Made by a program: the position numbers and the translations under genes
NCBI GenBank assembly: GCA_951799445.1
Contig: OX637287.1
Coordinates: 31,576,224 to 31,640,223, forward strand
Length of the DNA stretch: 64,000 bases
Direction of reading: 5' to 3'
Source: Pseudisothecium myosuroides
Lineage: Eukaryota; Streptophyta; Bryopsida; Hypnales; Lembophyllaceae
The notes under the pieces: model-generated
Databases searched by the model: none
Told to the model about the DNA's origin: nothing
What the model saw: only the letters and a program-made list of their open reading frames with translations
Shown here: positions 1 through 64,000 of the stretch, in pieces
How the letters are laid out: every line of letters begins with the position of its first letter
Numbering within the stretch: the stretch's first letter is position 1

Positions 1-40
1 AAGGACAAAGGAATGACCCTCAAAATCATCCTTCTGCATT

Positions 41-1066
41 ACCGTGTGAAAAAACATTTGTGTATAATACAATTGCAGCAAAACTTCGGAGCAAAGAGAA
101 GATTGTAATATGTGTAGCATTGTCTAATATTGTTGCACTTCTCCTTAATGGTGGATGAACAACCCACTCAACCTTCATACTTCCAATTGAAATCAACAAA
201 ATTCAATATGTGTAATTGATAAAATGTTGTGCAATCATGTAATCTTCTTCACGAGGCATCATTGATTGTTTGGGATGAAGTTCCCATACAACACCATCAT
301 TGTCCAGTTGACTATATATTATATGACCTTTGTGACAACGATAGGGCTTTTGGAGATATGATTGTAGTTTTTGGAGGTGACTTTTGTCAAATTCTACCAG
401 CTATTCAGTTACTATGAAAGGTTCAAAAGTACAAATAGTAGTTGCTTCACTTTGAAGATCAATGTTGTAGCCATGAATGTATATATTGAGGTTAAAACAA
501 AATATGCACTTAACTAAAACCTCTTTGAAAAATCAAAATTTTGCTAATTGACTATTTGAAGTTGGAAGTGGTCATATTCCAATTGATCCAAATGGTTGCA
601 TTTTGCTACTTGAAAAAATAGTAATTGGTCAAGGAATGATGTCCCTCATTCAAGAAATTTATGGTGGTATACATAATATACCTTCATAGTATGACGGTTA
701 TTTTAAAAGGACGAATCATCTTATCCGCTTGAAATGAGGTTGTTGACAAATTCAACAAAGAAGTCCTTAAAATATTCCTAGGGGTGCATCAAACATTCCT
801 GAGTGCTAATGTTGCAATTCTAGAAGTGGATGCTGACTATCATAACATATATATCCTACTAAATCCCTCAATGCCTTGGAGTTGCCTAGGTTGCTGTCAA
901 ACTTGGATGTCATATTATGTTGCTTCCTAATTTATTGCCCCAAAACAAGGTCTATGTAATAGTTCTCGTCTTATAGTGATACACCTAAGCAACCATGTCT
1001 TTGAAGCTCGGATTATAATTATGTACTTCTACAATATTTTTCTTCCTCGCTGTACTTGCCACTGAT
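41..1066 (+). pseudogene. Helitron Pif1-type helicase relic
   Basis: This is a broken fragment of the DNA helicase domain found at the C-terminus of Helitron Rep/helicase proteins. Recognisable blocks in order are FVYNTIAAKLRS (about 50-90), VALLLNGG followed by a stop and TTHSTF (about 140-175), WDEVPIQHHHCP (Walker B region, about 270-305), VVFGGDFCQILPAI (about 366-405), NEVVDKFNKEVLKIFLG (about 732-785), LGCHIMLLPNLLPQNK (about 905-950) and LSNHVFEARIII (about 985-1020). The blocks lie in more than one frame with many stops, so the gene is long dead. Only the 229-417 stretch remains open. No Rep domain, CTRR end or hairpin terminus was found, so the boundaries are those of the similarity, not of a transposon. 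It lies outside the MULE. Confidence 0.8.
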
Positions 1067-1339
1067 CTCAAAATAGGTTCAAAGTTTTTAGTTAAATGTT
1101 CATATTCGGAATATTTAAAAAAAATTTAAACTGAGGGCAAAAAAAATAAAGTAGGAAGCGAGCGAAATTTTGCCAGTTTTGAGATTGCTGCTACTTGCCA
1201 TTAAATATCATGACATTTGCATTTTAGTTCCACAAAGTACAAGGACTGCTTATATTTTTATATTTTTCCCTCTTTCAAATACAAGGCATAAGAATTTCAT
1301 ACCCACATGAAGAATCCATGTAGGTAGAAATTATTTGCA
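1067..1339. other. AT-rich DNA, no gene seen
   Basis: No gene is recognisable between the Helitron relic and the tandem array. The second half already shows diverged copies of the array unit (the TTTCATGACATTTG-like and TCCACATGGATTC-like words), so the array probably decays outward into this stretch. Confidence 0.5.
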
Positions 1340-2530
1340 ACTTCAAATTTTCTTTCACTGTTCCAACATCCATTAAATTTCATAACAGTCAATCAATTGG
1401 ATTCGAATTCCACTCAGTAAGTACAGCAAATGGCTCCTTTTTAATTGATAATTATTTCTATTTCAATAGTTAAGGCAGAAACTTGAATCCCATATGAATT
1501 CTCCAAGTCGGTAAAAATTAGAATTTGCAACTTTTTTTTCCTCCTCCATTGCCATTAAATTTCATGACATTTGGATTCAAGTTCCACTAGATACAGTTAA
1601 TGCCTTTTTGATAAATTTATTTTTCTCTTTCAAAAATGAGGGCACGAAATAATCTCCACATGGATTCTCCAAGTGGAGATTATTTGCAACTTGTACGTTT
1701 TTTTTCCTCCTCCATTGCCATTAAATTTCATGACATTTGAATTCAAATTCCACTAAATTCAGCTAATTCAAGGTTTATTTTTTATTTGTTTTTCTCTTTA
1801 AGAAATGAGGGCATGAAATTAATCTGCACACGGATTCTCCAAGACAGTGGAGATTATTTGGAACTTGTACTTTTTTTTTCTTCCTCCATCGCCATTAAAT
1901 TTCATGACATTTGAATTCAAGTTCCATTAAATACAACTAATTGAAGGCTTATTTTTTATTTGTTTTTCTCTTTAAGAAATGAGGGCAAGAAATTAATCTC
2001 CACATGGATTCTCCAAGTGTAGATTCTTTGGAACTTGTACATTTTTTTCCCTCCTCCACTCGCCATTAAATTTCATGACATTTGGATTCAAGTTCCACTA
2101 AATACAGCTAATTTAAGGCTTTTTTTAAATTTATTTTTCTCTTTCAAAAATGAGGGCAAGAAATTCATCTCCACATGGATTCTCCAAGTGTAGATTATTT
2201 GGAACTTGTATGTTTTTTTTCCTCCTCCACTCGCCATTAAATTTCATGACATTTGGATTCAAGATCCACTAAATACAGCTAATTCAAGGTTTATTTTGTA
2301 TTTATTTCTCTCTTTCAAAAATAAGGGCAAGAAATTAATCTCTACACGGATTCTCCAAGTGGAGATTATTTGCGACTTCTACTTTTTTCTTCTTCCTGCA
2401 TCACCATTAAATTTCATGACACTTGGATTCAAGTTCCACTAGATACAGCTAATTCAAGGTTTATTTTTTATTTATTTTTCTCTTTCTAAAACGAGGGCAA
2501 GAAATTAATCTCCACATGGATTCAAGATCC
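1340..2530. repeat. About 170-bp tandem repeat, 6-7 units
   Basis: The phrase CCATTAAATTTCATGACA recurs near 1552, 1718, 1892, 2062, 2233 and 2403, giving spacings of about 166-174 bp. Each unit also carries TCTCCAAGTGGAGATT, a T-run followed by CCTCCTCCA, and GAGGGCAAGAAATTAATCTC. Units are degenerate but clearly head to tail. The period is near nucleosome length, as in many plant satellites. Distant relatives of the same words occur at 57660-57910, on the other side of the MULE. The 78-codon open frame inside it is only the translation of the repeat. Confidence 0.85.
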
Positions 2531-2692
2531 ACTAAATTGCATGAATATGAAAAAAATGAATTTATTCATTTCACAAGACAGTATACATTTTCAATGAATT
2601 TATATATGAAATTTGGAAGTGGGTGTACTAACTATATGGAAGTATGCGTACTGATATTATTATGTACTTGATTCATTAAATTAAGGAAGAAC

Positions 2693-2701
2693 ATGGGAGA
2701 C
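2693..2701. repeat. MULE target-site duplication, left copy
   Basis: ATGGGAGAC lies directly outside the left end of the MULE and is identical to 55087-55095 outside the right end. Nine base pairs is the signature duplication length of Mutator-like elements. Confidence 0.9.
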
Positions 2702-2775
2702 GGGGATTGCTATTTTGCGTGCGTAGAGATGCGAGCGTAGAGCGTAGAGCATAGAATTGTGAGCGTAGAGCGGTA
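2702..2775 (+). repeat. MULE left terminal inverted repeat
   Basis: The end reads GGGGATTGCTATTTTGCG and continues as repeats of GAGCGTAGAGC(ATAGA). The right end, read inward on the minus strand, has the same TGCTATTTTGCGTGCG core followed by GTGAGCGTAGAGC repeats. The outer 22-23 bp agree well and the inner part agrees only as a variable number of 10-11 bp units. Confidence 0.85.
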
Positions 2776-2867
2776 GAAGTTATTTATTTTTTAGAAACAT
2801 GCGATAAAGTAAAAGTTATAGAACATTTTAAGTGTGAATACTCCTAAAATTTAAAATAATGATGGAC

Positions 2868-3041
2868 TTATGACCACGGAGTATTCCAAAATAAAACTCC
2901 TCTCCACCATATTACTGCAACCTATGACCGTGGAGTAGGTTGCAGAAATATGGTAGAGAAGAGTTTTATTTTGTCAGTGCATGTACCGTCTAGAAGACGG
3001 AAGTTGCAAATATCGGTCACAGGGTCCTATAACCGTGATGA
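2868..3041 (+). repeat. Left subterminal motifs and 37-bp hairpin
   Basis: Two words of the form TATGACCRYGGAGTA occur at about 2872-2884 and 2923-2937, with a weaker CTATAACCGTGATGA at 3027-3041. Their reverse complement matches the TATCCACGGCCATAG units in the right subterminal array, as expected for transposase-binding repeats in inverted ends. Between the first two sits a long hairpin: 2887-2923 pairs with 2937-2973 over 37 bp with three mismatches and a 13-nt loop. No gene is seen in 2776-3600. Telo-box-like AGGGTTTAGGG words occur near 3205 and 3411. Confidence 0.65.
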
Positions 3042-3612
3042 TAAGGGTTTCGGGTGTGAGAAGATATGATATCTGTGGTTGTGGATCGAAGCGAGAAGAA
3101 GAGTGGATGAGGAGGTATTGTTTAGGGGGATTGCAAGATTTAGGGGATGTACATGTTGCAGAATGGGCGCGGAGGAGTGCGGAAGAGCGGTTATAGTGGT
3201 GGTACAGGGTTTAGGGAGTGGTTAAAGTGGTGTAGCTTATGTTTAGAGTTTAGAAGGCTTACGCAAACAATTTAGTGTGCGGAGAGATGGTTAAGGAAGA
3301 GTTCATGGTGATTCCAAAACACTCGGAAGACAGCCGCAGTCGGCCCCGACAACGGAAATGGATTTAGGAATTCAGAAAACCAAGAAGGCTTGGATATGAG
3401 AGAGACGCTTAGGGTTTAGGGTACAAACTCATGTCATGCATTGAGAGGATGACTGCAAAATACTCCTGGAACTTCTATAGGATTTGATTTTGGAGTAAGC
3501 AGACAACAACAACAGCTGCGTTCAGGAACATTGGCGGTGGCCCTTCAAGTCTCACCGCCTTCTCTTTAAAGTAGGGAAGAGGATCACACTGCAATAACAG
3601 GACTATTCATGC

Positions 3613-5017
3613 TCACTATGCACCGTAGTGTTTTAGTAGCAGAATCTGTAGAACCTGTTTTATCTCATTCCAGCTGAAACTAGGAGCATGCATAAAAATA
3701 TTTACCTCTGGATCAAGCCCACAAACAATAGAGAATATGTAGTACAGGTGCTTACAATACGTCCATGCTCCTCGCTTGCCAAGTGACTTCTGTGACATGT
3801 CTTTGAACGATGGGCAGTCGCAGCTTGGGAATTGCCCAATCGTCAGTAAATACCTGGAGACCTTAGAAATATTTTTGGACTCTAATGTAACAATGCAGCC
3901 GAGAGTTGGAGGAGGAACCATTAGAATACTGCAGATCTCCCCGACAATGGACAGAGCAGAAGCACAGTTGTTGTGGTGCTTCGTTGTTGGAGCCGCAGGG
4001 TTCTTCCAAATGTTCTTCCCGTATCGCTTGGTGGGGTGATCTGAAGGATTTAGAGGAGGAGGATAGTCGCCCAGGTTTGCAGAAATGCCTTCCCCAAACA
4101 ACTTTCAAGGGGACAGCTTCACGCGCTCCATGAGGTTGAACCCGGCGTTTTCGAGACTTAGAATCTCTTTCCTTGTCAAGTTTGTGCCCACCTTAACATG
4201 CCAAATATTAGGTACGATAGGTTTAGAGAGTACCCATTTCCGCCGAGTTCCATTGACACAGCGATTGATGTCATCATTGCAGAAGAAGAACTGCATGTTC
4301 TCCAATCTGACCTTTTTGTAATTGTCCATCATTCCGGTGTAAGTTGGGGCAGCTGTACTTCGATTGTCCTGCACAATCTTTGCCACACATTTCTTTTTGG
4401 TCTTGGCCTGTAGAGCAAAGCAAGCTTTTGCGGATGTCTTCGGGAGTCTTGCAATATGCCACTGCCGCTCATCGCACACAGTCTCCTCGACTGATTTGAC
4501 ATGCTTTGCCGGAGAGTGAGTCAATGGTGACTGTAGTGTGGGAGTAGTACCTCTCCTTGGCTGAGTTCAAGATCTATTGGTGGGTCCTCGGCGGTGAGAT
4601 CAACAATCACCGGATTGAGCCGTTGTGCCTTGCGCCTCGGGCGGGAGACACTGATCTTATCAGGGCGGTGCGATTCGAATTCTGATCCTGGGGGGAGATT
4701 TGCCTTTCGCTTCAAGGAAATGAAAACTTCTTCCCCTTCCAGATGCGGGTCACGTGTGCAGAAGATGTCAGCACCAGGCATATTGGCGAGGGCGGCATGA
4801 AGAACCTTCGAATTTCCGAAGCGTTCAGCAGTGCGTTGGGCTATACGAAGATGTAGTTCTTCTTTCCCCGGACCAGTACCTGGCTTTCCACCCTTCAGGA
4901 ATAGGTAGTAGGCAACAACCTGCATGAATGCCCTGACCATGTCATCGACGGAAGCAACGTACAGATCATTTCCTCTTTTGCCGGACTGTTGCAACCACTT
5001 GTTGTGGACCAACTCCG
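3613..5017 (-). pseudogene. MULE transposase, C-terminal third (SWIM domain)
   Basis: This is the last part of the MULE transposase, continuing from 32656 on the far side of insertion A1. The joined reading passes from ...TPNELAEMSSCNLAE into LVHNKWLQQSGKRG across the CTCCG site. In order it has a domain with NKWLQQSGKRGNDLYV, a low-complexity linker ending near 4521, then RRKWVLSKPIVPNIWHVKVG and a SWIM zinc finger CDCPSF...YCKHLYY (about 3730-3825), the CxCxnCxH metal site that helps MULE transposases bind DNA. Damage consists of a frameshift near 4525 and an in-frame TGA at 4105-4107, after which the same frame runs on to the natural stop near 3616. The family assignment rests on domain order and motifs; the exact C-terminus is uncertain. 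Confidence 0.82.
5013..5017. repeat. Target-site duplication of A1, left copy
   Basis: CTCCG here matches CTCCG at 32656-32660. The pair brackets everything from 5018 to 32655, so that block entered the transposase gene as one LTR-type insertion (A1) which later grew. Confidence 0.88.
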
Positions 5018-7012
5018 TGTGGGCGCTAGATTACCCACCCTTGGTAATAAAGCGAACACTGACCAGGTTCTATGCCTTTATCCACAATTTTTAATATATG
5101 GGGGTGATGTGAGCGCGGTCCACTGTGCCTTCCAAGCAATGGATCTTTTTTGCTAACGTTTCCTAAGTGTGATGGATGGCAGCGAATAATTAGAATGCAT
5201 GTAATAACTCACAAGGTAACTGCAAGCTCAGGGGTAATGGTAAACTTCTAACTCCCTAATTATCTATCCTATGTCGAGGGTCGACTAGGTAGTTGGCGTC
5301 ATTTCTAACGTCCCTAACTACGTAAAAAGGGGAACCCCTATGTTCCTTCCATGAACCCCTAAGACTATCTTGGGTTTCTAAGACTCCACCTAGAAGTTCT
5401 ACTTTTAAAAGCTACCCCTAAGTTCCAACTTCTTAATGTAACTCCAGATTTTACTTCTTCAGCTTGCTTCTAGGTATTAACTACCGACTTCTATTCTATG
5501 TTTTGACTTTTGACTCTAGGTTTTTATTTCTAAATCAACTTCAAATCCTAACTCCCAAGTTTTAACCTTCTAGGGTAATTCTAAGTTTCACTTTTAATTC
5601 TATATTCTTATTTCTAAACTACTCTAAGATTTACCCTTTTAAAGTTAACTCTAACTTTTCACTTTTTACTATAGATTTTTACTCCTAATTTGACTCTAGG
5701 TGTTTGACTTTTAACTCTAAATTTTTACTTCTAAATTTAATCCCAAATTTTAACCTCTAGGTTTGACCCTACGTTTTCACTTTGACTCTAGATTTTTCTA
5801 CTTCCAACTAACTCTAAGATTTACCTTCTAAATCTAACTATAACTTTTTACTTTTCACTTTAGCTTTTTACTCTAACTTTTTACTTCCCAATTGACTCTA
5901 AAGTTTAACCTTTAAATTTAATCTTAACTTTTGACTCTAGGCTTTTGACTTTCTACTTCCCAATTTAATCCTATCATTTTAATCCTAGATTACCTCTAAT
6001 CGTTACTTCAAGTTTTACTTCTAAATTTTACTCTAGCTTTTGACCTCTAACATTCACTCTAATTTCAAATTTCTAACTTCAAGATCTAACTTCTATTTCT
6101 ACTCGTGATTTCTACCTCCTAATTTTAGACTAAAGTTTTTTACTTTTAATTCCTACTTCTTACTTGGATTTTTTACTCCTAATTAACCCTAACTTCCTTT
6201 TCTAAACTACCCTATGGTTTCACTGGGAATTTTAACCCCCTAAGTTACACTTCCAAATTAAATTTACTTTTTAACTTCCCAAGTTAACTCTAGATTTTGA
6301 CCTTAGAATTTTAACTTTAAGAAATAAAAATGTAATTTGATTCTAATTCTAACCGCTAATTAATCCCTAAGTTCTAATTTAAACCCCTAAGTTCCCGCCA
6401 TGATTCTTTGTGGATGAATTTTACTCAAAATTCCTCCGTCCTACCCCCTACCGCTTAACTTAGCCTAACGCGGTCGATCTAAAGCCAAATCCTAAGTGTA
6501 ATATGTTTTTGGAAACCTCTATTCCTAATCTATAAGTTTTTGAATCTAAACTTCTAATTTGCACTAATCTCGGATGCTAATCACGCTCTAAGGGCTGATT
6601 AGGAAAATAAATGCTAATTAGGGAGAAACATCAAAGATTAAATCAAAAACTCACCTCTTCACTACCGGTGTCGGAAATAACTTCGTCCATGTCCACGTGT
6701 ACATCCTCACGCTCCATGGTAGTCTTTGGCTTTGTTTTGAATTTTTTCCAAGCTCACTGCTTATTGAGAAAATATTACAATTTTTGATGATCTAAACTCC
6801 CTCTTTCCCTTCCTCCTTTCTTTTCTTTCTTCCTCTTTCTTCTACACTAGCACTATTCCACCTAAGCTTTTATGAGTCTTACACTATAGTTTCAAACTTC
6901 AAGAAGGGTTTAAAGGTTCTTCCTACCCTCTTACACAACTTTGCTTTGTATCATCCTAATCCTCTTCCCATCGGTCACTATGAATTCTCTAGATTTCTTT
7001 CCCTAAGCCTAC
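5018..7012 (-). mobile_element. A1 giant solo LTR, distal fragment
   Basis: This starts TGTGGGCGCTAGATTACCC, the 3' end (in LTR sense, minus strand) of family A. It matches the first 2 kb of the copies at 27699 and 33819 and the inverse of the end of A3 at 16524. Most of it is degenerate T/A-rich text built from ACTCTAAGTTTT-like words. At 7013 it is cut by the gypsy element B; the 5 bp before the cut are CCTAC. The other half of A1 lies to the right of B, fused with A2. No coding potential is seen. Confidence 0.82.
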
Positions 7013-7299
7013 TGTGGGAGTACGTATCATCCGGAAAGTCCCAATTAACAATTTAGTGGAGGTAAAAGTAGCAGAACTTTTTCAATTTTTGCATTTAAAT
7101 ACAAAGTTAGGACTTAGATATTAGAAATAGAAATTAGTTTCTACGTAGAAAAGATAAAACTCTAATTAGGTTACACAGTCTTCCGGAAACCGTAGCCGGA
7201 AAGCCGGAAAGTTCCGGATCGTAGGGACCTACTGCCTAGGTTCCGGCTAGGGAACTTACGGGAACTTTTTCGGCGGCGGGAACTTAGGGTTCCGACAGG

Positions 7300-7307
7300 T
7301 ATTTAAA
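7300..7307 (+). promoter_or_regulatory. TATA-like box of the B LTR
   Basis: TATTTAAA sits about 150 bp before the ATG of the LTR frame and about 287 bp into the LTR. The same box at the same place occurs in the 3' LTR (25740-25747), and a TACTTAAAC counterpart occurs in the C LTRs. Transcription would start near 7330, inside the LTR and upstream of its reading frame. Confidence 0.6.
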
Positions 7308-7453
7308 CCCCACCGCCAGCCTCATTCAGTCTCTTTTTACCCGTGCTCTTCCACGGTGCGTTAGAAGAGAGAAAGAGTGGTGAGTTAGGGCGTGTTAGGG
7401 AAAGAAAGGGAGGAAGGTGCCGATTGCACCCGATTGTCTTAGCAGTCGGTGAG

Positions 7454-9353
7454 ATGGCGGAAGCGAGTCAATCCCGGAGGTCGGTAGTGACAGCCCGGGG
7501 CGTGCGTTCGGTTATCCCATCGGATCCGGAGCACCTTAAGGAGTTAGAGGAAGACCTAGAAATCATGGGGTGTCTAGGATTGATAAAACGTCCATGGAAC
7601 GTCCGGAGTGAAGAGATGATTGACGAGCTGGTTTTCGGAGTGGGTAATCAGTTTGATTTAACGATTAGGGGTCGTTCTAGGGCCTGGACTCCGAAATTGT
7701 GGGCGAAGGCGTACTTTACGCCAACCAGGGATCCAAAATGGCGTCCCAGACGGACACTTACGCCGCGGATGTATTCCGGAGTCATGCGGATTCCAAGGAA
7801 GGAAACGCTGCTAGCGACTGTAAGAGTCCCCGGGATGGGCAGTTGTTAGCATTCCTCATCCCTATTTTGTATCCGGAAAAGCCCACCCGGATTACAATGA
7901 TTGTGGCAAATACTATTTTCGGAGCGCTGGGAGATAGAGAGAATCCGGCTCCCAGGCCGGTCAGTTGGGGAGTGATCATTCACACCGTAGTGGAAAAGTT
8001 AGCGGTTAATATCGCGAACAAGAAGTCGAGTCCGATTAGCCCCTATCTTTTCCATCTGTATCACTCCGAGGATGCACTGGCCGGACCGGAAATGACAGTG
8101 TACCAGAAGGGCGAGAATCTGTTAAGTACGGACTTCCCGCGGAGGATGAACCGGATGAGCTCGAGCCGGAAGAAGAGGAACCGGAACCGGAGCATGCATC
8201 ACCCAACGTTGTAGGGACGCGCCGGAAGTCGACTGATCAGGGTGCTCGGGGGAAACAAGAAGCCGAGGAGGTAGAGAAGCCCCGAGACCCTCTTCCGGAC
8301 ACGGATCAGCTAGAGACCACCATCAAATGGCTGATAGCTACCCGGGCACAGAATGAGCGGATGTCGGCGCTGATCCGGGATATGTGCGAGAAATTGGGTG
8401 TGAAGGAAGAAACTCAAATCCTGGTGGCGTTGACGGAAAGGCCGGATCCGGAAGCGGTGAAGCAACTGGAGGACCGGATTCTGACCTTGGAGCAAGAACG
8501 GGACCGGTTTAGAGAGCAAGTTGCGTGGTCGGATAGAGAGCGGATGGCCGCTGAAGGAAAGGAGGGAGAAGCCCTCGATCTGGTCCGGAATGTCCGGGGC
8601 CTATTTGACAATCCGGCGGATATTCTTGCCAGAGCTACACTCTGGAATTCCCAGATGGTGAAGGATGGTCACGTGGTCGGATCAAAGGTGGTGAACATCC
8701 TCGTTGATTTTGAAGTCCGGATCGAAGGAATGCTCAAGGAAGTCCGGCAGCTGTTGGGAAACCTGGATCCGCTTGAGGGGTTAGACCAAGGCCTTTTTGA
8801 CCTGGGTCATGATCTCCAAGAAGGAGGGGCACAAAATCAGCCTTCTCCGGCAAAAAGCAAAACACTTGCCGGAACGTCGCAAGCCGGAACAGCATCGGCC
8901 TAGAAGAGGAGGTCGTTAGTGAAGCAGTTTGCGGCCACAACTCCGGTGAAGGACGTTGTTCTAGGCGTGCCAGCCGGAAGAACTGCGTTGGTGGCGAATC
9001 TCTTCCCCGACAGACCGGTTGCTTCCACTTTCTGGGAACCAGCCTTACCCGGAACGGTGTTGAATCCAGCTCGGACGGATCCGGTGAGTTTTACTCACAT
9101 GCTCCAGCCCCTTTTGCAGACACCAGTACCGTCCCAGCTCATCGATCTTACTGTTCCGAAACCACGGGGACGACGGTTACTGAACGAGGCGGACCCGGAA
9201 TCGGAAGAGGAGGAGGAGACGACTCAATCAGAGGAAGAAGAGTTGCAGCCTCCCCGGACCAGGTCAAAGACGAAGAACACCCCGCCTAAGAAGACAGGTG
9301 GATCGCCATCTCAGGGTGGCACTTCTGTAAAGAAAGCTAAGAGAAATAGGTGA
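7454..9353 (+). pseudogene. LTR-encoded protein of B (R-U5 region)
   Basis: This is a reading frame of about 630 codons lying wholly inside the LTR. ATG at 7454 opens MAEASQSRRSVVTARG. The order is: an N-terminal globular part with GLIKRPWNVRSEEMI and GNQFDLTIRGRSRAWTP; FLIPILYPEKPTR...ANTIFGAL; SPYLFHLYH; an acidic stretch; a coiled coil (LEDRILTLEQERDRFREQV, about 8470-8530); a conserved LDPxxxL segment; and a basic tail ending VKKAKRNR. It aligns along its whole length with the LTR frames of family C. Frameshifts lie near 7705 and 8125 and an in-frame TAG at 8901-8903. All three are also in the 3' LTR, so they predate this insertion. The function is unknown. It is not gag, which lies after the primer site. 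A remote link to the plant retroelement 'putative plant transposon protein' domains is only a guess. Confidence 0.72.
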
Positions 9354-10481
9354 CTATCTAGGGTAGCCGTAATAATAGTTAGGATTCTTACCAGGATGGT
9401 AGTTCCGGAAACGGATTTTCCGGATGTGGGACCGGTAGTTCCGGACTTTTAGGAGTTTAACGGTTTCCCGGTATTCCTGGAACGGTCTTCAAGGCCGTTG
9501 CCTTTTTGCTTTTTGGTTGGCCGTTGGCCGTTTTTCTGGTGGCCATTTGGGCTGCCTTTTTGTGGGTTTTTAAGGGTAGGCCGGCTTGTTGGCCTGTCAT
9601 TCCTTTTCCTTCTTCATTTAATCTGAAGCATTCAGGAAAGCACTCGTTGGATTATTCTCTTGCGTATCGCGTCTATAGTCACTTGTGTGGATGTGTAAGT
9701 GAGAGTGTGCAAGGGGAGGAGTCCGGATTCGTGGACTGCCGGATTAGGCTAAGTGTGTCTTGCAAATGAGTTTTTAGACTTGCGCAGTCAGAAAGTGGCG
9801 CCTTCGAATCGCTGGTACAGTGATCCGGTGGAAACCAAGGAGTGGTTCGGAAGCTAGTCCGGAATTCGTAGGGACGGTTCCGTGCGGAGATAGGCGACCG
9901 CCAGAGGAATATTTCCACCCATCCGGAAGGCTAGTCAACCTCATGAGCGGTCGAAAGCTAGGAAGTCATTCCCTTAGTTCCGGAAGTCCGGTATCCGTCG
10001 TTGTAGTAAGGAGGACCTAACGCTACCCTGTGTGACCAGCTTTCCGGATAGGCCATCCGGGATGTTGTGAGGATGCCACCCTGTTTACTCAACTAGATTT
10101 ATTCTTGGGTTGTGTTTTGTTTTATGTTAATAGAGTTTATGTCAGATACGGAGTGGTGTAGTTCCCTACCCCTCGGAAAGAGCAAGTGAGGAACCCTCTG
10201 AGGGTAAAACAGAGGTATAGAAAACCAACTTGTTAGAAAGACGGAACCGTAAGATTGGGTAGAGCCGGATCCGGAAGAGAATCCGGAAAAGAAGTAGTTC
10301 CGGAAAAGAGTTTGTGTGTTGAAAGGACTCCTCTCGAGGTGGTCAAAATCCGGAAACTTAGAGGTCTAGAAATTCTAATTTTTGAATCAACGTCTGGAAT
10401 CTCCTGGGACGATAACTTGTGTCATTTTAGCACGTTTTGTTGTTAAAAATACTTACGCCTAGATTACACGTTCGACACTTT

Positions 10482-10497
10482 TGGCGCCGCCGCCGGA
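10482..10497 (+). other. Primer binding site of B (tRNA-Asp type)
   Basis: TGGCGCCGCCGCCGG lies four bases after the end of the 5' LTR. It complements the 3' end expected of a plant tRNA-Asp, the primer used by Athila and Tat-like gypsy elements (usual form TGGCGCCGTTGCCGG). Confidence 0.8.
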
Positions 10498-10583
10498 GAT
10501 TCTGATAGATTGTGTAGAAATTAGAAAATTTGTAAAGAGACCTTTAGTCGGAAAGAATAGAAGTTGATATACGGGTTAGCAGT

Positions 10584-11058
10584 GTGGATCCGTATCCCCA
10601 AATTGATGAAGTAGATCTTGAAAGAGTACCTACCTCGTACTTCATGAGTAGACCTCAGAGAGGAATTCCAGCCGGAAGACGTTCCGGAAGATTAGAAGAG
10701 GCTGCTGCTAGAAGACCTGTAGTACACGGAATCCCTAGTTTTGGTAGAGGATCCGGATCTATTTCAGCGTCAGAGTCAGAAGAAGATTTGGTACATGTTG
10801 CTAGGCGAAATCCTAGTGAAACCCCAAGTCCCACCAATCCGGAATTACTTGAGAATCCGGAGGACATTGAACTTGAACTGGATAGAGAACTCACACCGGT
10901 AGATTCAGAAGATGAGATATCCTCTGACGAAGCGGAACCAATGGTAACATCCACTCGCCTAAAATATAGTAAATTTACGGGCGATGGTACTACGGATGTG
11001 GATGATTGGATGGGAGAGTTTGAGGCCACCGCTGTAGCCAACCAAGAGGATCCAGCCT
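10584..11058 (+). pseudogene. B gag, N-terminal part
   Basis: This frame has an open start (first in-frame ATG at 10644, MSRPQRGIPAGRRSG), an acidic Ser/Glu-rich linker and then LKYSKFTGDGTTDVDDWMGEFE, the usual entry to the retrotransposon gag domain. It is cut at 11058 by solo LTR A3. The reading resumes in the same frame at 16530, so the junction after removing A3 and one AGCCT reads EDPASRQRVFQG. Gag forms the particle that packages the element's RNA. The first codon is uncertain because no ATG lies at the start of the open frame. Confidence 0.8.
11054..11058. repeat. Target-site duplication of A3, left copy
   Basis: AGCCT at 11054-11058 matches AGCCT at 16525-16529. The duplicated bases belong to the gag codons of B. 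Confidence 0.92.
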
Positions 11059-12347
11059 TGTGAGCTCCCAATTTGTCACTTGGGACTCGTAGAATTATTT
11101 TTTTGGAAATTTGCAATTTAAAGTTGATAAAAGTATACAAAAATCCATAAAAAGAGTGTAGAACTGAAATAGGGTTGTGTCATACCCATTATAGTATTTG
11201 GTCTAGATTTGTGTTTTTTACTTAGAATCCCCCAAACCTTGCCTAAAAATAGTATAGGAATAACAAAAAGGTTAGATTTGGAGAATTCGAGTCACACAGC
11301 CCCAAAAGGGCTAAATCCCACCATGAATGTGGCGATTCATGGCTAGGTCGGTCCGAGGGTTCCACAGCGAGGCCACTAGGTCGGGTCCTAGAGTTAGATT
11401 TAGAATTCCCCATTAGATCGACGAATTCCCAAAATCCCGATTGTTAGCATGCAGGAGCCACTCACGCAAGACCGGGCTTGTGGAGGAATCTACAGCCCAA
11501 GGATGGTGTTCTAGGGTGAATCCCATGCCAGGAGTCCACCGGTGAAATCGGTTCACCAAGATTCCTCCACCTGCAGAAGATTCCCGCACCGTCGCTACTT
11601 CAAGGAGATGTCCAGTTTAAATCTCCATTGACCAATCGTGCCAGGTACGGAAACACACCCGCACGTCTTTCATGCGACTCCCTGAGAGGTCACGTGAAAA
11701 ATCCCGGCATCTTCCGACTTGCAGAAGAACCTTTTTCCGGGTGGTCAACCCTCCTAACCTCCAACGGGAATTTCATGGAAATTACCCAGGTTACAATAAA
11801 ATCTCACTAAAAATTAGACTAGCTTGTTTTATGTTAATAATGCGCTCCGTGAAGTTTCACGACATTCCGATAGCGACAAGTACCCGAACCGGCGAGATTC
11901 CTTGGGAATTAACCACGTGGCGGGGTCCCCGCCACGTTGACCGGCATTCCGGGACCATACGATGGCGAAACGAAGTCAACCAAAAGCCCTTCCCAACTCT
12001 CTCGCATCTACCGGAGACCCTAGGCTATTCACATTTCTCAAAATAGGAGACCCCCAAGATCTAGGATTTTACCACGATTTGATTTTTAAACTAAATTAGC
12101 CTACGATGGGTTTTTGGCCTCGGTACGGGGGATAGGGGGATCTAGGACTAAACACGGCGTTCTGGATCCAACGGTACAATCCGTTCGGCGATTGGAGCTA
12201 ATCTCCAAAAGTTAGGATGTTGGTCCAGCATAGATGGTAGAAGTAGAAATTTAGGATGTAGGATGAAAATCTTTGAGGATGAGGATGAAAATCCCCGTTG
12301 ATAAGGTTACCTTAGAACTTTAGATGGAGGGGTGAGCCCTTGGAAAC

Positions 12348-12358
12348 CTATATAAAGG
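12348..12358 (+). promoter_or_regulatory. TATA box of A3
   Basis: CTATATAAAGG lies 1.29 kb into A3. The recombinant copy keeps CTATATAAGG (minus strand, about 31355-31369), while A4 has a mutated form, CTGTATAAGG (about 37172-37182, minus strand). This sets the sense strand of family A. Confidence 0.6.
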
Positions 12359-12759
12359 CCCCATTTCTCTCTTTAGAACACCCCCAATTCTTGTTTTGGG
12401 TCCGTGGGTCCAAGTTATTTTGGATATTTTGGCGTTTGAAGCCAAAAACCTCTACGGTGTTTTCGGAGCACTTTTGGCTCCATTGTTGCTTATTTTCAAG
12501 CTTTGAAGGTCCTTGGGGGTCCTTCTACCTTGCTTTGTGTACTCTTTTGTGAAGTTTTTGGTACTTTGTTGTGAGTGGAGAGCCTCTCTTTCCCTCTTGT
12601 ACGTGTTGTGGTCTAACTTGTGAAGTTTAAGAGTCTTTTTGTATCTTGCACTAATCCTAAAGTCACCCCCCACCGTACCTTGGGGATGCCGCTTTAGGGG
12701 GCCTTTAGCGTGTGAGTTTTGTGTTGCCACGTGGTCTAACTTGTGTGTTTTCTCTTTGT

Positions 12760-13310
12760 GTTTTTTCTTACACCCTCTTCTAATCTTCTCCTTGTTGAGT
12801 GGACCTCCCTCCGAGACGGCGAAGCTTTGAACCTCCTTTGTGCATGTTTTCTAAAGTTATTTCCAAACCCTCTTCTAATCTTCTCTTTGTTGAGTGGACC
12901 CCCCTCCGGGACGGCGAAGCTTTGAACCTCCCTTGTGCATGTTTTCTAAAGTTATTCCAAACCCTCTTCTAATCTTCTTCTTGTTGAGTGGACCCCCCTC
13001 CGGGACGGCGAAGCTTTGAACCTCCTTTGTACATGTTTTCTAAAGTTATTCCAAACCCTCTTCTAATTTTCTCCTTGTTGAGTGGACCCCCCTCCGGGAC
13101 GGCGAAGCTTTGAACCTCCTTTGTGCATGTTTTCTAAAGTTATCCCAAACCTTCTTCTAATTTTCTCCTTGTTGAGTGGACCCCCCTCCGGGACGGCGAA
13201 GCTTTGAACCTCCTTTGTGCATGTTTTCTAAAGTTATCCCAAACCCTCTTCTAATTTTCTCCTTATTGAGTGGACCCCCCTCTGGGACGGCGAAGCTTTG
13301 AACTAGTGAC
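12760..13310 (+). repeat. 94-bp tandem array in A3
   Basis: The word GACGGCGAAGCTTTGAAC starts near 12815, 12910, 13004, 13098, 13192 and 13286, a period of 94-95 bp. Each unit also has TTGTTGAGTGGACCCCCCTCC and TTTTCTAAAGTTATTCC. The other A copies carry fewer and more varied units (30570-30920 and 36385-36720, inverse strand), so this array explains much of the length difference between copies. Confidence 0.9.
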
Positions 13311-15559
13311 AAAGTTGAAGTCCTAAAGTGTGTGTTAAAAGTGTAGACGGCGGAGCTTTGAACCCCCGAGGTGCCAAGAAGTCCTAAAGTTGGTGTTAAA
13401 ACCAATCTAACGGCAAAGCTTTGCACCTCCCTCGTGTTTAGTTCCAAAGTCTAGTTTCCAAGACCTTTGTGGAAACCTCCAGAGTTTAGCTTCCAAGATA
13501 TGTAGGTTCCTTTGCATTTAGTGAAGTTTAGTTGTTCCCCAAGTATTTAGTGAATCTGAGTGTTCCCCAAGTTAGTGTGTCTAAGTTGCTCCCCAAGTGT
13601 TTAGTGAGTCTGGGTGTTCCCCAAGTTTTAGTGTGACTAAGTTGTTCCCCAAGTTCTATTTTCCCCAAGTCTTATTTTCCCCAAGTTCTATTTCCCTCAA
13701 GTCCTATTTTCCCCAAGTTCTATTTTCCCTCAAGTCCTATTTTCCCCAAGTTTGTTTTCCCCAAGTTCTATTTTCTCCAAGTTTTATTTTCTCCAAGTTT
13801 TCTTTCCCTTAGTTCACCAAAAATCCAGTTTGTCCAAAAATCCAGTTTTCCCTTAGTAGTCAAGGTCCAGAGCCAAAACAGACCAGATCAAGTCGAGAAC
13901 CAAACAGACCAGATCAGTCGAGAACCAAACAGACCAGATCAAGTCGGGAGCCAGAACAGACCAGATCAAGTCGAGAACCGAACCATACCAGGTCACATCA
14001 TCCAAACATCAAAAGAAAACAAATAAATAAATTATTTATTTATTTTGTTTGAACCCGACCCCCCAGCAGCTAGCCAGCCAGCCGGGAGGCCAGGCTTGGT
14101 CCGGCAGGCAGTTGGGGCCCCAGTTCGGTCCCCATTTTTGAACTCCTTTTTCTTGATTTTTGGTTTCTCTCACACTAGATAAACAAAACAAAGGAAAATG
14201 GGGGGCTGACCTATTGCTAAGTAGGGATTAGGGTCTAAAATCAAAAAGGGAGAAGGGAGAAAAGAGCGGAGCACCACCGTACCTGCACACAAGGAAGTCT
14301 CACCCTCACCAACAACTACAAAACACTCTACACACAATGGAAGAAGGATAGAGAACAATCGAATGAAATAGGGGAGAGGTGAGAGAGACGATAAATAGTG
14401 ACCTAGGCTTAGGCTTAGGTAGGATTAGAAAAGGAAATCTTGAGAATTTGTGGTGACCGTTGGGAGGAGGATTAGGATGACACAAAGGCAAATTGTGTAA
14501 GAGGGTAGGAAGAACATTTAAACCCTTCTCGTAGTTTGAAACCATAGTGTAAGACTCATAAAAGCTTAGGTGGAATAGTGCTAGTGTAGAAGAGAGGGGA
14601 AGAAAGAAAAGAAAAGGAGGAAGGAAAAGAGGGAGTTTAGATCATCAAAAAATTGTAATATTTTCTCAATAAGCGGTGAGCTTGAAGAAAAATTCAAAAC
14701 AAAGCCAAAGACTACCATGGAGCGTGAGGATGTACACGTGGACGTGGACGTGGACGAAGTCATTTCCGACACCGGTAGTGAAGAGGTGAGTTTTTGATTT
14801 AGTCTTTGATGTTTCTCCCTAATTAGCATTTATTTTCCTAATCAGCCCTTAGAGCGTGATTAGCATCCGTGATTAGTGCAAATTAGAAGTTTAGATTCAA
14901 AAGCCTATAGATTAGTGATAGGGGTTTCCGAAAACATCTTATAATTAAGATTTGACCGTAAACTGACCGCATTAGGCTAAGTTAAGCGGTAGGGGGTAGG
15001 ACGGAGGAATTTTGAGTAGAAATCATCCAAAAAGAATCATGGACGGACCTTAGGGGTTTAAATTAGAAAGAGAATTTAGGATTAAAATTAGGGATTAATT
15101 AGCGGTTAGAATTAGAATCAATTTACATTTTATTTCTTAAAGTTAAAATTCTAAGGTCAAAATCTAGAGTTAACTTTGGGAAGTTAAAAAGTAGAATTAA
15201 TTTGGAAGTTTAACTTAGGAGATTAAAATTTCCAATGAAACCTTAGGGTAGTTTAGAAAAGGAAGTTAGGGTTAATTAGGAGTAAAAAATTCCGAGTGGG
15301 AAGTAGAAATTAAAAAGTAAAACTTTGGACTACATTTAGGAGGTAGAAATTACGAGTAGATTTTTAGTTAGAAATAGAGTTAAAATTAGAAGTCAAAACT
15401 CAGAGTAAATTGTGGAAGTAAGTTTAGAAGTTAAGCCCTAGAGTTAAAAGTTGGAATTAAATTTAGGAGGATAACACTTAGAGTTAAACTAGGATTAAAA
15501 CGATAGGATTAAAGTTGGAAGTAGAAAGTCAAAAGTCAAAAGTTAAGATTAAATTTAAA

Positions 15560-16010
15560 GGGTAAATCTTAGAGTTAATTTAGGAGTAAAAACTTAGAGT
15601 TAAAAGTTAAAACATAGAGTTATAATTCAAGGGTAAATCTTAGAGTTAATTTAGGAGTAAAAACTTAGAGTTAAAAGTTAAACCATAGAGTTAAAATTCA
15701 AGGGTAAATCTTAGAGTTAATTTAGGAGTAAGAACTTAGAGTTAAAAGTTAAAACATAGAGTTAAAATTCAAGGGAAAATTTTAGAGTTAATTTAGGAGT
15801 AAAAACTTAGAGTTAAAAGTTAAAACATAGAGTTAAAATTCAAGGGTAAATCTTAGAGTTAATTTAGGAGTAAAAACTTAGAGTTAAAAGTTAAAACATA
15901 GAGTTAAAATTCAAGGGTAAATCTTAGAGTTAATTTAGGAGTAAAAACTTAGAGTTAAAAGTTAAAACATAGAGTTAAAATTCAAGGGTAAATCTTGGAG
16001 TTAATTTAGG
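15560..16010 (+). repeat. 71-bp tandem array in A3
   Basis: CAAGGGTAAATCTTAGAG recurs near 15628, 15699, 15769 (variant), 15841, 15912 and 15983, a period of about 71 bp. Each unit contains AGTTAATTTAGGAGTAAAAA and AAAACATAGAGTTAAAATT. The array sits inside the long A-rich arm that shows the same words in degenerate form in all A copies. Confidence 0.88.
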
Positions 16011-16524
16011 AATAGAAACCTAGAGTCAAAAGTCAAAACATCGAGCACAAGTCGGTAGTTAATATTTAAGAATCAAATTAAAGAAGTAAAATCTAGAGTT
16101 ACATTCCGAAGTTGGAACTTTAGAGGTAGTTTTTAAAAGTAGAATTTCTAGGTGAAGTCTTAGAAACCCAAGATAGTCTTAGGGGTTCATGGAAGGAACA
16201 TAGGGGTTCCCCTTTTTACGTAGTTAGGGACGTTATAAATGACGCCAACTACTCAGTCGACCCTCGACATAGGATAGATAGTTAGGGAGTTCGGATTTCA
16301 CCATCACTCTGAACATCGCAGTTAACTTGTGAGTTACTACATGCATTACCAATTATTCGCTGCCATCTACGACACTTAGGAAACGTTAGCAAAAAAGATC
16401 CATTGCTTGGAAGGCACAGTGGACCGCGCTCACATCACCCCCATATATTAAAAAATGTGGATAAAGGCATAGAACCTGGTCGGTGTTTGCTCTATTACCA
16501 AGAATGGGTAATCTAGCGCCCACA

Positions 16525-16529
16525 AGCCT
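16525..16529. repeat. Target-site duplication of A3, right copy
   Basis: AGCCT, second copy; pairs with 11054-11058. Confidence 0.92.
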
Positions 16530-17779
16530 CTAGACAGCGTGTCTTCCAAGGATTATTGAAAGGGGAAGCGTTGAAGTGGTATCAGGATGTTCCGGAAGTT
16601 ATCCGGAATAACTGGGAGGACCTTACGGATGCGTTTCTTCGGACATTCCGGGAAGTCGGAGGGGAGGCTAGAGCTCTAGGAAGGTTGAGTAAGATGTCAA
16701 TGTGATCCACTAAGTCAGTCAGAAAGTATGGCCAGAGAGTGAAAGCGTTGATGAAGAAACTGACAACGGATGTGTCCCCTAGCATACAAGTAGAGTGGTA
16801 TGTGGCAGGATTTCCGGAAGAAATGGGATTCCAAATCCGGCAGGCTCGACCTGCCACGTTACGAGAAGCTATGGAGACAGCTTAGAATTACGAAAACTCC
16901 GCCCAGTCACTAAGAAGATCCATCAAGAAGAGCGACAGAAGAGAGAACTGGAGCAAGAAGCACCAGAAGAAGGAGAGACGAAGACGGAAGTATTCCGATT
17001 CGGAATCTCCAAGTTCTGGAACCGGAACAGAAGCGTCAACGAGCAACACGGAGAGTTCCGGAGCTGAACAAGAGATGTCAAGCAGACAGTCTTCACGAGG
17101 TCGGGATGAGAAGACGGACCGCGGTAAGAGAGTGATCAAAGTCAAGGTGGAAGAAGAAGACTCCAAGAAATTCATGAAGAACCTCCAGGAGACGTTGGAC
17201 ACCATCAAAGTCAACATCGCGGAAAACCGGAAGCCAAGACGGATCGTACCAACAACACGGACGAATGTCTGGTGTCCAAGGTGCGGACGACCCGGCCATT
17301 TTGCAAGTGAATGTCCTCAAGGACCCCAGAAGTAGATCCACTATGTGGATGAGGAGGGAGTTTACTACACCCTACCGGAGGAAGAATACGAGGAAGAAGT
17401 CAATCCAGTATTCCAAGTCCAAGCGAGTTACGAAAGAGGCAAGGCACCTCAGCAACTGATCCGGACAAACGTGTTTCCACGACCCGGAGCAGGCACATCT
17501 AGTTTAGGTAACTTCCCACCTTCCAGGTTTCCTCCCGGAACTTGTTTTATTTGTGGAAGTCCTGAGCATTACGCCAACACTTGTCCTCACAAAGGACTTG
17601 GTCAAGGAGCACCCCTTGTTCTACCTTGTCAAAATTGTGGAGAGTATGGGCACGGACTTCGTGATTGCCCTAGCCTGCAGCAGGCTAGAACCATTTACAA
17701 ACAAGTAGAAGTTCCACCTCGGGATCAAACCGGACTCAATTACGGTTCTAAGACCGGAATTGAGAATCCGGATAAATGA
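16530..17779 (+). pseudogene. B gag, C-terminal part with three zinc knuckles
   Basis: This continues gag after A3. It opens RQRVFQGLLKGEALKWYQD, the conserved core of retrotransposon gag, followed by a Lys/Arg/Ser-rich stretch and three CCHC zinc knuckles: CPRCGRPGHFASEC (about 17275), CFICGSPEHYANTC (about 17542) and CQNCGEYGHGLRDC (about 17630). These bind the element's RNA. Stops at 16703 (TGA), 16883 (TAG), 17333 (TAG) and 17777 (TGA) interrupt one otherwise continuous frame. The same frame runs on into pol without a shift, so B makes one gag-pol polyprotein. Confidence 0.87.
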
Positions 17780-17788
17780 CAACCAAGG

Positions 17789-20779
17789 GTGGAACTTCCG
17801 GAGAAACAAGTAGAAGTAGTTCATAGAGTAGAAACCCGGAGTTCCACCAAGAACCGGGATGAAAGACGTAGGAAGAGAGAAAAGAAACGGAAAGAAAAAT
17901 CCGGATTAGATACCTTGCACGAGGTACCGGATTCGAGCGATTTTGATCGCTCAGTAGTTCAGCCAGTTCTACACCCCGTAGTAGATTTAGAAAAAGGGGT
18001 GGCTCGCCGCCCCCTTCCTTTCGATATTAGTGATCAAATCAGGACGAGTCTAAATGATTCCGTAGTAATCCCGGAAACTATTTCGAGAAAGGTCACATTT
18101 GATGAAGTTCCGGTTGTGACCAATCCGGAACTCAAGGTGGACGAGTATGATATCCTGCAAGATATCAAAGATCAGAAGGCCAATGTCACCATTGGGCAGC
18201 TTCTCCACGACAACGCCAATTACCAGAAGATGATCCGGGAAACATGGACCAAGAAACGGAGAAGAAGACTGAAGTTACCCTCGATTGTTGTCAACTTTTT
18301 CCAAGTGGAGGATTACGGAGCACCTGAATTGGAAGTTGAAGTGGGAGGATGCATGATACCTGCAGTACCGGTCGATGGAGGATCCGGAGTCAACTTGATG
18401 TTAAAAGAAACGGCATTTGACCTTGGATATATGTCCTTCCAAGCCACCGACCAAGTACTCCGGATGGCGGATTAGTCTCGTGTGCATCCGGTAGGAAGGC
18501 TATCACAAGTTCCTACCCGGATAGGTACGGTTACCTACCTCCTAAACTATGTCATCATCCGGGTCAGCCAGGGAAGACCCTTCCCCATGTTGCTTGGAAG
18601 ACCATGGCTGTATGCAGCCAGAGTTTTAGCGGATTGGGGAGCCAAGGAATTTGTGATTGGAAAACCAGCAATCCGGATTCCCTGGAAACACGTGGAGCAT
18701 CTTGGAGAAACCAACAAGTCAGATGGATACACCACGGATTGGTCGGATCCGGAAGATTCAGATTCAGTCCCCAGCTATTTTACGTCTGCCACAGAAACTG
18801 ATTTTGAGTTTCCGGAACCAATGGTAGAAATCGGAACAGAGGAGCCGATTGATGAAGGGAACATTGTTCCACAAGAAGATCGATCCATGGGAGAAGTGGA
18901 TGTGCCACTTTCCTTTGGATGGATCAGACAGCAGATCAGGGATGGTAGCATTCCGTCCATTGGTTTAAACGGACAGGATCCGGAAATTACATAGAGTGAC
19001 ATTCAAGTGGGAGCAGAAGAGGCTACCCCGGAAAGAATCAAGGTTGTCGTAAGTCCCTCGGATTATGACAAGGTCGAAGTTGTTTCCGGAAAGTCCTTCT
19101 TTCTCAGCAACTCCATGACGGAATCGGAAAAGAAGGAGTACACCACCCTTCTCAAAGACTATATGGATGTGTTCGCTTGGGTAGCATCTGACTTAACGGG
19201 CATTCCGGCGGAACTAGGAGAGCACCGGATCGACCTCACGGAAGGAGCAGTTCCGATTCGACAGCGCCAGTACCGGCTGAATCCCAGATATTCAATCATG
19301 GTGAAAGAGGAGATTGACGCCTTCTTGGAGGCCGGATTCATATATCCAGTCCACAACTCGGAATGGGTTTCTCCAATCGTGGTCGTACCAAAGAAGGCAG
19401 GACCGGAAGGGAAGGTCAGGATCCGGGTGTATCAGGATTTCCGGAAGTTGAATACAGCTACCCGGAAAGACTACTTTCCTCTACCTTTTACTGATATTAT
19501 CTTAGATCATGTTTCTGGAAACGAGTGCTATAGTTTTTAGGACGGATTCTCAGGGTATAATCAAGTCTTCATCCGGTTGATAGATCAACTAAAGACTACC
19601 TTTACGACAGAATGGGGAACTTTTGCTTTCATCCAAATGCCGTTTGGGTTATGCAATGCTCCGGGAACGTTTCAGCGACTCATGATGGATATTTTTCGGG
19701 ACTTCCTTAGGTATTTCTTGGAAGTATTCATCGACGATTTTGCAGTATTCTCGTCCCGGACAGATCATCTTGAGTACTTACGAAAGACATTTCAAAGATG
19801 TAGAGAGACGAACCTCAAACTACATCCGGGAAAATGTTTTTTCGGTATGCAATCCGGAATTTTGCTCGGACACGTAGTAAGCTGGAAAGGTTTAGAGGTC
19901 GACATAGATAAAGTAAAAAGCTATGATCGCCTTAGTCCCTCCAACTTGTATACGGGAGATCCGTGGCTTTCTTGGATGCGTGGGGTACTATCGAAGTTTC
20001 ATTGAAGGATACGCCCGGAAAGCAATCCCTTTAGCGGAACTGTTGAAAAAGGATACGGATTTTACTTGGAATCCGGAAAGACAGCAAGCTTTCGAAAGCT
20101 TGAAGGCAGCTTTGGTAAAAGCTCCGATCTTGTCTTCACCAGATTGGTCCAGGGACTTTCATGTAACCTTGGACGCTTCCGGATGGTGCCTAGGGGCCAT
20201 TCTTTGGCAATATGACAAAGACCAACGGGAGTGCCCATTATACTATTTAAGCCGGCAAATGAGTTTGGCGAAACGGAAGTACACCACTACTGAAAGGGAA
20301 GCCTTAGCAGTGATTTATGCTTGCAAGAAATTCCGGCATTACTTGCTCGGATACCGGATCGTATTCCATACGGATCACGACTCTCTGAAGTACCTGGTCA
20401 ACAAACCGGATCTTTCCGGACGAATCGCAAGATGGGTACTGTTGCTTCAGGAGTTCAATTACGAAGTAATAGTTAAATCCGGAAAGTCCAATGCAAATGC
20501 TGACTTCTTGTCAAGACAGAGAGGGACTATTGCACTGGGAGACATTTCCGCCAATTTTCCAGATGAGTTTCCGGAAAGGAAGGAGGAAATGGTCTTCCAT
20601 TTAGAAGAGGGAGGCGCTTCAGACTTTCGGGATATCATTACGTATCTAACGGAACAGCGATATCCGGAAGGGCTGAATCGAGAAGAGAAGAGTGTCTTCC
20701 AGAAAAAGGTGGCTCCTTACTCATTGATTAAGGGAACCTTGTTCAAAATGGGGACAGATGACCAACTCAGAAGGTGCTT
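17789..20779 (+). pseudogene. B pol: protease, reverse transcriptase, RNase H
   Basis: This continues the gag frame. The aspartic protease motif is VPVDGGSGVNLML (about 18368). The reverse transcriptase shows HNSEWVSPIVVVPKK, MPFGLCNAPGTFQRLM (about 19638) and the catalytic FIDDFAVFS (about 19729), where FIDD stands for the usual YxDD. RNase H shows LDASGWCLGAILWQ, TTEREALAVIYACKKFRHYL and FHTDHDSLKYL. Stops at 18473, 18992 and 19538 (all TAG) and a frameshift near 19922, between reverse transcriptase and RNase H, disable it. Solo LTR C1 cuts the gene at 20779. The clade is Athila/Tat-like within gypsy by primer and layout, but this was not tested. Confidence 0.92.
20775..20779. repeat. Target-site duplication of C1, left copy
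   Basis: TGCTT matches 24286-24290. The duplicated bases are pol codons of B. Confidence 0.92.
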
Positions 20780-23700
20780 TGTTGTACGCGCAATCTAGGC
20801 GTAAGTATCCTTAACACCAAAAAGATGATAAGATAACACGAAATATCGTCCCAGGAGATTCTAGTATGTTTCAGCAAGCTAAGGAGTATCCGAGTTGTAA
20901 TCCAAACAACAAAACCCCAAGCAACACCTCTTTCTTTTCCTATTTCTGACACAATGGTCTTCCGGATCCCAATCAGGATCTATCCCTTTCCGGTTTCCGG
21001 TTTGATCCGGATTTCGGGTCTCACTTTTTAACTTCAACTGGTTTTCTATTCCCCTGTTTTACCCTCAGGGTGTCCGCATTTGATCTTTAGAGGGGTAGGA
21101 ATGCACCACTCATAGACATCTATTTCTCTGCACAAAACTTCACACAAAACAATCCTAACCGAGTTTTTATTGTAGAATAGAGAAAGTCATAATCCTCACA
21201 ATTCCCCAGGTAGCTTGCCCGGAAAAACAGGTCACTCAGAATTGCATCCTTCCACTTCTACTACAACGACAGATCAAGACAACCGGAACTGAAAGAGATT
21301 CGTGCATCTATCTACCAGACTGATCCTATGGTTGGCAGACCTTCCGGTGAGTGGGGATTTTCCGCTGGCGGTCGCTTATCTCCGCTCGGAACCCTCCCTG
21401 GATTTCGAACTCGCATCCGCACCACTCCTTAGAACCGGATCACCATTACGGCAATTTAAAGGTACCACGCGCAAGTCCTTACTCACAAGTCTAGTAAAGT
21501 TTCCTCACAAACTTACTCGCTCAAATCAGGTTCAACTAATTCTCAACCCGGATTCCCCCTCACCCGCCCTCTCTCACACTTTCGACACTCCATAAACGAC
21601 TCAAGAAAACGCACACATAGCCAAAAATCCGAATGTCCACTTAGTGGCTCAGATTAGAGAAAAGAGAATATGAACATAAATTAATGCACACAAAATGGGC
21701 AAGGCTGGAATGAAAGGGCAACAAGTTGCCTTCCACTTAAAAAGCCCAAACAAAAAGCCAAAAAAAGAACACCTGAAAATCCAGGTGACCAATCAGTAAC
21801 CAACCGTAATATCCGGAAAGTTCAAAGTCAACTACTCCTAAGAATCCGGAACCGGGCCCCACGCACGGAAAATCCGCTCCAGATTAAAAATCCTAATACT
21901 GCAAACATACTAACTACTTTCCCCGCTTTGATTTCTTCGAGCTGCTACTTGGCCCTGCAGGTGGTTTCCTGCTCCCTTTCGGTGGAGTGGACTTCATTGC
22001 AGCCCGGGTCGGAATCTTCCGCTTGATCGGCGGCGGGTCGTCATCCGAGGCCGTCTCATCCCCGGAAGTGAATTCCCCCTTCTCGGACTCCTGGATCATC
22101 TCCACTCTGGTCTCTCTCTCTGGTGAATCGTCTAGCTGAATCGGTGTTGTATTCTTCTTGGGCGATGCCTTCTGCATATGAGGGAAGTCGACCGGATTGG
22201 TTCGAGCCGGGTTTGACAAGGCCCCCATCCGATGGATTAAATCGCTCCGGACGGATGTTCCGGATGTCGGAACGATACTTCTGCTACTATCGGAATCGAC
22301 TTGATACTCCTCGTCTGGCCGAACTTAGTGGTCTTCGTCTGGATCCATGTCTGACTTGGAATAGGTCTTGGGGATGGCTGTAGAACGATCCCTGGCCCCG
22401 GCTTCTGAGGCGTCTTCAACAAGTCGACGTTGGGCAGCTCCGGAAAGTGGGTGAAGTCCAAGGGCTTGTTCGGGTCGAGGTGCCCCAACAGTTATGCCAT
22501 CTCCTTCAAAATTCCTTCCATCCGGGCCTAGAAGTCCACCAAGATGGTTACCACCTTGGACCCGGATAAGTGGCCTGTGCCACTCAGCTGATTGCTGAAG
22601 AGTCGGGATTTGATCACAGCTTCTGAGGGCTGCTCCACCAATGTGGTCAAATTGTGGATGAGTTGGAGAGCTTCCGTCTCCTTCTGCCGTGCAACTGCGG
22701 CATCCGTCTCCGCCCAGTTCACCCGACCTAACAGGTCATCCCTTTCCTTCTCCAAGCTCTTGATCCGCTCGTCCTTCTCACAAAGCAGATCCGGGCTCGG
22801 TAGTCGCCGGATCTCCTTTATGATATCTTCCGGCTCCACCTTCAGCTCCGCAGCAATCCCCAGGATCATATCCGACATGCCAAAGTGCATGTGCTTAGCT
22901 TCCTCCATCCACTGCGTTCCGACGTCGAAGAAGTCCAACTGCATTTCCGATCCCGGGGGCTGACTCGACTCTCCTTTTTCCGGGGTCGACTGTTCCACCC
23001 TCGAGTTCGGATTGGTCGACTTCCTTCTCTTCTCCCGTTTGTCGACCAGGTCCTGCTGCTGCGGTTCTTCTTCTTTGTCGTCGTCTTCTTCTTCTTCCTC
23101 CTCTTCTCCCTCGATTGGAGTATCCGGTGGAATTTCGTGCGTGAGACCATACTTCACGATTTCCAATCCGGTGTTGTAAATCACCACCTCTTCACTAGTC
23201 AGCACCTCCTGATGGTGGTACAGGTGAAACAGGTACGGACTCAGAAGACTCGGCTTCCCCTTCCCTACGTGCAACACCAGTTTCTTCACTATACTGGCTA
23301 GGACTTTCCCCCAGTGGACTACCTTATCTTCTAAAGCCCCAAAGATAGTGTTGGCCACCGTAACCATAACTCGGGTGGACTTTTCCGGATACAAGATCGG
23401 AATCAAAAATTCCAACACCCGTTTTTGCCTAGCGTCCTTACAGTCACTCACGGGGTATCCGTCCTTAGTGGTAACCGGATTACGGAACTTCCCAATCCCG
23501 TATGTCTCTACCCGAGAACCTAATCCGGACCCGTTCTTCTCGAACCCGTATACGTCAGTCCATACATCCGCTGTCCATGCTCCGGGTTGGCCTCTCTCAG
23601 TCAACTCAAACTGATTTGGGACCCCTGAGATCAGTTGCTCCAGCATCTCCGGGTCCTTAACATTCCACGGTCGGTGGATCAAACCTACGCACCCCATCCG

Positions 23701-24285
23701 AGTCAGATCTGTTTCTAACTCCTTCCGGTGAGTTGGGTCGGTGGGAATAGCCGGTCTAACTATCCGAGCTGTGACAGAAGGTTGACGCGCTATCGGGTTG
23801 CTGGACTCCGCTATAATTCACCGACACCGACTACTAAATCCGGTGCAATCGGCACCGACCTCACCCGTCTCTCCCTGTCGCGATCTCTAACTCACCACTC
23901 TTTCTCTCAGCTAAGTGCGCAAGACAAACAGCAAAGTGAAGAATGAGGAAGATTAGGTCTGGCGACGGTTTAAGTACTAGTTGAGCTGCCGACCGTTCCC
24001 CTTGGCGAACGGAAAGAGGTCCGTTCCCGTAACGGTTCCCTAGCGGCGTAGGTCGGATACCTATTCCGTAGCTCGTTCCGATCCGACCTAACTTGGATTT
24101 AAGATCCGCTCCTGCTCTCGAAAGAACCCGGTTTAAAGGATCCGGAATCTCGGATTCTAATTATCCGGAATCTATCTGTATTCGGATCTAATTTCTTATT
24201 TCTTACCAAAGTTTTGAAATTTTTGACTAACTCCTACCCTATTTCTAAGCTATATCTCTTCCTAATGAGTTTCCGTGCTCCCACA
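20780..24285 (-). mobile_element. C1, solo LTR of gypsy family C (3506 bp)
   Basis: Read on the minus strand it begins TGTGGGAGCACGGAAACTC and ends GCGCGTACAACA. Both ends match C2 and C3 and, more distantly, the B LTR. It is flanked by TGCTT. No internal region of C remains, so this is a solo LTR. A TATA-like TACTTAAAC lies at 23968-23976 (minus) and the LTR reading frame at 21914-23820. It separates the RNase H and integrase parts of B. Confidence 0.9.
21914..23820 (-). pseudogene. LTR-encoded protein in C1
   Basis: This is homologous to the frames in C2 and C3 and in the B LTR. The usual ATG is changed to ATA (near 23817), so the first available ATG lies at 23697 (MGCVGLIHRPWNVKD). It keeps FLIPILYPEKSTR, ANTIFGAL, SPYLFHLYHHQEVL, the acidic run, the coiled coil (LEKERDDLLGRV) and the basic tail SSSSKKSKRGK. 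Damage consists of TAG at 22528-22530 after TILVDF (shared by every C copy here), a TAA about 30 bases later (CAA in the sister copies) and a one-base deletion near 22290. The product's function is unknown. Confidence 0.75.
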
Positions 24286-24290
24286 TGCTT
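24286..24290. repeat. Target-site duplication of C1, right copy
   Basis: TGCTT, second copy; pairs with 20775-20779. Confidence 0.92.
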
Positions 24291-25432
24291 GGAGGTCAAG
24301 GAACGGAAGAAGGTACTGAGAGCCTTACATTCCGGACTATTAGGGGGTCATTTCGCCACCATGACTACGGTAAACCGAATCCGGAGCGCCGGATACTGGT
24401 GGCCGTATTTGATACGCGATGTCAAAGCGTATGTTGGGAGTTGTGACCAATGTCAACGGACGGGAGCGCCATCCTTCCGGAACCATTGGCCACTAACTCC
24501 TATCATTCCGTTAGCTCCATTTGAGAAATGGGGGATTGACTTTATAGGTCCCATTTCTCCGGTGAGCGCCAGGAAGAAGAGATACATAATCCTAGCCACG
24601 GATTATGCCTCTAAATGGGTAGAAGCTCGTCCGACCCGGCATAATTCAGCCAAAACGGCCGCTTCTTTTCTATTTACGGAAATCATGATGCGATTTGGGC
24701 ATCCGTTGGAGTTGGTCAATGACAAGGGACTGCATTTCCTCAATGATGTCATCCAAGACATTACGGACCGGTACCTCATTAAGCACCGAAAGACCACACC
24801 TTACAATCCTAGGGCGAACGGATTGACGGAACGGGCCAACGACATTGTAGAAAAAGCTTTACACAAAACGATTTCCGAAAACAAGACGGATTGGGACTTG
24901 AAGCTCCCATCAGCCGTCCATGCCTATAATACGTCAGACAAAAGCACAACCGGAAGGAGTCCCTTCTTCCTAGTGTTTGGACAGACGGCTGTTCATGGCA
25001 TCGAGCTGGAAGTCGAAACACACCGGATCATGGCATCCCGAACTGCAATCCGGAACTACAATCCAGAAATTTGACTGATGGCTATCGAAGATCTGGAAGA
25101 AGCTCGTGAAGTAGCGCTGGAACAAAATAAGGAGGTGCAAGCCAAGAGAAAGGAAGACCATGACTGGAAACTCCCAAAGGAACACGGAGTCAAGGTAGGT
25201 GGCCTGGTGTTACTCTACGACAGTCGCTACCGGAATTTCCGGGTAAGTTTCACACCAGATGGATGGGGCCGTATAGGGTAGAGTTTATCTACCCAAACGG
25301 ATCTTTATAGTTGACGGATTTGCAAGGCGTATGGTTTGACACAAGGGTTAATAAAAACCGGGTCAAGAAGTACGAAGCAGATCCGGATTCAGAAGAAGAG
25401 GACGATGATGTTCGCGAGGACGCTCACATTTG
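24291..25432 (+). pseudogene. B integrase
   Basis: This is the integrase end of pol, which inserts the element's DNA copy into chromosomes. The zinc-binding HHCC part is HSGLLGGHFA...CDQC (about 24338-24455). The core has WGIDFIG (first Asp), ELVNDKGLHF (second Asp, in place of the usual SDNGxxF) and NGLTERAND (Glu). The tail has GPYRVEFIYPNGS and a short acidic end. A TGA at 25072-25074 and a frameshift near 25255 interrupt it. The upstream junction, after removing C1, reads RRCLEVKERKKVL in frame. Confidence 0.92.
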
Positions 25433-25444
25433 AAAATGGGGTAA
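25433..25444 (+). other. Polypurine tract of B
   Basis: AAAATGGGGTAA lies directly before the 3' LTR, at the expected place for the plus-strand DNA primer. It is short and contains one T. Confidence 0.6.
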
Positions 25445-27698
25445 TGTGGGAGTACGTATCATCCGGAAAGTCCCAATTAACAATTTAGTGGAGGTAAAAG
25501 TAGCAGAACTTTTTCAATTTTTGCATTTAAATACAAAGTTAGGACTTAGATATTAGAAATAGAAATTAGTTTCTACGTAGAAAAGATAAAACTCTAATTA
25601 GATTACACAGTCTTCCGGAAACCGTAGCCGGAAAGCCGGAAAGCCAGAAAGTTCCGGATCGTGGGGACCTACTGCCTAGGTTCCGGCTAGGGAACTTACG
25701 GGAACTTTTTCGGCGGCGGGAACTTAGGGTTCCGACAGGTATTTAAACCCCACCGCCAGCCTCATTCAGTCTCTTTTTACCCGTGCTCTTCCACGGTGCG
25801 TTAGAAGAGAGAAAGAGTGGTGAGTTAGGGCGTGTTAGGGAAAGAAAGGGAGGAAGGTGCCGATTGCACCGGATTGTCTTAGCAGTCGGTGAGATGGCGG
25901 AAGCGAGTCAATCCCGGAGGTTGGTAGTGACAGCCCGGGGCGTGCGTCCGGTTATCCCATCGGATCCAGAGCGCCTTAAGGAGTTAGAGGAAGACCTAGA
26001 AATCATGGGGTGTCTAGGATTGATAAAACGTCTATGGAACGTCCGGAGTGAAGAGATGATTGACGAGCTGGTTTTCGGAGTGGGTAATCAGTTTGATTTA
26101 ACGATTAGGGGTCGTTCTAGGGCCTGGACTCCGAAATTGTGGGCGAAGGTGTACTTTACACCAACCAGGGATCCAAAATGGCGTCCCAGACAGACACTTA
26201 CGCCGCGGATGTATTCCGGAGTCATGCGGATTCCAAGGAAGGAAACGCTGCTAGCGACTGTAAGAGTCCCCGGGATGGGCAGTTGTTAGCATTCCTCATC
26301 CCTATTTTGTATCCGGAAAAGCCCACCCGGATTACAATGATTGTGGCAAATACTATTTTCGAAGCGCTGGGAGATAGAGAGAATCCGGCTCCTAGGCCGG
26401 TCAGTTGGGGAGTGATCATTCACTCCGTAGTGGAAAAGTTAGCGGTTAATATCGCGAACAAGAAGTCGAGTCCGATTAGCCCCTATCTTTTCCATCTGTA
26501 TCACTCCGAGGATGCACTGGCCGGACCGGAAATGACAGTGTACCGGAAGGGCGAGAATCTGTTAAGTACGGACTTCCCGCGGAGGATGAACCGGATGAGC
26601 TCGAGCCGGAAGAAGAGGAACCGGAACCGGAGCATGCATCACCCAACGTTGTAGGGACGCGCCGGAAGTCGACTGATCAGGGTGCTCGGGGGAAACAAGA
26701 AGCCGAGGAGGTAGAGAAGCCCCGAGACCCTCTTCCGGACACGGATCAGCTAGAGACCACCATCAAATGGCTGATAGCTACCCGGGCACAGAATGAGTGG
26801 ATGTCGGCGCTGATCCGGGATATGTGCGAGAAATTGGGTGTGAAGGAAGAAACTCAAATCCTGGTGGCGTTGACGGAAAGGCCGGATCCGGAAGCGGTGA
26901 AGCAACTGGAGGACCGGATTCTGACCTTGGAGCAAGAACGGGACCGGTTTAGAGAGCAAGTTGCGTGGTCGGATAGAGAGCGGATGGCCGCTGAAGGAAA
27001 GGAGGGAGAAGCCCTCGATCTGGTCCGGAATGTCCGGGGCCTATTTGACAATCCGGCGGATATTCTTGCCAGAGCTACACTCTGGAATTCCCAGATGGTG
27101 AAGGATGGTCACGTGGTCGGATCAAAGGTGGTGAACATCCTCATTGATTTTGAAGTCCGGATCGAAGGAATGCTCAAGGAAGTCCGGCAGCTGTTGGGAA
27201 ACCTGGATCCGCTTGAGGGGTTAGACCAAGGCCTTTTTGACCTGGGTCATGATCTCCAAGAAGGAGGGGCACAAAATCAGCCTTCTCCGGCAAAAAGCAA
27301 AACACTTGCCGGAACGTCGCAAGCCGGAACAGCATCGGCCTAGAAGAGGAGGTCGTTAGTGAAGCAGTTTGCGGCCACAACTCCGGTGAAGGACGTTGTT
27401 CTAGGCGTGCCAGCCGGAAGAACTGCGTTGGTGGCGAATCTCTTCCCCGACAGACCGGTTGCTTCCACTTTCTGGGAACCAGCCTTACCCGGAACGGTGT
27501 TGAATCCAGCTCGGACGGATCCGGTGAGTTTTACTCACATGCTCCAGCCCCTTTTGCAGACACCAGTACCGTCCCAGCTCATCGATCTTACTGTTCCGAA
27601 ACCACGGGGACGACGGTTACTGAACGAGGCGGACCCGGAATCGGAAGAGGAGGAAGAGACCACTCAATCGAAGGAAGAAGAGTTGCAGCCTCCCCGGA
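25445..27698 (+). repeat. 3' LTR of B, truncated
   Basis: It matches the first 2246 bp of the 5' LTR and stops exactly where A2 begins (TGTGGGCG at 27699). The equivalent of 9259-10477 (1219 bp) is absent from the window. The five bases before A2, CCGGA, should be the left duplication of A2, but no CCGGA follows the A sequence at 32655. The LTR frame starts at ATG 25894 and repeats the frameshifts and the TAG (27341-27343) of the 5' LTR. Its last codons before the break read into A2. Confidence 0.88.
25894..27698 (+). pseudogene. LTR-encoded protein, 3' LTR copy of B, truncated
   Basis: This is the second copy of the frame described at 7454-9353, with the same ATG context and the same two frameshifts and TAG. 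It differs by a few substitutions, for example KRPWNV changed to KRLWNV. The basic tail is missing because A2 interrupts it after LQPPR. Shared lesions are expected, because both LTRs of an insertion are copied from one template. Confidence 0.78.
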
Positions 27699-30600
27699 TG
27701 TGGGCGCTAGATTACCCACCCTTGGTTATAGAGCGAACACCGACCAGGTTCTATGCCTTTATCCACATTTTTTAATATATGGGGGTGATGTGAGCGCGGT
27801 CCACTGTGCCTTCCAAGAAATGAATCTTTTTTGCTAACGTTTCCTAAGTGTCGTGGATGGCAGCGAATAATTAGAATGCATGTAGTAACTCACAAGGTAA
27901 TTGCAATGCTCAGGGGTAATGGTAAAATTCTAACTTCCTAACTATCTATCCTATGTTGAGGGTAGACTGGGTAGTTGGCGTCATTTCTAACGTCTCTAAC
28001 TACTTAAAAAGGGGAACCCCTATGTTCCTTCCATGAACCTCTAAGACTATCGTGGGGTTTTAAGACTCCACCTAGAAGTTCTACTTCTAAAGATTAACTC
28101 TAAAGTTCAACTCTTACTCTAATCTTCAACCTCTAAATGAAACTCTAGATTTTTACTCTTTTAACTTGGGTTTAAATATTAACTACCGACTTTTAACTCT
28201 AGGTTTTTACTCCTAATTTAACTCTGAAGTTTATCCTCGGAATTTAACTCTAGGTTTAACTTTTAACTCTAAGTTTTTACTCCTCTATTCTATTCTAAAT
28301 TTATCCTTCTAAATTTAACTCTATGATTTTGACTTTTAACTTTAGGTTTTTACTTCTAAATCAACTTCGACTCCTAACTTCCAAGTTTTAACCTTCTAGG
28401 GTAATTCTAAGTTTCACTTCTAATTCTATGTTCTTATTTCTAAACTACTCTAAGATTTACCCTCTAAAGTTAACTCTAACTTTTCACTTTTTACTGCAGA
28501 TTTTTACTCCTAATTTAACTCTAGGTTTTTGACTTTTAACTCTAAATTTTTACTTCTAAAATTAATTCCCAATCTTAACCTCCAGGTTTAACTCTACGTT
28601 TTCACTTTAACTCTAGATTTTTTTACTTCCAACTAACTCTAAAATTTAACTTCTACCTCTAAGTTTTAACTTCTACTCTTAGCTTTTGACTCTAACCTTT
28701 ACTCCCGAATTGACTCTAAAATTTAACCTTTAAATTTAATCTAAACTTTTGACTTTTGACTTTTGACTTTTACTTCCAAATTTAATCCTATCGTTTTAAT
28801 CCTGGATTAACTCTAAATGTTACCCTCCTAAATTTAATTCCAACTTTTAACTCTAGGGTTTTGACTTCTAATTTTTACTCTATTCCTAACTCAACAATCT
28901 ACTTCCTAAGTGGATTCTACTTTTGACTTCTATTTCCTACTCTACTTTTTACCTCCCAAAGTTAACTCCAAATTTCAACTTTTGAATTTTACTTCCCTAA
29001 TTAAAATCTTAATTTAACTCTAGGTTTTTAAACCGTTAATTGATCTTTAATTTTAATCCTAAATCCTCCCTCTAATCTAATCCTAATTTCCGTCCATTGT
29101 TCCTTGTGGTTCAAATTTAATTAAAATTCCTTCGTTCTACCCCCTACCGCTTAACTTAGCCTAACGCGGTCAGTTTACGGTCGAATTTTAATTATAAGAT
29201 GTTTTTGGAACCCTCTATCCCTAATCTATCAACTTTTGAATCTAAACTTCTAATTCACGCTAATCTCGGATGCTAATCACGCTCTAAGGGCTGATTAGGA
29301 AAAACAAATGCTAATTAGGGAGAAACGACTAGGATTAGTTTAATGACCCACCTCGTTACTGCTAGTGTCGGAAATGACGTCATCCCCGTCCACATGCGCG
29401 TCCTCGTGCTCCATGGTGGCCACTCGCGATTGTCTTCTTTTATTTTTGTGTTACGATTTTTATTTATTTCATTTTTTTCAATGCCCACGGCTTAATTTGT
29501 AGAAAAGAAAACGTTACACGTATGATGTTCTAACCCTTTCCCCCCATTTCCTTCTCCTTTTCTTTCTCTCCTCTTCTTTCTTCTATTCTTGAACTATTCC
29601 ACCAACCGTGGTGATGGTGGTCTTACGCTTCTAGTCTCAAACTTCGTGAAGTTTTAATGAGCCTCCTACCCTCTTACGCAACTTTGCTTTGTGTCATCCT
29701 AATCCTCCTCCCAACGGTTGCAAGGAGTTCTTCTAGATTTCCTACCTAATCTCCTAGCTAGGCACTATTTATCGACTCTCTCCTTTCCACTCCTATAACA
29801 CATCCTCCTCCCTAATTTCCTTCCATTGTGTGTAGGTGTGAGTGGTGATGCAGGTAGGATCGGATGTTTTTGTGCAGGTGGCGCGTAGAGCGGCAATTTC
29901 TATTTCTCCCCTCCCCTTTCTATTGTGTTTTTGAAGTTCCAAGTTGAGTTTTTTCCTCTCCCCAACTGGATTCCAAAATTTCAGACTTTAAAAAATAAAA
30001 AAAAATAAAAAAAAAGGGTGGTTGGGGCCTCGCATGGCATCGTCCCGTTTCGTTCTGGAAATCCAGAAATTTAGTATTTCAGTCCAGCCAAGTTGACTAG
30101 CTTGATGCTGATGTTTAGTTCAATCAAGCTGACTTAGCCCGATGCTAATGTTAGTTCAGTCAAGCTGATTGCCCGATGCTGCATGCTAGCTGTATGGCTG
30201 GCTGCCGGTCCGGTATGCTGCTGTATGCTGGCTGTATGCTGGCCGGTATGCTGGTCCGGTATGCTGGCTGTATGCTGGCTGTATGCTGGTTCGGGTTACT
30301 AGCTGCCTTCCCAAAAATCCACACAACCGGGTTCCCTTAGGGGAACCCACTAACACAACTTAAATTGGATTTTTGTAAAGGGTTAGGGCTAGGATCGAAG
30401 CTTCGCCGTCCGGGGAGTTAGGCCCCAAATTTTTAGAACGGTCACCTAAGCTAAGTGTCACGGGATGGTCACTCTCTTCCTAGAAACTCGTGACCAATCT
30501 TGGAAGCTAAACTCTGGTTTTTTCCAAGAAGGTCTTGGAAACTAGACTTTGAAATCTAAGGCTATAGAGGTTCAAGGCTCCGCCGTAAAATTGGTTTTAA

Positions 30601-32655
30601 CACCAACTTTAGGACTTGTAACACTCCATGGGTTCAAAGCTCCGCCGTCTAAGACTATTTTAACACACACTATAGGACTTGACATGGTCACTAGTTCAAA
30701 GCTTCGCCGCTATGGGGGGGTTTCACACAACAAGGGGAATATTAGAAGAAGGTAGAAAAGACAAATTTAAGGAACACACGTGACAAAGCCAAAGCTTTGC
30801 CGTCTCGAGGGGGGGTCCACACAACAAGGGGAATATTAGAAGAAGGTAGAAAAGACAAATTTAAGGAACACACGTGACAAAGCCAAAGCTTCGCCGTCCC
30901 GAGGGGGGGTCCACACAACAAAGGGAAGATTAGAAGAGGATGAGAATACACAAGTGAAGAAAACAACACGGTTAGGACACGTAAAGACACACAACTTCAC
31001 AAGCTAAAGGCCCCCCAAAGTGGCATCGCCAAGGTACGGTGGGGGGTGACTTTAGGATTAGGACAAGACACCAAAAGACTCCTAAACTCACAAGTTAGCT
31101 CACAAAGGAACTACAAGAGAGAAACGAGGACTCTTAACTCGTAACAAAGGTATAACAAACGCACGAGAAGTACACAAGGCAAGATAGAAGGACCCCCTAA
31201 GGACCTCCAAAGCTTGAAATCTAGCAACAATGGAGCCAAAAGTGCTCTGAAAACACCGTAGAGGTTTTTGGCTTAAAACGCCAAAATATCCAAAATAACT
31301 TGGACCCACAGACCCAAACAAAAGTGAGGGGGTGTTTTAGAGAGAGAAATGGGGCCCTTATATAGGTTTCCCAAGGGCTCACCCCTCTCTCTAAAGCTCT
31401 AAGGTAACCTTATCAACGGGGATTTTCATCCTCATCCTCAAAGATTTTCATCCTACATCCTAAATTTCTACTTCTACCATCTATGCTGGACCAACATCCT
31501 AACTTTTGGAGATTAGCTCCAATCGTCGAACGGATTGCGCCGTTGGATCCAGAATGCCGTGTTTAGTCCTAGACCACCCTTTCCCCCGTACCGAGGCCAA
31601 AAACCCATCGTAGGCTAATTTAGTTTAAAAACCAAATCGTGGTAAAATCCTAGATCTTGGGGGTCTCCTATTTTGAGAAATGTGAATAGCCTAGGGTCTC
31701 CGGTAGGTGCGAGAGAGTCGGGAAGGACTTTTGGTTGACTTCGTTTCGCCATCGTATGGTCCCGGAATGCCGGTCAACGTGGCGGGGACCCCGCCACGTG
31801 GTTAATTCCCGAGGAATCTCGCCGGTTCAGGTACTTGCCGCTATCGGAATGTCGTGAAACTTCACGGAGCGCATTATTAACATAAAACAAGTTAGTCTAA
31901 TTTTTAGTGAGATTTTATTGTAACCTGGGTAATTTCCATGAAATTCCCGTTGGAGGTTAGGAGGGTTGACCACCCGGAAAAAGGTTCTTCTGCAAGTCGG
32001 AAGATGCCGGGATTTTTCACGTGACCTCTCAAGGAGTCGCATGAAAGACGTGCAGGTGTGTTTCCGTACCTGGCACGATTGGTCAATGGAGATTTAAACT
32101 GGACATCTCCTTGAAGTAGCGACGGTGCGGGAATCTTCTGCAGGTGGAGGAATCTTGGCAAACCGATTTCGCCGTTGGACTCCTGGCATGGGATTCACCC
32201 TAGAACACCATCCTTGGGCTGTAGATTCTTCCATGGGCCTGGTCTTGCATGAGTGGCTCCTGCATGCTAACAATCGGGATTTTGGGAATTCGTTGATCTA
32301 ATGGGGAATTCTAAATCTAACTCTAGGACCCGACCTAGTGGCCTCGCTGTGGATCCCTCGGACCGACCTAGCCATGAATCGCCACATTCATAGTGGGATT
32401 TAGCCCTTTTGGGGCTATGTAACTCGAATCCTCCAAATCTAACCTTTTCGTTATTTCTACACTATTTTTAGGCAAGGTTTGGGGGATTCTAAGTAAAAAA
32501 TACAAATCTAGACCAAATACTATAATGGGTATGACACAACCCTATTTCGGTTCTACACTCTTTTTATGGATTTTTGTATACTTTTATCAACTTTAAATTG
32601 CAAATTTCCAAAAAAATAATTCTACGAGTCCCAAGTGACAAATTGGAAGCTCACA
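27699..32655 (-). mobile_element. A2/A1 recombinant giant LTR (4957 bp)
   Basis: On the plus strand it starts TGTGGGCGCTAG and ends GAGCTCACA, so it looks like one complete family A LTR in minus orientation. Its left flank is the interior of the B 3' LTR (CCGGA), and its right flank is the transposase gene with CTCCG, the partner of 5013-5017. The simplest reading is that A2 inserted in B's 3' LTR and then recombined with the right half of A1, giving one hybrid copy. The crossover must lie more than 2 kb from the left end, where A1's right half begins. The middle holds CTGTATGCTGG repeats (30180-30300) and CAAAGCTCCGCCGTC units. No gene is seen. Confidence 0.8.
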
Positions 32656-32660
32656 CTCCG
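32656..32660. repeat. Target-site duplication of A1, right copy
   Basis: CTCCG, second copy; pairs with 5013-5017. Confidence 0.88.
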
Positions 32661-33818
32661 CCAAATTACACGACGACATCTCGGCCAATTCGTTTGGTGT
32701 AAGGTCCTGCATGTAGTCTTCTAAGATGAGTGTTGAAACGAGGACCAAGACTACAGAACATTAAGTAACTAGGGAGGAAGAGATGCAAGAACTGTACTAC
32801 CAAGGAGTAGTGCCGATATCGGCATTGCAATTGCAAGGTGGACGAAACAAGGCGGAAAACCAACTGAAAATGATACTTACTAGTTCCATGAATCCTCTCC
32901 ATTGGCGGTATCGAAAATGCCAGAATGCGAGCCATAAATCGAGTCGGGGGAGTCCTTCATCAGTTGAAGCTCCAGATGATAACCACCAAGCACGGATGGC
33001 CAAGTACCTACTCTGAGCCTCCTCCAATGATACAGAGTTCTTGTATTGTTTACAGAGGCGTCGATGCTGATCCTGCAGGTCTGCTCTGATATCTGCCTTG
33101 GTGTGTTTTTCCAGTGATTGGGTCCAGTGGAAAAGGCAAGTTCTCTCACGGTTGACCATGGGGATTGTTGGGTCACCAGAATCGTATACAACACATACAG
33201 CATTCCAGTTTGCCTGGGCACTGTCTGCCATGAACCCTTTGAAATTTGGATTAGTAACACCAAGCTTAGAAGACACAACATTCAGATTCTTCCAGAACAC
33301 TTGTTGAGCTGCCACATCTTCAGATTGCATATCGCAAACCGCAATAGTCATGACGCGGCAGTATGTGGAGTCATAGACGTGATAGGCCATTGTGGTCCAA
33401 GACTTTACCCGTTTGACATGGTCAAACATCATCCACGCGTTTTCCAAGTCCCCTCCAGGTTGCATACGCTTGACCAGGTCGACCCCACTTCCGGAGCCCA
33501 GTTTTGCCATTTTGAAGATGAAGACCTTGTCAAAGTCCGCTCCTTATCCTGGAAACCTGTTCTCTTGGATGAAGGCCCATTTGCTTGACCCTCTCAATTT
33601 GGTGATGCTATCTAGGACTCCAAAACGACGGAGGTATCGGAAAGTGGTTACCTCGTTCCGAATACTTGGAGATGACATTTGTTTGAATTTGTCCAAGACC
33701 GGGAGTAGTTCGTCAATGGCTAGAGTCTTCTGAGGCACACCTTCCGGGCATAGAAGTAATTTGCCAAGGTACTCCTTCGTTGCCTCCAGGACAATGGCAG
33801 AGTTTGTCGCTGATGGAG
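32656..33818 (-). pseudogene. MULE transposase, catalytic middle part
   Basis: This carries the MULE transposase core, continuing from 38469 across insertion A4. In order: SATNSAIVLEATKEYLGKLL, KQMSSPSIRNEVTTFRYLRRFGV, WMMFDHVKRVKSWTTMA (likely first catalytic Asp), NFKGFMADSAQANWNAV (second Asp), ERTCLFHWTQSLEKH (the CxxH motif typical of MULEs) and LWLAFWHFRYRQWRGFMEL. A donor CTA|GTAAGTATC at 32881/32880 starts an intron of roughly 120-190 bp that contains the palindrome TGCCGATATCGGCA. Coding resumes by LILEDYMQDLTPNELAEM. An in-frame TAA at 33541-33543 (probably from CAA) breaks the frame. The 5 bp at 33814-33818 are the A4 duplication. Confidence 0.87.
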
Positions 33819-36800
33819 TGTGGGCGCTAGATTACCCACCCTTGGTAATAGAGCGAACACCGACTAGGTTCTATGTCTTTATCCACCTTTTTAATATATG
33901 GGGGTATTGTGAGCGTGGTCCACTGTGCCTTCCAAGCAATGGATCTTTCTTGCTAACGTTTCCTAAGTTTCGTGGATGGCAGCGAATAATTAGTAATGCA
34001 TGTAATAACTCACAAGGTAACTGCAAGCTTAGGGGTAATGGTATATTTCTAACTCCCTAACTATCTATCCTATGTCGAGGGTCGACTAGGTAGTTGGCGT
34101 CATTTCTAACGTTCTTAACTACGTAAAAAGGGGAACCCCTATGTTCCTTCCATGAACCCCTAATACTATCTTGGGTTTCTAAGATTCCACCTAGAAGTTC
34201 TACTTTTAAAAGCTACCCCTAAAGTTCCAATTCTTGCTCTAACTTTTAACTTCTAAGTATACTCTAGGTTTTTAGCTTCCCAAACTAATTAGAGAATTTA
34301 ACTTCAAAATTTAATGCTACCGTTTGACTTTGTTTTGACTTTCGACTCCAAGTTTTTACTTCTAGACTAACTCTAAAGTTTACCTTCTAAAGTTGACTCT
34401 ATGTTCTGACTTCAACTCTAAGTCTTTACTCCTAAATTAACTCTAAGATTTACCTTTGAATTTTAACTCTATATTTTAACTTTTAACTCTAAGTTTTTAC
34501 TCCTAGATTAACTCTAGGATTTACCCTTGAATTTTAACTCTATGTTTCAACTTTTAACTCTAATCTTTTACTTCCCCATTGACTCTAAAATTTAACTTTT
34601 AACTTTAATCTAAACTTTTGACTATTGACTTTTGACTTTTACTTCCAAGTTTAATCCTATCGTTTTAATCCTGGATTAACTCTAATTGTTACCCTCCTAA
34701 ATTTAACTCCAACTTTTAATTCTAGGGTTTTGACTTCTAATTTTAACTCTATTCCTAACTCAACAATCTACTTCCTAAGTGGATTCTACTTTTGACTTCT
34801 ATTTCCTACTCTGCTTTTTACGTCCCAAATTAAGATCTTAATTTAATTCTAGGTTTTTAACTGTTAATTGGTCTTTAATCTTTATCCTAAATTCTCCTTC
34901 TAATCTAATCCTAATTTCCGTCCATTGTTCCTTATGGATCAAATTTAATTAAAATTCCTCCGTTCTACCCCTTACCGCTTAACTTAGCCTAACGCGGTCA
35001 ATTTACGGTCAAATCTTAATTATAAGATGTTTTCGGGAACCTCTATTCCTAATCTATCAACTTTTGAATCTAAACTTCTAATTTGCACTAATCTCGGATG
35101 CTAATCACGCTCTAAGGGCTGATTAGGAAAAAACAATTTCTAATTAGGGAGAAACGACTAGGATTAGTTTAATGACCCACCTCGCTACTGCTAGTGTCGG
35201 AAATGACGTCATCCCCGTCCACATGCGCGTCCTCGTGCTCCATGGTGGCCACTCGCGATGGTCTTCTTTTTATTTTTTTGTGTTACGGTTTGTATTTATT
35301 TTATTTTTTATTTTTCCCAAGGCCCACGGCTTAATTTGTAGGAAAGAAACGTTACACGTATGATGTTCTAACCCTTTTCCCCCATTTCCTTCTCCTTCTC
35401 TTTCTCTCTTCCTCTTCCTTCTATTCTTGAACTATTCCACCAACCGTGGTGATGGTGGTCTTACGCTTCTAGTCTCAAACTTCGTGAAGTTTAAATGAGC
35501 CTCCTATCCTCTTACGCCACTTCGCTTTGTGTCATCCTAATCCTCCTCCCAACGGTTGCAAGGAGTTCTTCTAGATTTCCTACCTAATCTCCTAGCTAGG
35601 CACTATTTATCGTCTCTCTCCTCTCCACTCCTATAACACATCCTTCCCCCTAATTTCCTTCCATTGTGTGTAGGTGTGAGTGGTGAAACAATTTTGTGTG
35701 TAGGTACGGTGGTGCTCCGCTCTTTTCTCCCTTCTTCCTTTTTGGTTTAGACCCTAATCCTACTCCTTCCCTAGCTAGTAATAGGTTAGTCCCACATCTT
35801 TGTTGTGTTTTAGGTCTGATTTTTGCGTTAGTTTGAGAGAACCCAAAAAACCAGAACCCAAAAGACCAAAAAATGTGAGTTCAAAAAAAAGAGCAACCCT
35901 GCTGGGGAGGGTGCTGGACCACCGAGCCTGCCCACCGGCCTCCCGGCTGGCTGGCTGGGGGCTGTTCAGAATTTAATTTAATTAATTAAAAAAAAATTTA
36001 ATATGTTTTTTTTTTTTCTGGCTGGCTCCCGATGTGCTGCTGCTGGCTGGCTCCGATGTTGCTGCTGCTGGCTGGCTTTCCGGCTAGGCTAAAAGACTGA
36101 ATTTTTTGCTAATGCTATCTAAGACTGGATTTTTTTGCTAAGCCTACTTTAGGATTTTTTGTAAGGCTATTTTAAGACTGGATTTTTGCTAAGGCTAGGG
36201 GGGGAATAAACCTTCGGGGGTACTAAATTTACTAAGACATTGGAAACAACTAACTAAATAAAACTTTGGAAGACACTACACTAGACAAATGCAAAGGAAC
36301 CTACATATCTTGGAAGCTAAACTCTGAAGGTTTCCACAAAGGTCTTGGAAACTAGACTTTGGAACTAAACACGGGGTAGGTGCAAAGCTTCGCCGTCAAA
36401 TTGGTTTTAACACCAACTTTAGGACTTTTTGACGCCCCGGGGGTTCAAAGCTCCGCCGTCTACACTTTTAACACACGCTTTAGGACTTCTACCTTGTCAC
36501 TAGTTCAAAGCTTCGCCGTTTCCAAGGGGGGTCCACACAAGGAGAGAGACTTTAGAAGAGGGAAGACTAAACTTTTAAAGAAAACATACACACAGGGTCA
36601 AAGCTTCACCGTCCCGGAGGGGGGTCCACTCAATAAGTAGAAGATTAGAAGAGGGTTTGGAGAAAACTTCACAAAACATGTATAAGGAGGTCCAAAGCTT
36701 CGCCGTCCCGGAGGGGGTCCACTCAACCTGGAGAAGATTAGAAGAGGGTGTCAGAAAAAACTACAAAGGGAAAAACTGGCAAGTTAGATCACAAGGCAAC

Positions 36801-38468
36801 ACAACGCTCACACGCTAAAGGTCCCCCAAAGTGGCATCGCCAAGGTACGGTGGGGGGTGACTTTAGGATTAGTGCAAGATACAAAACAAAAGACTCTTAA
36901 CTTTACAAGTTAGATCACAATACGTACAAGAGGGAGAGAGAGGCTCTCTACTTACAACAAAGTACAAAAAAACTGCACAAAAGAATACACAAAGCAAGGT
37001 AGAAGGACCCCCAAGGACCTTCAAAGCTTGAAAATAAACAACAATGGAGCCAAAAGTGCTCCGAAAACACCGTAGAGGTTTTTGGCTTAAAACGCCAAAA
37101 TATCCAAAATAACTTGGACCTACAGACCCAAAACAAGAATTGGAGGTGTTCTAAAGAGAGAAATGGGGCCCTTATACAGGTTTCCAAGGGCCCACCCCTC
37201 CTTCTAGAGTTCTAAGGTAACCTTATCAATGGGGATTTTCATCCTCATCCTCAAAGATTTTCATCCTACATCCTAAATTTCTACTTCTACCATCTATGCT
37301 GGACCAACATCCTAACTTTTGGAGATTAGCTCCAATCGTCGAACGGATTGCGCCGTTGGATCCAGAATGCCGTGTTTGGTCCTAGATCCCCCTTTCCCCC
37401 ATACCGAGGCCAAAAACCCATCGTAGGCTAATTTAGTTTAAAAACCAAATCGTGGTAAAATCCTAGATCTTGGGGGTCTCCTATTTTGAGAAATGTGAAT
37501 AGCCTAGGGTCTCCGGTAGGTGCGAGAGAGTCGGGAAGGACTTTTGGTTGACTTCGTTTCGCCATCGTATGGTCCCGGAATGCCGGTCAACGTGGCGGGG
37601 ACCTCGCCACGTGGTTAATTCCCGAGGAATCTCGCCGGTTCAGGTACTTGCCGCTATCGGAATGTCGTGAAACTTCACGGAGCGCATTATTAACATAAAA
37701 CAAGTTAGTCTAATTTTTAGTGAGATTTTATTGTAACCTGGGTAATTTCCATGAAATTCCCGTTGGAGGTTAGGAGGGTTGACCACCCGGAAAAAGGTTC
37801 TTCTGCAAGTCGGAAGATGTCGGGATTTTTCATGTGACCTCTCAAGGAGTCGCATGAAAGACGTGCGGGTGTGTTTCCGTACCTGGCACGATTGGTCAAT
37901 GGAGATTTAAACTGGACATCTCCTCGAATTAGCGACGGTGCGAGAATCTTCTGCAGGTGGAGGAATCTTGGCAAACCGATTTCGCTGTTGGACTCCTGGC
38001 ATGGGATTCACCCTAGAACACCATCCTTGGGCTGTAGATTCTTCCATGGGCCTGGTCTTGCATGAGTGGCTCCTGCATGCTAACAATCGGGATTTTGGGA
38101 ATTCGTTGATCTAATGGGGAATTCTAAATCTAACTCTAGGACCCGACCTAGTGGCCTCGCTGTGGATCCCTCGGACCGACCTAGCCATGAATCGCCACAT
38201 TCATAGTGGGATTTAGCCCTTTTGGGGCTGTGTGAATCGAATCCCCCAAATCTAACCTTTTCGTTATTTCTACACTATTTTTAGGCAAGGTTTGGGGGAT
38301 TCTAAGTAAAAAATACAAATCTAGACCAAATACTATAATGGGTATGACACAACCCTATTTCGGTTCTACACTCTTTTTATGGATTTTTGTATACTTTTAT
38401 CAACTTTAAATTGTAAATTTCCAAAAAAATAATTCTACGAGTCCCAAGTGACAAATTGGGAGCTCACA
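33819..38468 (-). mobile_element. A4, complete giant solo LTR (4650 bp)
   Basis: It runs from TGTGGGCGCTAG to GAGCTCACA and is flanked by TGGAG at 33814-33818 and 38469-38473. It is close to the recombinant copy over both arms, especially 36900-38468 against 31080-32655. The centre differs: it has CTGGCTGGCTCC repeats (about 36000-36080) and three or four CAAAGCTTCGCCGTC units (36385-36720). It splits the transposase gene between the N-terminal and catalytic parts. No gene is seen inside. Confidence 0.85.
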
Positions 38469-39635
38469 TGGAGCCCTTTCTACATGTTCTCCAATAAGAC
38501 TCCGGAGTTTGGCAGTTGATTCTCGACAATTTCCTTGTTTCACGGGATGTGCATGGAATCCAAGATGGATGCATGCACGGGTCATGTGACTTGGGCCGTA
38601 AACATAATATATCTTTGCAGGACAACTATCTACGCAAGTAGGCTTCACAAGGTAGAGGGCACAGACGACAGTAGAGTTAGATGGTGGATCAAATCCGGGA
38701 ATGAAGGCAGAGGAGGCAAGACCTTCCTATTCAGTTTCGTTTGATGGAGACAAACGATTGGGCCGACTTCCATATTCGCAATCCGTATTCTCGCAACGTA
38801 GATGTCCCAAGCAATTGGACAATCTGAATGAAAGTTGAGATGCTGATTGGATATGCGTAGTAGCCGTTCGAGTCCAAGCGTGTCCATCATCCTTTTTATC
38901 CATGCCCTGCAGCTGCCCGGCCTTCGTGGATAGCGGATACTTCCCCATTGGAGGGAGCTCGAATAAAATATCACCATTAAAATCTGGTGGCAGACATTCT
39001 ATCCTCTGTATGGGAATTGAATTGTAATCTAACTTGCTAAGAACTGACCTAGCGCCTCTGTTGGTATTCAACTGGCGTAGGCAGTGGACGATACTCTCAG
39101 CAGGCGGCAAGGGAGGCTTAGAAGTGGATGGGCCTGAACGACGAACGAGAACGGAATGTGCACGCACGACCGGGTGTTCTGCAAGGTCGGAAGCAGTAAA
39201 TTCAGGCGCGGGAAGGATGCATTCACTATCTGAATCATCACTGAGAACGAGGACTGAACCATCAACATGCTCTAATTTAACATTCCAAAGCATTGGGGTG
39301 ACCTTTGATGTTGCAGAAGATCGTCTAGGAGTACAATCAACCATACTTATTTTCATTCTATACACGCGGTAGTTTCCGGGTGACAAAGACCAAACCTCAC
39401 CGATGAGAGAGTCACATGACATCTGTGCTACCGTGTGAGAGACTTGCCTCGAGACTGGATTAACGACATCCAAATCCAAATGCAAAGTACCCTCCATAAT
39501 CTGAAACCGCGACGCGAGACGAGAACCAGTAACTTTAGCGAAGCCATCCTCCTCCACGGCGAAAGAAATAGGCACCATTGGTCCATCTCCTCGAATGACA
39601 ACCGCAATGGAGATGGCATCCTCCAAGGTAGCCAT
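38469..39635 (-). pseudogene. MULE transposase, N-terminal part
   Basis: ATG at 39635 opens MATLEDAISIAVVIRGDG. The frame continues through SDDSDSECILPAPEF, PPDFNGDILFELPPMGKYPL and a possible zinc cluster NCLGHLRCENTDCEYG, to VDSCPAKIYYVYGPSHMTRACIHLG and finally VERAP at the A4 site. A TAG at 38727-38729 interrupts an otherwise single frame. Known MULE transposases often have a FLYWCH or GCM-like zinc domain ahead of the catalytic core. The Cys-rich segment may be that domain, but this is inference. The promoter should lie between here and the divergent gene; C2 now sits 341 bp upstream. Confidence 0.78.
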
Positions 39636-39976
39636 GACAACCCTAACTCTTGAGGAGACCGAACAACGAACATGCAAGCTCAGCGCAAAACCAGGACCAA
39701 ATAAAATCTAGGTAATGTGTTCCTTGAATAAGTGAGGTAGAGACCGAGTAGTACGTCAATAAAAGGTCCCCATTTCTTAACTAAAGACGTCGACGCCATG
39801 TGGTAGTTCATTAGGACAACACAATACTGAACCAAACTTCGTGGTACATTTTTTTTTCAATTAGTATCCGTTCCCAGTTATAGTGAAGAACAGCGGAGCC
39901 GTGCACTGTCAAGGATGATTTTTGGATGTTGTACGACTTATAATGAATGAATTAGACTGCAAATTAATATTAGTAT
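39636..39976. other. Upstream region of the MULE transposase
   Basis: This is about 340 bp between the transposase ATG and solo LTR C2 with no gene. It is presumably part of the promoter region once shared with the divergent methyltransferase-like gene. The last five bases, AGTAT, are the left duplication of C2. Confidence 0.45.
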
Positions 39977-41210
39977 TGTGGGAGTACGGAAACTTAGAAT
40001 AAAGGAAAATAGCATAGGAATAGAGTAGGAGTTAGTCAAAAATTTCAAAACTTTGGTAAGAAGTAAGAAATTAGATCCGGATACAGATAGATTCCGGATA
40101 GTTAGAATCCGAGATTTCAAATCCTTTAAACCGGATTCTTTCGAGAGCAGGAACGGATTTTAAATCCGAGTTAGGTCGGATCGGAATAAGCTACGGAATA
40201 GGTATCCAACCTACGCCGCTAGGGAACCGTTACGGGAACGGACCTCTTTCCATTCGCCAAGGGGAACGGTCGGCAGCTCGACTAGTACTTAAACCATCGC
40301 CAGACCTAATCTTCCTCATTCTTCACTTTGCTGATTGTCTTGCACACTTAGCTGAGAGAAAGAGTGGTGAGTTAGAGATCGCGACAGGGAGAGAAGGGTG
40401 AGGTCGGTGCCGATTGCACCAGACTTAGTGGTCGGTGTCGGTAAACTATGGCGGAGTCCAGCAACCCGGTAGCGCGTCGGCCTTCAGTCACAGCTCGGAT
40501 AGTTAGACCGGCTATTCCCACCGACCCAACTCACCGGAAGGAGTTAGAGACAGATCTGACCCGGATGGGGTGCGTAGGTTTAATTCACCGACCGTGGAAT
40601 GTTAAGGACCCAAAGATGCTAGAGCAGCTGATCTCAGGGGTCCCAAATCAGTTTGAGTTGACTGTGAGAGGCCAACCCGGAGCATGGACGGCGGATGTAT
40701 GGGCTGACGTATACGGGTTTGAGAAGAACGGGTCCGGATTAGGTTCTCGGGTAGAGACATACGGGATTGGGAAGTTCCGTAATCCGGTTACCACTAAGGA
40801 CGGATACCCAGTGAGTGACTGTAAGGACGCTAGGCAAAAACGGGTGTTGGAATTTTTGATTCCGATCATGTATCCGGAAAAGTCCACCCGAGTTACGGTT
40901 ACGGTGGCCAACACTATCTTTGGGGCTTTAGAAGATAAGGTAGTCCACTGGGGGAAAGTCCTAGCCAGTATAGTGAAGAAACTGGTGTCGCATGTAGGGA
41001 AGGGGAAGTCGAGTCTTCTGAGTCCGTATCTGTTTCACCTGTACCACCATCAGGAGGTGCTGACTAGTGAAGAGGTGGTGATTTACAACACCGGATTGGA
41101 AATCGTGAAGTATGGTCTCACGCACGAAATTCCACCGGATACTCCAATCGAGGGAGAGGAGGAGGAAGAAGAAGAAGACGACGACAAAGAAGAAGAACCG
41201 CAGCAGCAGG

Positions 41211-44200
41211 TGTGGGAGCATGGAAACTTAGAATAAAGGAAGATAGCATAGAAATAGGTTAGGAGTTAGTTAAAAATTTCAAAAATTTGGTAAGAAGTAG
41301 GAAATTAGATTCGGATACAGATATATTCCGGATAGTTAGAATCCGAGATTGCAGATCCTGTAAACCGGATTTTTCCGAGAACAGGAACGGATCTTAAATC
41401 CGAGTTAGGTCGGAACCGGAACGAGCTACGGAATAGGTATCCGACCTACGCCACTAGGGAACCGTTACGGGAACGGACCTCTTTCCGTTCGCCGAGGGGA
41501 ACGGTCGGCAGCTCGATTAGTACTTAAACTCTCGTCAGACCTAATCTTCCTCATTCTTCACTTTGCTGATTGTCTTGCGTACTTAGCTGAGGGAAAGAGT
41601 GGTGAGTTAGAGATCGCGACAGGGAGAGAAGGGTGAGGTCGGTGCCGATTGCACCGGATTTAGTAGTCGGTGTCGGTAAACTATGGCGGAGTCCAGCAAC
41701 CCGGTAGCACGCCGACCTTCTGTCACAGCTCAGATAGTTAGACCGGCCATTCCCGCCGACCCAACGCACCGGAAGGAGTTCGAGACAGATCTGACCCGGA
41801 TGGGGTGCGTAGGTTTGATCCACCGACCGTGGAATGTTAAGAACGCGGAGATGTTGGAACAGCTGATCTCGGGAGTCCCGAATCAGTTCGAGTTGACTGT
41901 GAGAGGCCAACCCGGAGCATGGACGGCGGATGTATGGGCTGACGTATACGGGTTTGAGAAGAACAGATCCGGATTAGGTTCTCGGGTAGAGACATACGGG
42001 ATTGGGAAGTTCCGTAATCCGGTTACCACTAAGGACGGATACCCCGTGAGTGACTGTAAGGATGCTAGGCAGAAACGGGTGTTGGAATTTTTGATTCCGA
42101 TCATGTATCTGGAAAAGCCCACCCAAGTTACGGTTACGGTGGCCAACACTATCTTTGGGTCTTTAGAAGATAAGGTAGTTCACTGGGGGAAAGTCCTAGC
42201 CGGGATAGTAAAGAAGCTCGTGTCGCACGTAGGGAAGGGGAAGCCGAGTCTTCTCAGTCCGTACTTGTTTCACCTGTATCACCATCAGGAGGTGCTGACG
42301 AGTGAAGAGATGGTGATTTACAACACCGGATTGGAAATCGTGAAGTACGGTCTCACGCACGAGATTCCACCAGATACTCCGATCGAGGGAGAGGAGGAGG
42401 AAGAAGAAGAAGATGAGGACGAGGAAGAAGAACCGCAGCTGCAGGATCTGGTTGACAAGCGGGAGAAGAGAAGGAAGTCAACCAATCCGAACTCGAGGGT
42501 GGAACAGCTGACCCCGGAAAAGGGAGAGCCGAGTCAACCCCCGGAACCGGAACCACAGTCGGACTTCTTCGACGCCGGAACGCAGTGGATGGAGGAGGCC
42601 AAACACATGTATTTCGGCATGTCGGACATGATCCTGGGGATTGCTGCAGAGTTGAAGGTGGAGCCGGAAGATATCATGACTCAGATCCGGAAACTACCGA
42701 GCCCGGATCTGCTTCGTGAGAAGGACGAGAGGATCAAGAACTTGGAGAAGGAAAGGGATGACCTGTTAGGTCGGGTGAACTGGGCGGATACGGATGCCGC
42801 AGTTGCACGGCAGAAGGAGGCGGAAGCTCTCCAACTCGTCCACAATCTGACCGCGTTGGTGGAGCAACCCGCGGAAGCTGTGGTCAAATCCCGACTCTTC
42901 ACCAATCAGCTGAGTGGCATAGGCCACTTATCCGGGTCCAAGGTGGTAACGATCTTGGTGGACTTCTAGGCCCGGATGGAAGGTATTCTGAAGGAGATGG
43001 CGCAACTGTTGGGACACCTCGACCCCAACAAGCCCTTGGACTTCACCCACTTTCCGGAGCTGCCCAACGTCGACTTGTTGAAGACGCCCCAGAAGCCGGG
43101 GTCAGAGATGAGTCTATCAGCATCCCCAAGACCTACTCCAGGTCAGACACGGATCCAGACGAAGACCACGAAGTTCGGCCAGACGAGGAGTGTCCAGTCG
43201 ATTCCGGTAGGAGAAGGGAGTTCTGTTCCGGCATCCGGAACATCCGTCCGGAGCGATTTAATCCAACGGATGGAGGCCTTGGCAAACCCGGCTAGGACCA
43301 ATCCGGTCGACTTTACGCACATGCAGAAGGCATCGCCCAAGCGGAATACAACACCGATTCAGCTGGACGATTCGCCAGAGAAAGCGACCAGAGTGGAGAT
43401 GATCCAAGAGTCCGAGAAGGGGGAATTCACTTCCGGCGATGAGACGGAATCGGATGACGACCCGCAACCGATCCAGCGGAAGATTCCGACCCGGGCTGCA
43501 GCGAAGTCCACTCCACCGAAAGGGAGCAGGAAACCACCTGCAGGGCCAAGTAGCAGCTCGAAGAAATCAAAGCGGGGAAAGTAATTAGTGTGTTTGCAGT
43601 ATTAGGATTTTTAATCTGGAGCGGATTTTCCGTGCGTGGGGCCCCGTTCCGGATTCTTAGGAGTAGTTGACTTTGAACTTTCCGGATATTACGGTTGGTT
43701 ACTGATTGGTCACCTGGATTTTCAGGTGTTCTTTTTTTGGCTTTTTGTTTGGGTTTTAAGTGGAGGGCAACTTGTTGCCCTTTCATTCCAGCCTTGCCCA
43801 TTTTGTGTGCATTAGTTTATGTTCATATTCTCTTTTCTCTAATCTGAGCCACTAAGTGGACATTTGGATTTCTGGCTATGTGTGCGTTTTCTTGAGTCGT
43901 TTATGGAGTGTCGAAAGTGTGAGAGAGGGCGGGTGAGGGGGAATCCGGGTTGAGAATTAGTTGGACCTGATTTGAGCGAGTAAGTTTGTGAGGAAACTTT
44001 ACTAGACTTGTGAGTAAGGACTTGCGCGTGGTACCTTTAAATTGCCGTAATGGTGATCCGGTTCTAAGGAGTGGTGCGGATGCGAGTTCAAAATCCAGGG
44101 AGGGTTCCGAGCGGAGATAAGCAACCACCAGCGGAAAATCCCCACTCACCGGAAGGTCTGCCAACCATAGGATCAGTCTGGTAGATAGATGCACGAATCT

Positions 44201-44715
44201 CTTTTAGTTCCGGCTGTCTTGATCTGTCGTTGTAGTAGGAGCGGAAGGATGCAATCCTGAGTGACCTGTTTTCCGGGCAAGCTACCCTGGGAATTGTGAG
44301 GATTATTACTTTCTCTATTCTACAATAAAAACTCGGTTAGGATTGTTTTGTGTGAAGTTTTGTGCAGAGAAATAGATGACTAAGAGTGGTGTGTTCCTAC
44401 CCCTCTAAAGATCAAATGCGGACACCTTGAGGGTAAAACAGGGGAATAGAAAACCAGTTGAAGTGGAGAAGTGAAACCCGGAATCCGGATTAGCTCGGGA
44501 ACCGGAAAGGGGTAGATCCGGATTGGGATCCGGAATACCATCGTATAAGAAATAGGAAAGGAAAGAGGTGCTGCTTGGGGTTTTGTTGTTAGGATTACAA
44601 TCCGGAAACTCCTTAGCTTGCTGAAACATACTAGAATCTCCTGGGACGATATTTCGTGTTATCTTACCATCATTTTGGTGTTAAGGATACTTACGCCTAG
44701 ATTGCGCATACGACA
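41211..44715 (+). mobile_element. C3, solo LTR of family C inside C2 (3505 bp)
   Basis: It begins TGTGGGAGCATGGAAAC and ends GCGCATACGACA. The flanks are GCAGG (41206-41210) and GCAAG (44716-44720), a 5-bp duplication with one later substitution; C1's equivalent position shows GCAGG as the ancestral form. A TACTTAAAC box lies at 41521-41529. It inserted into the glutamine codons of the C2 reading frame, which shows that an LTR can itself be a target of its own family. Confidence 0.9.
41683..43584 (+). CDS. LTR-encoded protein in C3, best preserved copy
   Basis: This is the least damaged version of the family, with 428 codons from ATG 41683 to TAG 42967-42969, then the same frame from 42970 to 43584 (202 codons after the first ATG). 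Order and rough residues: MAESSNPVARRPSVTAQI (1-18), MGCVGLIHRPWNVKN (about 45-60), ISGVPNQFELTVRGQPGAWT (about 67-86), FLIPIMYLEKPT (about 138), ANTIFGSLEDK (about 156), SPYLFHLYHHQEVL (about 192), an acidic run (about 230-252), KERDDLLGRVNWADTDAA coiled coil (about 355), FSGDE-like acidic tail and KKSKRGK. If the TAG is read through or edited the product is about 633 residues; otherwise it stops after TILVDF. Function unknown. Confidence 0.7.
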
Positions 44716-46991
44716 GCAAGACCTGGTCGACAAACGGGAGAAGAGAAGGAAGTCGACCAATCCAAACTCAAGGGTGGAACAGTCGACCCCGGAAAAAGGA
44801 GAGTCGAGATCGAAAATGCAGTCGGACTTCTTCGACGTCGGAACGCAGTGGATGGAGGAGGCTAAGCACATGCACTTTGGCATGTCGGATATGATCCTGG
44901 GGATTGCTGCGGAGCTGAAGGTGGAGCCGGAAGATATTATAAAGGAGATCCGGCGACTACCGAGCCCGGATCTGCTTCGTGAGAAGGACGAGCGGATCAA
45001 GAGCTTGGAGAAGGAAAAGGATGACCTGTTAGGTCGGGTGAACTGGGCAGAGACGGATGCCGCAGTTGCACGGCAGAAGGAGACAGAAGCTCTCCAACTC
45101 GTCCACAATTTGACCGTGTTGGTGGAGCAGCCCTCGGAAGCTGTGATCAAATCCCGACTCTTCAGCAATCAGCTGAGTGGCACAGGCCACTTATCCGGGT
45201 CCAAGGTGGTAACCATCTTGGTGGACTTCTAGGCCCGGATGGAAGGAATTTTGAAGGAGATGGCGCAACTGTTGGGGCACCTCGACCCAAACAAGCCCTT
45301 GGACTTCACCCACTTTCCGGAGCTGCCCAACGTCGACTTGTTGAAGACGCCCCAGAAGCTGGGGCCAGGGATCGTTCTACAGCCATCCCCAAGACCTACT
45401 CCAAGTCAGACACAGATCCAGACGAAGACCACTAAGTTCGGCCAGACGAGGAGTATCCAATCGATTCTGGTGGTAGCAGGAAGTACTGTTCCAACATCCG
45501 GAACATCCGTCCGGAGCGATTTAATCCACCGGATGGGGGCCATGTCAAACCCGGCTTGGACTAATCCAGTCGACTTTCCTCATATGCAGAAGGCATCGCC
45601 CAAGAAGAATACAACACCGATTCAGCTGGACGATTCACCAGAGAGAGAGACCAGAGTGGAGATGATCCAGAAGTCCGAGAAGGGGGAATTCACTTCCGGG
45701 GACGAGATGGCTTCGGATGACGACCCGCCACCGATGAAGCGGAAGATTCTGACCCGGGCTGCAACAAAGTCCACTCCACCGAAAACAAGTAGGAAACCAC
45801 CTGCAGGGCCGAGTAGCAGCTCGAAGAAATCAAAGCGGGGAAAGTAGTTAGTTAGTATGTTTGCAGTATTAGGATTTTTAATCTGGAGCGGATTTTCCGT
45901 GCGTGGGGCCCGGTTCCGGATTCTTAGGAGTAGTTGACTTTGAACTTTCCGGATATTACGGTTGGTTACTGATTGGTCATCTGGATTTTCAGGTGTTCTT
46001 TTTTTGGCTTTTTGTTTGGGCTTTTTAAGTGGAGGGCAGCTTGTTGCCCTTTCATTCCAGCCTTGCCCATTTTGTGTGCATTAATTTATGTTCATATTCT
46101 CTTTTCTCTAATCTGAGCCACTAAGTGGACATTCGGATTTCTGGCTATGTGTGCATTTTCTTGAGTCGTTTATGAGTGTCGAAAGTGTGAGAGAGGGCGG
46201 GTGAGGGGGAATCCGGGTTGAGAATTAGTTGGACCTGATTTGAGCGAGTAAGTTTGTGAGGAAACTTTACTAGACTTGTGAGTAAGGACTTGCGCGTGGT
46301 ACCTTTAAATTGCCGTAATGGTGATCCGGTTCTAAGGAGTGGTGCGGATGCGAGTCTAAAATCCAAGGAGGGTTCCGAGCGGAGATAAGCGACCGCCAGC
46401 GGAAAATCCCCACTCACCAGAAGGTCTGCCAACCATAGGATCAGTCTGGTAGATAGATGCACGAATCTCTTTCAGTTCTGGCTGTCTTGATCTATCGTTG
46501 TAGTAGAAGTGGAAGGATGCAATTCTGAGTGACCTGTTTTTCCGGGCAAGCTACCCTGGGAATTGTGAGGATTATTACTTTCTCTATTCTACAATAAAAA
46601 CTCGGTTAGGATTGTTTTGTGTGAAGTTTTGTGTAGAGAAATAGATGTCTATGAGTGGTGCGTTTCTACCCCTCCAAAAGATCAAATGCGAACACCCTGA
46701 GGGTAAAACAGGGGAATAGAGAACCAGTCGAAGTTAAGAAGTGAGACCCGGAATCCGGATCAAACCGAAAACCGGAAAGGGATAGATCCGGATTGGGATC
46801 CGGAAGACCATTGTGTCAGAAAATAGGAAAAGAAAGCGGTGTTGCTTGGGGTTTTGTTGTTTTGATTACGACCCGGATACTCCTTAGCTTGCTGAAACAT
46901 ACTAGAATCTCCTGGGACGATATTTCGTGTTATCTTATCATCATTTTGGTGTTAAGGATACTTACGCCTAGATTGCGCGTACGACAAGTAT

Positions 46992-47493
46992 GATAGGTCG
47001 GAAGAGCCGACCCTTACTTTATTTTTTATGCTCCAGAGGTAATTAGGAGCTTAGAGGTTCGCAAGGAGTATTTCTAGAATTCGATGAATAGCCTTTGGAC
47101 AACTGTCAAATAAAGTGTCAGTATACTGAAACCCGGAAATTGTAGGAGTGACGAATTCCGCAGAAAGGAAACTTCCTCCACGACAAAGAGCGCCATGTTG
47201 AACGAGTTATGACGGTGCAATGGGTTAGTATGGATTGACCAGTCATTCGTCATCATCGGTCTAACAGAATAAAATGATGCCGTTAGTGTTTCTCAGTTAA
47301 GCTTCAAAACTGTAATCATTTGTCCTTGTTGGTATGCTTAAAAGGGTTACAACTCCGCTGGGCTGCGAAATATTGTCATTATGGCTGAAGCATTCAAAAT
47401 AATACGTAAATAGTTGTAATGATACATAAATAGGACTAGGGTAGTTAGTATTGCGTGGAGTGGAAATGACATTGAATTTCTGCACCCTTTAGA
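46992..47493. other. MULE interior, no gene seen
   Basis: About 500 bp between C2 and the next open frame. The five bases 46987-46991 are the right AGTAT duplication. Nothing coding was recognised; it may be part of the intergenic promoter region. Confidence 0.4.
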
Positions 47494-47826
47494 ATGCCAA
47501 AGAGACAGAGACGAAAGGCTTTGTATTTTACAACCCCGAAGCGCCTGAAGAAGTCTAGAATCATGAGGGAACTGCGATCAAATGCTAGGATAGCAAATGC
47601 AGGAGAGACTGTTAGAGTACTGGAATTTGTTTGCGGGGAACCGTCAGTTAGCGGAGTGGAGGTTTCTCCTTCAAATATTGCAGAGGACACCATGCAGCGA
47701 GGACTTCCAGAGAATACCACCCCAGCAAGCAGCGAAAGCGGGAGTACACTTGATGAGAGTGCTGGTGATCGCGAAAACGGGCCAAGTAGAGAGACCACCT
47801 CAGAGCGAGGTAATGTGACAACTAAA
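47494..47826 (+). CDS. Small basic open frame, possible first exon
   Basis: This is a frame of 111 codons opening MPKRQRRKALYFTTPKRLKK, with a very basic N-terminus and then an acidic, Ser/Glu-rich part. I do not recognise it. A donor-like GAG|GTAATG at 47809 would leave one base, and an acceptor near 49396 (TTGAG|GAATTTGG) would join in phase to the codons preceding ATG 49435, so it could be the first exon of the ParB-methyltransferase gene. That acceptor is poor, so a chance or separate small frame is equally possible. Confidence 0.35.
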
Positions 47827-48560
47827 TGATTTGTTCGTCTCAAAACATCATTGTTAGGGTTCATGAAGATTATGAAACAGGTACCTTGTGCATTAAGTAG
47901 AGGGTGTAAACCATCATCTCAGGTTCACGTAATGATGAATTCTGTGCAATCATTATCATGTAATTGCGAAATCATTGCAAGTGGAGTCGCTAGAGGCTTT
48001 ACTACATTGCAAAGAGAAGCAGCGTGTCCTTGAAGGTGTGCTTCGTAGTTTGATCCCAGATAGAGTTGAGTAATCTATTTATTGAGGGACGTCGGGATTG
48101 AGAGCTTGAGTTCGGCGATCCAACTGACACGATTGCAGCTACTCGGGTGAAGGCTGTAAATTGGTGGGCTTCATCCGTGATTGACACTGGCATCTCTCGT
48201 TGGCTTGCGGTATGGCTTGCGTGCAATTTCTCTCCTTTAGCTTGCATGCTAGTTTTGCTCCATTAGCTCGATGCTGTTTTGCTCCATTGGCTCCGTGCTA
48301 GTTCCTCCCTCTCTAAAAATCTTCTTTCTGGTGGTTTAGTGCCCTGTTTGGTGACTTCTTGCTAGTATCTCCTAGCTGGTTTTGCATTGTTTTGCTGCCA
48401 AATTATTGGTTTCGCAACTTCAGATTGACTAGGTCTTTCATGCTGGTTTCGCTCCAGTAAGTGCTGGTTTGTTCCTTTGGCTTGCTTGCTGGTTTTGGCA
48501 CCGTTGGTTTACGATTTCGTTGGCTATGTTGGCTTGCTTGTTTAGGGTCTAGCCCGGGGT
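47827..48560. other. MULE interior, GT-rich, no gene seen
   Basis: This is T/G-rich DNA with loosely repeated TGCTGGTTTTGCTCC-like words (about 48230-48640). No coding pattern was seen. It could be an intron or a leader of the downstream gene. Confidence 0.4.
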
Positions 48561-48824
48561 TTTTTTATGGTTAAGCTAAGTTGCTTTGCATGCTGGTTGG
48601 CTATTTCGGCTTGCTCATTTGGGGATTAGCTCCGTTAGTAAACTGTGCTGGTTTAGCCCTTTCCCTTGAATTCTGGTGTCTCCCAATTGGCTCCTCGTTT
48701 GATTCCCCCAGTTGGATCGCTGTTTTGCCCAATTCTCCCAATTCTCTCCATACATCTTTCCCCATTCGCAGCGTGCTGGTTCCCAATTTGTATCCTTTCC
48801 CCATTCGCTCCGTTGGTTCCTTAC

Positions 48825-49105
48825 TCTGTCGCCCCGAGCTTGGTTGCCCCGAGCTGCTCGCCCCGAACTGGTCGCAACAAGCTTGTCGCCCCCAGCTGCT
48901 TGCAACGAGTAAGTCGCCCCGAGCTGGTCTCCCCGAGCTAGTCGCCCCTAGCTATTTGCCCCGAGCTGGTCTCCCCGAGCTGCTCGCCCCAACCTCGTCT
49001 CCCCGAGCTGGTCTCCCCAAGCTGGTCTCCCCAAGCTCGTCGCCCCGAGCTGCTTGCCCCGAACTGGTCGCCCCAAACTGGTCGCCCCGAGCTGTGTCCC
49101 CCGAG
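48825..49105 (+). repeat. 12-bp tandem repeat (CCCCGAGCTGGTCG)
   Basis: About twenty degenerate units of the form YCCCCGAGCTGGTC run head to tail. The long proline/serine-rich open frame across it (48581-49162) is the translation of the repeat and has no independent support as a gene. Confidence 0.85.
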
Positions 49106-49567
49106 CTTACTCGCCGTTCATGCTCTCCCCGTCTTTCCTGCTCAGGGCCGTTGTGGGATTAAGGTTTCGATTTTCTCCGCTTGCACCACTCTGCTCAATC
49201 TCGATGACCTCAGTTCTCTCCGTACGCTAATTTTTTGCTAAAGTTTAGGTTTTCGATCCGTGTAGGGTTTCCCACGACTAACAATTTTCTAAGTGATTAG
49301 GTCTTCCACTCCGATTTTGCTCCCCTGTGTCATACCCTGGACAACTAGTTTAGGGTTTTTCAATCTGCTCCTTGTCTGAATTCGCAATGACTTGAGGAAT
49401 TTGGGAATGTTCTCTGGCTACATCACCCGTGAAGATGGTGGAGACGTCCGAGACCACGGAGTGCGCGGAGAAGATGTGCGTGGAGTTGGAAGGCGGCAAC
49501 CCTTCCCAAACCACGCAAACAGAACCAGGTAAGTCACAATTCCGTAACCTCGAACACACAAGCACTT

Positions 49568-49752
49568 CCAGCACTCCCTTAGAGGGAGTGCCGATGTCGG
49601 CACTCCCTCTAGGGGAGTGCTGATGCTCCTTCCAGCACTCCCTTAGAGGGAGTGCCGATGTCCGCACTCCCTCTAGGGGAGTGCTGATGCTCCTTCCGGC
49701 ACTCCCTTAGAGGGAGTGCCGATGTCCGCACTCCCTCTAGGGGAGTGCTGAT
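49568..49752 (+). repeat. 64-bp tandem double-hairpin array in intron 1
   Basis: Three units start at 49568, 49632 and 49696. Each holds two perfect hairpins, GCACTCCCT-TAG-AGGGAGTGC and GCACTCCC-TCTAG-GGGAGTGC, joined by CGATGTCG, so a unit can fold as paired stems. The array fills most of the first intron. The core GAGTGCCGATGTCGGCACTC is related to the palindrome in intron 4. Confidence 0.88.
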
Positions 49753-50985
49753 TCCACTCTCTGGTACCCTCTGCTACTGCCACTTTTGTTTTTCCTTCTC
49801 AATTTTAAGTCTTGTTCTGAAATTCTGCAGGTGAGATGGATAATCTGACTGATCCTGGGAGAACAGACGGGGGACAGTCTTTGTCGCAACCAGAAATTCA
49901 CGAGTCAAGTGCGTCTTCTTGACAGCCTGACATTCTCGAATATGGTTTAGGAGAGTTTGGGTGATTGTCTGGCTACTTGCTAATGATGTTCTTTTTGCAG
50001 AAGAAGCGGGTAACGAGGATGTCAAGACTTCCCAGGACGCGCAGATTGCTAGAAAAGAAACGACGGAGATGACGGCAGAGGAGCTTGGGAAGGAAATGGA
50101 CAAGATGGTGTTGCAGGAGTCAGCCAATACAAACATTGTGTTGGATAAGCTCCGTTTCAAGCCAAGGGAGAAGTCAAAACTGAACATCCCCCTCTGTCGT
50201 ATGAAAGCTTTGGCTGCGGTTCGGCCATACCCGAAGAACGACGTCATGGCACTAGGCTCACATTTCGTAAGTACCAGATATATGGACGGCCATGGTGTCT
50301 TCTACGTCGCCTTGCAAGACAACGAGGGCAAAACACGGGATGTGACGGACAAGGAGGTGGCCTCCTGGAGTCCGTTGTGGGTTGATGCAAACAACAACTT
50401 CAAGAAGGAGCTAGAGAAGGAAGACTCGTGGAAGCAATTCTTGGGGAAAATGTTCTTCGTCTGGGATGGCAACCATCGGCTGGCTGCCTGGCTACCGATA
50501 ATCAACAGAGACCACGGGGACGATCCGTCATGGCATTACGCAGTTGAATCCATTGTCTTGGAGGTTGAGGGCCAGATTGGGCCACTACTCACCGCGCTGC
50601 ACCAAGTGAACTGGTAATTTACAAGGCAGAGACCATTCCTCATAGTGTTTTATTGCGAGTAGTATGTCCTTTTCAGTTCTAACTTTGATTGGCTGAAACA
50701 GGAGAAACCAGACATGTCACGTGAAGTTAAACCTAGTTCATAAGCTGTACAGGCTTGAGAATATAGCTGGTCAACCCCTGTCCTACTTCGAGAATCTAGT
50801 TACCAAAGAGGAGCTAGCTGACGCCGAGAAGAAGCAGAAAACAAAGACTTGAACTTGGTACACCTTGACGCTTGACGGGCTAATTAGCGTTCTCTATCAG
50901 GTGCGGGGGTGTTATGTACTTTCATGATTCTGTATGGAGTTGATTGTTATGACCTCTGTTGTTTGCTTTTCGACTGAAGAATTAG

Positions 50986-51003
50986 AGTGCCGATATCGGC
51001 ACT
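50986..51003. repeat. 18-bp perfect palindrome in intron 4
   Basis: AGTGCCGATATCGGCACT is a perfect palindrome. The same core occurs at 32811-32824 (an intron of the transposase), as TGCCGATGTCGGC at 49589 and 52624 (introns 1 and 6) and as CTCCGATATCGGAG at 56270. Confidence 0.85.
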
Positions 51004-54000
51004 TGCTGTGTCGATTGTGGGAGTCAGCTTTAACCTCGGATAAGAAGCCTAATTGCGTGTTCATTGTCTTGCAGCAAGAGCTAGGTGATGCAGTAGCTCA
51101 TGCGACTAGGAGATTCAAGGAGAAGTATCCGGAGAAATCGAAAGAATGGACTACTGGGAAGCTGTATGACGCCATTGGAAAGGCTGTCGACAAAGTGAAG
51201 AAGGATATGTCATCTGATGTAAAGAAATAGCTTCCTATTGCTGATCCGAGGCAAACACCCCAATTCATAGAGCAAGTTTGCATTCACTATGAGAATCAAG
51301 AGGACGATCTAGAGATGTCGCAGGAGAAGTTGTGGTATCTTTCAACCTCCATCATGGATCCGGCAGTGAAAGTCAAGTGGCTGGAGCAGTGGAACAAACC
51401 TGCCTTGCTTCGGGAAGCTATGAAGTTCCCAAAGACCAAGTTTCCTGATCATGCTTTTCCTGAGTGGCTTCACAAGGCAACCTGGTGGGTACAGGTAACT
51501 TCTTTTACCTTTTCTTCTTTCTTTTGAATTCGATTATGGACCCGTCAGAGTTAATTCTGACTCCTTGTTACAGTTGGCTAGTTCTGTGCAGGAACTATTC
51601 GATGCAGCTCTCTCTGAGCTGGATGTTACGATCAATTATCTCCCACCTGGTGAAAGTCCAATTCCTAGCATCGCGGATTATGTGGAGCAGAATCGTATCC
51701 AGCTTTGGGATAATGCATTCTCCCATGAGTTTAGTGGCAAAGGAGTTCACAAGAATCATCCTCCAGAGTTTCAAGTCGGTCTGGAGCAAGCTGTGGCCAG
51801 GGTTCTGTATCGGTATTTCAAGTTCGTGCTGCACGCAACGCAACGTCGAAGTTGCCGTCGTTCTTCCCAAGCTACTTGGACAGACGTGCCGACAATTGCA
51901 TGATATCGGATGAGATCGCCAGGAAGTGGAAGAAGGAGCATTGGGAAGTTTGTAGGTGGTACATTGACTGCCCTCTGAACTATCCTCCTCCCTTCGAGAT
52001 CGATTTAAGGAACAAGGTGCAACCAGATTTATCCGGGTTGAAGACGGTTCTTGAGACAGCGGCACCGGAGGGTCCTGCCAAGAAGACAAGGGGCTCAAAG
52101 AGGAAGGCCGAAGAAGAAGCAAAGAAGAAGGCAACCTCCGATGCGGCGGCCACTCAAGAGAGTGATGTAGTGGCCTCTGTTAGTGCCAGAAAAGCTGCTG
52201 GACCATCAGTGCGTCCATTGCCGGACGTGGATACGGACATGGAAGTGCTGGATGTGGTTCACCCCCCTCCTCCGCAGCCTAGTCCAGGTGGTGCTCAGAA
52301 TCCTCTTTTGCCTGCTCTTCATGCGCTATCGAGCCCGCTGTCATTTGGTACGCAGAAGCTGAAGAACATAGTCACCACAAGCAAAGGAGCCTTATCATCA
52401 GCATCTTTTCTTCAATCCTTAGTCTGTGTTCAAAATTCCAGCCTGTTCCAGATTATGGAGGCTCTTCCGGACGTGCACACTTGCCTCGACACTGTCAACA
52501 AGTTTGTTCTCAAGGTTTGTCTCTTCAATCACCAGTTCCCCTTATTCATTGTCCGTTATTTGCCTGTCTGAGTTATGGGTTGTTGCTATTATGATGCCTT
52601 GACATTCCACGGTTTAGAGCCATTGCCGATGTCGGCTCTTGGGGATTCTTTGTCAGTGTCTACATTGTGTTGTTGGGATAGTTGTTTCTTTTTTTGAGCA
52701 AATTGGATTCTCAATGCGTTTGTGTTATGCCATTATCATATAATCAATTCCATCCTTTTTAATGTCCAGGTCAAGAAAGAAGACGGTGCCAAGGCTTTGA
52801 ATAAGGCTTGTCCGCACAGTGGCTTTGACTTGATTCTTGGCGATCTTAAAGATGGCCTCTGGGTTCCTTCCATTTCAGTGAACCCTGGAGATGTCCCGGC
52901 CTGGAATGAGTACTCTGAGCAGCAGACTGAAAGTGTTTTCGAGTTTGCAGAACATTTTCTTCACGGGGCGGGTGCGATTCTATTATTTGTCCCAGATGTT
53001 CCACGGATCCGGACAGATGTGCTGTCATATGCAAACGGCTACAGCTTCATTCTACATCGAGAGTGGTGGGGAATTAATGACCTGCCTTCTGCATCGTATT
53101 ACAACTTAAAAAATAAGGTTAGTACTGTTTTGAATCAATTTTTGGAATCATTGGATTCGAGTCACTGGATTGTAATTTACATTCTGCCTGGCCTAATTGA
53201 ATTTCGCCGCAATCTTCATTTACAGAGCAGAGGATTCCGGATTCAACTCTTCATATACCGCGCCATGGATGCTAGCAAATTCACGATAGCGACCGATGAA
53301 TCACTTGCGGAGTTCGGTATGGGAATTGCTCAATCGGATGTGTTATTTAATTTCACTTCCGCGGCCTCTCAATCCATGAATGGATCTGATCCATGGAGAG
53401 GCGCCCGTGAGAAGGATCCTGTTTTCCTTCAAATGCTGATCGAGGCTTTTACCAAGCCGGGGTCCATCATCCTCAATGCATTTGCTTCTCTCGCTGAGTA
53501 CTGCTTTCTCTCGTGATGAATTTTTCTTTTGTTCTCCTTGGTCATGTTCTAAACTAAATTCTTTCATCTACTTCCAGGTAATTCTATTCGAGCTTGCAGA
53601 GGTATTGGACGACACATTGCGGCCCTCGAAGACGACGTCTTCATCTTCAGGGCTAAGTTGCAGCAGTTCCACCAGGTCAAAGCTCCAGCTCGAATTGAAC
53701 TTCCCGCTATCGACACTCCACCAGAGATTGCACTGGACGTTCCTATTTGGCAGATCACTAAGAAGAACAGATTCAGTAAGTAAGTCTCGCGCTTGATCCT
53801 ATTATCTTTCAGTCTTCTGTTCATGGCCTACAATTTACTTATACAAACTTGTTTGACTCAGAGTGATCCCTCTACTTCAATCTCCGGCCAAAGACTACTT
53901 TATGGCGCCGTGGGATGCAGACGTCGCTATGTTGCAAGCGGCAGAATCTTCTTCAACCCCCAGGCGCAGTGATAGAAGTTTTCCTAGACGTGTTTGTCGT

Positions 54001-54081
54001 TTTATTGATGAAGAGGCAAACGTTGATATGGAACCAAGACCAGCATCTTCTGGCAGTTCCTCGACTTTTACATTTTCATAA

Positions 54082-54640
54082 TTCCTATGTCTCCCAGATT
54101 TATTGTTTGAGTTCTAATTACATTACATACATCTTGTGTTTCCATTTGTAATGTTCATTGTCTGTATATGCTGATGTAATGGTTCATCTTAGCATCCTTT
54201 CAGAGTAAAATTGAATTCCGTCGTTCACTTGAATTATATTAATTCATCAAAGTCTTTTTGGCTTCGGCTACGCTCACTAATACCAAGGAATTATTTAACA
54301 TGCACTGCAATAAAAATCAAACCCTCCAAAATTTGTGGAAGTTTTTCATGATTTTAATCTTCACTTTGTCCATAAAATTGTTGCCGTCTGTTTGCTCTAT
54401 CAGCAGAATGTACTCACAATATAATTTTTCTGAATGGACGCTCTAAGAGGACATTTCGTTTCTGTTGACGACCATCCCTACATCCTCAATAATTTTCAAT
54501 TTTTTTTTTTAATATTCGAAACACACTCATGGCTGCAGTTTTTTGAAGAATATGAAATGGTTCTATTTGGACTAATGGTGTGATAATATTCAATGAAACC
54601 TTAATTTATTTTAAGGAACTTTTCAGGTGGCGTCACAATA
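54082..54640. other. 3' flank of the fusion gene, no gene seen
   Basis: AT-rich DNA after the last exon, presumably the 3' untranslated region and terminator. AATAAA-like words are absent close to the stop, while ATGTAATGG near 54174 and AGAGTAAAATTG near 54205 lie in a plausible polyadenylation zone. Confidence 0.4.
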
Positions 54641-54653
54641 TCAACGGCTATAG

Positions 54654-54815
54654 GGTATGAACGGCCATTGGATAACAACAAATATAGGGTAACTGCGGCC
54701 ATTGGATAACAACGGCCACAGGGTATCCACGGCCATAGGATAACAACAACTATTGGGTATCCACGGCCATAGGATAACAGCGACCATTGGGTATCCACGG
54801 CCATAGGGTACCTGC
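54654..54815 (+). repeat. 34-bp subterminal array, MULE right end
   Basis: Five units of the form GGGTATCCACGGCCATAGGATAACAAC start near 54654, 54687, 54721, 54755 and 54789, a 34-bp period. The core TATCCACGGCCATAG is the reverse complement of words in the left subterminal region (2872-2937), which fits binding sites for the MULE transposase. Confidence 0.85.
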
Positions 54816-55016
54816 TCAATTTATTTAATTAATTATTTTTGTTTACCCTAAAACCGCCTTGTGCTGCCTAAAATCGTGGTCAATCATTTCTCACATGCGA
54901 CCACACTCATGGCTATAGGGCTTTACTGTTGTAGATCGGTTTTAATTTTTAACTTTTGTTTTGCTTATATTTTATCTCCTACTTTTACTTTTATAGAGAA
55001 TGCCCACTTTGGGGGG

Positions 55017-55086
55017 CTCGGGGCTCGCAAAAGTACGCTCACCGCTCTATGCTCTACGCTCACCGCACGCAAAATAGCATCGTCCC
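55017..55086 (-). repeat. MULE right terminal inverted repeat
   Basis: Read inward on the minus strand it gives GGGACGATGCTATTTTGCG and then GTGAGCGTAGAGC repeats, matching 2702-2775. It is directly followed by ATGGGAGAC (55087-55095). Confidence 0.85.
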
Positions 55087-55095
55087 ATGGGAGAC
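55087..55095. repeat. MULE target-site duplication, right copy
   Basis: ATGGGAGAC, identical to 2693-2701. Confidence 0.9.
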
Positions 55096-56150
55096 CTTGT
55101 ACAATGATGTGACACGATTGTATTTTAATATTCTCATTAATATGATTAGAATTTGCCAATCATGAAGTGCTGCACTTGCAATTGCTACGGGCCACTCCAT
55201 AATTTTTATTTGCCAAATCATTAGCATTTAGTATGAGAGAAACCACTTACATTGAGCGCCCATGCATTCGTAATTGTAACGTTGAACGTGCAAGTTATCA
55301 TTGATTTTAAGTGCCCCAATGATTCATTTGAGATAAACCACTTACATTGAGCCGCCATGCATTCCAAATGATACCGCCCAACATACAAGTCATCATTGTT
55401 TTCAAGGCCGTGCTTGTTGAAGTAGAAGGCAATTATGCTTGTAAAATTTTTTTATAGTCATTATGGCTCATGCTCACGAAGAGTACAAAGAGCTCAAAGA
55501 ACACAAAGAAGCTGAACTTGTGAGTGCTTCTTACAGCATTTTAAAATAAATTTCTAAAACCGCCGGATAAAAGTATTACTTTGTGGCACCATGAATCCAA
55601 TTTGGTCAATTCAAAAATAGATTTTTCCTTTTCACACCCTACAATTTTTTTTCTCCCTGAAACCCCAATTAGGATTCACGACATAAAAACAATTGGGCCA
55701 TGCCTCGTACTTTCATGAACCACAATTTTGTAAGACATATAATTAATAAGCGTCCGTATACGCAAAATTTGTAGAAATAGCAAATATTGTGAACATTATA
55801 TTGAAACTCATGGTCGCATTACAGTCATGCTAGTTTTTTCAAAATTCCTACGTACCAACTCAAAAAGGAATGGGCCATGCCCAGTACTTTCATGAACTAC
55901 AATTCTATAAGTCATAAAAGTCATGCACGTTTGTATGGGAAAAAATTGCATACAAGTTATAATGATTTCATACATGAAATCAAAATTCAAGTCCGCGTGA
56001 AATTCATGATAGCCTTTATACGTTCATCGTTTTGGCGCATTGTTAATGTGAAAGGGGGAAAAAAAAATAACCATACCCAACAGTTTAGAGAATGTAATCC
56101 TAAATATCATGAAAGGTAATGGAATTTACCCTAAATTATATCTCCTAGTT
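55096..56150. other. AT-rich flank, no gene seen
   Basis: This is non-coding flank with loosely repeated phrases: GGGCCATGCCYRGTACTTTCATGAACYACAATT occurs near 55692 and 55869, and CATTGAGC...CATGCATTC near 55253 and 55348. These are old dispersed repeats. No gene was recognised. Confidence 0.45.
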
Positions 56151-56240
56151 TGTGACGCCTCCTAGTTCGGCCACGACGGTGCTTGACGAGGGGAAACCCA
56201 AACATTTAGAAAAAAATGGGGAGTCACCACGTAGCAGGCG

Positions 56241-56368
56241 CGTCACGCAACGAGAGTGGCGGCGCCCAGCTCCGATATCGGAGAGAACCGTCACGCATCA
56301 GGGTGTCATGCAACGAGAGTGGCCGCGCCCTACTCCGATATCAGAGAAAACCATGACGCATTGAAGTG
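56241..56368 (+). repeat. 64-bp tandem repeat before the 5S-like unit
   Basis: GTCACGCAACGAGAGTGG at 56241 recurs as GTCATGCAACGAGAGTGG at 56305, a 64-bp period. Each unit contains CTCCGATATCGGAG or a one-base variant. The array is GC-rich in an AT-rich setting. Confidence 0.75.
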
Positions 56369-56509
56369 TCCGCGTCGCTGCATCAGGGCGTCACACGATG
56401 GGAGTCCCAAGTCCAAGGTGACCGCGGCGCTGCCTTGGAGTGGGAAACACGCCACTAAGAAAAAATTCTCTCAGTCGTGGTTAAATACTTTCGCCTCTGA
56501 TTCTTGCCG

Positions 56510-56627
56510 TGATGCGGTCATACCAAGGCTACTACACCAGATCCCATGAGAACTCTGAAGTGAAGCACCTTTAGGCCGGAATAGTACTGGGATGGATGAC
56601 CTCCCGGGAAGTCCCGGTGCTGCATCC
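56510..56627 (+). rRNA. 5S rRNA-like gene or pseudogene
   Basis: A stretch of 118 bases aligns end to end with plant 5S rRNA: GATGCGGTCATACC, ATCCCATGAGAACTC, GTAGTACT-like TAGTACTGGGATGG, GACCTCCCGGGAAGTCC and GCATCC. The downstream internal control region is well kept, but the box A part reads AAGTGAAGCACCTTTAGGC where plants have AAGTTAAGCGTGCTTGGGC. A TTAAATACT word at about -29 fits the upstream box of plant 5S genes. No T-run terminator follows directly, so a degenerate or displaced copy is likelier than an active gene. Confidence 0.75.
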
Positions 56628-57199
56628 AATTTCTAAAAATTTAGAAAATATTTTTCCAAATGTCATAGAAAGAAATTAAAATAAAAATAAAATCGCAGAA
56701 AAGAATCCAAGCAAGGAATCCAAGGGTTGCATCCAATGGGGAAGAAGGACCATTCTTCCAAAAAAAAATATTATTCCTAAACCAATAGGAAAAATACGTT
56801 CACCTATTATCCATTTTATTTAGGCTTTTAACCTGTAAATGCCCAAGGCACCAAATATTGGTGTCCAAAATACATTGAAGTTAGATTAAGAATTACCAAG
56901 TTACTGTTCTTGGTACTTTTAAATTTTCAAGAACTTCTTTTCAAACTCTAGCCTTAGCATTACATTTATTTTTTGAAAATAAATGATTCTAAATTTTGAG
57001 GGATATAGGAAAAAGGATAAGGTATATTTGGAAAAAACATCACCTTAAAATTTCATTCCAAAAAAATATGACCTTAACCTTCATATTTATATTTCTTTAG
57101 ATTTGACAAATAAAGCTATCACCAAATTTTGATGTCAAAAATACTTTTAAGTTAGAGTGAAAAGAACCAAGTTATTATTTTTGGAACTTATAAATTTTG
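56628..57199. other. AT-rich DNA, no gene seen
   Basis: AT-rich non-coding DNA. A second GTTGCATCCAATGGGG near 56725 repeats the 3' end of the 5S-like unit, suggesting a partial duplication. Confidence 0.4.
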
Positions 57200-57202
57200 A
57201 AA

Positions 57203-57356
57203 TGGAGTGATACTTTTTGTGATGGAGTTGGGATTCACTTGTGATAAAAAAAATGGGGAGGGAGTTAAGTGATGGAGTGATATTTTTTATGATGGAGTTG
57301 GGATTCACTTGTGATAAAAAAAATGGGGAGGGGGTTAAGTGATGGAGTGATATTGC
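57203..57356 (+). repeat. About 75-bp tandem repeat, two units
   Basis: The phrase GATGGAGTTGGGATTCACTTG recurs near 57220 and 57292, followed each time by TGATAAAAAAAATGGGG and GTTAAGTGATGGAGTGATA. The units are nearly identical. Confidence 0.8.
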
Positions 57357-57359
57357 CAG

Positions 57360-59470
57360 AAGCATAAGAATTTAATCCCGAATATCATGAAAGCTAATGG
57401 AATTTTTTTTTTAAATGCCTCCTACTTTCTGAAACTCAATTCCAAATGTCATAGAATTTTTTGGTATTCGGACGAACGTGTGGAAACGATAAAAAACATG
57501 TGGAAGTTGTAGATATCCCCAACGTACATAATATATCCATGAGTCATAAAATAAAACCGCGTTGCCCTGGAAAAAAAAATGTACAAGTTTGAAATAATCT
57601 GAACATTACTTTCAAATCCGTAGCTGCATTGAAGTCACTATTCATTTTAAAATTGGGAGCATTTAGAACTTCCACATCCTTTCTTCCTCCTGCAAATGCC
57701 AACAAATTCCATGACATTGGGAATGAGTTGCTAGAAGTACTGGCATGGTTTATATTTTTTATTTATTACTTCATGTAGTATCCCTAAGAAACTGGCGCAA
57801 AAATTGAATGTGCACATACAATCTTAATGTTGGAAACATTTTGAAGTTGCACATTCTTTTTCCTCCTCCAAATGCGCAAAAATTCCATGACATTTGAGAT
57901 ATAGTTCCAAAAACTATAGGGCATGGCTTCGAAGTCATTCAACGGAAGTAATTGTTACCTAAACACTCCAATCTTACAAATGGGAAGAAAAAATATACAT
58001 ATTCATAATTATGTTGGAAAAGATGTTTAGATTCTAAACTTTTAAGATATTCTTAATAGAAGTTTATTGTAGATGTCAATTTAGAATTTTAAGCATTATT
58101 CTTCAATTTATGCAATTGAGTTCTTCCATAAATTTGGTTTTCAATGGCATGAAATAGAATTAATTCAAGTCACTCATTCTAAAAGTCTAAGTGTGAGTCC
58201 TAAAATCACATCAAAGAAAAGGATTAAAAGATTTGAAATTACTTTCACATTTTTAACATTGTTCACTTGGAATCTAACATTAAAATCTTTAAGTCTATAA
58301 ATGATATTGTTTAATTTTATGTGGAAGACATGAAATCCTCCATTGAAAGTGGGATTAGCTGGGACACAATTTCTTCTTCTTTGGAGTAAATATAGAAAAA
58401 CAAACCATGTCATGTACCTTGTTTAGGGTATATCCTGAACTCCAAAATAACCCTAGAATGTCCTGAGCTTCTAGGAAGTTGCTCTAAATTGGAAAGAAGT
58501 CAATGTGTTGATTATTTGTATGAGTTCTTTTTGAATTGTAACCATTTAAAATCAAACTCCTTATGCTAAAGATCACATTAGAAAATAGAACACAACAATA
58601 ATGATCTCTTACGGATTGAAAGATTGTAATGTTTGATTATGAGGGTGTTAAAATTGTGGAAGTGATTTGAAGTCTTTCAATCATGTTTTCACATGTCAGA
58701 GCTAAAAAGTTGGTCACAAAAAAATTTGTGGTTAAAGGGCATAACATACAGAAGCCCAATCAATTTATGACTTCTTAAAATCTACTCTACAATTTTATGA
58801 AATGAATTTCTAATGTGATTTTTCCTCCAATAAATAGTGTATTTGAAGCTCATTCCCAAGAGCCCTGAATACTACAGGAAGTCAAGATTGCAATGGACAC
58901 ACGTGCACAAAATCTTGAATTTAAAAATCACATTTGCAAATTTTCAAAATCAAATTTTTAAAGCTAAAACTAAGCTAATCCCCCCCATAACCAACCGAAT
59001 AAGGAATTTCGACATGATCTACAGTAGTGAAGGCGTGAATTGCAGATAAAAGGACAATTTTATCGCTTGAATTCAAATTACTATGAATTTTGGTAGGCAA
59101 AAAGTGCACCAGACCCATGGGCAATATCTAGACTCTTCCAATTTCGATCATTCAATAACTTTTTACCTAATCATTATTTCCTATTTTTTTTTTCAAAACT
59201 TGGGACATGTGTCATATATTTACTAGTTCCAACCTTCAAAACGAAAAAAAAATCGCATTCTAAGCGTGGTCAAAAATACGTGCACCTATAGGTCGGGATT
59301 GGGTCACTAGTCAGGAATGGAGGATTACCTTAAACTTCAAAAAGATTTTTTCAAAAACATAAACTACTAAAAATAATAATTTGGGAAGGTTTTATTGAAC
59401 TTCAAAAACTGGTTCGGTTTTTGTGTCAAAAAAAACAAAACAAAACAAAAAAACAGGTTCGCTTTAAGTA
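57360..59470. other. AT-rich non-coding stretch
   Basis: No gene is recognisable on either strand. Near 57670-57710 and 57860-57905 are words like CCTCCTCCAAATGC and ATTCCATGACATTTG that resemble the unit of the 170-bp array at 1340-2530, so old copies of that repeat may be present here. Confidence 0.5.
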
Positions 59471-62176
59471 GGTTTGGGGACGTACCTAAGGTTCAGTGCC
59501 AGCGTTGGTTGGTCATTGTCTTCCACAAAGGCGGCGCCCTCGTCGTCGTTGCCCACAACGCCATCGTCAGCCGAGTCTCATTTGTGAGGTTTCTTTTTGG
59601 GCACCAAGGTTTCCAAATTCAGGAGAGAGATTAGAGGCGCGTGTTTAGGCTTTTGATCTTGCGGTGTGTAGAGAGGGTGTGGTGGAGAAGCGGCCCTGAG
59701 TAATAGAGAGTTCATATTGATTTGCGTTGCATAGTGATTTGCGTGAGAGTGGGAAACAGGCATTACGAAGTGAGTGCGGGTGTGGCGAGTGTGCTGAGTG
59801 CAGGCATTTTGTGAGACTGGATTTGGCATTGGTGCGGGTATTGCGGGCGAACTCTACATTAGAACATCAAAGAAGCTCTCTTTGTCGAGGAGCTTCATCG
59901 CAGTTTTGTTGCGATCACACTAGTCGCAGTTGCGCAATGTACCATTGCCCTGCCGCCTTCCTTTGTGTTTCACTTCCCTGGGTTAAAGTCAGTTCGAGCG
60001 GAATTGGATCGCTAGTTGTGCTAGGCAAAGCTTTCACTCCCTGACAATTGGATGTGCTCGGGAGGGGTTTACACTTCGCAATTGGATCGCTAGTTGTGCT
60101 CGGGAGGAGTTTACACTTCGGTGCTTTTAGAGATTCTAGTGCGAGGGCGGGCGGGAGGTGCGCCGAAATTTTCTTCGTTTGATGCGTAGCTGGAGGGTTT
60201 AGGATTTTGGGAAGCAGCATTGGCGAGCGTGGCGAAGTTTGATTTTGGACTGCTTCAGACTGCATCATCGTGAGTTTTCTATTTCAAAAGACAAAAATGC
60301 AGTTGTTTTGTCTTTCTTTCTTGGTTGCAATTTCTTTGCTTCGTCAACGTAATTTGTATGAAAATTTTAGAATTGCGGCATTTTTTGGGACCTCTCATAG
60401 TATTGAGGTGAACTGATCATTTCAGAGATGAGAGAGCTGCAGGGGTCAATTGAACTCAGATAGTGCGTTTAGGGTTTCTCTTAGGAAGTTACGGCCCAAA
60501 TATCCAAAATTTAGCAAACCCTGAAATTCGAAGGTGAACTGAGAATTCTAGGGTTTCGAGAGGTTGTCAGCAATTTAGAATTTGGGAATCCTCAAGTTTT
60601 CTACTTGCTCATTAATGAGAAGAAGAAGAATATACTGAGGCTCTTTAATGCATTTCAATTTCTGTATTTTGTTCTTTCTGTGTGCTTATATTATGTGCTT
60701 GCAATTTGAGTGTATTTGTGTAATGTGTTCTTTGTGTGTATTGCATTCTCTGTGTGCTTGTAATTTGTGTACTCCTGTGTTGTGCTCTATGCATGTGCTT
60801 CTATTGTGCTATTTTTGTTTTTCTGTGCTCTCTGTGTGTGCTTGTCACATTGATTTAAACCTTTTTTTAATTTCTGCCTATGTCAATGCCATTGCAGATT
60901 TCTAAGGCGATTTTTGACATTCTAAGGCGGTTTTTGCTGAAGTCTGCTATTAGCAAGTAAGTTTCATGTGCAGCACTTCTTTGCAAATAGCAATTATGTT
61001 CTGTTTGCAGTAGTCTGTAGCTGTCTTGCTGTCCTAGGAAGTATAAATAACAATTATCCCAGAAAATGCAGAACACATTAGGGTTTAGGGAACAAGATTA
61101 GGGTTTAGGAAGCTCAGTTTGTAGTTTTGTACACGAATTTTCAAAATTAAGTTTATCATCGACTCGAGAATAATGACTACTCAATAGTTAAAACTATCCT
61201 AGTTATCCTCGACCCGAGTATAAACACAGTCCCACTTGGCAAATTAGCCTTTATATCCTCGGGTCGACAATAACTAGAAAGACAGTGTTCAACAAACCCA
61301 TTACCACCTGCCGTAACTCCAGCAGAAAATCAATCCAACCCTAAGAACAGAAGCCAAAAAAGAAAAAATGGAATAACCTTGAAGGCTACCACGAAGCCGA
61401 CGACAAAAAAAAGCCATCCTAAAATGAATGAAACTATAGTCGACCCGAGTATAACCATTCCAATTGTGAAGGTAGACTTGTTACAATCGAGTCGACGATA
61501 TAAACTACGTCTTAAGAGAATAAAAGCCACAGAACCTCCCATAAATATCCAAACACAGTCCAACCCTAGGAAAAGCACAATAAGAGCTAAAAAAGAAACA
61601 ACTAAACTTATACTCGAGTCGAGGATAAGTAGTTATTTACCATCAAGTATAATCAGTACAACCACCATGAGTCGTTGTTACAGTCGACCCAAGTATAACT
61701 ACCATGTGAGTCATCAGATTAAAATTTTAAATTTCTTTAAAAAATAACTAAACCTTCAAGAATATAGGGAAACTTTAAGACAGAACAAAAGCTAGATAAT
61801 AGCAGCAAAACAAAACTCTAGGGATGACGCTGAAAACCCCAAGTTAGATCAAGAGGAAAGAATCTAAAATAAAAAACAAAAGACTGAGAGCACCAAAAAC
61901 AACCTCAGAAAGTACAGTCGGGTAGTCAACAAAAAATGACTAAAGCCAAAAAACCTAAAGGTCATACCATATCTATGTTATAGTCGGGTCAACAATACAC
62001 CTTATAGGAAACCAGATTAACAATACGACACTAAATCCGTAAGCGAGCAAGACTAAATAAGAGACATCTAAAGAAACGTAAATTCAAAACGTTGAAAATA
62101 GAATTACAATCTATACTCGTATCGAGGATAGAACTCGATCTAACCCACAGCTGACACATAATTTCAGGTTACTATC
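59471..62176 (+). other. Upstream region of the second ParB-like gene
   Basis: GC content rises from about 59,480. A GCAATTGGATCGCTAGTTGTGCTCGGGAGG repeat occurs two to three times at 59995-60120. A possible small exon with good borders is 60898-60955 (CATTGCAG|ATTTC ... AGCAA|GTAAGTTT). Telo-box words TTAGGGTTTAGG lie at 61078-61110. From 61150 onward copies of the GTCGACCCGAGTATAA motif appear. I see no protein-coding gene here; it may be the promoter and leader introns of the gene at 62177. Confidence 0.4.
61078..61110 (+). promoter_or_regulatory. Two telo-box-like words
   Basis: TTAGGGTTTAGG occurs twice, 20 bases apart. AAACCCTAA boxes are common in promoters of plant growth and translation genes. 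They are also plant-type telomere words, so a tiny interstitial telomere remnant is the alternative. Confidence 0.45.
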
Positions 62177-63860
62177 ATGGCAACAGAAGAATACTATGAC
62201 TACTCCAAAACAGAGCACCACCTTGAACCATTCATCAATCCCTTGAATGACGAACCGTTCATCTCAAAAATGGAGGGCAGCTACGGAAGCCTGTGGCAGT
62301 TCAAGGAGCACATAGCGGCATGGAGTTTTGGGATGAACAAGTGGAAGAAGTACATATACCTGAGGTACAAAACAACGGGCCAAACCAAGTACCTGCCGTG
62401 GAACATGAACGAAAAGGTCATGCTCATCAGCCACCACCACAAAAACTACGTAGCCGTCGTTCTTCGCGAAGTAAACGAAAATGGCAATGCAGGAAAGCAC
62501 TGCCACACAATCATAATAAACGTGTGCTCGAGCCACGCCAAATTCGACCTTGAAAATTTGATGACCTTCCTCAAGGGATCGCAGATGGACACCTTGAACG
62601 ACGAGTTTGAGACGCTTGGCGACGTCCCTTGGGTGGACACTACGGCACAGGGAAATGCAACTAGATTGCAGCTGATCTTCCAGACACTCGATCGATACGC
62701 CGGGGCCCATGTAGAGCCCCTTCTAGGCGTGGGAAGGAACGTCGTCCGTGAACACCAGGCCCACAACAACGCAACACAGAAACTTCCATCTGGCGCCACA
62801 GAGGAGGGAAGTCAGGGTACAAGACCTAGTCAGAGGAGGTCCGTGTTCCGGAAATGGGACAAAACGAACTTCGGAGGGACGGAGTCCACCAGAAAGAGGA
62901 AGAGGAGTATTTGTGGGGAAACAACAGGCGCTGGGAGCTCCGGATCAGCACTCACACAAGTCAAAGCAGGTCAGCCAAAAGAGCCGCTCGAAGAATACCA
63001 GAGGCATGCCATCATTCAACAAGCCTTCTGGGCAGAGCACAAAAACTGTTTTCTCTTCGAAAACGCAACAAAGAGCGTGCACATCAAGCAGTGCATCATC
63101 GCCAGAGGCGAGTACGTGATTCGTGCGCTGTAGAGGGATTCGATCGACAAAAACAAGGACTTCCTCGTCATGCTCGTGGACATCAAGCAGCGGCAGAAGA
63201 TTTGCGTTACGCCTGTCAATCATAAAGGCGAGTTGCTCATGAACAAGCCGACATCCTGGGACCAAATCAAGAATTTGCAATTCATGATTATAAACGGTCA
63301 GCACAACATCACTGCTTCAAAAGAGTTGCAGATTTCTGGCTGCGGAGAAGACCAAAAAGTGGAGCTGTAGAGATGGGACGCATACATTGTGTAGACTCAA
63401 GATGCCAACAAGTTGCGGAAAATATCCCAGTTCTACAACGCAACAAATCATCTTGAATTTGTACAGCCCACCTGGGGAAACCAGATAGTCAGCTGCCGAA
63501 ACATCTGGATCACCAGCAAGCGCTCGACAGACGATCCAAAGGAGAATGCTAACCGGTGGAACAAGTCCGTCTATAATATTAACAACTACAAGGTAAAAAT
63601 CTAACCCTATTGTTTATAGTCGAGTCAACGATATAGGCTTGTTCTCAAAATCATGTAAATTCTAAGTCTAGTATTGTCATAATCTTGATCTAACTGTTGA
63701 TCTTATCCTTGAGTCGACGTTAAGCTGTATTGAGAAACTGAAGAACAAAAGTTAGCAATCTGACGTTCGCTTTGACTTTGTTCAACAGAACTTCACAGAT
63801 GCAGTCGTCGACAGATATCAGAGCATACATCCAGATAAAGAAGGGTCGACTGTAAAAGGT
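61150..63860. repeat. Dispersed GTCGACCCGAGTATAA-like motif
   Basis: About twelve copies occur in both orientations, for example at 61159, 61209, 61258 (inverse), 61438, 61488 (inverse), 61608 (inverse), 61682, 61982, 62112 (inverse), 63616, 63707 (inverse) and a partial at 63844. They sit in the upstream region and in the intron at 63593-63788, and are nearly absent from the exon. Spacing is irregular, so this is not a tandem array. Confidence 0.8.
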
Positions 63861-64000
63861 CCCTCGGACCTGAAAAACAAAATCCAAATCATTACGCTCC
63901 CGGACGACCTCTTTGAGAATTGGAAAATCTTTTTGACAAAGCAGGCTGAAGGCAACATCATTGATCCCGTCACCTTGAAACCCTACAAGGAGGGAAAGCA
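62177..64000 (+). pseudogene. Second ParB-like gene, 3' end beyond window
   Basis: Exon 62177-63592, intron 63593-63788 (AAG|GTAAAA ... TTCAACAG|AAC), then an exon to the window edge, all in phase 0. ATG 62177 opens MATEEYYDYSKTEHHLEPF. Residues about 1-185 form a globular part with GSLWQFKEHIAAWSFGMNKW. A Ser/Arg-rich linker holds KRKRSICGE. Residues about 300-400 resemble a ParB or sulfiredoxin-like fold: EYVIRAL, RDSIDKNKDFLVMLVDIKQ, then FMIINGQHNITASKELQ, where known ParB domains have an I(D/N)GxHR element. Three in-frame TAG codons (63131, 63368, 63392) interrupt it; no other lesion is seen. It is diverged from the gene at 49435 but may share its origin. The assignment is by motif only. 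Confidence 0.6.

Follow-up and report, generated by a model that had tools for sequence, protein, structure and literature searches.

The window, the whole stretch of 64,000 nucleotides analysed here from the moss Pseudisothecium myosuroides, holds a DNA transposon in which a transposase gene (gene 1) is accompanied by a second, intron-bearing gene (gene 2) for a protein with ParB-like and DNA methyltransferase-like parts. The residues of LEAFY likewise mark the host as a moss. What is such a gene doing in a plant transposon, and on what does its protein act?

Architecture of the element

The transposon carries two genes, measures 13.1 kb without insertions and spans window positions 2702-55085, split by three nested insertions that make up about 39 kb of the 52-kb span; compact sibling elements align to it piecewise at 93-97%. 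Its termini are GGGGATTGCTATTTTGCG and GGACGATGCTATTTTGCG, and the terminal inverted repeat (TIR) motif TGCTATTTTGCG, with at most one mismatch, occurs in the window only at 2708 (+) and 55068 (-), 0.16 occurrences being expected by chance, which bears out the matching inverted ends of an earlier, sequence-only reading of this DNA. The perfect 9-bp duplication given there is actually one of 10 bp: all four same-end elements examined, the window copy included, have a 10-bp target-site duplication and an 18-bp TIR, the duplications of the three others being perfect (GATTACAAGC, GAAGTGAGAG and CTGCCAAATA). In subfamily B the duplication measures 10-12 bp, and none was found in subfamily C. The motif GAGCG[GT]NGAGC lies close to the termini in E1, E2, D, C and B, with none in the examined stretch of F. 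The features are as follows, read from the sequence unless another basis is given.

2692-2701: left target-site duplication CATGGGAGAC, 10 bp
2702-2719, + strand: left terminal inverted repeat GGGGATTGCTATTTTGCG, 18 bp
2733-2771, + strand: left subterminal GAGCGTAGAGC motifs
5018-32654: nested insertion 1, a 27.6-kb composite that E1 and E2 lack here
33819-38467: nested insertion 2, 4.6 kb (sibling comparison)
39977-46986: nested insertion 3, 7.0 kb, with a single 3.5-kb repeat nested in a sibling copy
55068-55085, - strand: right terminal inverted repeat GGACGATGCTATTTTGCG
55086-55095: right target-site duplication CATGGGAGAC

The transposase

3619-4359, - strand: C-terminal part, SWIM-like CxC..CxH motif; the window copy has a TGA at 4105-4107
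4363-5017, - strand: middle part, resuming at 32655-32691; frameshift near 4540
33016-33818, - strand: core, C-terminal half (DSAQxNWNA, CLFHW), from sequence comparison
38468-39635, - strand: core, N-terminal half, starting at a putative ATG

The window copy of the element is broken, both genes carrying stops and frameshifts; in addition to the lesions listed, the transposase has two further in-frame TAG codons in its core and is interrupted by the insertions. DDE-like residues (YDS, DSAQxNWNA and CLFHW, the likeness being judged by eye) are invariant in all four transposase cores. By the length of its duplication, its TIRs and its motifs the element appears Mutator-like, a duplication of 8-11 bp being the criterion given for such elements in sections of PMC6446971. 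To this extent the MULE/SWIM label of the sequence-only reading stands; Pfam leaves it unconfirmed, the MULE transposase domain PF10551 having 41 matches in the genome, none of them in the window, and its profile matching none of the four cores. The Pfam SWIM profile likewise matched neither the E1 nor the B transposase, the CxC..CxH motif having been recognised by eye, and Pfam and PDB searches with the transposase gave no informative match.

Structure and domains of gene 2

Gene 2 diverges from the transposase gene within the element, as had been recognised from the sequence. A gene model built on the sibling E1 has ten exons, nine GT-AG introns and 1120 codons with one in-frame stop, and maps onto the window. 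This agrees with the ten exons counted previously, and an additional coding exon is likely upstream; it is kept in E1, E2, D, a deletion derivative and B (3e-6), weakly in C, and was sought in F and not found. All of the following exons lie on the + strand, and those with no basis given come from mapping the E1 model.

47494-47763: likely extra 5' coding exon, basic peptide MPKRQRRKALYFTTPKR (conservation among siblings)
49435-49528: exon 1 of the ten-exon model
49831-49908: exon 2
50001-50613: exon 3, ParB-like domain, DGNHRLAAW (E1 model and alignment)
50702-50900: exon 4
51075-51494: exon 5, interrupted in the window copy by an in-frame TAG at 51228-51230 (mapping)
51592-52514: exon 6, frameshift near 51880 in the window copy (mapping)
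52770-53117: exon 7, methyltransferase fold, degenerate motif IV (alignment)
53226-53493: exon 8, methyltransferase fold (sequence comparison)
53578-53775: exon 9, SAM-motif region (sequence comparison)
53864-54081: exon 10, C terminus

A DG(x)HR-type signature marks the ParB/Srx superfamily, and the ParB-like exon conforms to it, D116, G117, N118 and H119 being invariant and R120 kept in more than 90% of 12 aligned ParB-like sequences. No profile recognises the domain, however: PF02195 (ParB_N) has no match in the genome and none among the 12 exon sequences, for which Pfam returned weak matches to DUF1015 (three) and DndB (one), and a PDB search gave no recognised relative. Protein database searches gave no match among 7,995 and 7,994 scored candidates, viral contigs gave none in 44 stretches, and a single-sequence AlphaFold model of the domain has a pLDDT of 35. 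The name ParB, taken over from the sequence-only reading, is best regarded as a label derived from motifs.

The C-terminal part is assigned by sequence comparison to the beta-class methyltransferase fold, in agreement with the earlier claim: PF01555 (N6_N4_Mtase) matches three of three members (best 2.2e-8), E1 stays below the cut-off (21.3 of 26.7 bits), and CcrM matches the methyltransferase region at 1.9e-5. Catalytic motif IV canonically reads D-P-P-Y/F/W, and its PPY is missing in all five subfamilies (GDLKD, ADLKS, ADILE, LDIPE and VDIPE; A, D, B and C aligned, F compared by eye), which makes the active DNA modification envisaged by the sequence-only reading doubtful; gene 2 probably does not encode a working methylase. 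Three phage relatives have CDLPY (two) and TDPPY (one) at this place. A domain that methylates adenine or cytosine-N4 on its own element, the base mark setting the chromatin state, is unlikely given this degeneration, although the fold is recognised, the motif-I aspartate and last glycine are retained in 3/3, exon 7 is open in most copies, even where identity is down to 31-45%, and the algal relative described in sections of PMC12477816 is predicted to be a 4mC/6mA enzyme.

Linkage, selection and known relatives

Gene 2 belongs to the core of the element, as a second gene that is old and under selection, and is not the cargo for which it had been taken. A ParB-like exon lies within 15 kb of 51 of 64 transposase ORFs, random placement giving a mean of 0.9 and a maximum of 6 in 2000; the count covers 64 of 65 transposase rows (a short second fragment, C8:5115265, being omitted) and 150 of 151 ParB-like matches, 150 of 427 ParB-like candidates having been scored. 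The linked pairs are divergent in 50 of 51 cases, linkage persists down to 53% transposase identity, and the ParB-like exon, compared with the 83% subfamily (14 of 14 loci), gives dN/dS values of 0.077-0.214. The sequence-only reading had proposed a search for same-end copies with both genes, and had taken related same-end elements that never carry the second as evidence against it. Among 34 convergent TIR pairs, paired by eye from 100 listed places (C1-C6), 15 enclose both genes, 17 the ParB-like exon, 20 the transposase and 12 neither, among scored hits. A same-end group consistently devoid of gene 2 did not emerge, since three of the five pairs with the transposase only contain the methyltransferase exon and the one 'neither' pair examined is an internal deletion retaining parts of both genes.

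Several other origins are excluded. A single chance capture is ruled out by the linkage of 51/64 against 0.9 at random. Pack-MULEs carry captured, unselected gene fragments that replace the transposase, and a linked, selected, divergent pair across subfamilies rules them out; bacterial contamination is ruled out by the nine GT-AG introns and by an exon copy number in the genome of at least 150.

Sections of PMC12477816 describe Sola1-1_Ec32 of Ectocarpus, whose 1,104-aa accessory protein joins a ParB-like domain to an N4/N6 DNA methyltransferase and is encoded, as in the moss element, on the strand opposite the transposase, and also report ParB-methyltransferase genes in green and red algal transposons. 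As these are already published, the moss element is a variant of a known architecture. Comparing the proteins by description, Sola1-1_Ec32 belongs to the Sola superfamily and to algae, whereas the moss element has Mutator-like signs and a degenerate catalytic motif; palindrome arrays are present in the moss element and are not mentioned for Sola1-1_Ec32 in those sections. Prokaryotic ParB-methylase fusions and DdrB-ParB polyvalent proteins have the same domain pairing, partly on mobile DNA (sections of PMC5512222), whereas in the gene 2 protein only the methyltransferase part retrieves phage methylases. The prokaryotic and phage affinity suggested by the sequence-only reading holds for that part, the architecture itself being in print for eukaryotic transposons (PMC12477816). 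A literature search on ParB in mosses, also in combination with transposons and methyltransferases, showed nothing apparently relevant among the papers listed.

Palindromes within the elements

Recurrent palindromes of 12-30 bp fall into three types (A/D, C/F and B), partly arranged as tandem arrays, with 198 and about 850 genome sites against 2-3 for controls.

32810-32825: palindrome GTGCCGATATCGGCAT, transposase intron (motif search)
49588-49731: three palindrome copies in 64-bp repeats at 49588, 49652 and 49716 (1, 2 and 2 mismatches), gene 2 intron 1
50987-51002: palindrome GTGCCGATATCGGCAC, gene 2 intron 4 (motif search)
52623-52638: palindrome TTGCCGATGTCGGCTC, 3 mismatches, gene 2 intron 6 (motif search)

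Palindrome A (GCCGAYRTCGGC) has 4-6 sites over 3-4 introns in E1, E2 and the window element and, with up to 3 mismatches, at least one and up to 11 in 29 of 29 loci (L010-L038). Subfamily D has four sites with at most 2 mismatches in the transposase intron, the stretch before the ParB-like exon and intron 4, compared with 0.10 in shuffles (0/400) of stretches chosen after the sites had been seen. Palindrome F has 837/873 sites against 2/3 for the control; C and F have TCGGYACCGA in common, and B has CTCGTTGACGAG. The palindrome pair count exceeds all 30 shuffles in E1, E2 and F but not in B, C and D, and a scan for YCG-N4-CGR, a pattern devised after the motifs had been seen, exceeds all 200 shuffles in E1, E2, B and F, ties with the largest in C and is not raised in D. 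Family-specific, tandemly amplified noncoding motifs are thus clear for A and F, with weaker statistics for B, C and D.

The palindromes might be intronic hairpins or satellite units that have no protein partner and reflect splicing, RNA structure or tandem-duplication drift. All A-type sites of E1 are intronic and several are tandemly duplicated; F-type arrays extend over kilobases in which no exon of gene 2 is seen (L094), and gene-2 exons expected beside two such arrays were found at neither, one array being uninformative. Of 64 listed F-type sites, only 23 have a scored exon of gene 2 or of the transposase within 20 kb, the other 41 lying elsewhere, so that this palindrome may also occur outside these elements. 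A partnerless repeat is nonetheless quite improbable, as an identical core recurs at non-homologous places in two genes, the stretches in which D retains its palindromes give no blastn alignment to E1, and palindrome type tracks gene 2 and not gene 1.

This last point comes from the trees. The gene-2 tree groups (C,F), at 99/99, and rejects the transposase topology (AU p=0.014), whereas the transposase tree groups (B,F), with (C,F) rejected (AU p=0.011); with the ParB exon alone the transposase topology is not rejected (AU p=0.103). In this one comparison of B, C and F the palindromes are co-inherited with gene 2, their type agreeing with its tree and not with that of the transposase.

A proposed role for gene 2

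The palindromes and the gene-2 protein might instead serve synapsis, excision or replication, silencing being unaffected. MURB-like and partition-like roles provide models for such a helper, ParB/parS also employs clustered palindromes close to its own gene, and in subfamilies A, D and F one palindrome sits within the transposase gene. This is a rather unlikely role, since the palindromes are internal and not terminal, the termini have motifs of their own, and GGATGAAAGT repeats are confined to B and F, in line with the transposase tree.

Our preferred reading, to which we give a probability of roughly 0.4, is that gene 2 encodes an accessory protein that binds DNA and targets its own element, in a layout resembling the VANC/VANDAL anti-silencing system. 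The linkage, the selection on the ParB-like exon and the palindromes speak for it; against it stand the profile searches that do not recognise the ParB-like domain, the weaker palindrome statistics of B, C and D, the AU result for the ParB exon by itself, and the F-type arrays and sites away from scored exons. The protein, of about 1,120 aa, would consist of a ParB/sulfiredoxin-like domain, an uncharacterised middle part and the C-terminal methyltransferase fold. We infer that this protein binds the palindromes of its own element, which lie within both genes as intronic sites and expand as tandem arrays, and that once bound it could mark all sibling copies in trans, most likely protecting them from silencing, the part played by VANC in VANDAL elements. 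VANC-type factors bind their own motifs and remove methylation. VANDAL elements are similarly Mutator-like, with a further gene and tandemly amplified, family-specific short motifs (sections of PMC5735166 and PMC10398659), those of VANC21 forming fast-changing tandem repeats located upstream and within introns (PMC5735166). The VANC21 motif YAGTATTAY, however, is not palindromic, unlike the moss motifs, and those sections do not describe VANC as ParB- or methyltransferase-like, the likeness being one of sequence layout.

ParB-parS partition combines a ParB-like motif with clustered palindromes next to its own gene, both of which the moss element shares, whereas the moss gene has no ParB_N match and resides in a eukaryotic transposon. 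A parS-like form of self-recognition is a tentative possibility: a ParB-like dead methyltransferase would bind lineage-specific intronic palindrome arrays and spread along or shield every sibling copy, gene and cognate palindromes being swapped between subfamilies as a unit, independently of transposase and termini.

If the preferred, self-targeting reading is true, plants could possess, beside VANC, another and possibly independent type of self-recognition encoded by a transposon. The authors of Sola1-1_Ec32 propose that its accessory protein binds and modifies its own element (sections of PMC12477816), and the present finding would give that idea, of ParB-methyltransferases acting on their own transposon, a concrete and cheap test: for each of five subfamilies the predicted binding sites can be named, and they form three types, each serving as a specificity control for the others.

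Element structure and siblings

The window element (2702-55085) is bounded by matching ends, TGCTATTTTGCG at window positions 2708 (+) and 55068 (-), with a chance expectation of 0.16. Across the 388-Mb genome the end motif occurs 76+82 times, against 4+3 for the reversed control, with many of the occurrences arranged as convergent pairs. The main pieces of one compact sibling, E1 (C1:19393476-19406598, 13,123 bp), are collinear with the window at 93-97%, relative to which the window copy has three additional nested insertions of 27.6, 4.6 and 7.0 kb; a second sibling, E2 (13,312 bp), concurs, at 95-97% apart from one repeat-rich stretch. The sequence-only reading of an element with matched ends thus holds, but not its 9-bp target-site duplication, which is 10 bp in all four same-end elements read (CATGGGAGAC, GATTACAAGC, GAAGTGAGAG, CTGCCAAATA). 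The sole LEAFY locus found has D at the Arabidopsis H312 position and C at the R345 position, a residue pair that we take to be of the moss type.

Repeats in and beside the window element
1532-2523: 171-bp tandem repeat, 5.8 copies, immediately outside the left end
20779-24285: inverted third copy of a 3.5-kb repeat, inside nested insertion 1
39977-46986: the 3.5-kb repeat, apparently nested in its own sibling copy, U-U-V-V layout
48828-49107: 14-bp tandem repeat GTCGCCCCGAGCTG, about 20 copies; at the equivalent place in E1 (25 copies), expanded in E2 (40)
54642-54810: tandem repeat of 17/34 bp close to the right end, shared with E1 and E2 but differing in copy number

Gene models, domains and selection

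Both genes of the window copy are broken, and all ten exons of gene 2 can be located in it; the models below were read from E1 where E1 is named.

E1, minus strand: transposase; ORF 2670-4754, then two parts to 916, these separated by one stop
E1, plus strand: gene 2; ten exons, nine GT-AG introns, 1,120 codons, one in-frame stop
Window 47494-47763: basic coding segment MPKRQRRKALYFTTPKR, upstream of the ten-exon model

Because the basic segment is conserved (kept in E2, subfamily D, a deletion derivative and subfamily B at E=3e-6, weak in C, looked for and not found in F), gene 2 is probably longer than the ten-exon model, the segment probably being its true first exon or a small third gene.

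The C-terminal part of gene 2 has a beta-class methyltransferase (MTase) fold, with motif IV lacking PPY in subfamilies A, B, C, D and F. Its ParB-like exon bears the pattern IPLCRM..RP....DGNHR..AW, seen in 12 diverse copies, and the transposase core has MULE-like DDE residues, judged by eye. PF02195 gave zero matches in the genome, the same profile being positive in 10 of 14 control genomes, and no Pfam model matched the transposase core. The names ParB, MULE and SWIM, first assigned from sequence alone, are therefore motif-level labels. Elsewhere in the genome, 41 PF10551 matches mark other, Pfam-recognised MULE transposases; none lies inside the window.

By NG86, dN/dS of the ParB-like exon is 0.16-0.66 for E1 against 13 close copies and 0.077-0.214 against 14 copies of an 83% subfamily, while E1 and E2 give 0.08-0.58 across seven exons. 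The E1-D transposase values are 0.097 and 0.056 at dS >2; dS is saturated for the ParB-like exon of E1 against locus L071 and for gene 2 of E1 against D.

Linkage of the two genes

The genome holds at least 151 matches to the ParB-like exon (150 of 427 candidates scored), at least 65 to the transposase (64 of 718) and at least 150 to MTase exon 7 (150 of 281 scored). A ParB-like exon lies within 15 kb of 51 of 64 transposase ORFs, against 0.9 for random positions (maximum 6 in 2000 draws), and 50 of these 51 pairs are divergent. Linkage by transposase identity is 16/17 (90-100%), 13/19 (70-90%), 7/12 (60-70%) and 15/16 (50-60%). Copies with the same ends were checked for both genes, as had been proposed: among 34 terminal inverted repeat pairs, assembled by eye from places listed for C1-C6, 15 hold both among scored matches, 17 the ParB-like exon, 20 the transposase and 12 neither. 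The MTase exon is present in three of the five pairs having the transposase only, and the one "neither" pair read is the same two-gene element, internally deleted. Subfamily-B-like copies at C5:13.15, C6:24.83 and C11:11.96 Mb have stop-free matched transposase, ParB-like and MTase exons, and are thus possibly young families.

Palindromes

Within gene 2, the palindrome GCCGAYRTCGGC occupies introns 1 and 4 in E1, E2 and the window element, and also intron 6 in E1 and the window element; all three elements hold it in their transposase intron as well. Genome-wide, GTGCCGAYRTCGGCAC has 198 sites at ≤1 mismatch against 3 for the control, and for all 50 perfect sites among the matches listed the nearest ParB-like exon is no more than 6.43 kb away. 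Since such proximity is expected of any element sequence, independent support was sought. Subfamily D, whose noncoding stretches give no blastn alignment to E1, has four sites at ≤2 mismatches (transposase intron, two before the ParB-like exon and 64 bp apart, intron 4) against 0.10 expected, with 0 of 400 shuffles reaching four, in stretches picked post hoc with the sites already seen. Subfamily F has CTCGGTACCGAG within the transposase intron and, in an array of 245 bp, CTCGGCACCGAG. Subfamily C carries TTCGGTACCGAA and TTCGGCACCGAA, and B has the near-palindrome CTCGTTGACGAG within a 79-bp array; in all three subfamilies, the sites that are paired or arrayed precede the ParB-like exon. Some results speak against such support: a palindrome pair test did not place B, C or D above shuffles, nor did a YCG-N4-CGR scan place C or D.

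The F type counts 837/873 genome-wide against 2/3 for the control, and at C1:6.03 and C1:36.28 Mb a scored ParB-like exon is flanked by an array and a lone F-type site. Also speaking against it, 41 of the 64 sites listed have no scored exon of either gene within 20 kb; on C1 and C2 many are distant from such exons, some of them single, and these may belong to copies outside the list, be remnants, or come from a different repeat of the host. Locus L094 (C2:15141600-15144200) is a tandem array of a 244-bp unit with the palindrome at 10/10 unit positions (≤2 mismatches); with the preceding listed sites (C2:15134046-15141442) it spans about 10 kb, not necessarily as one array.

Incongruent gene trees

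The transposase tree (N-terminal half, eight sequences) joins B and F (support 99.8/100, with AU rejection of the alternatives at p 0.011 and 0.007), whereas the whole gene-2 tree (five sequences, 817 columns) joins C and F (support 99/99, with p 0.014 and 1e-5 for the alternatives, both rejected), the ParB exon by itself being undecisive (p 0.103). Palindrome type, common to C and F, tracks gene 2, and subterminal GGATGAAAGT repeats, of which B has 7, F has 3 and the others 0, track the transposase. This is expected if the gene-2 product, rather than the transposase, recognises the palindrome, on a basis of three lineages and probably one swap.

Proposed function and precedents

The gene-2 product would be a self-targeting DNA-binding accessory protein, which may bind and spread. 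Anti-silencing would be its likeliest purpose, because the layout repeats that of the anti-silencing VANC proteins of VANDAL elements in intron location, tandem growth and family specificity of motifs, as set out in PMC5735166 and PMC10398659. Among the papers listed by the literature searches, no moss case and no palindrome arrays came to light. The ParB-methyltransferase transposon architecture is itself already known from algae: PMC12477816 describes an Ectocarpus Sola element in which the gene for a 1,104-aa protein, ParB joined to an N4/N6 methyltransferase, lies on the strand opposite to the transposase, and cites examples from green and red algae (Iyer 2011; Petroll 2025).
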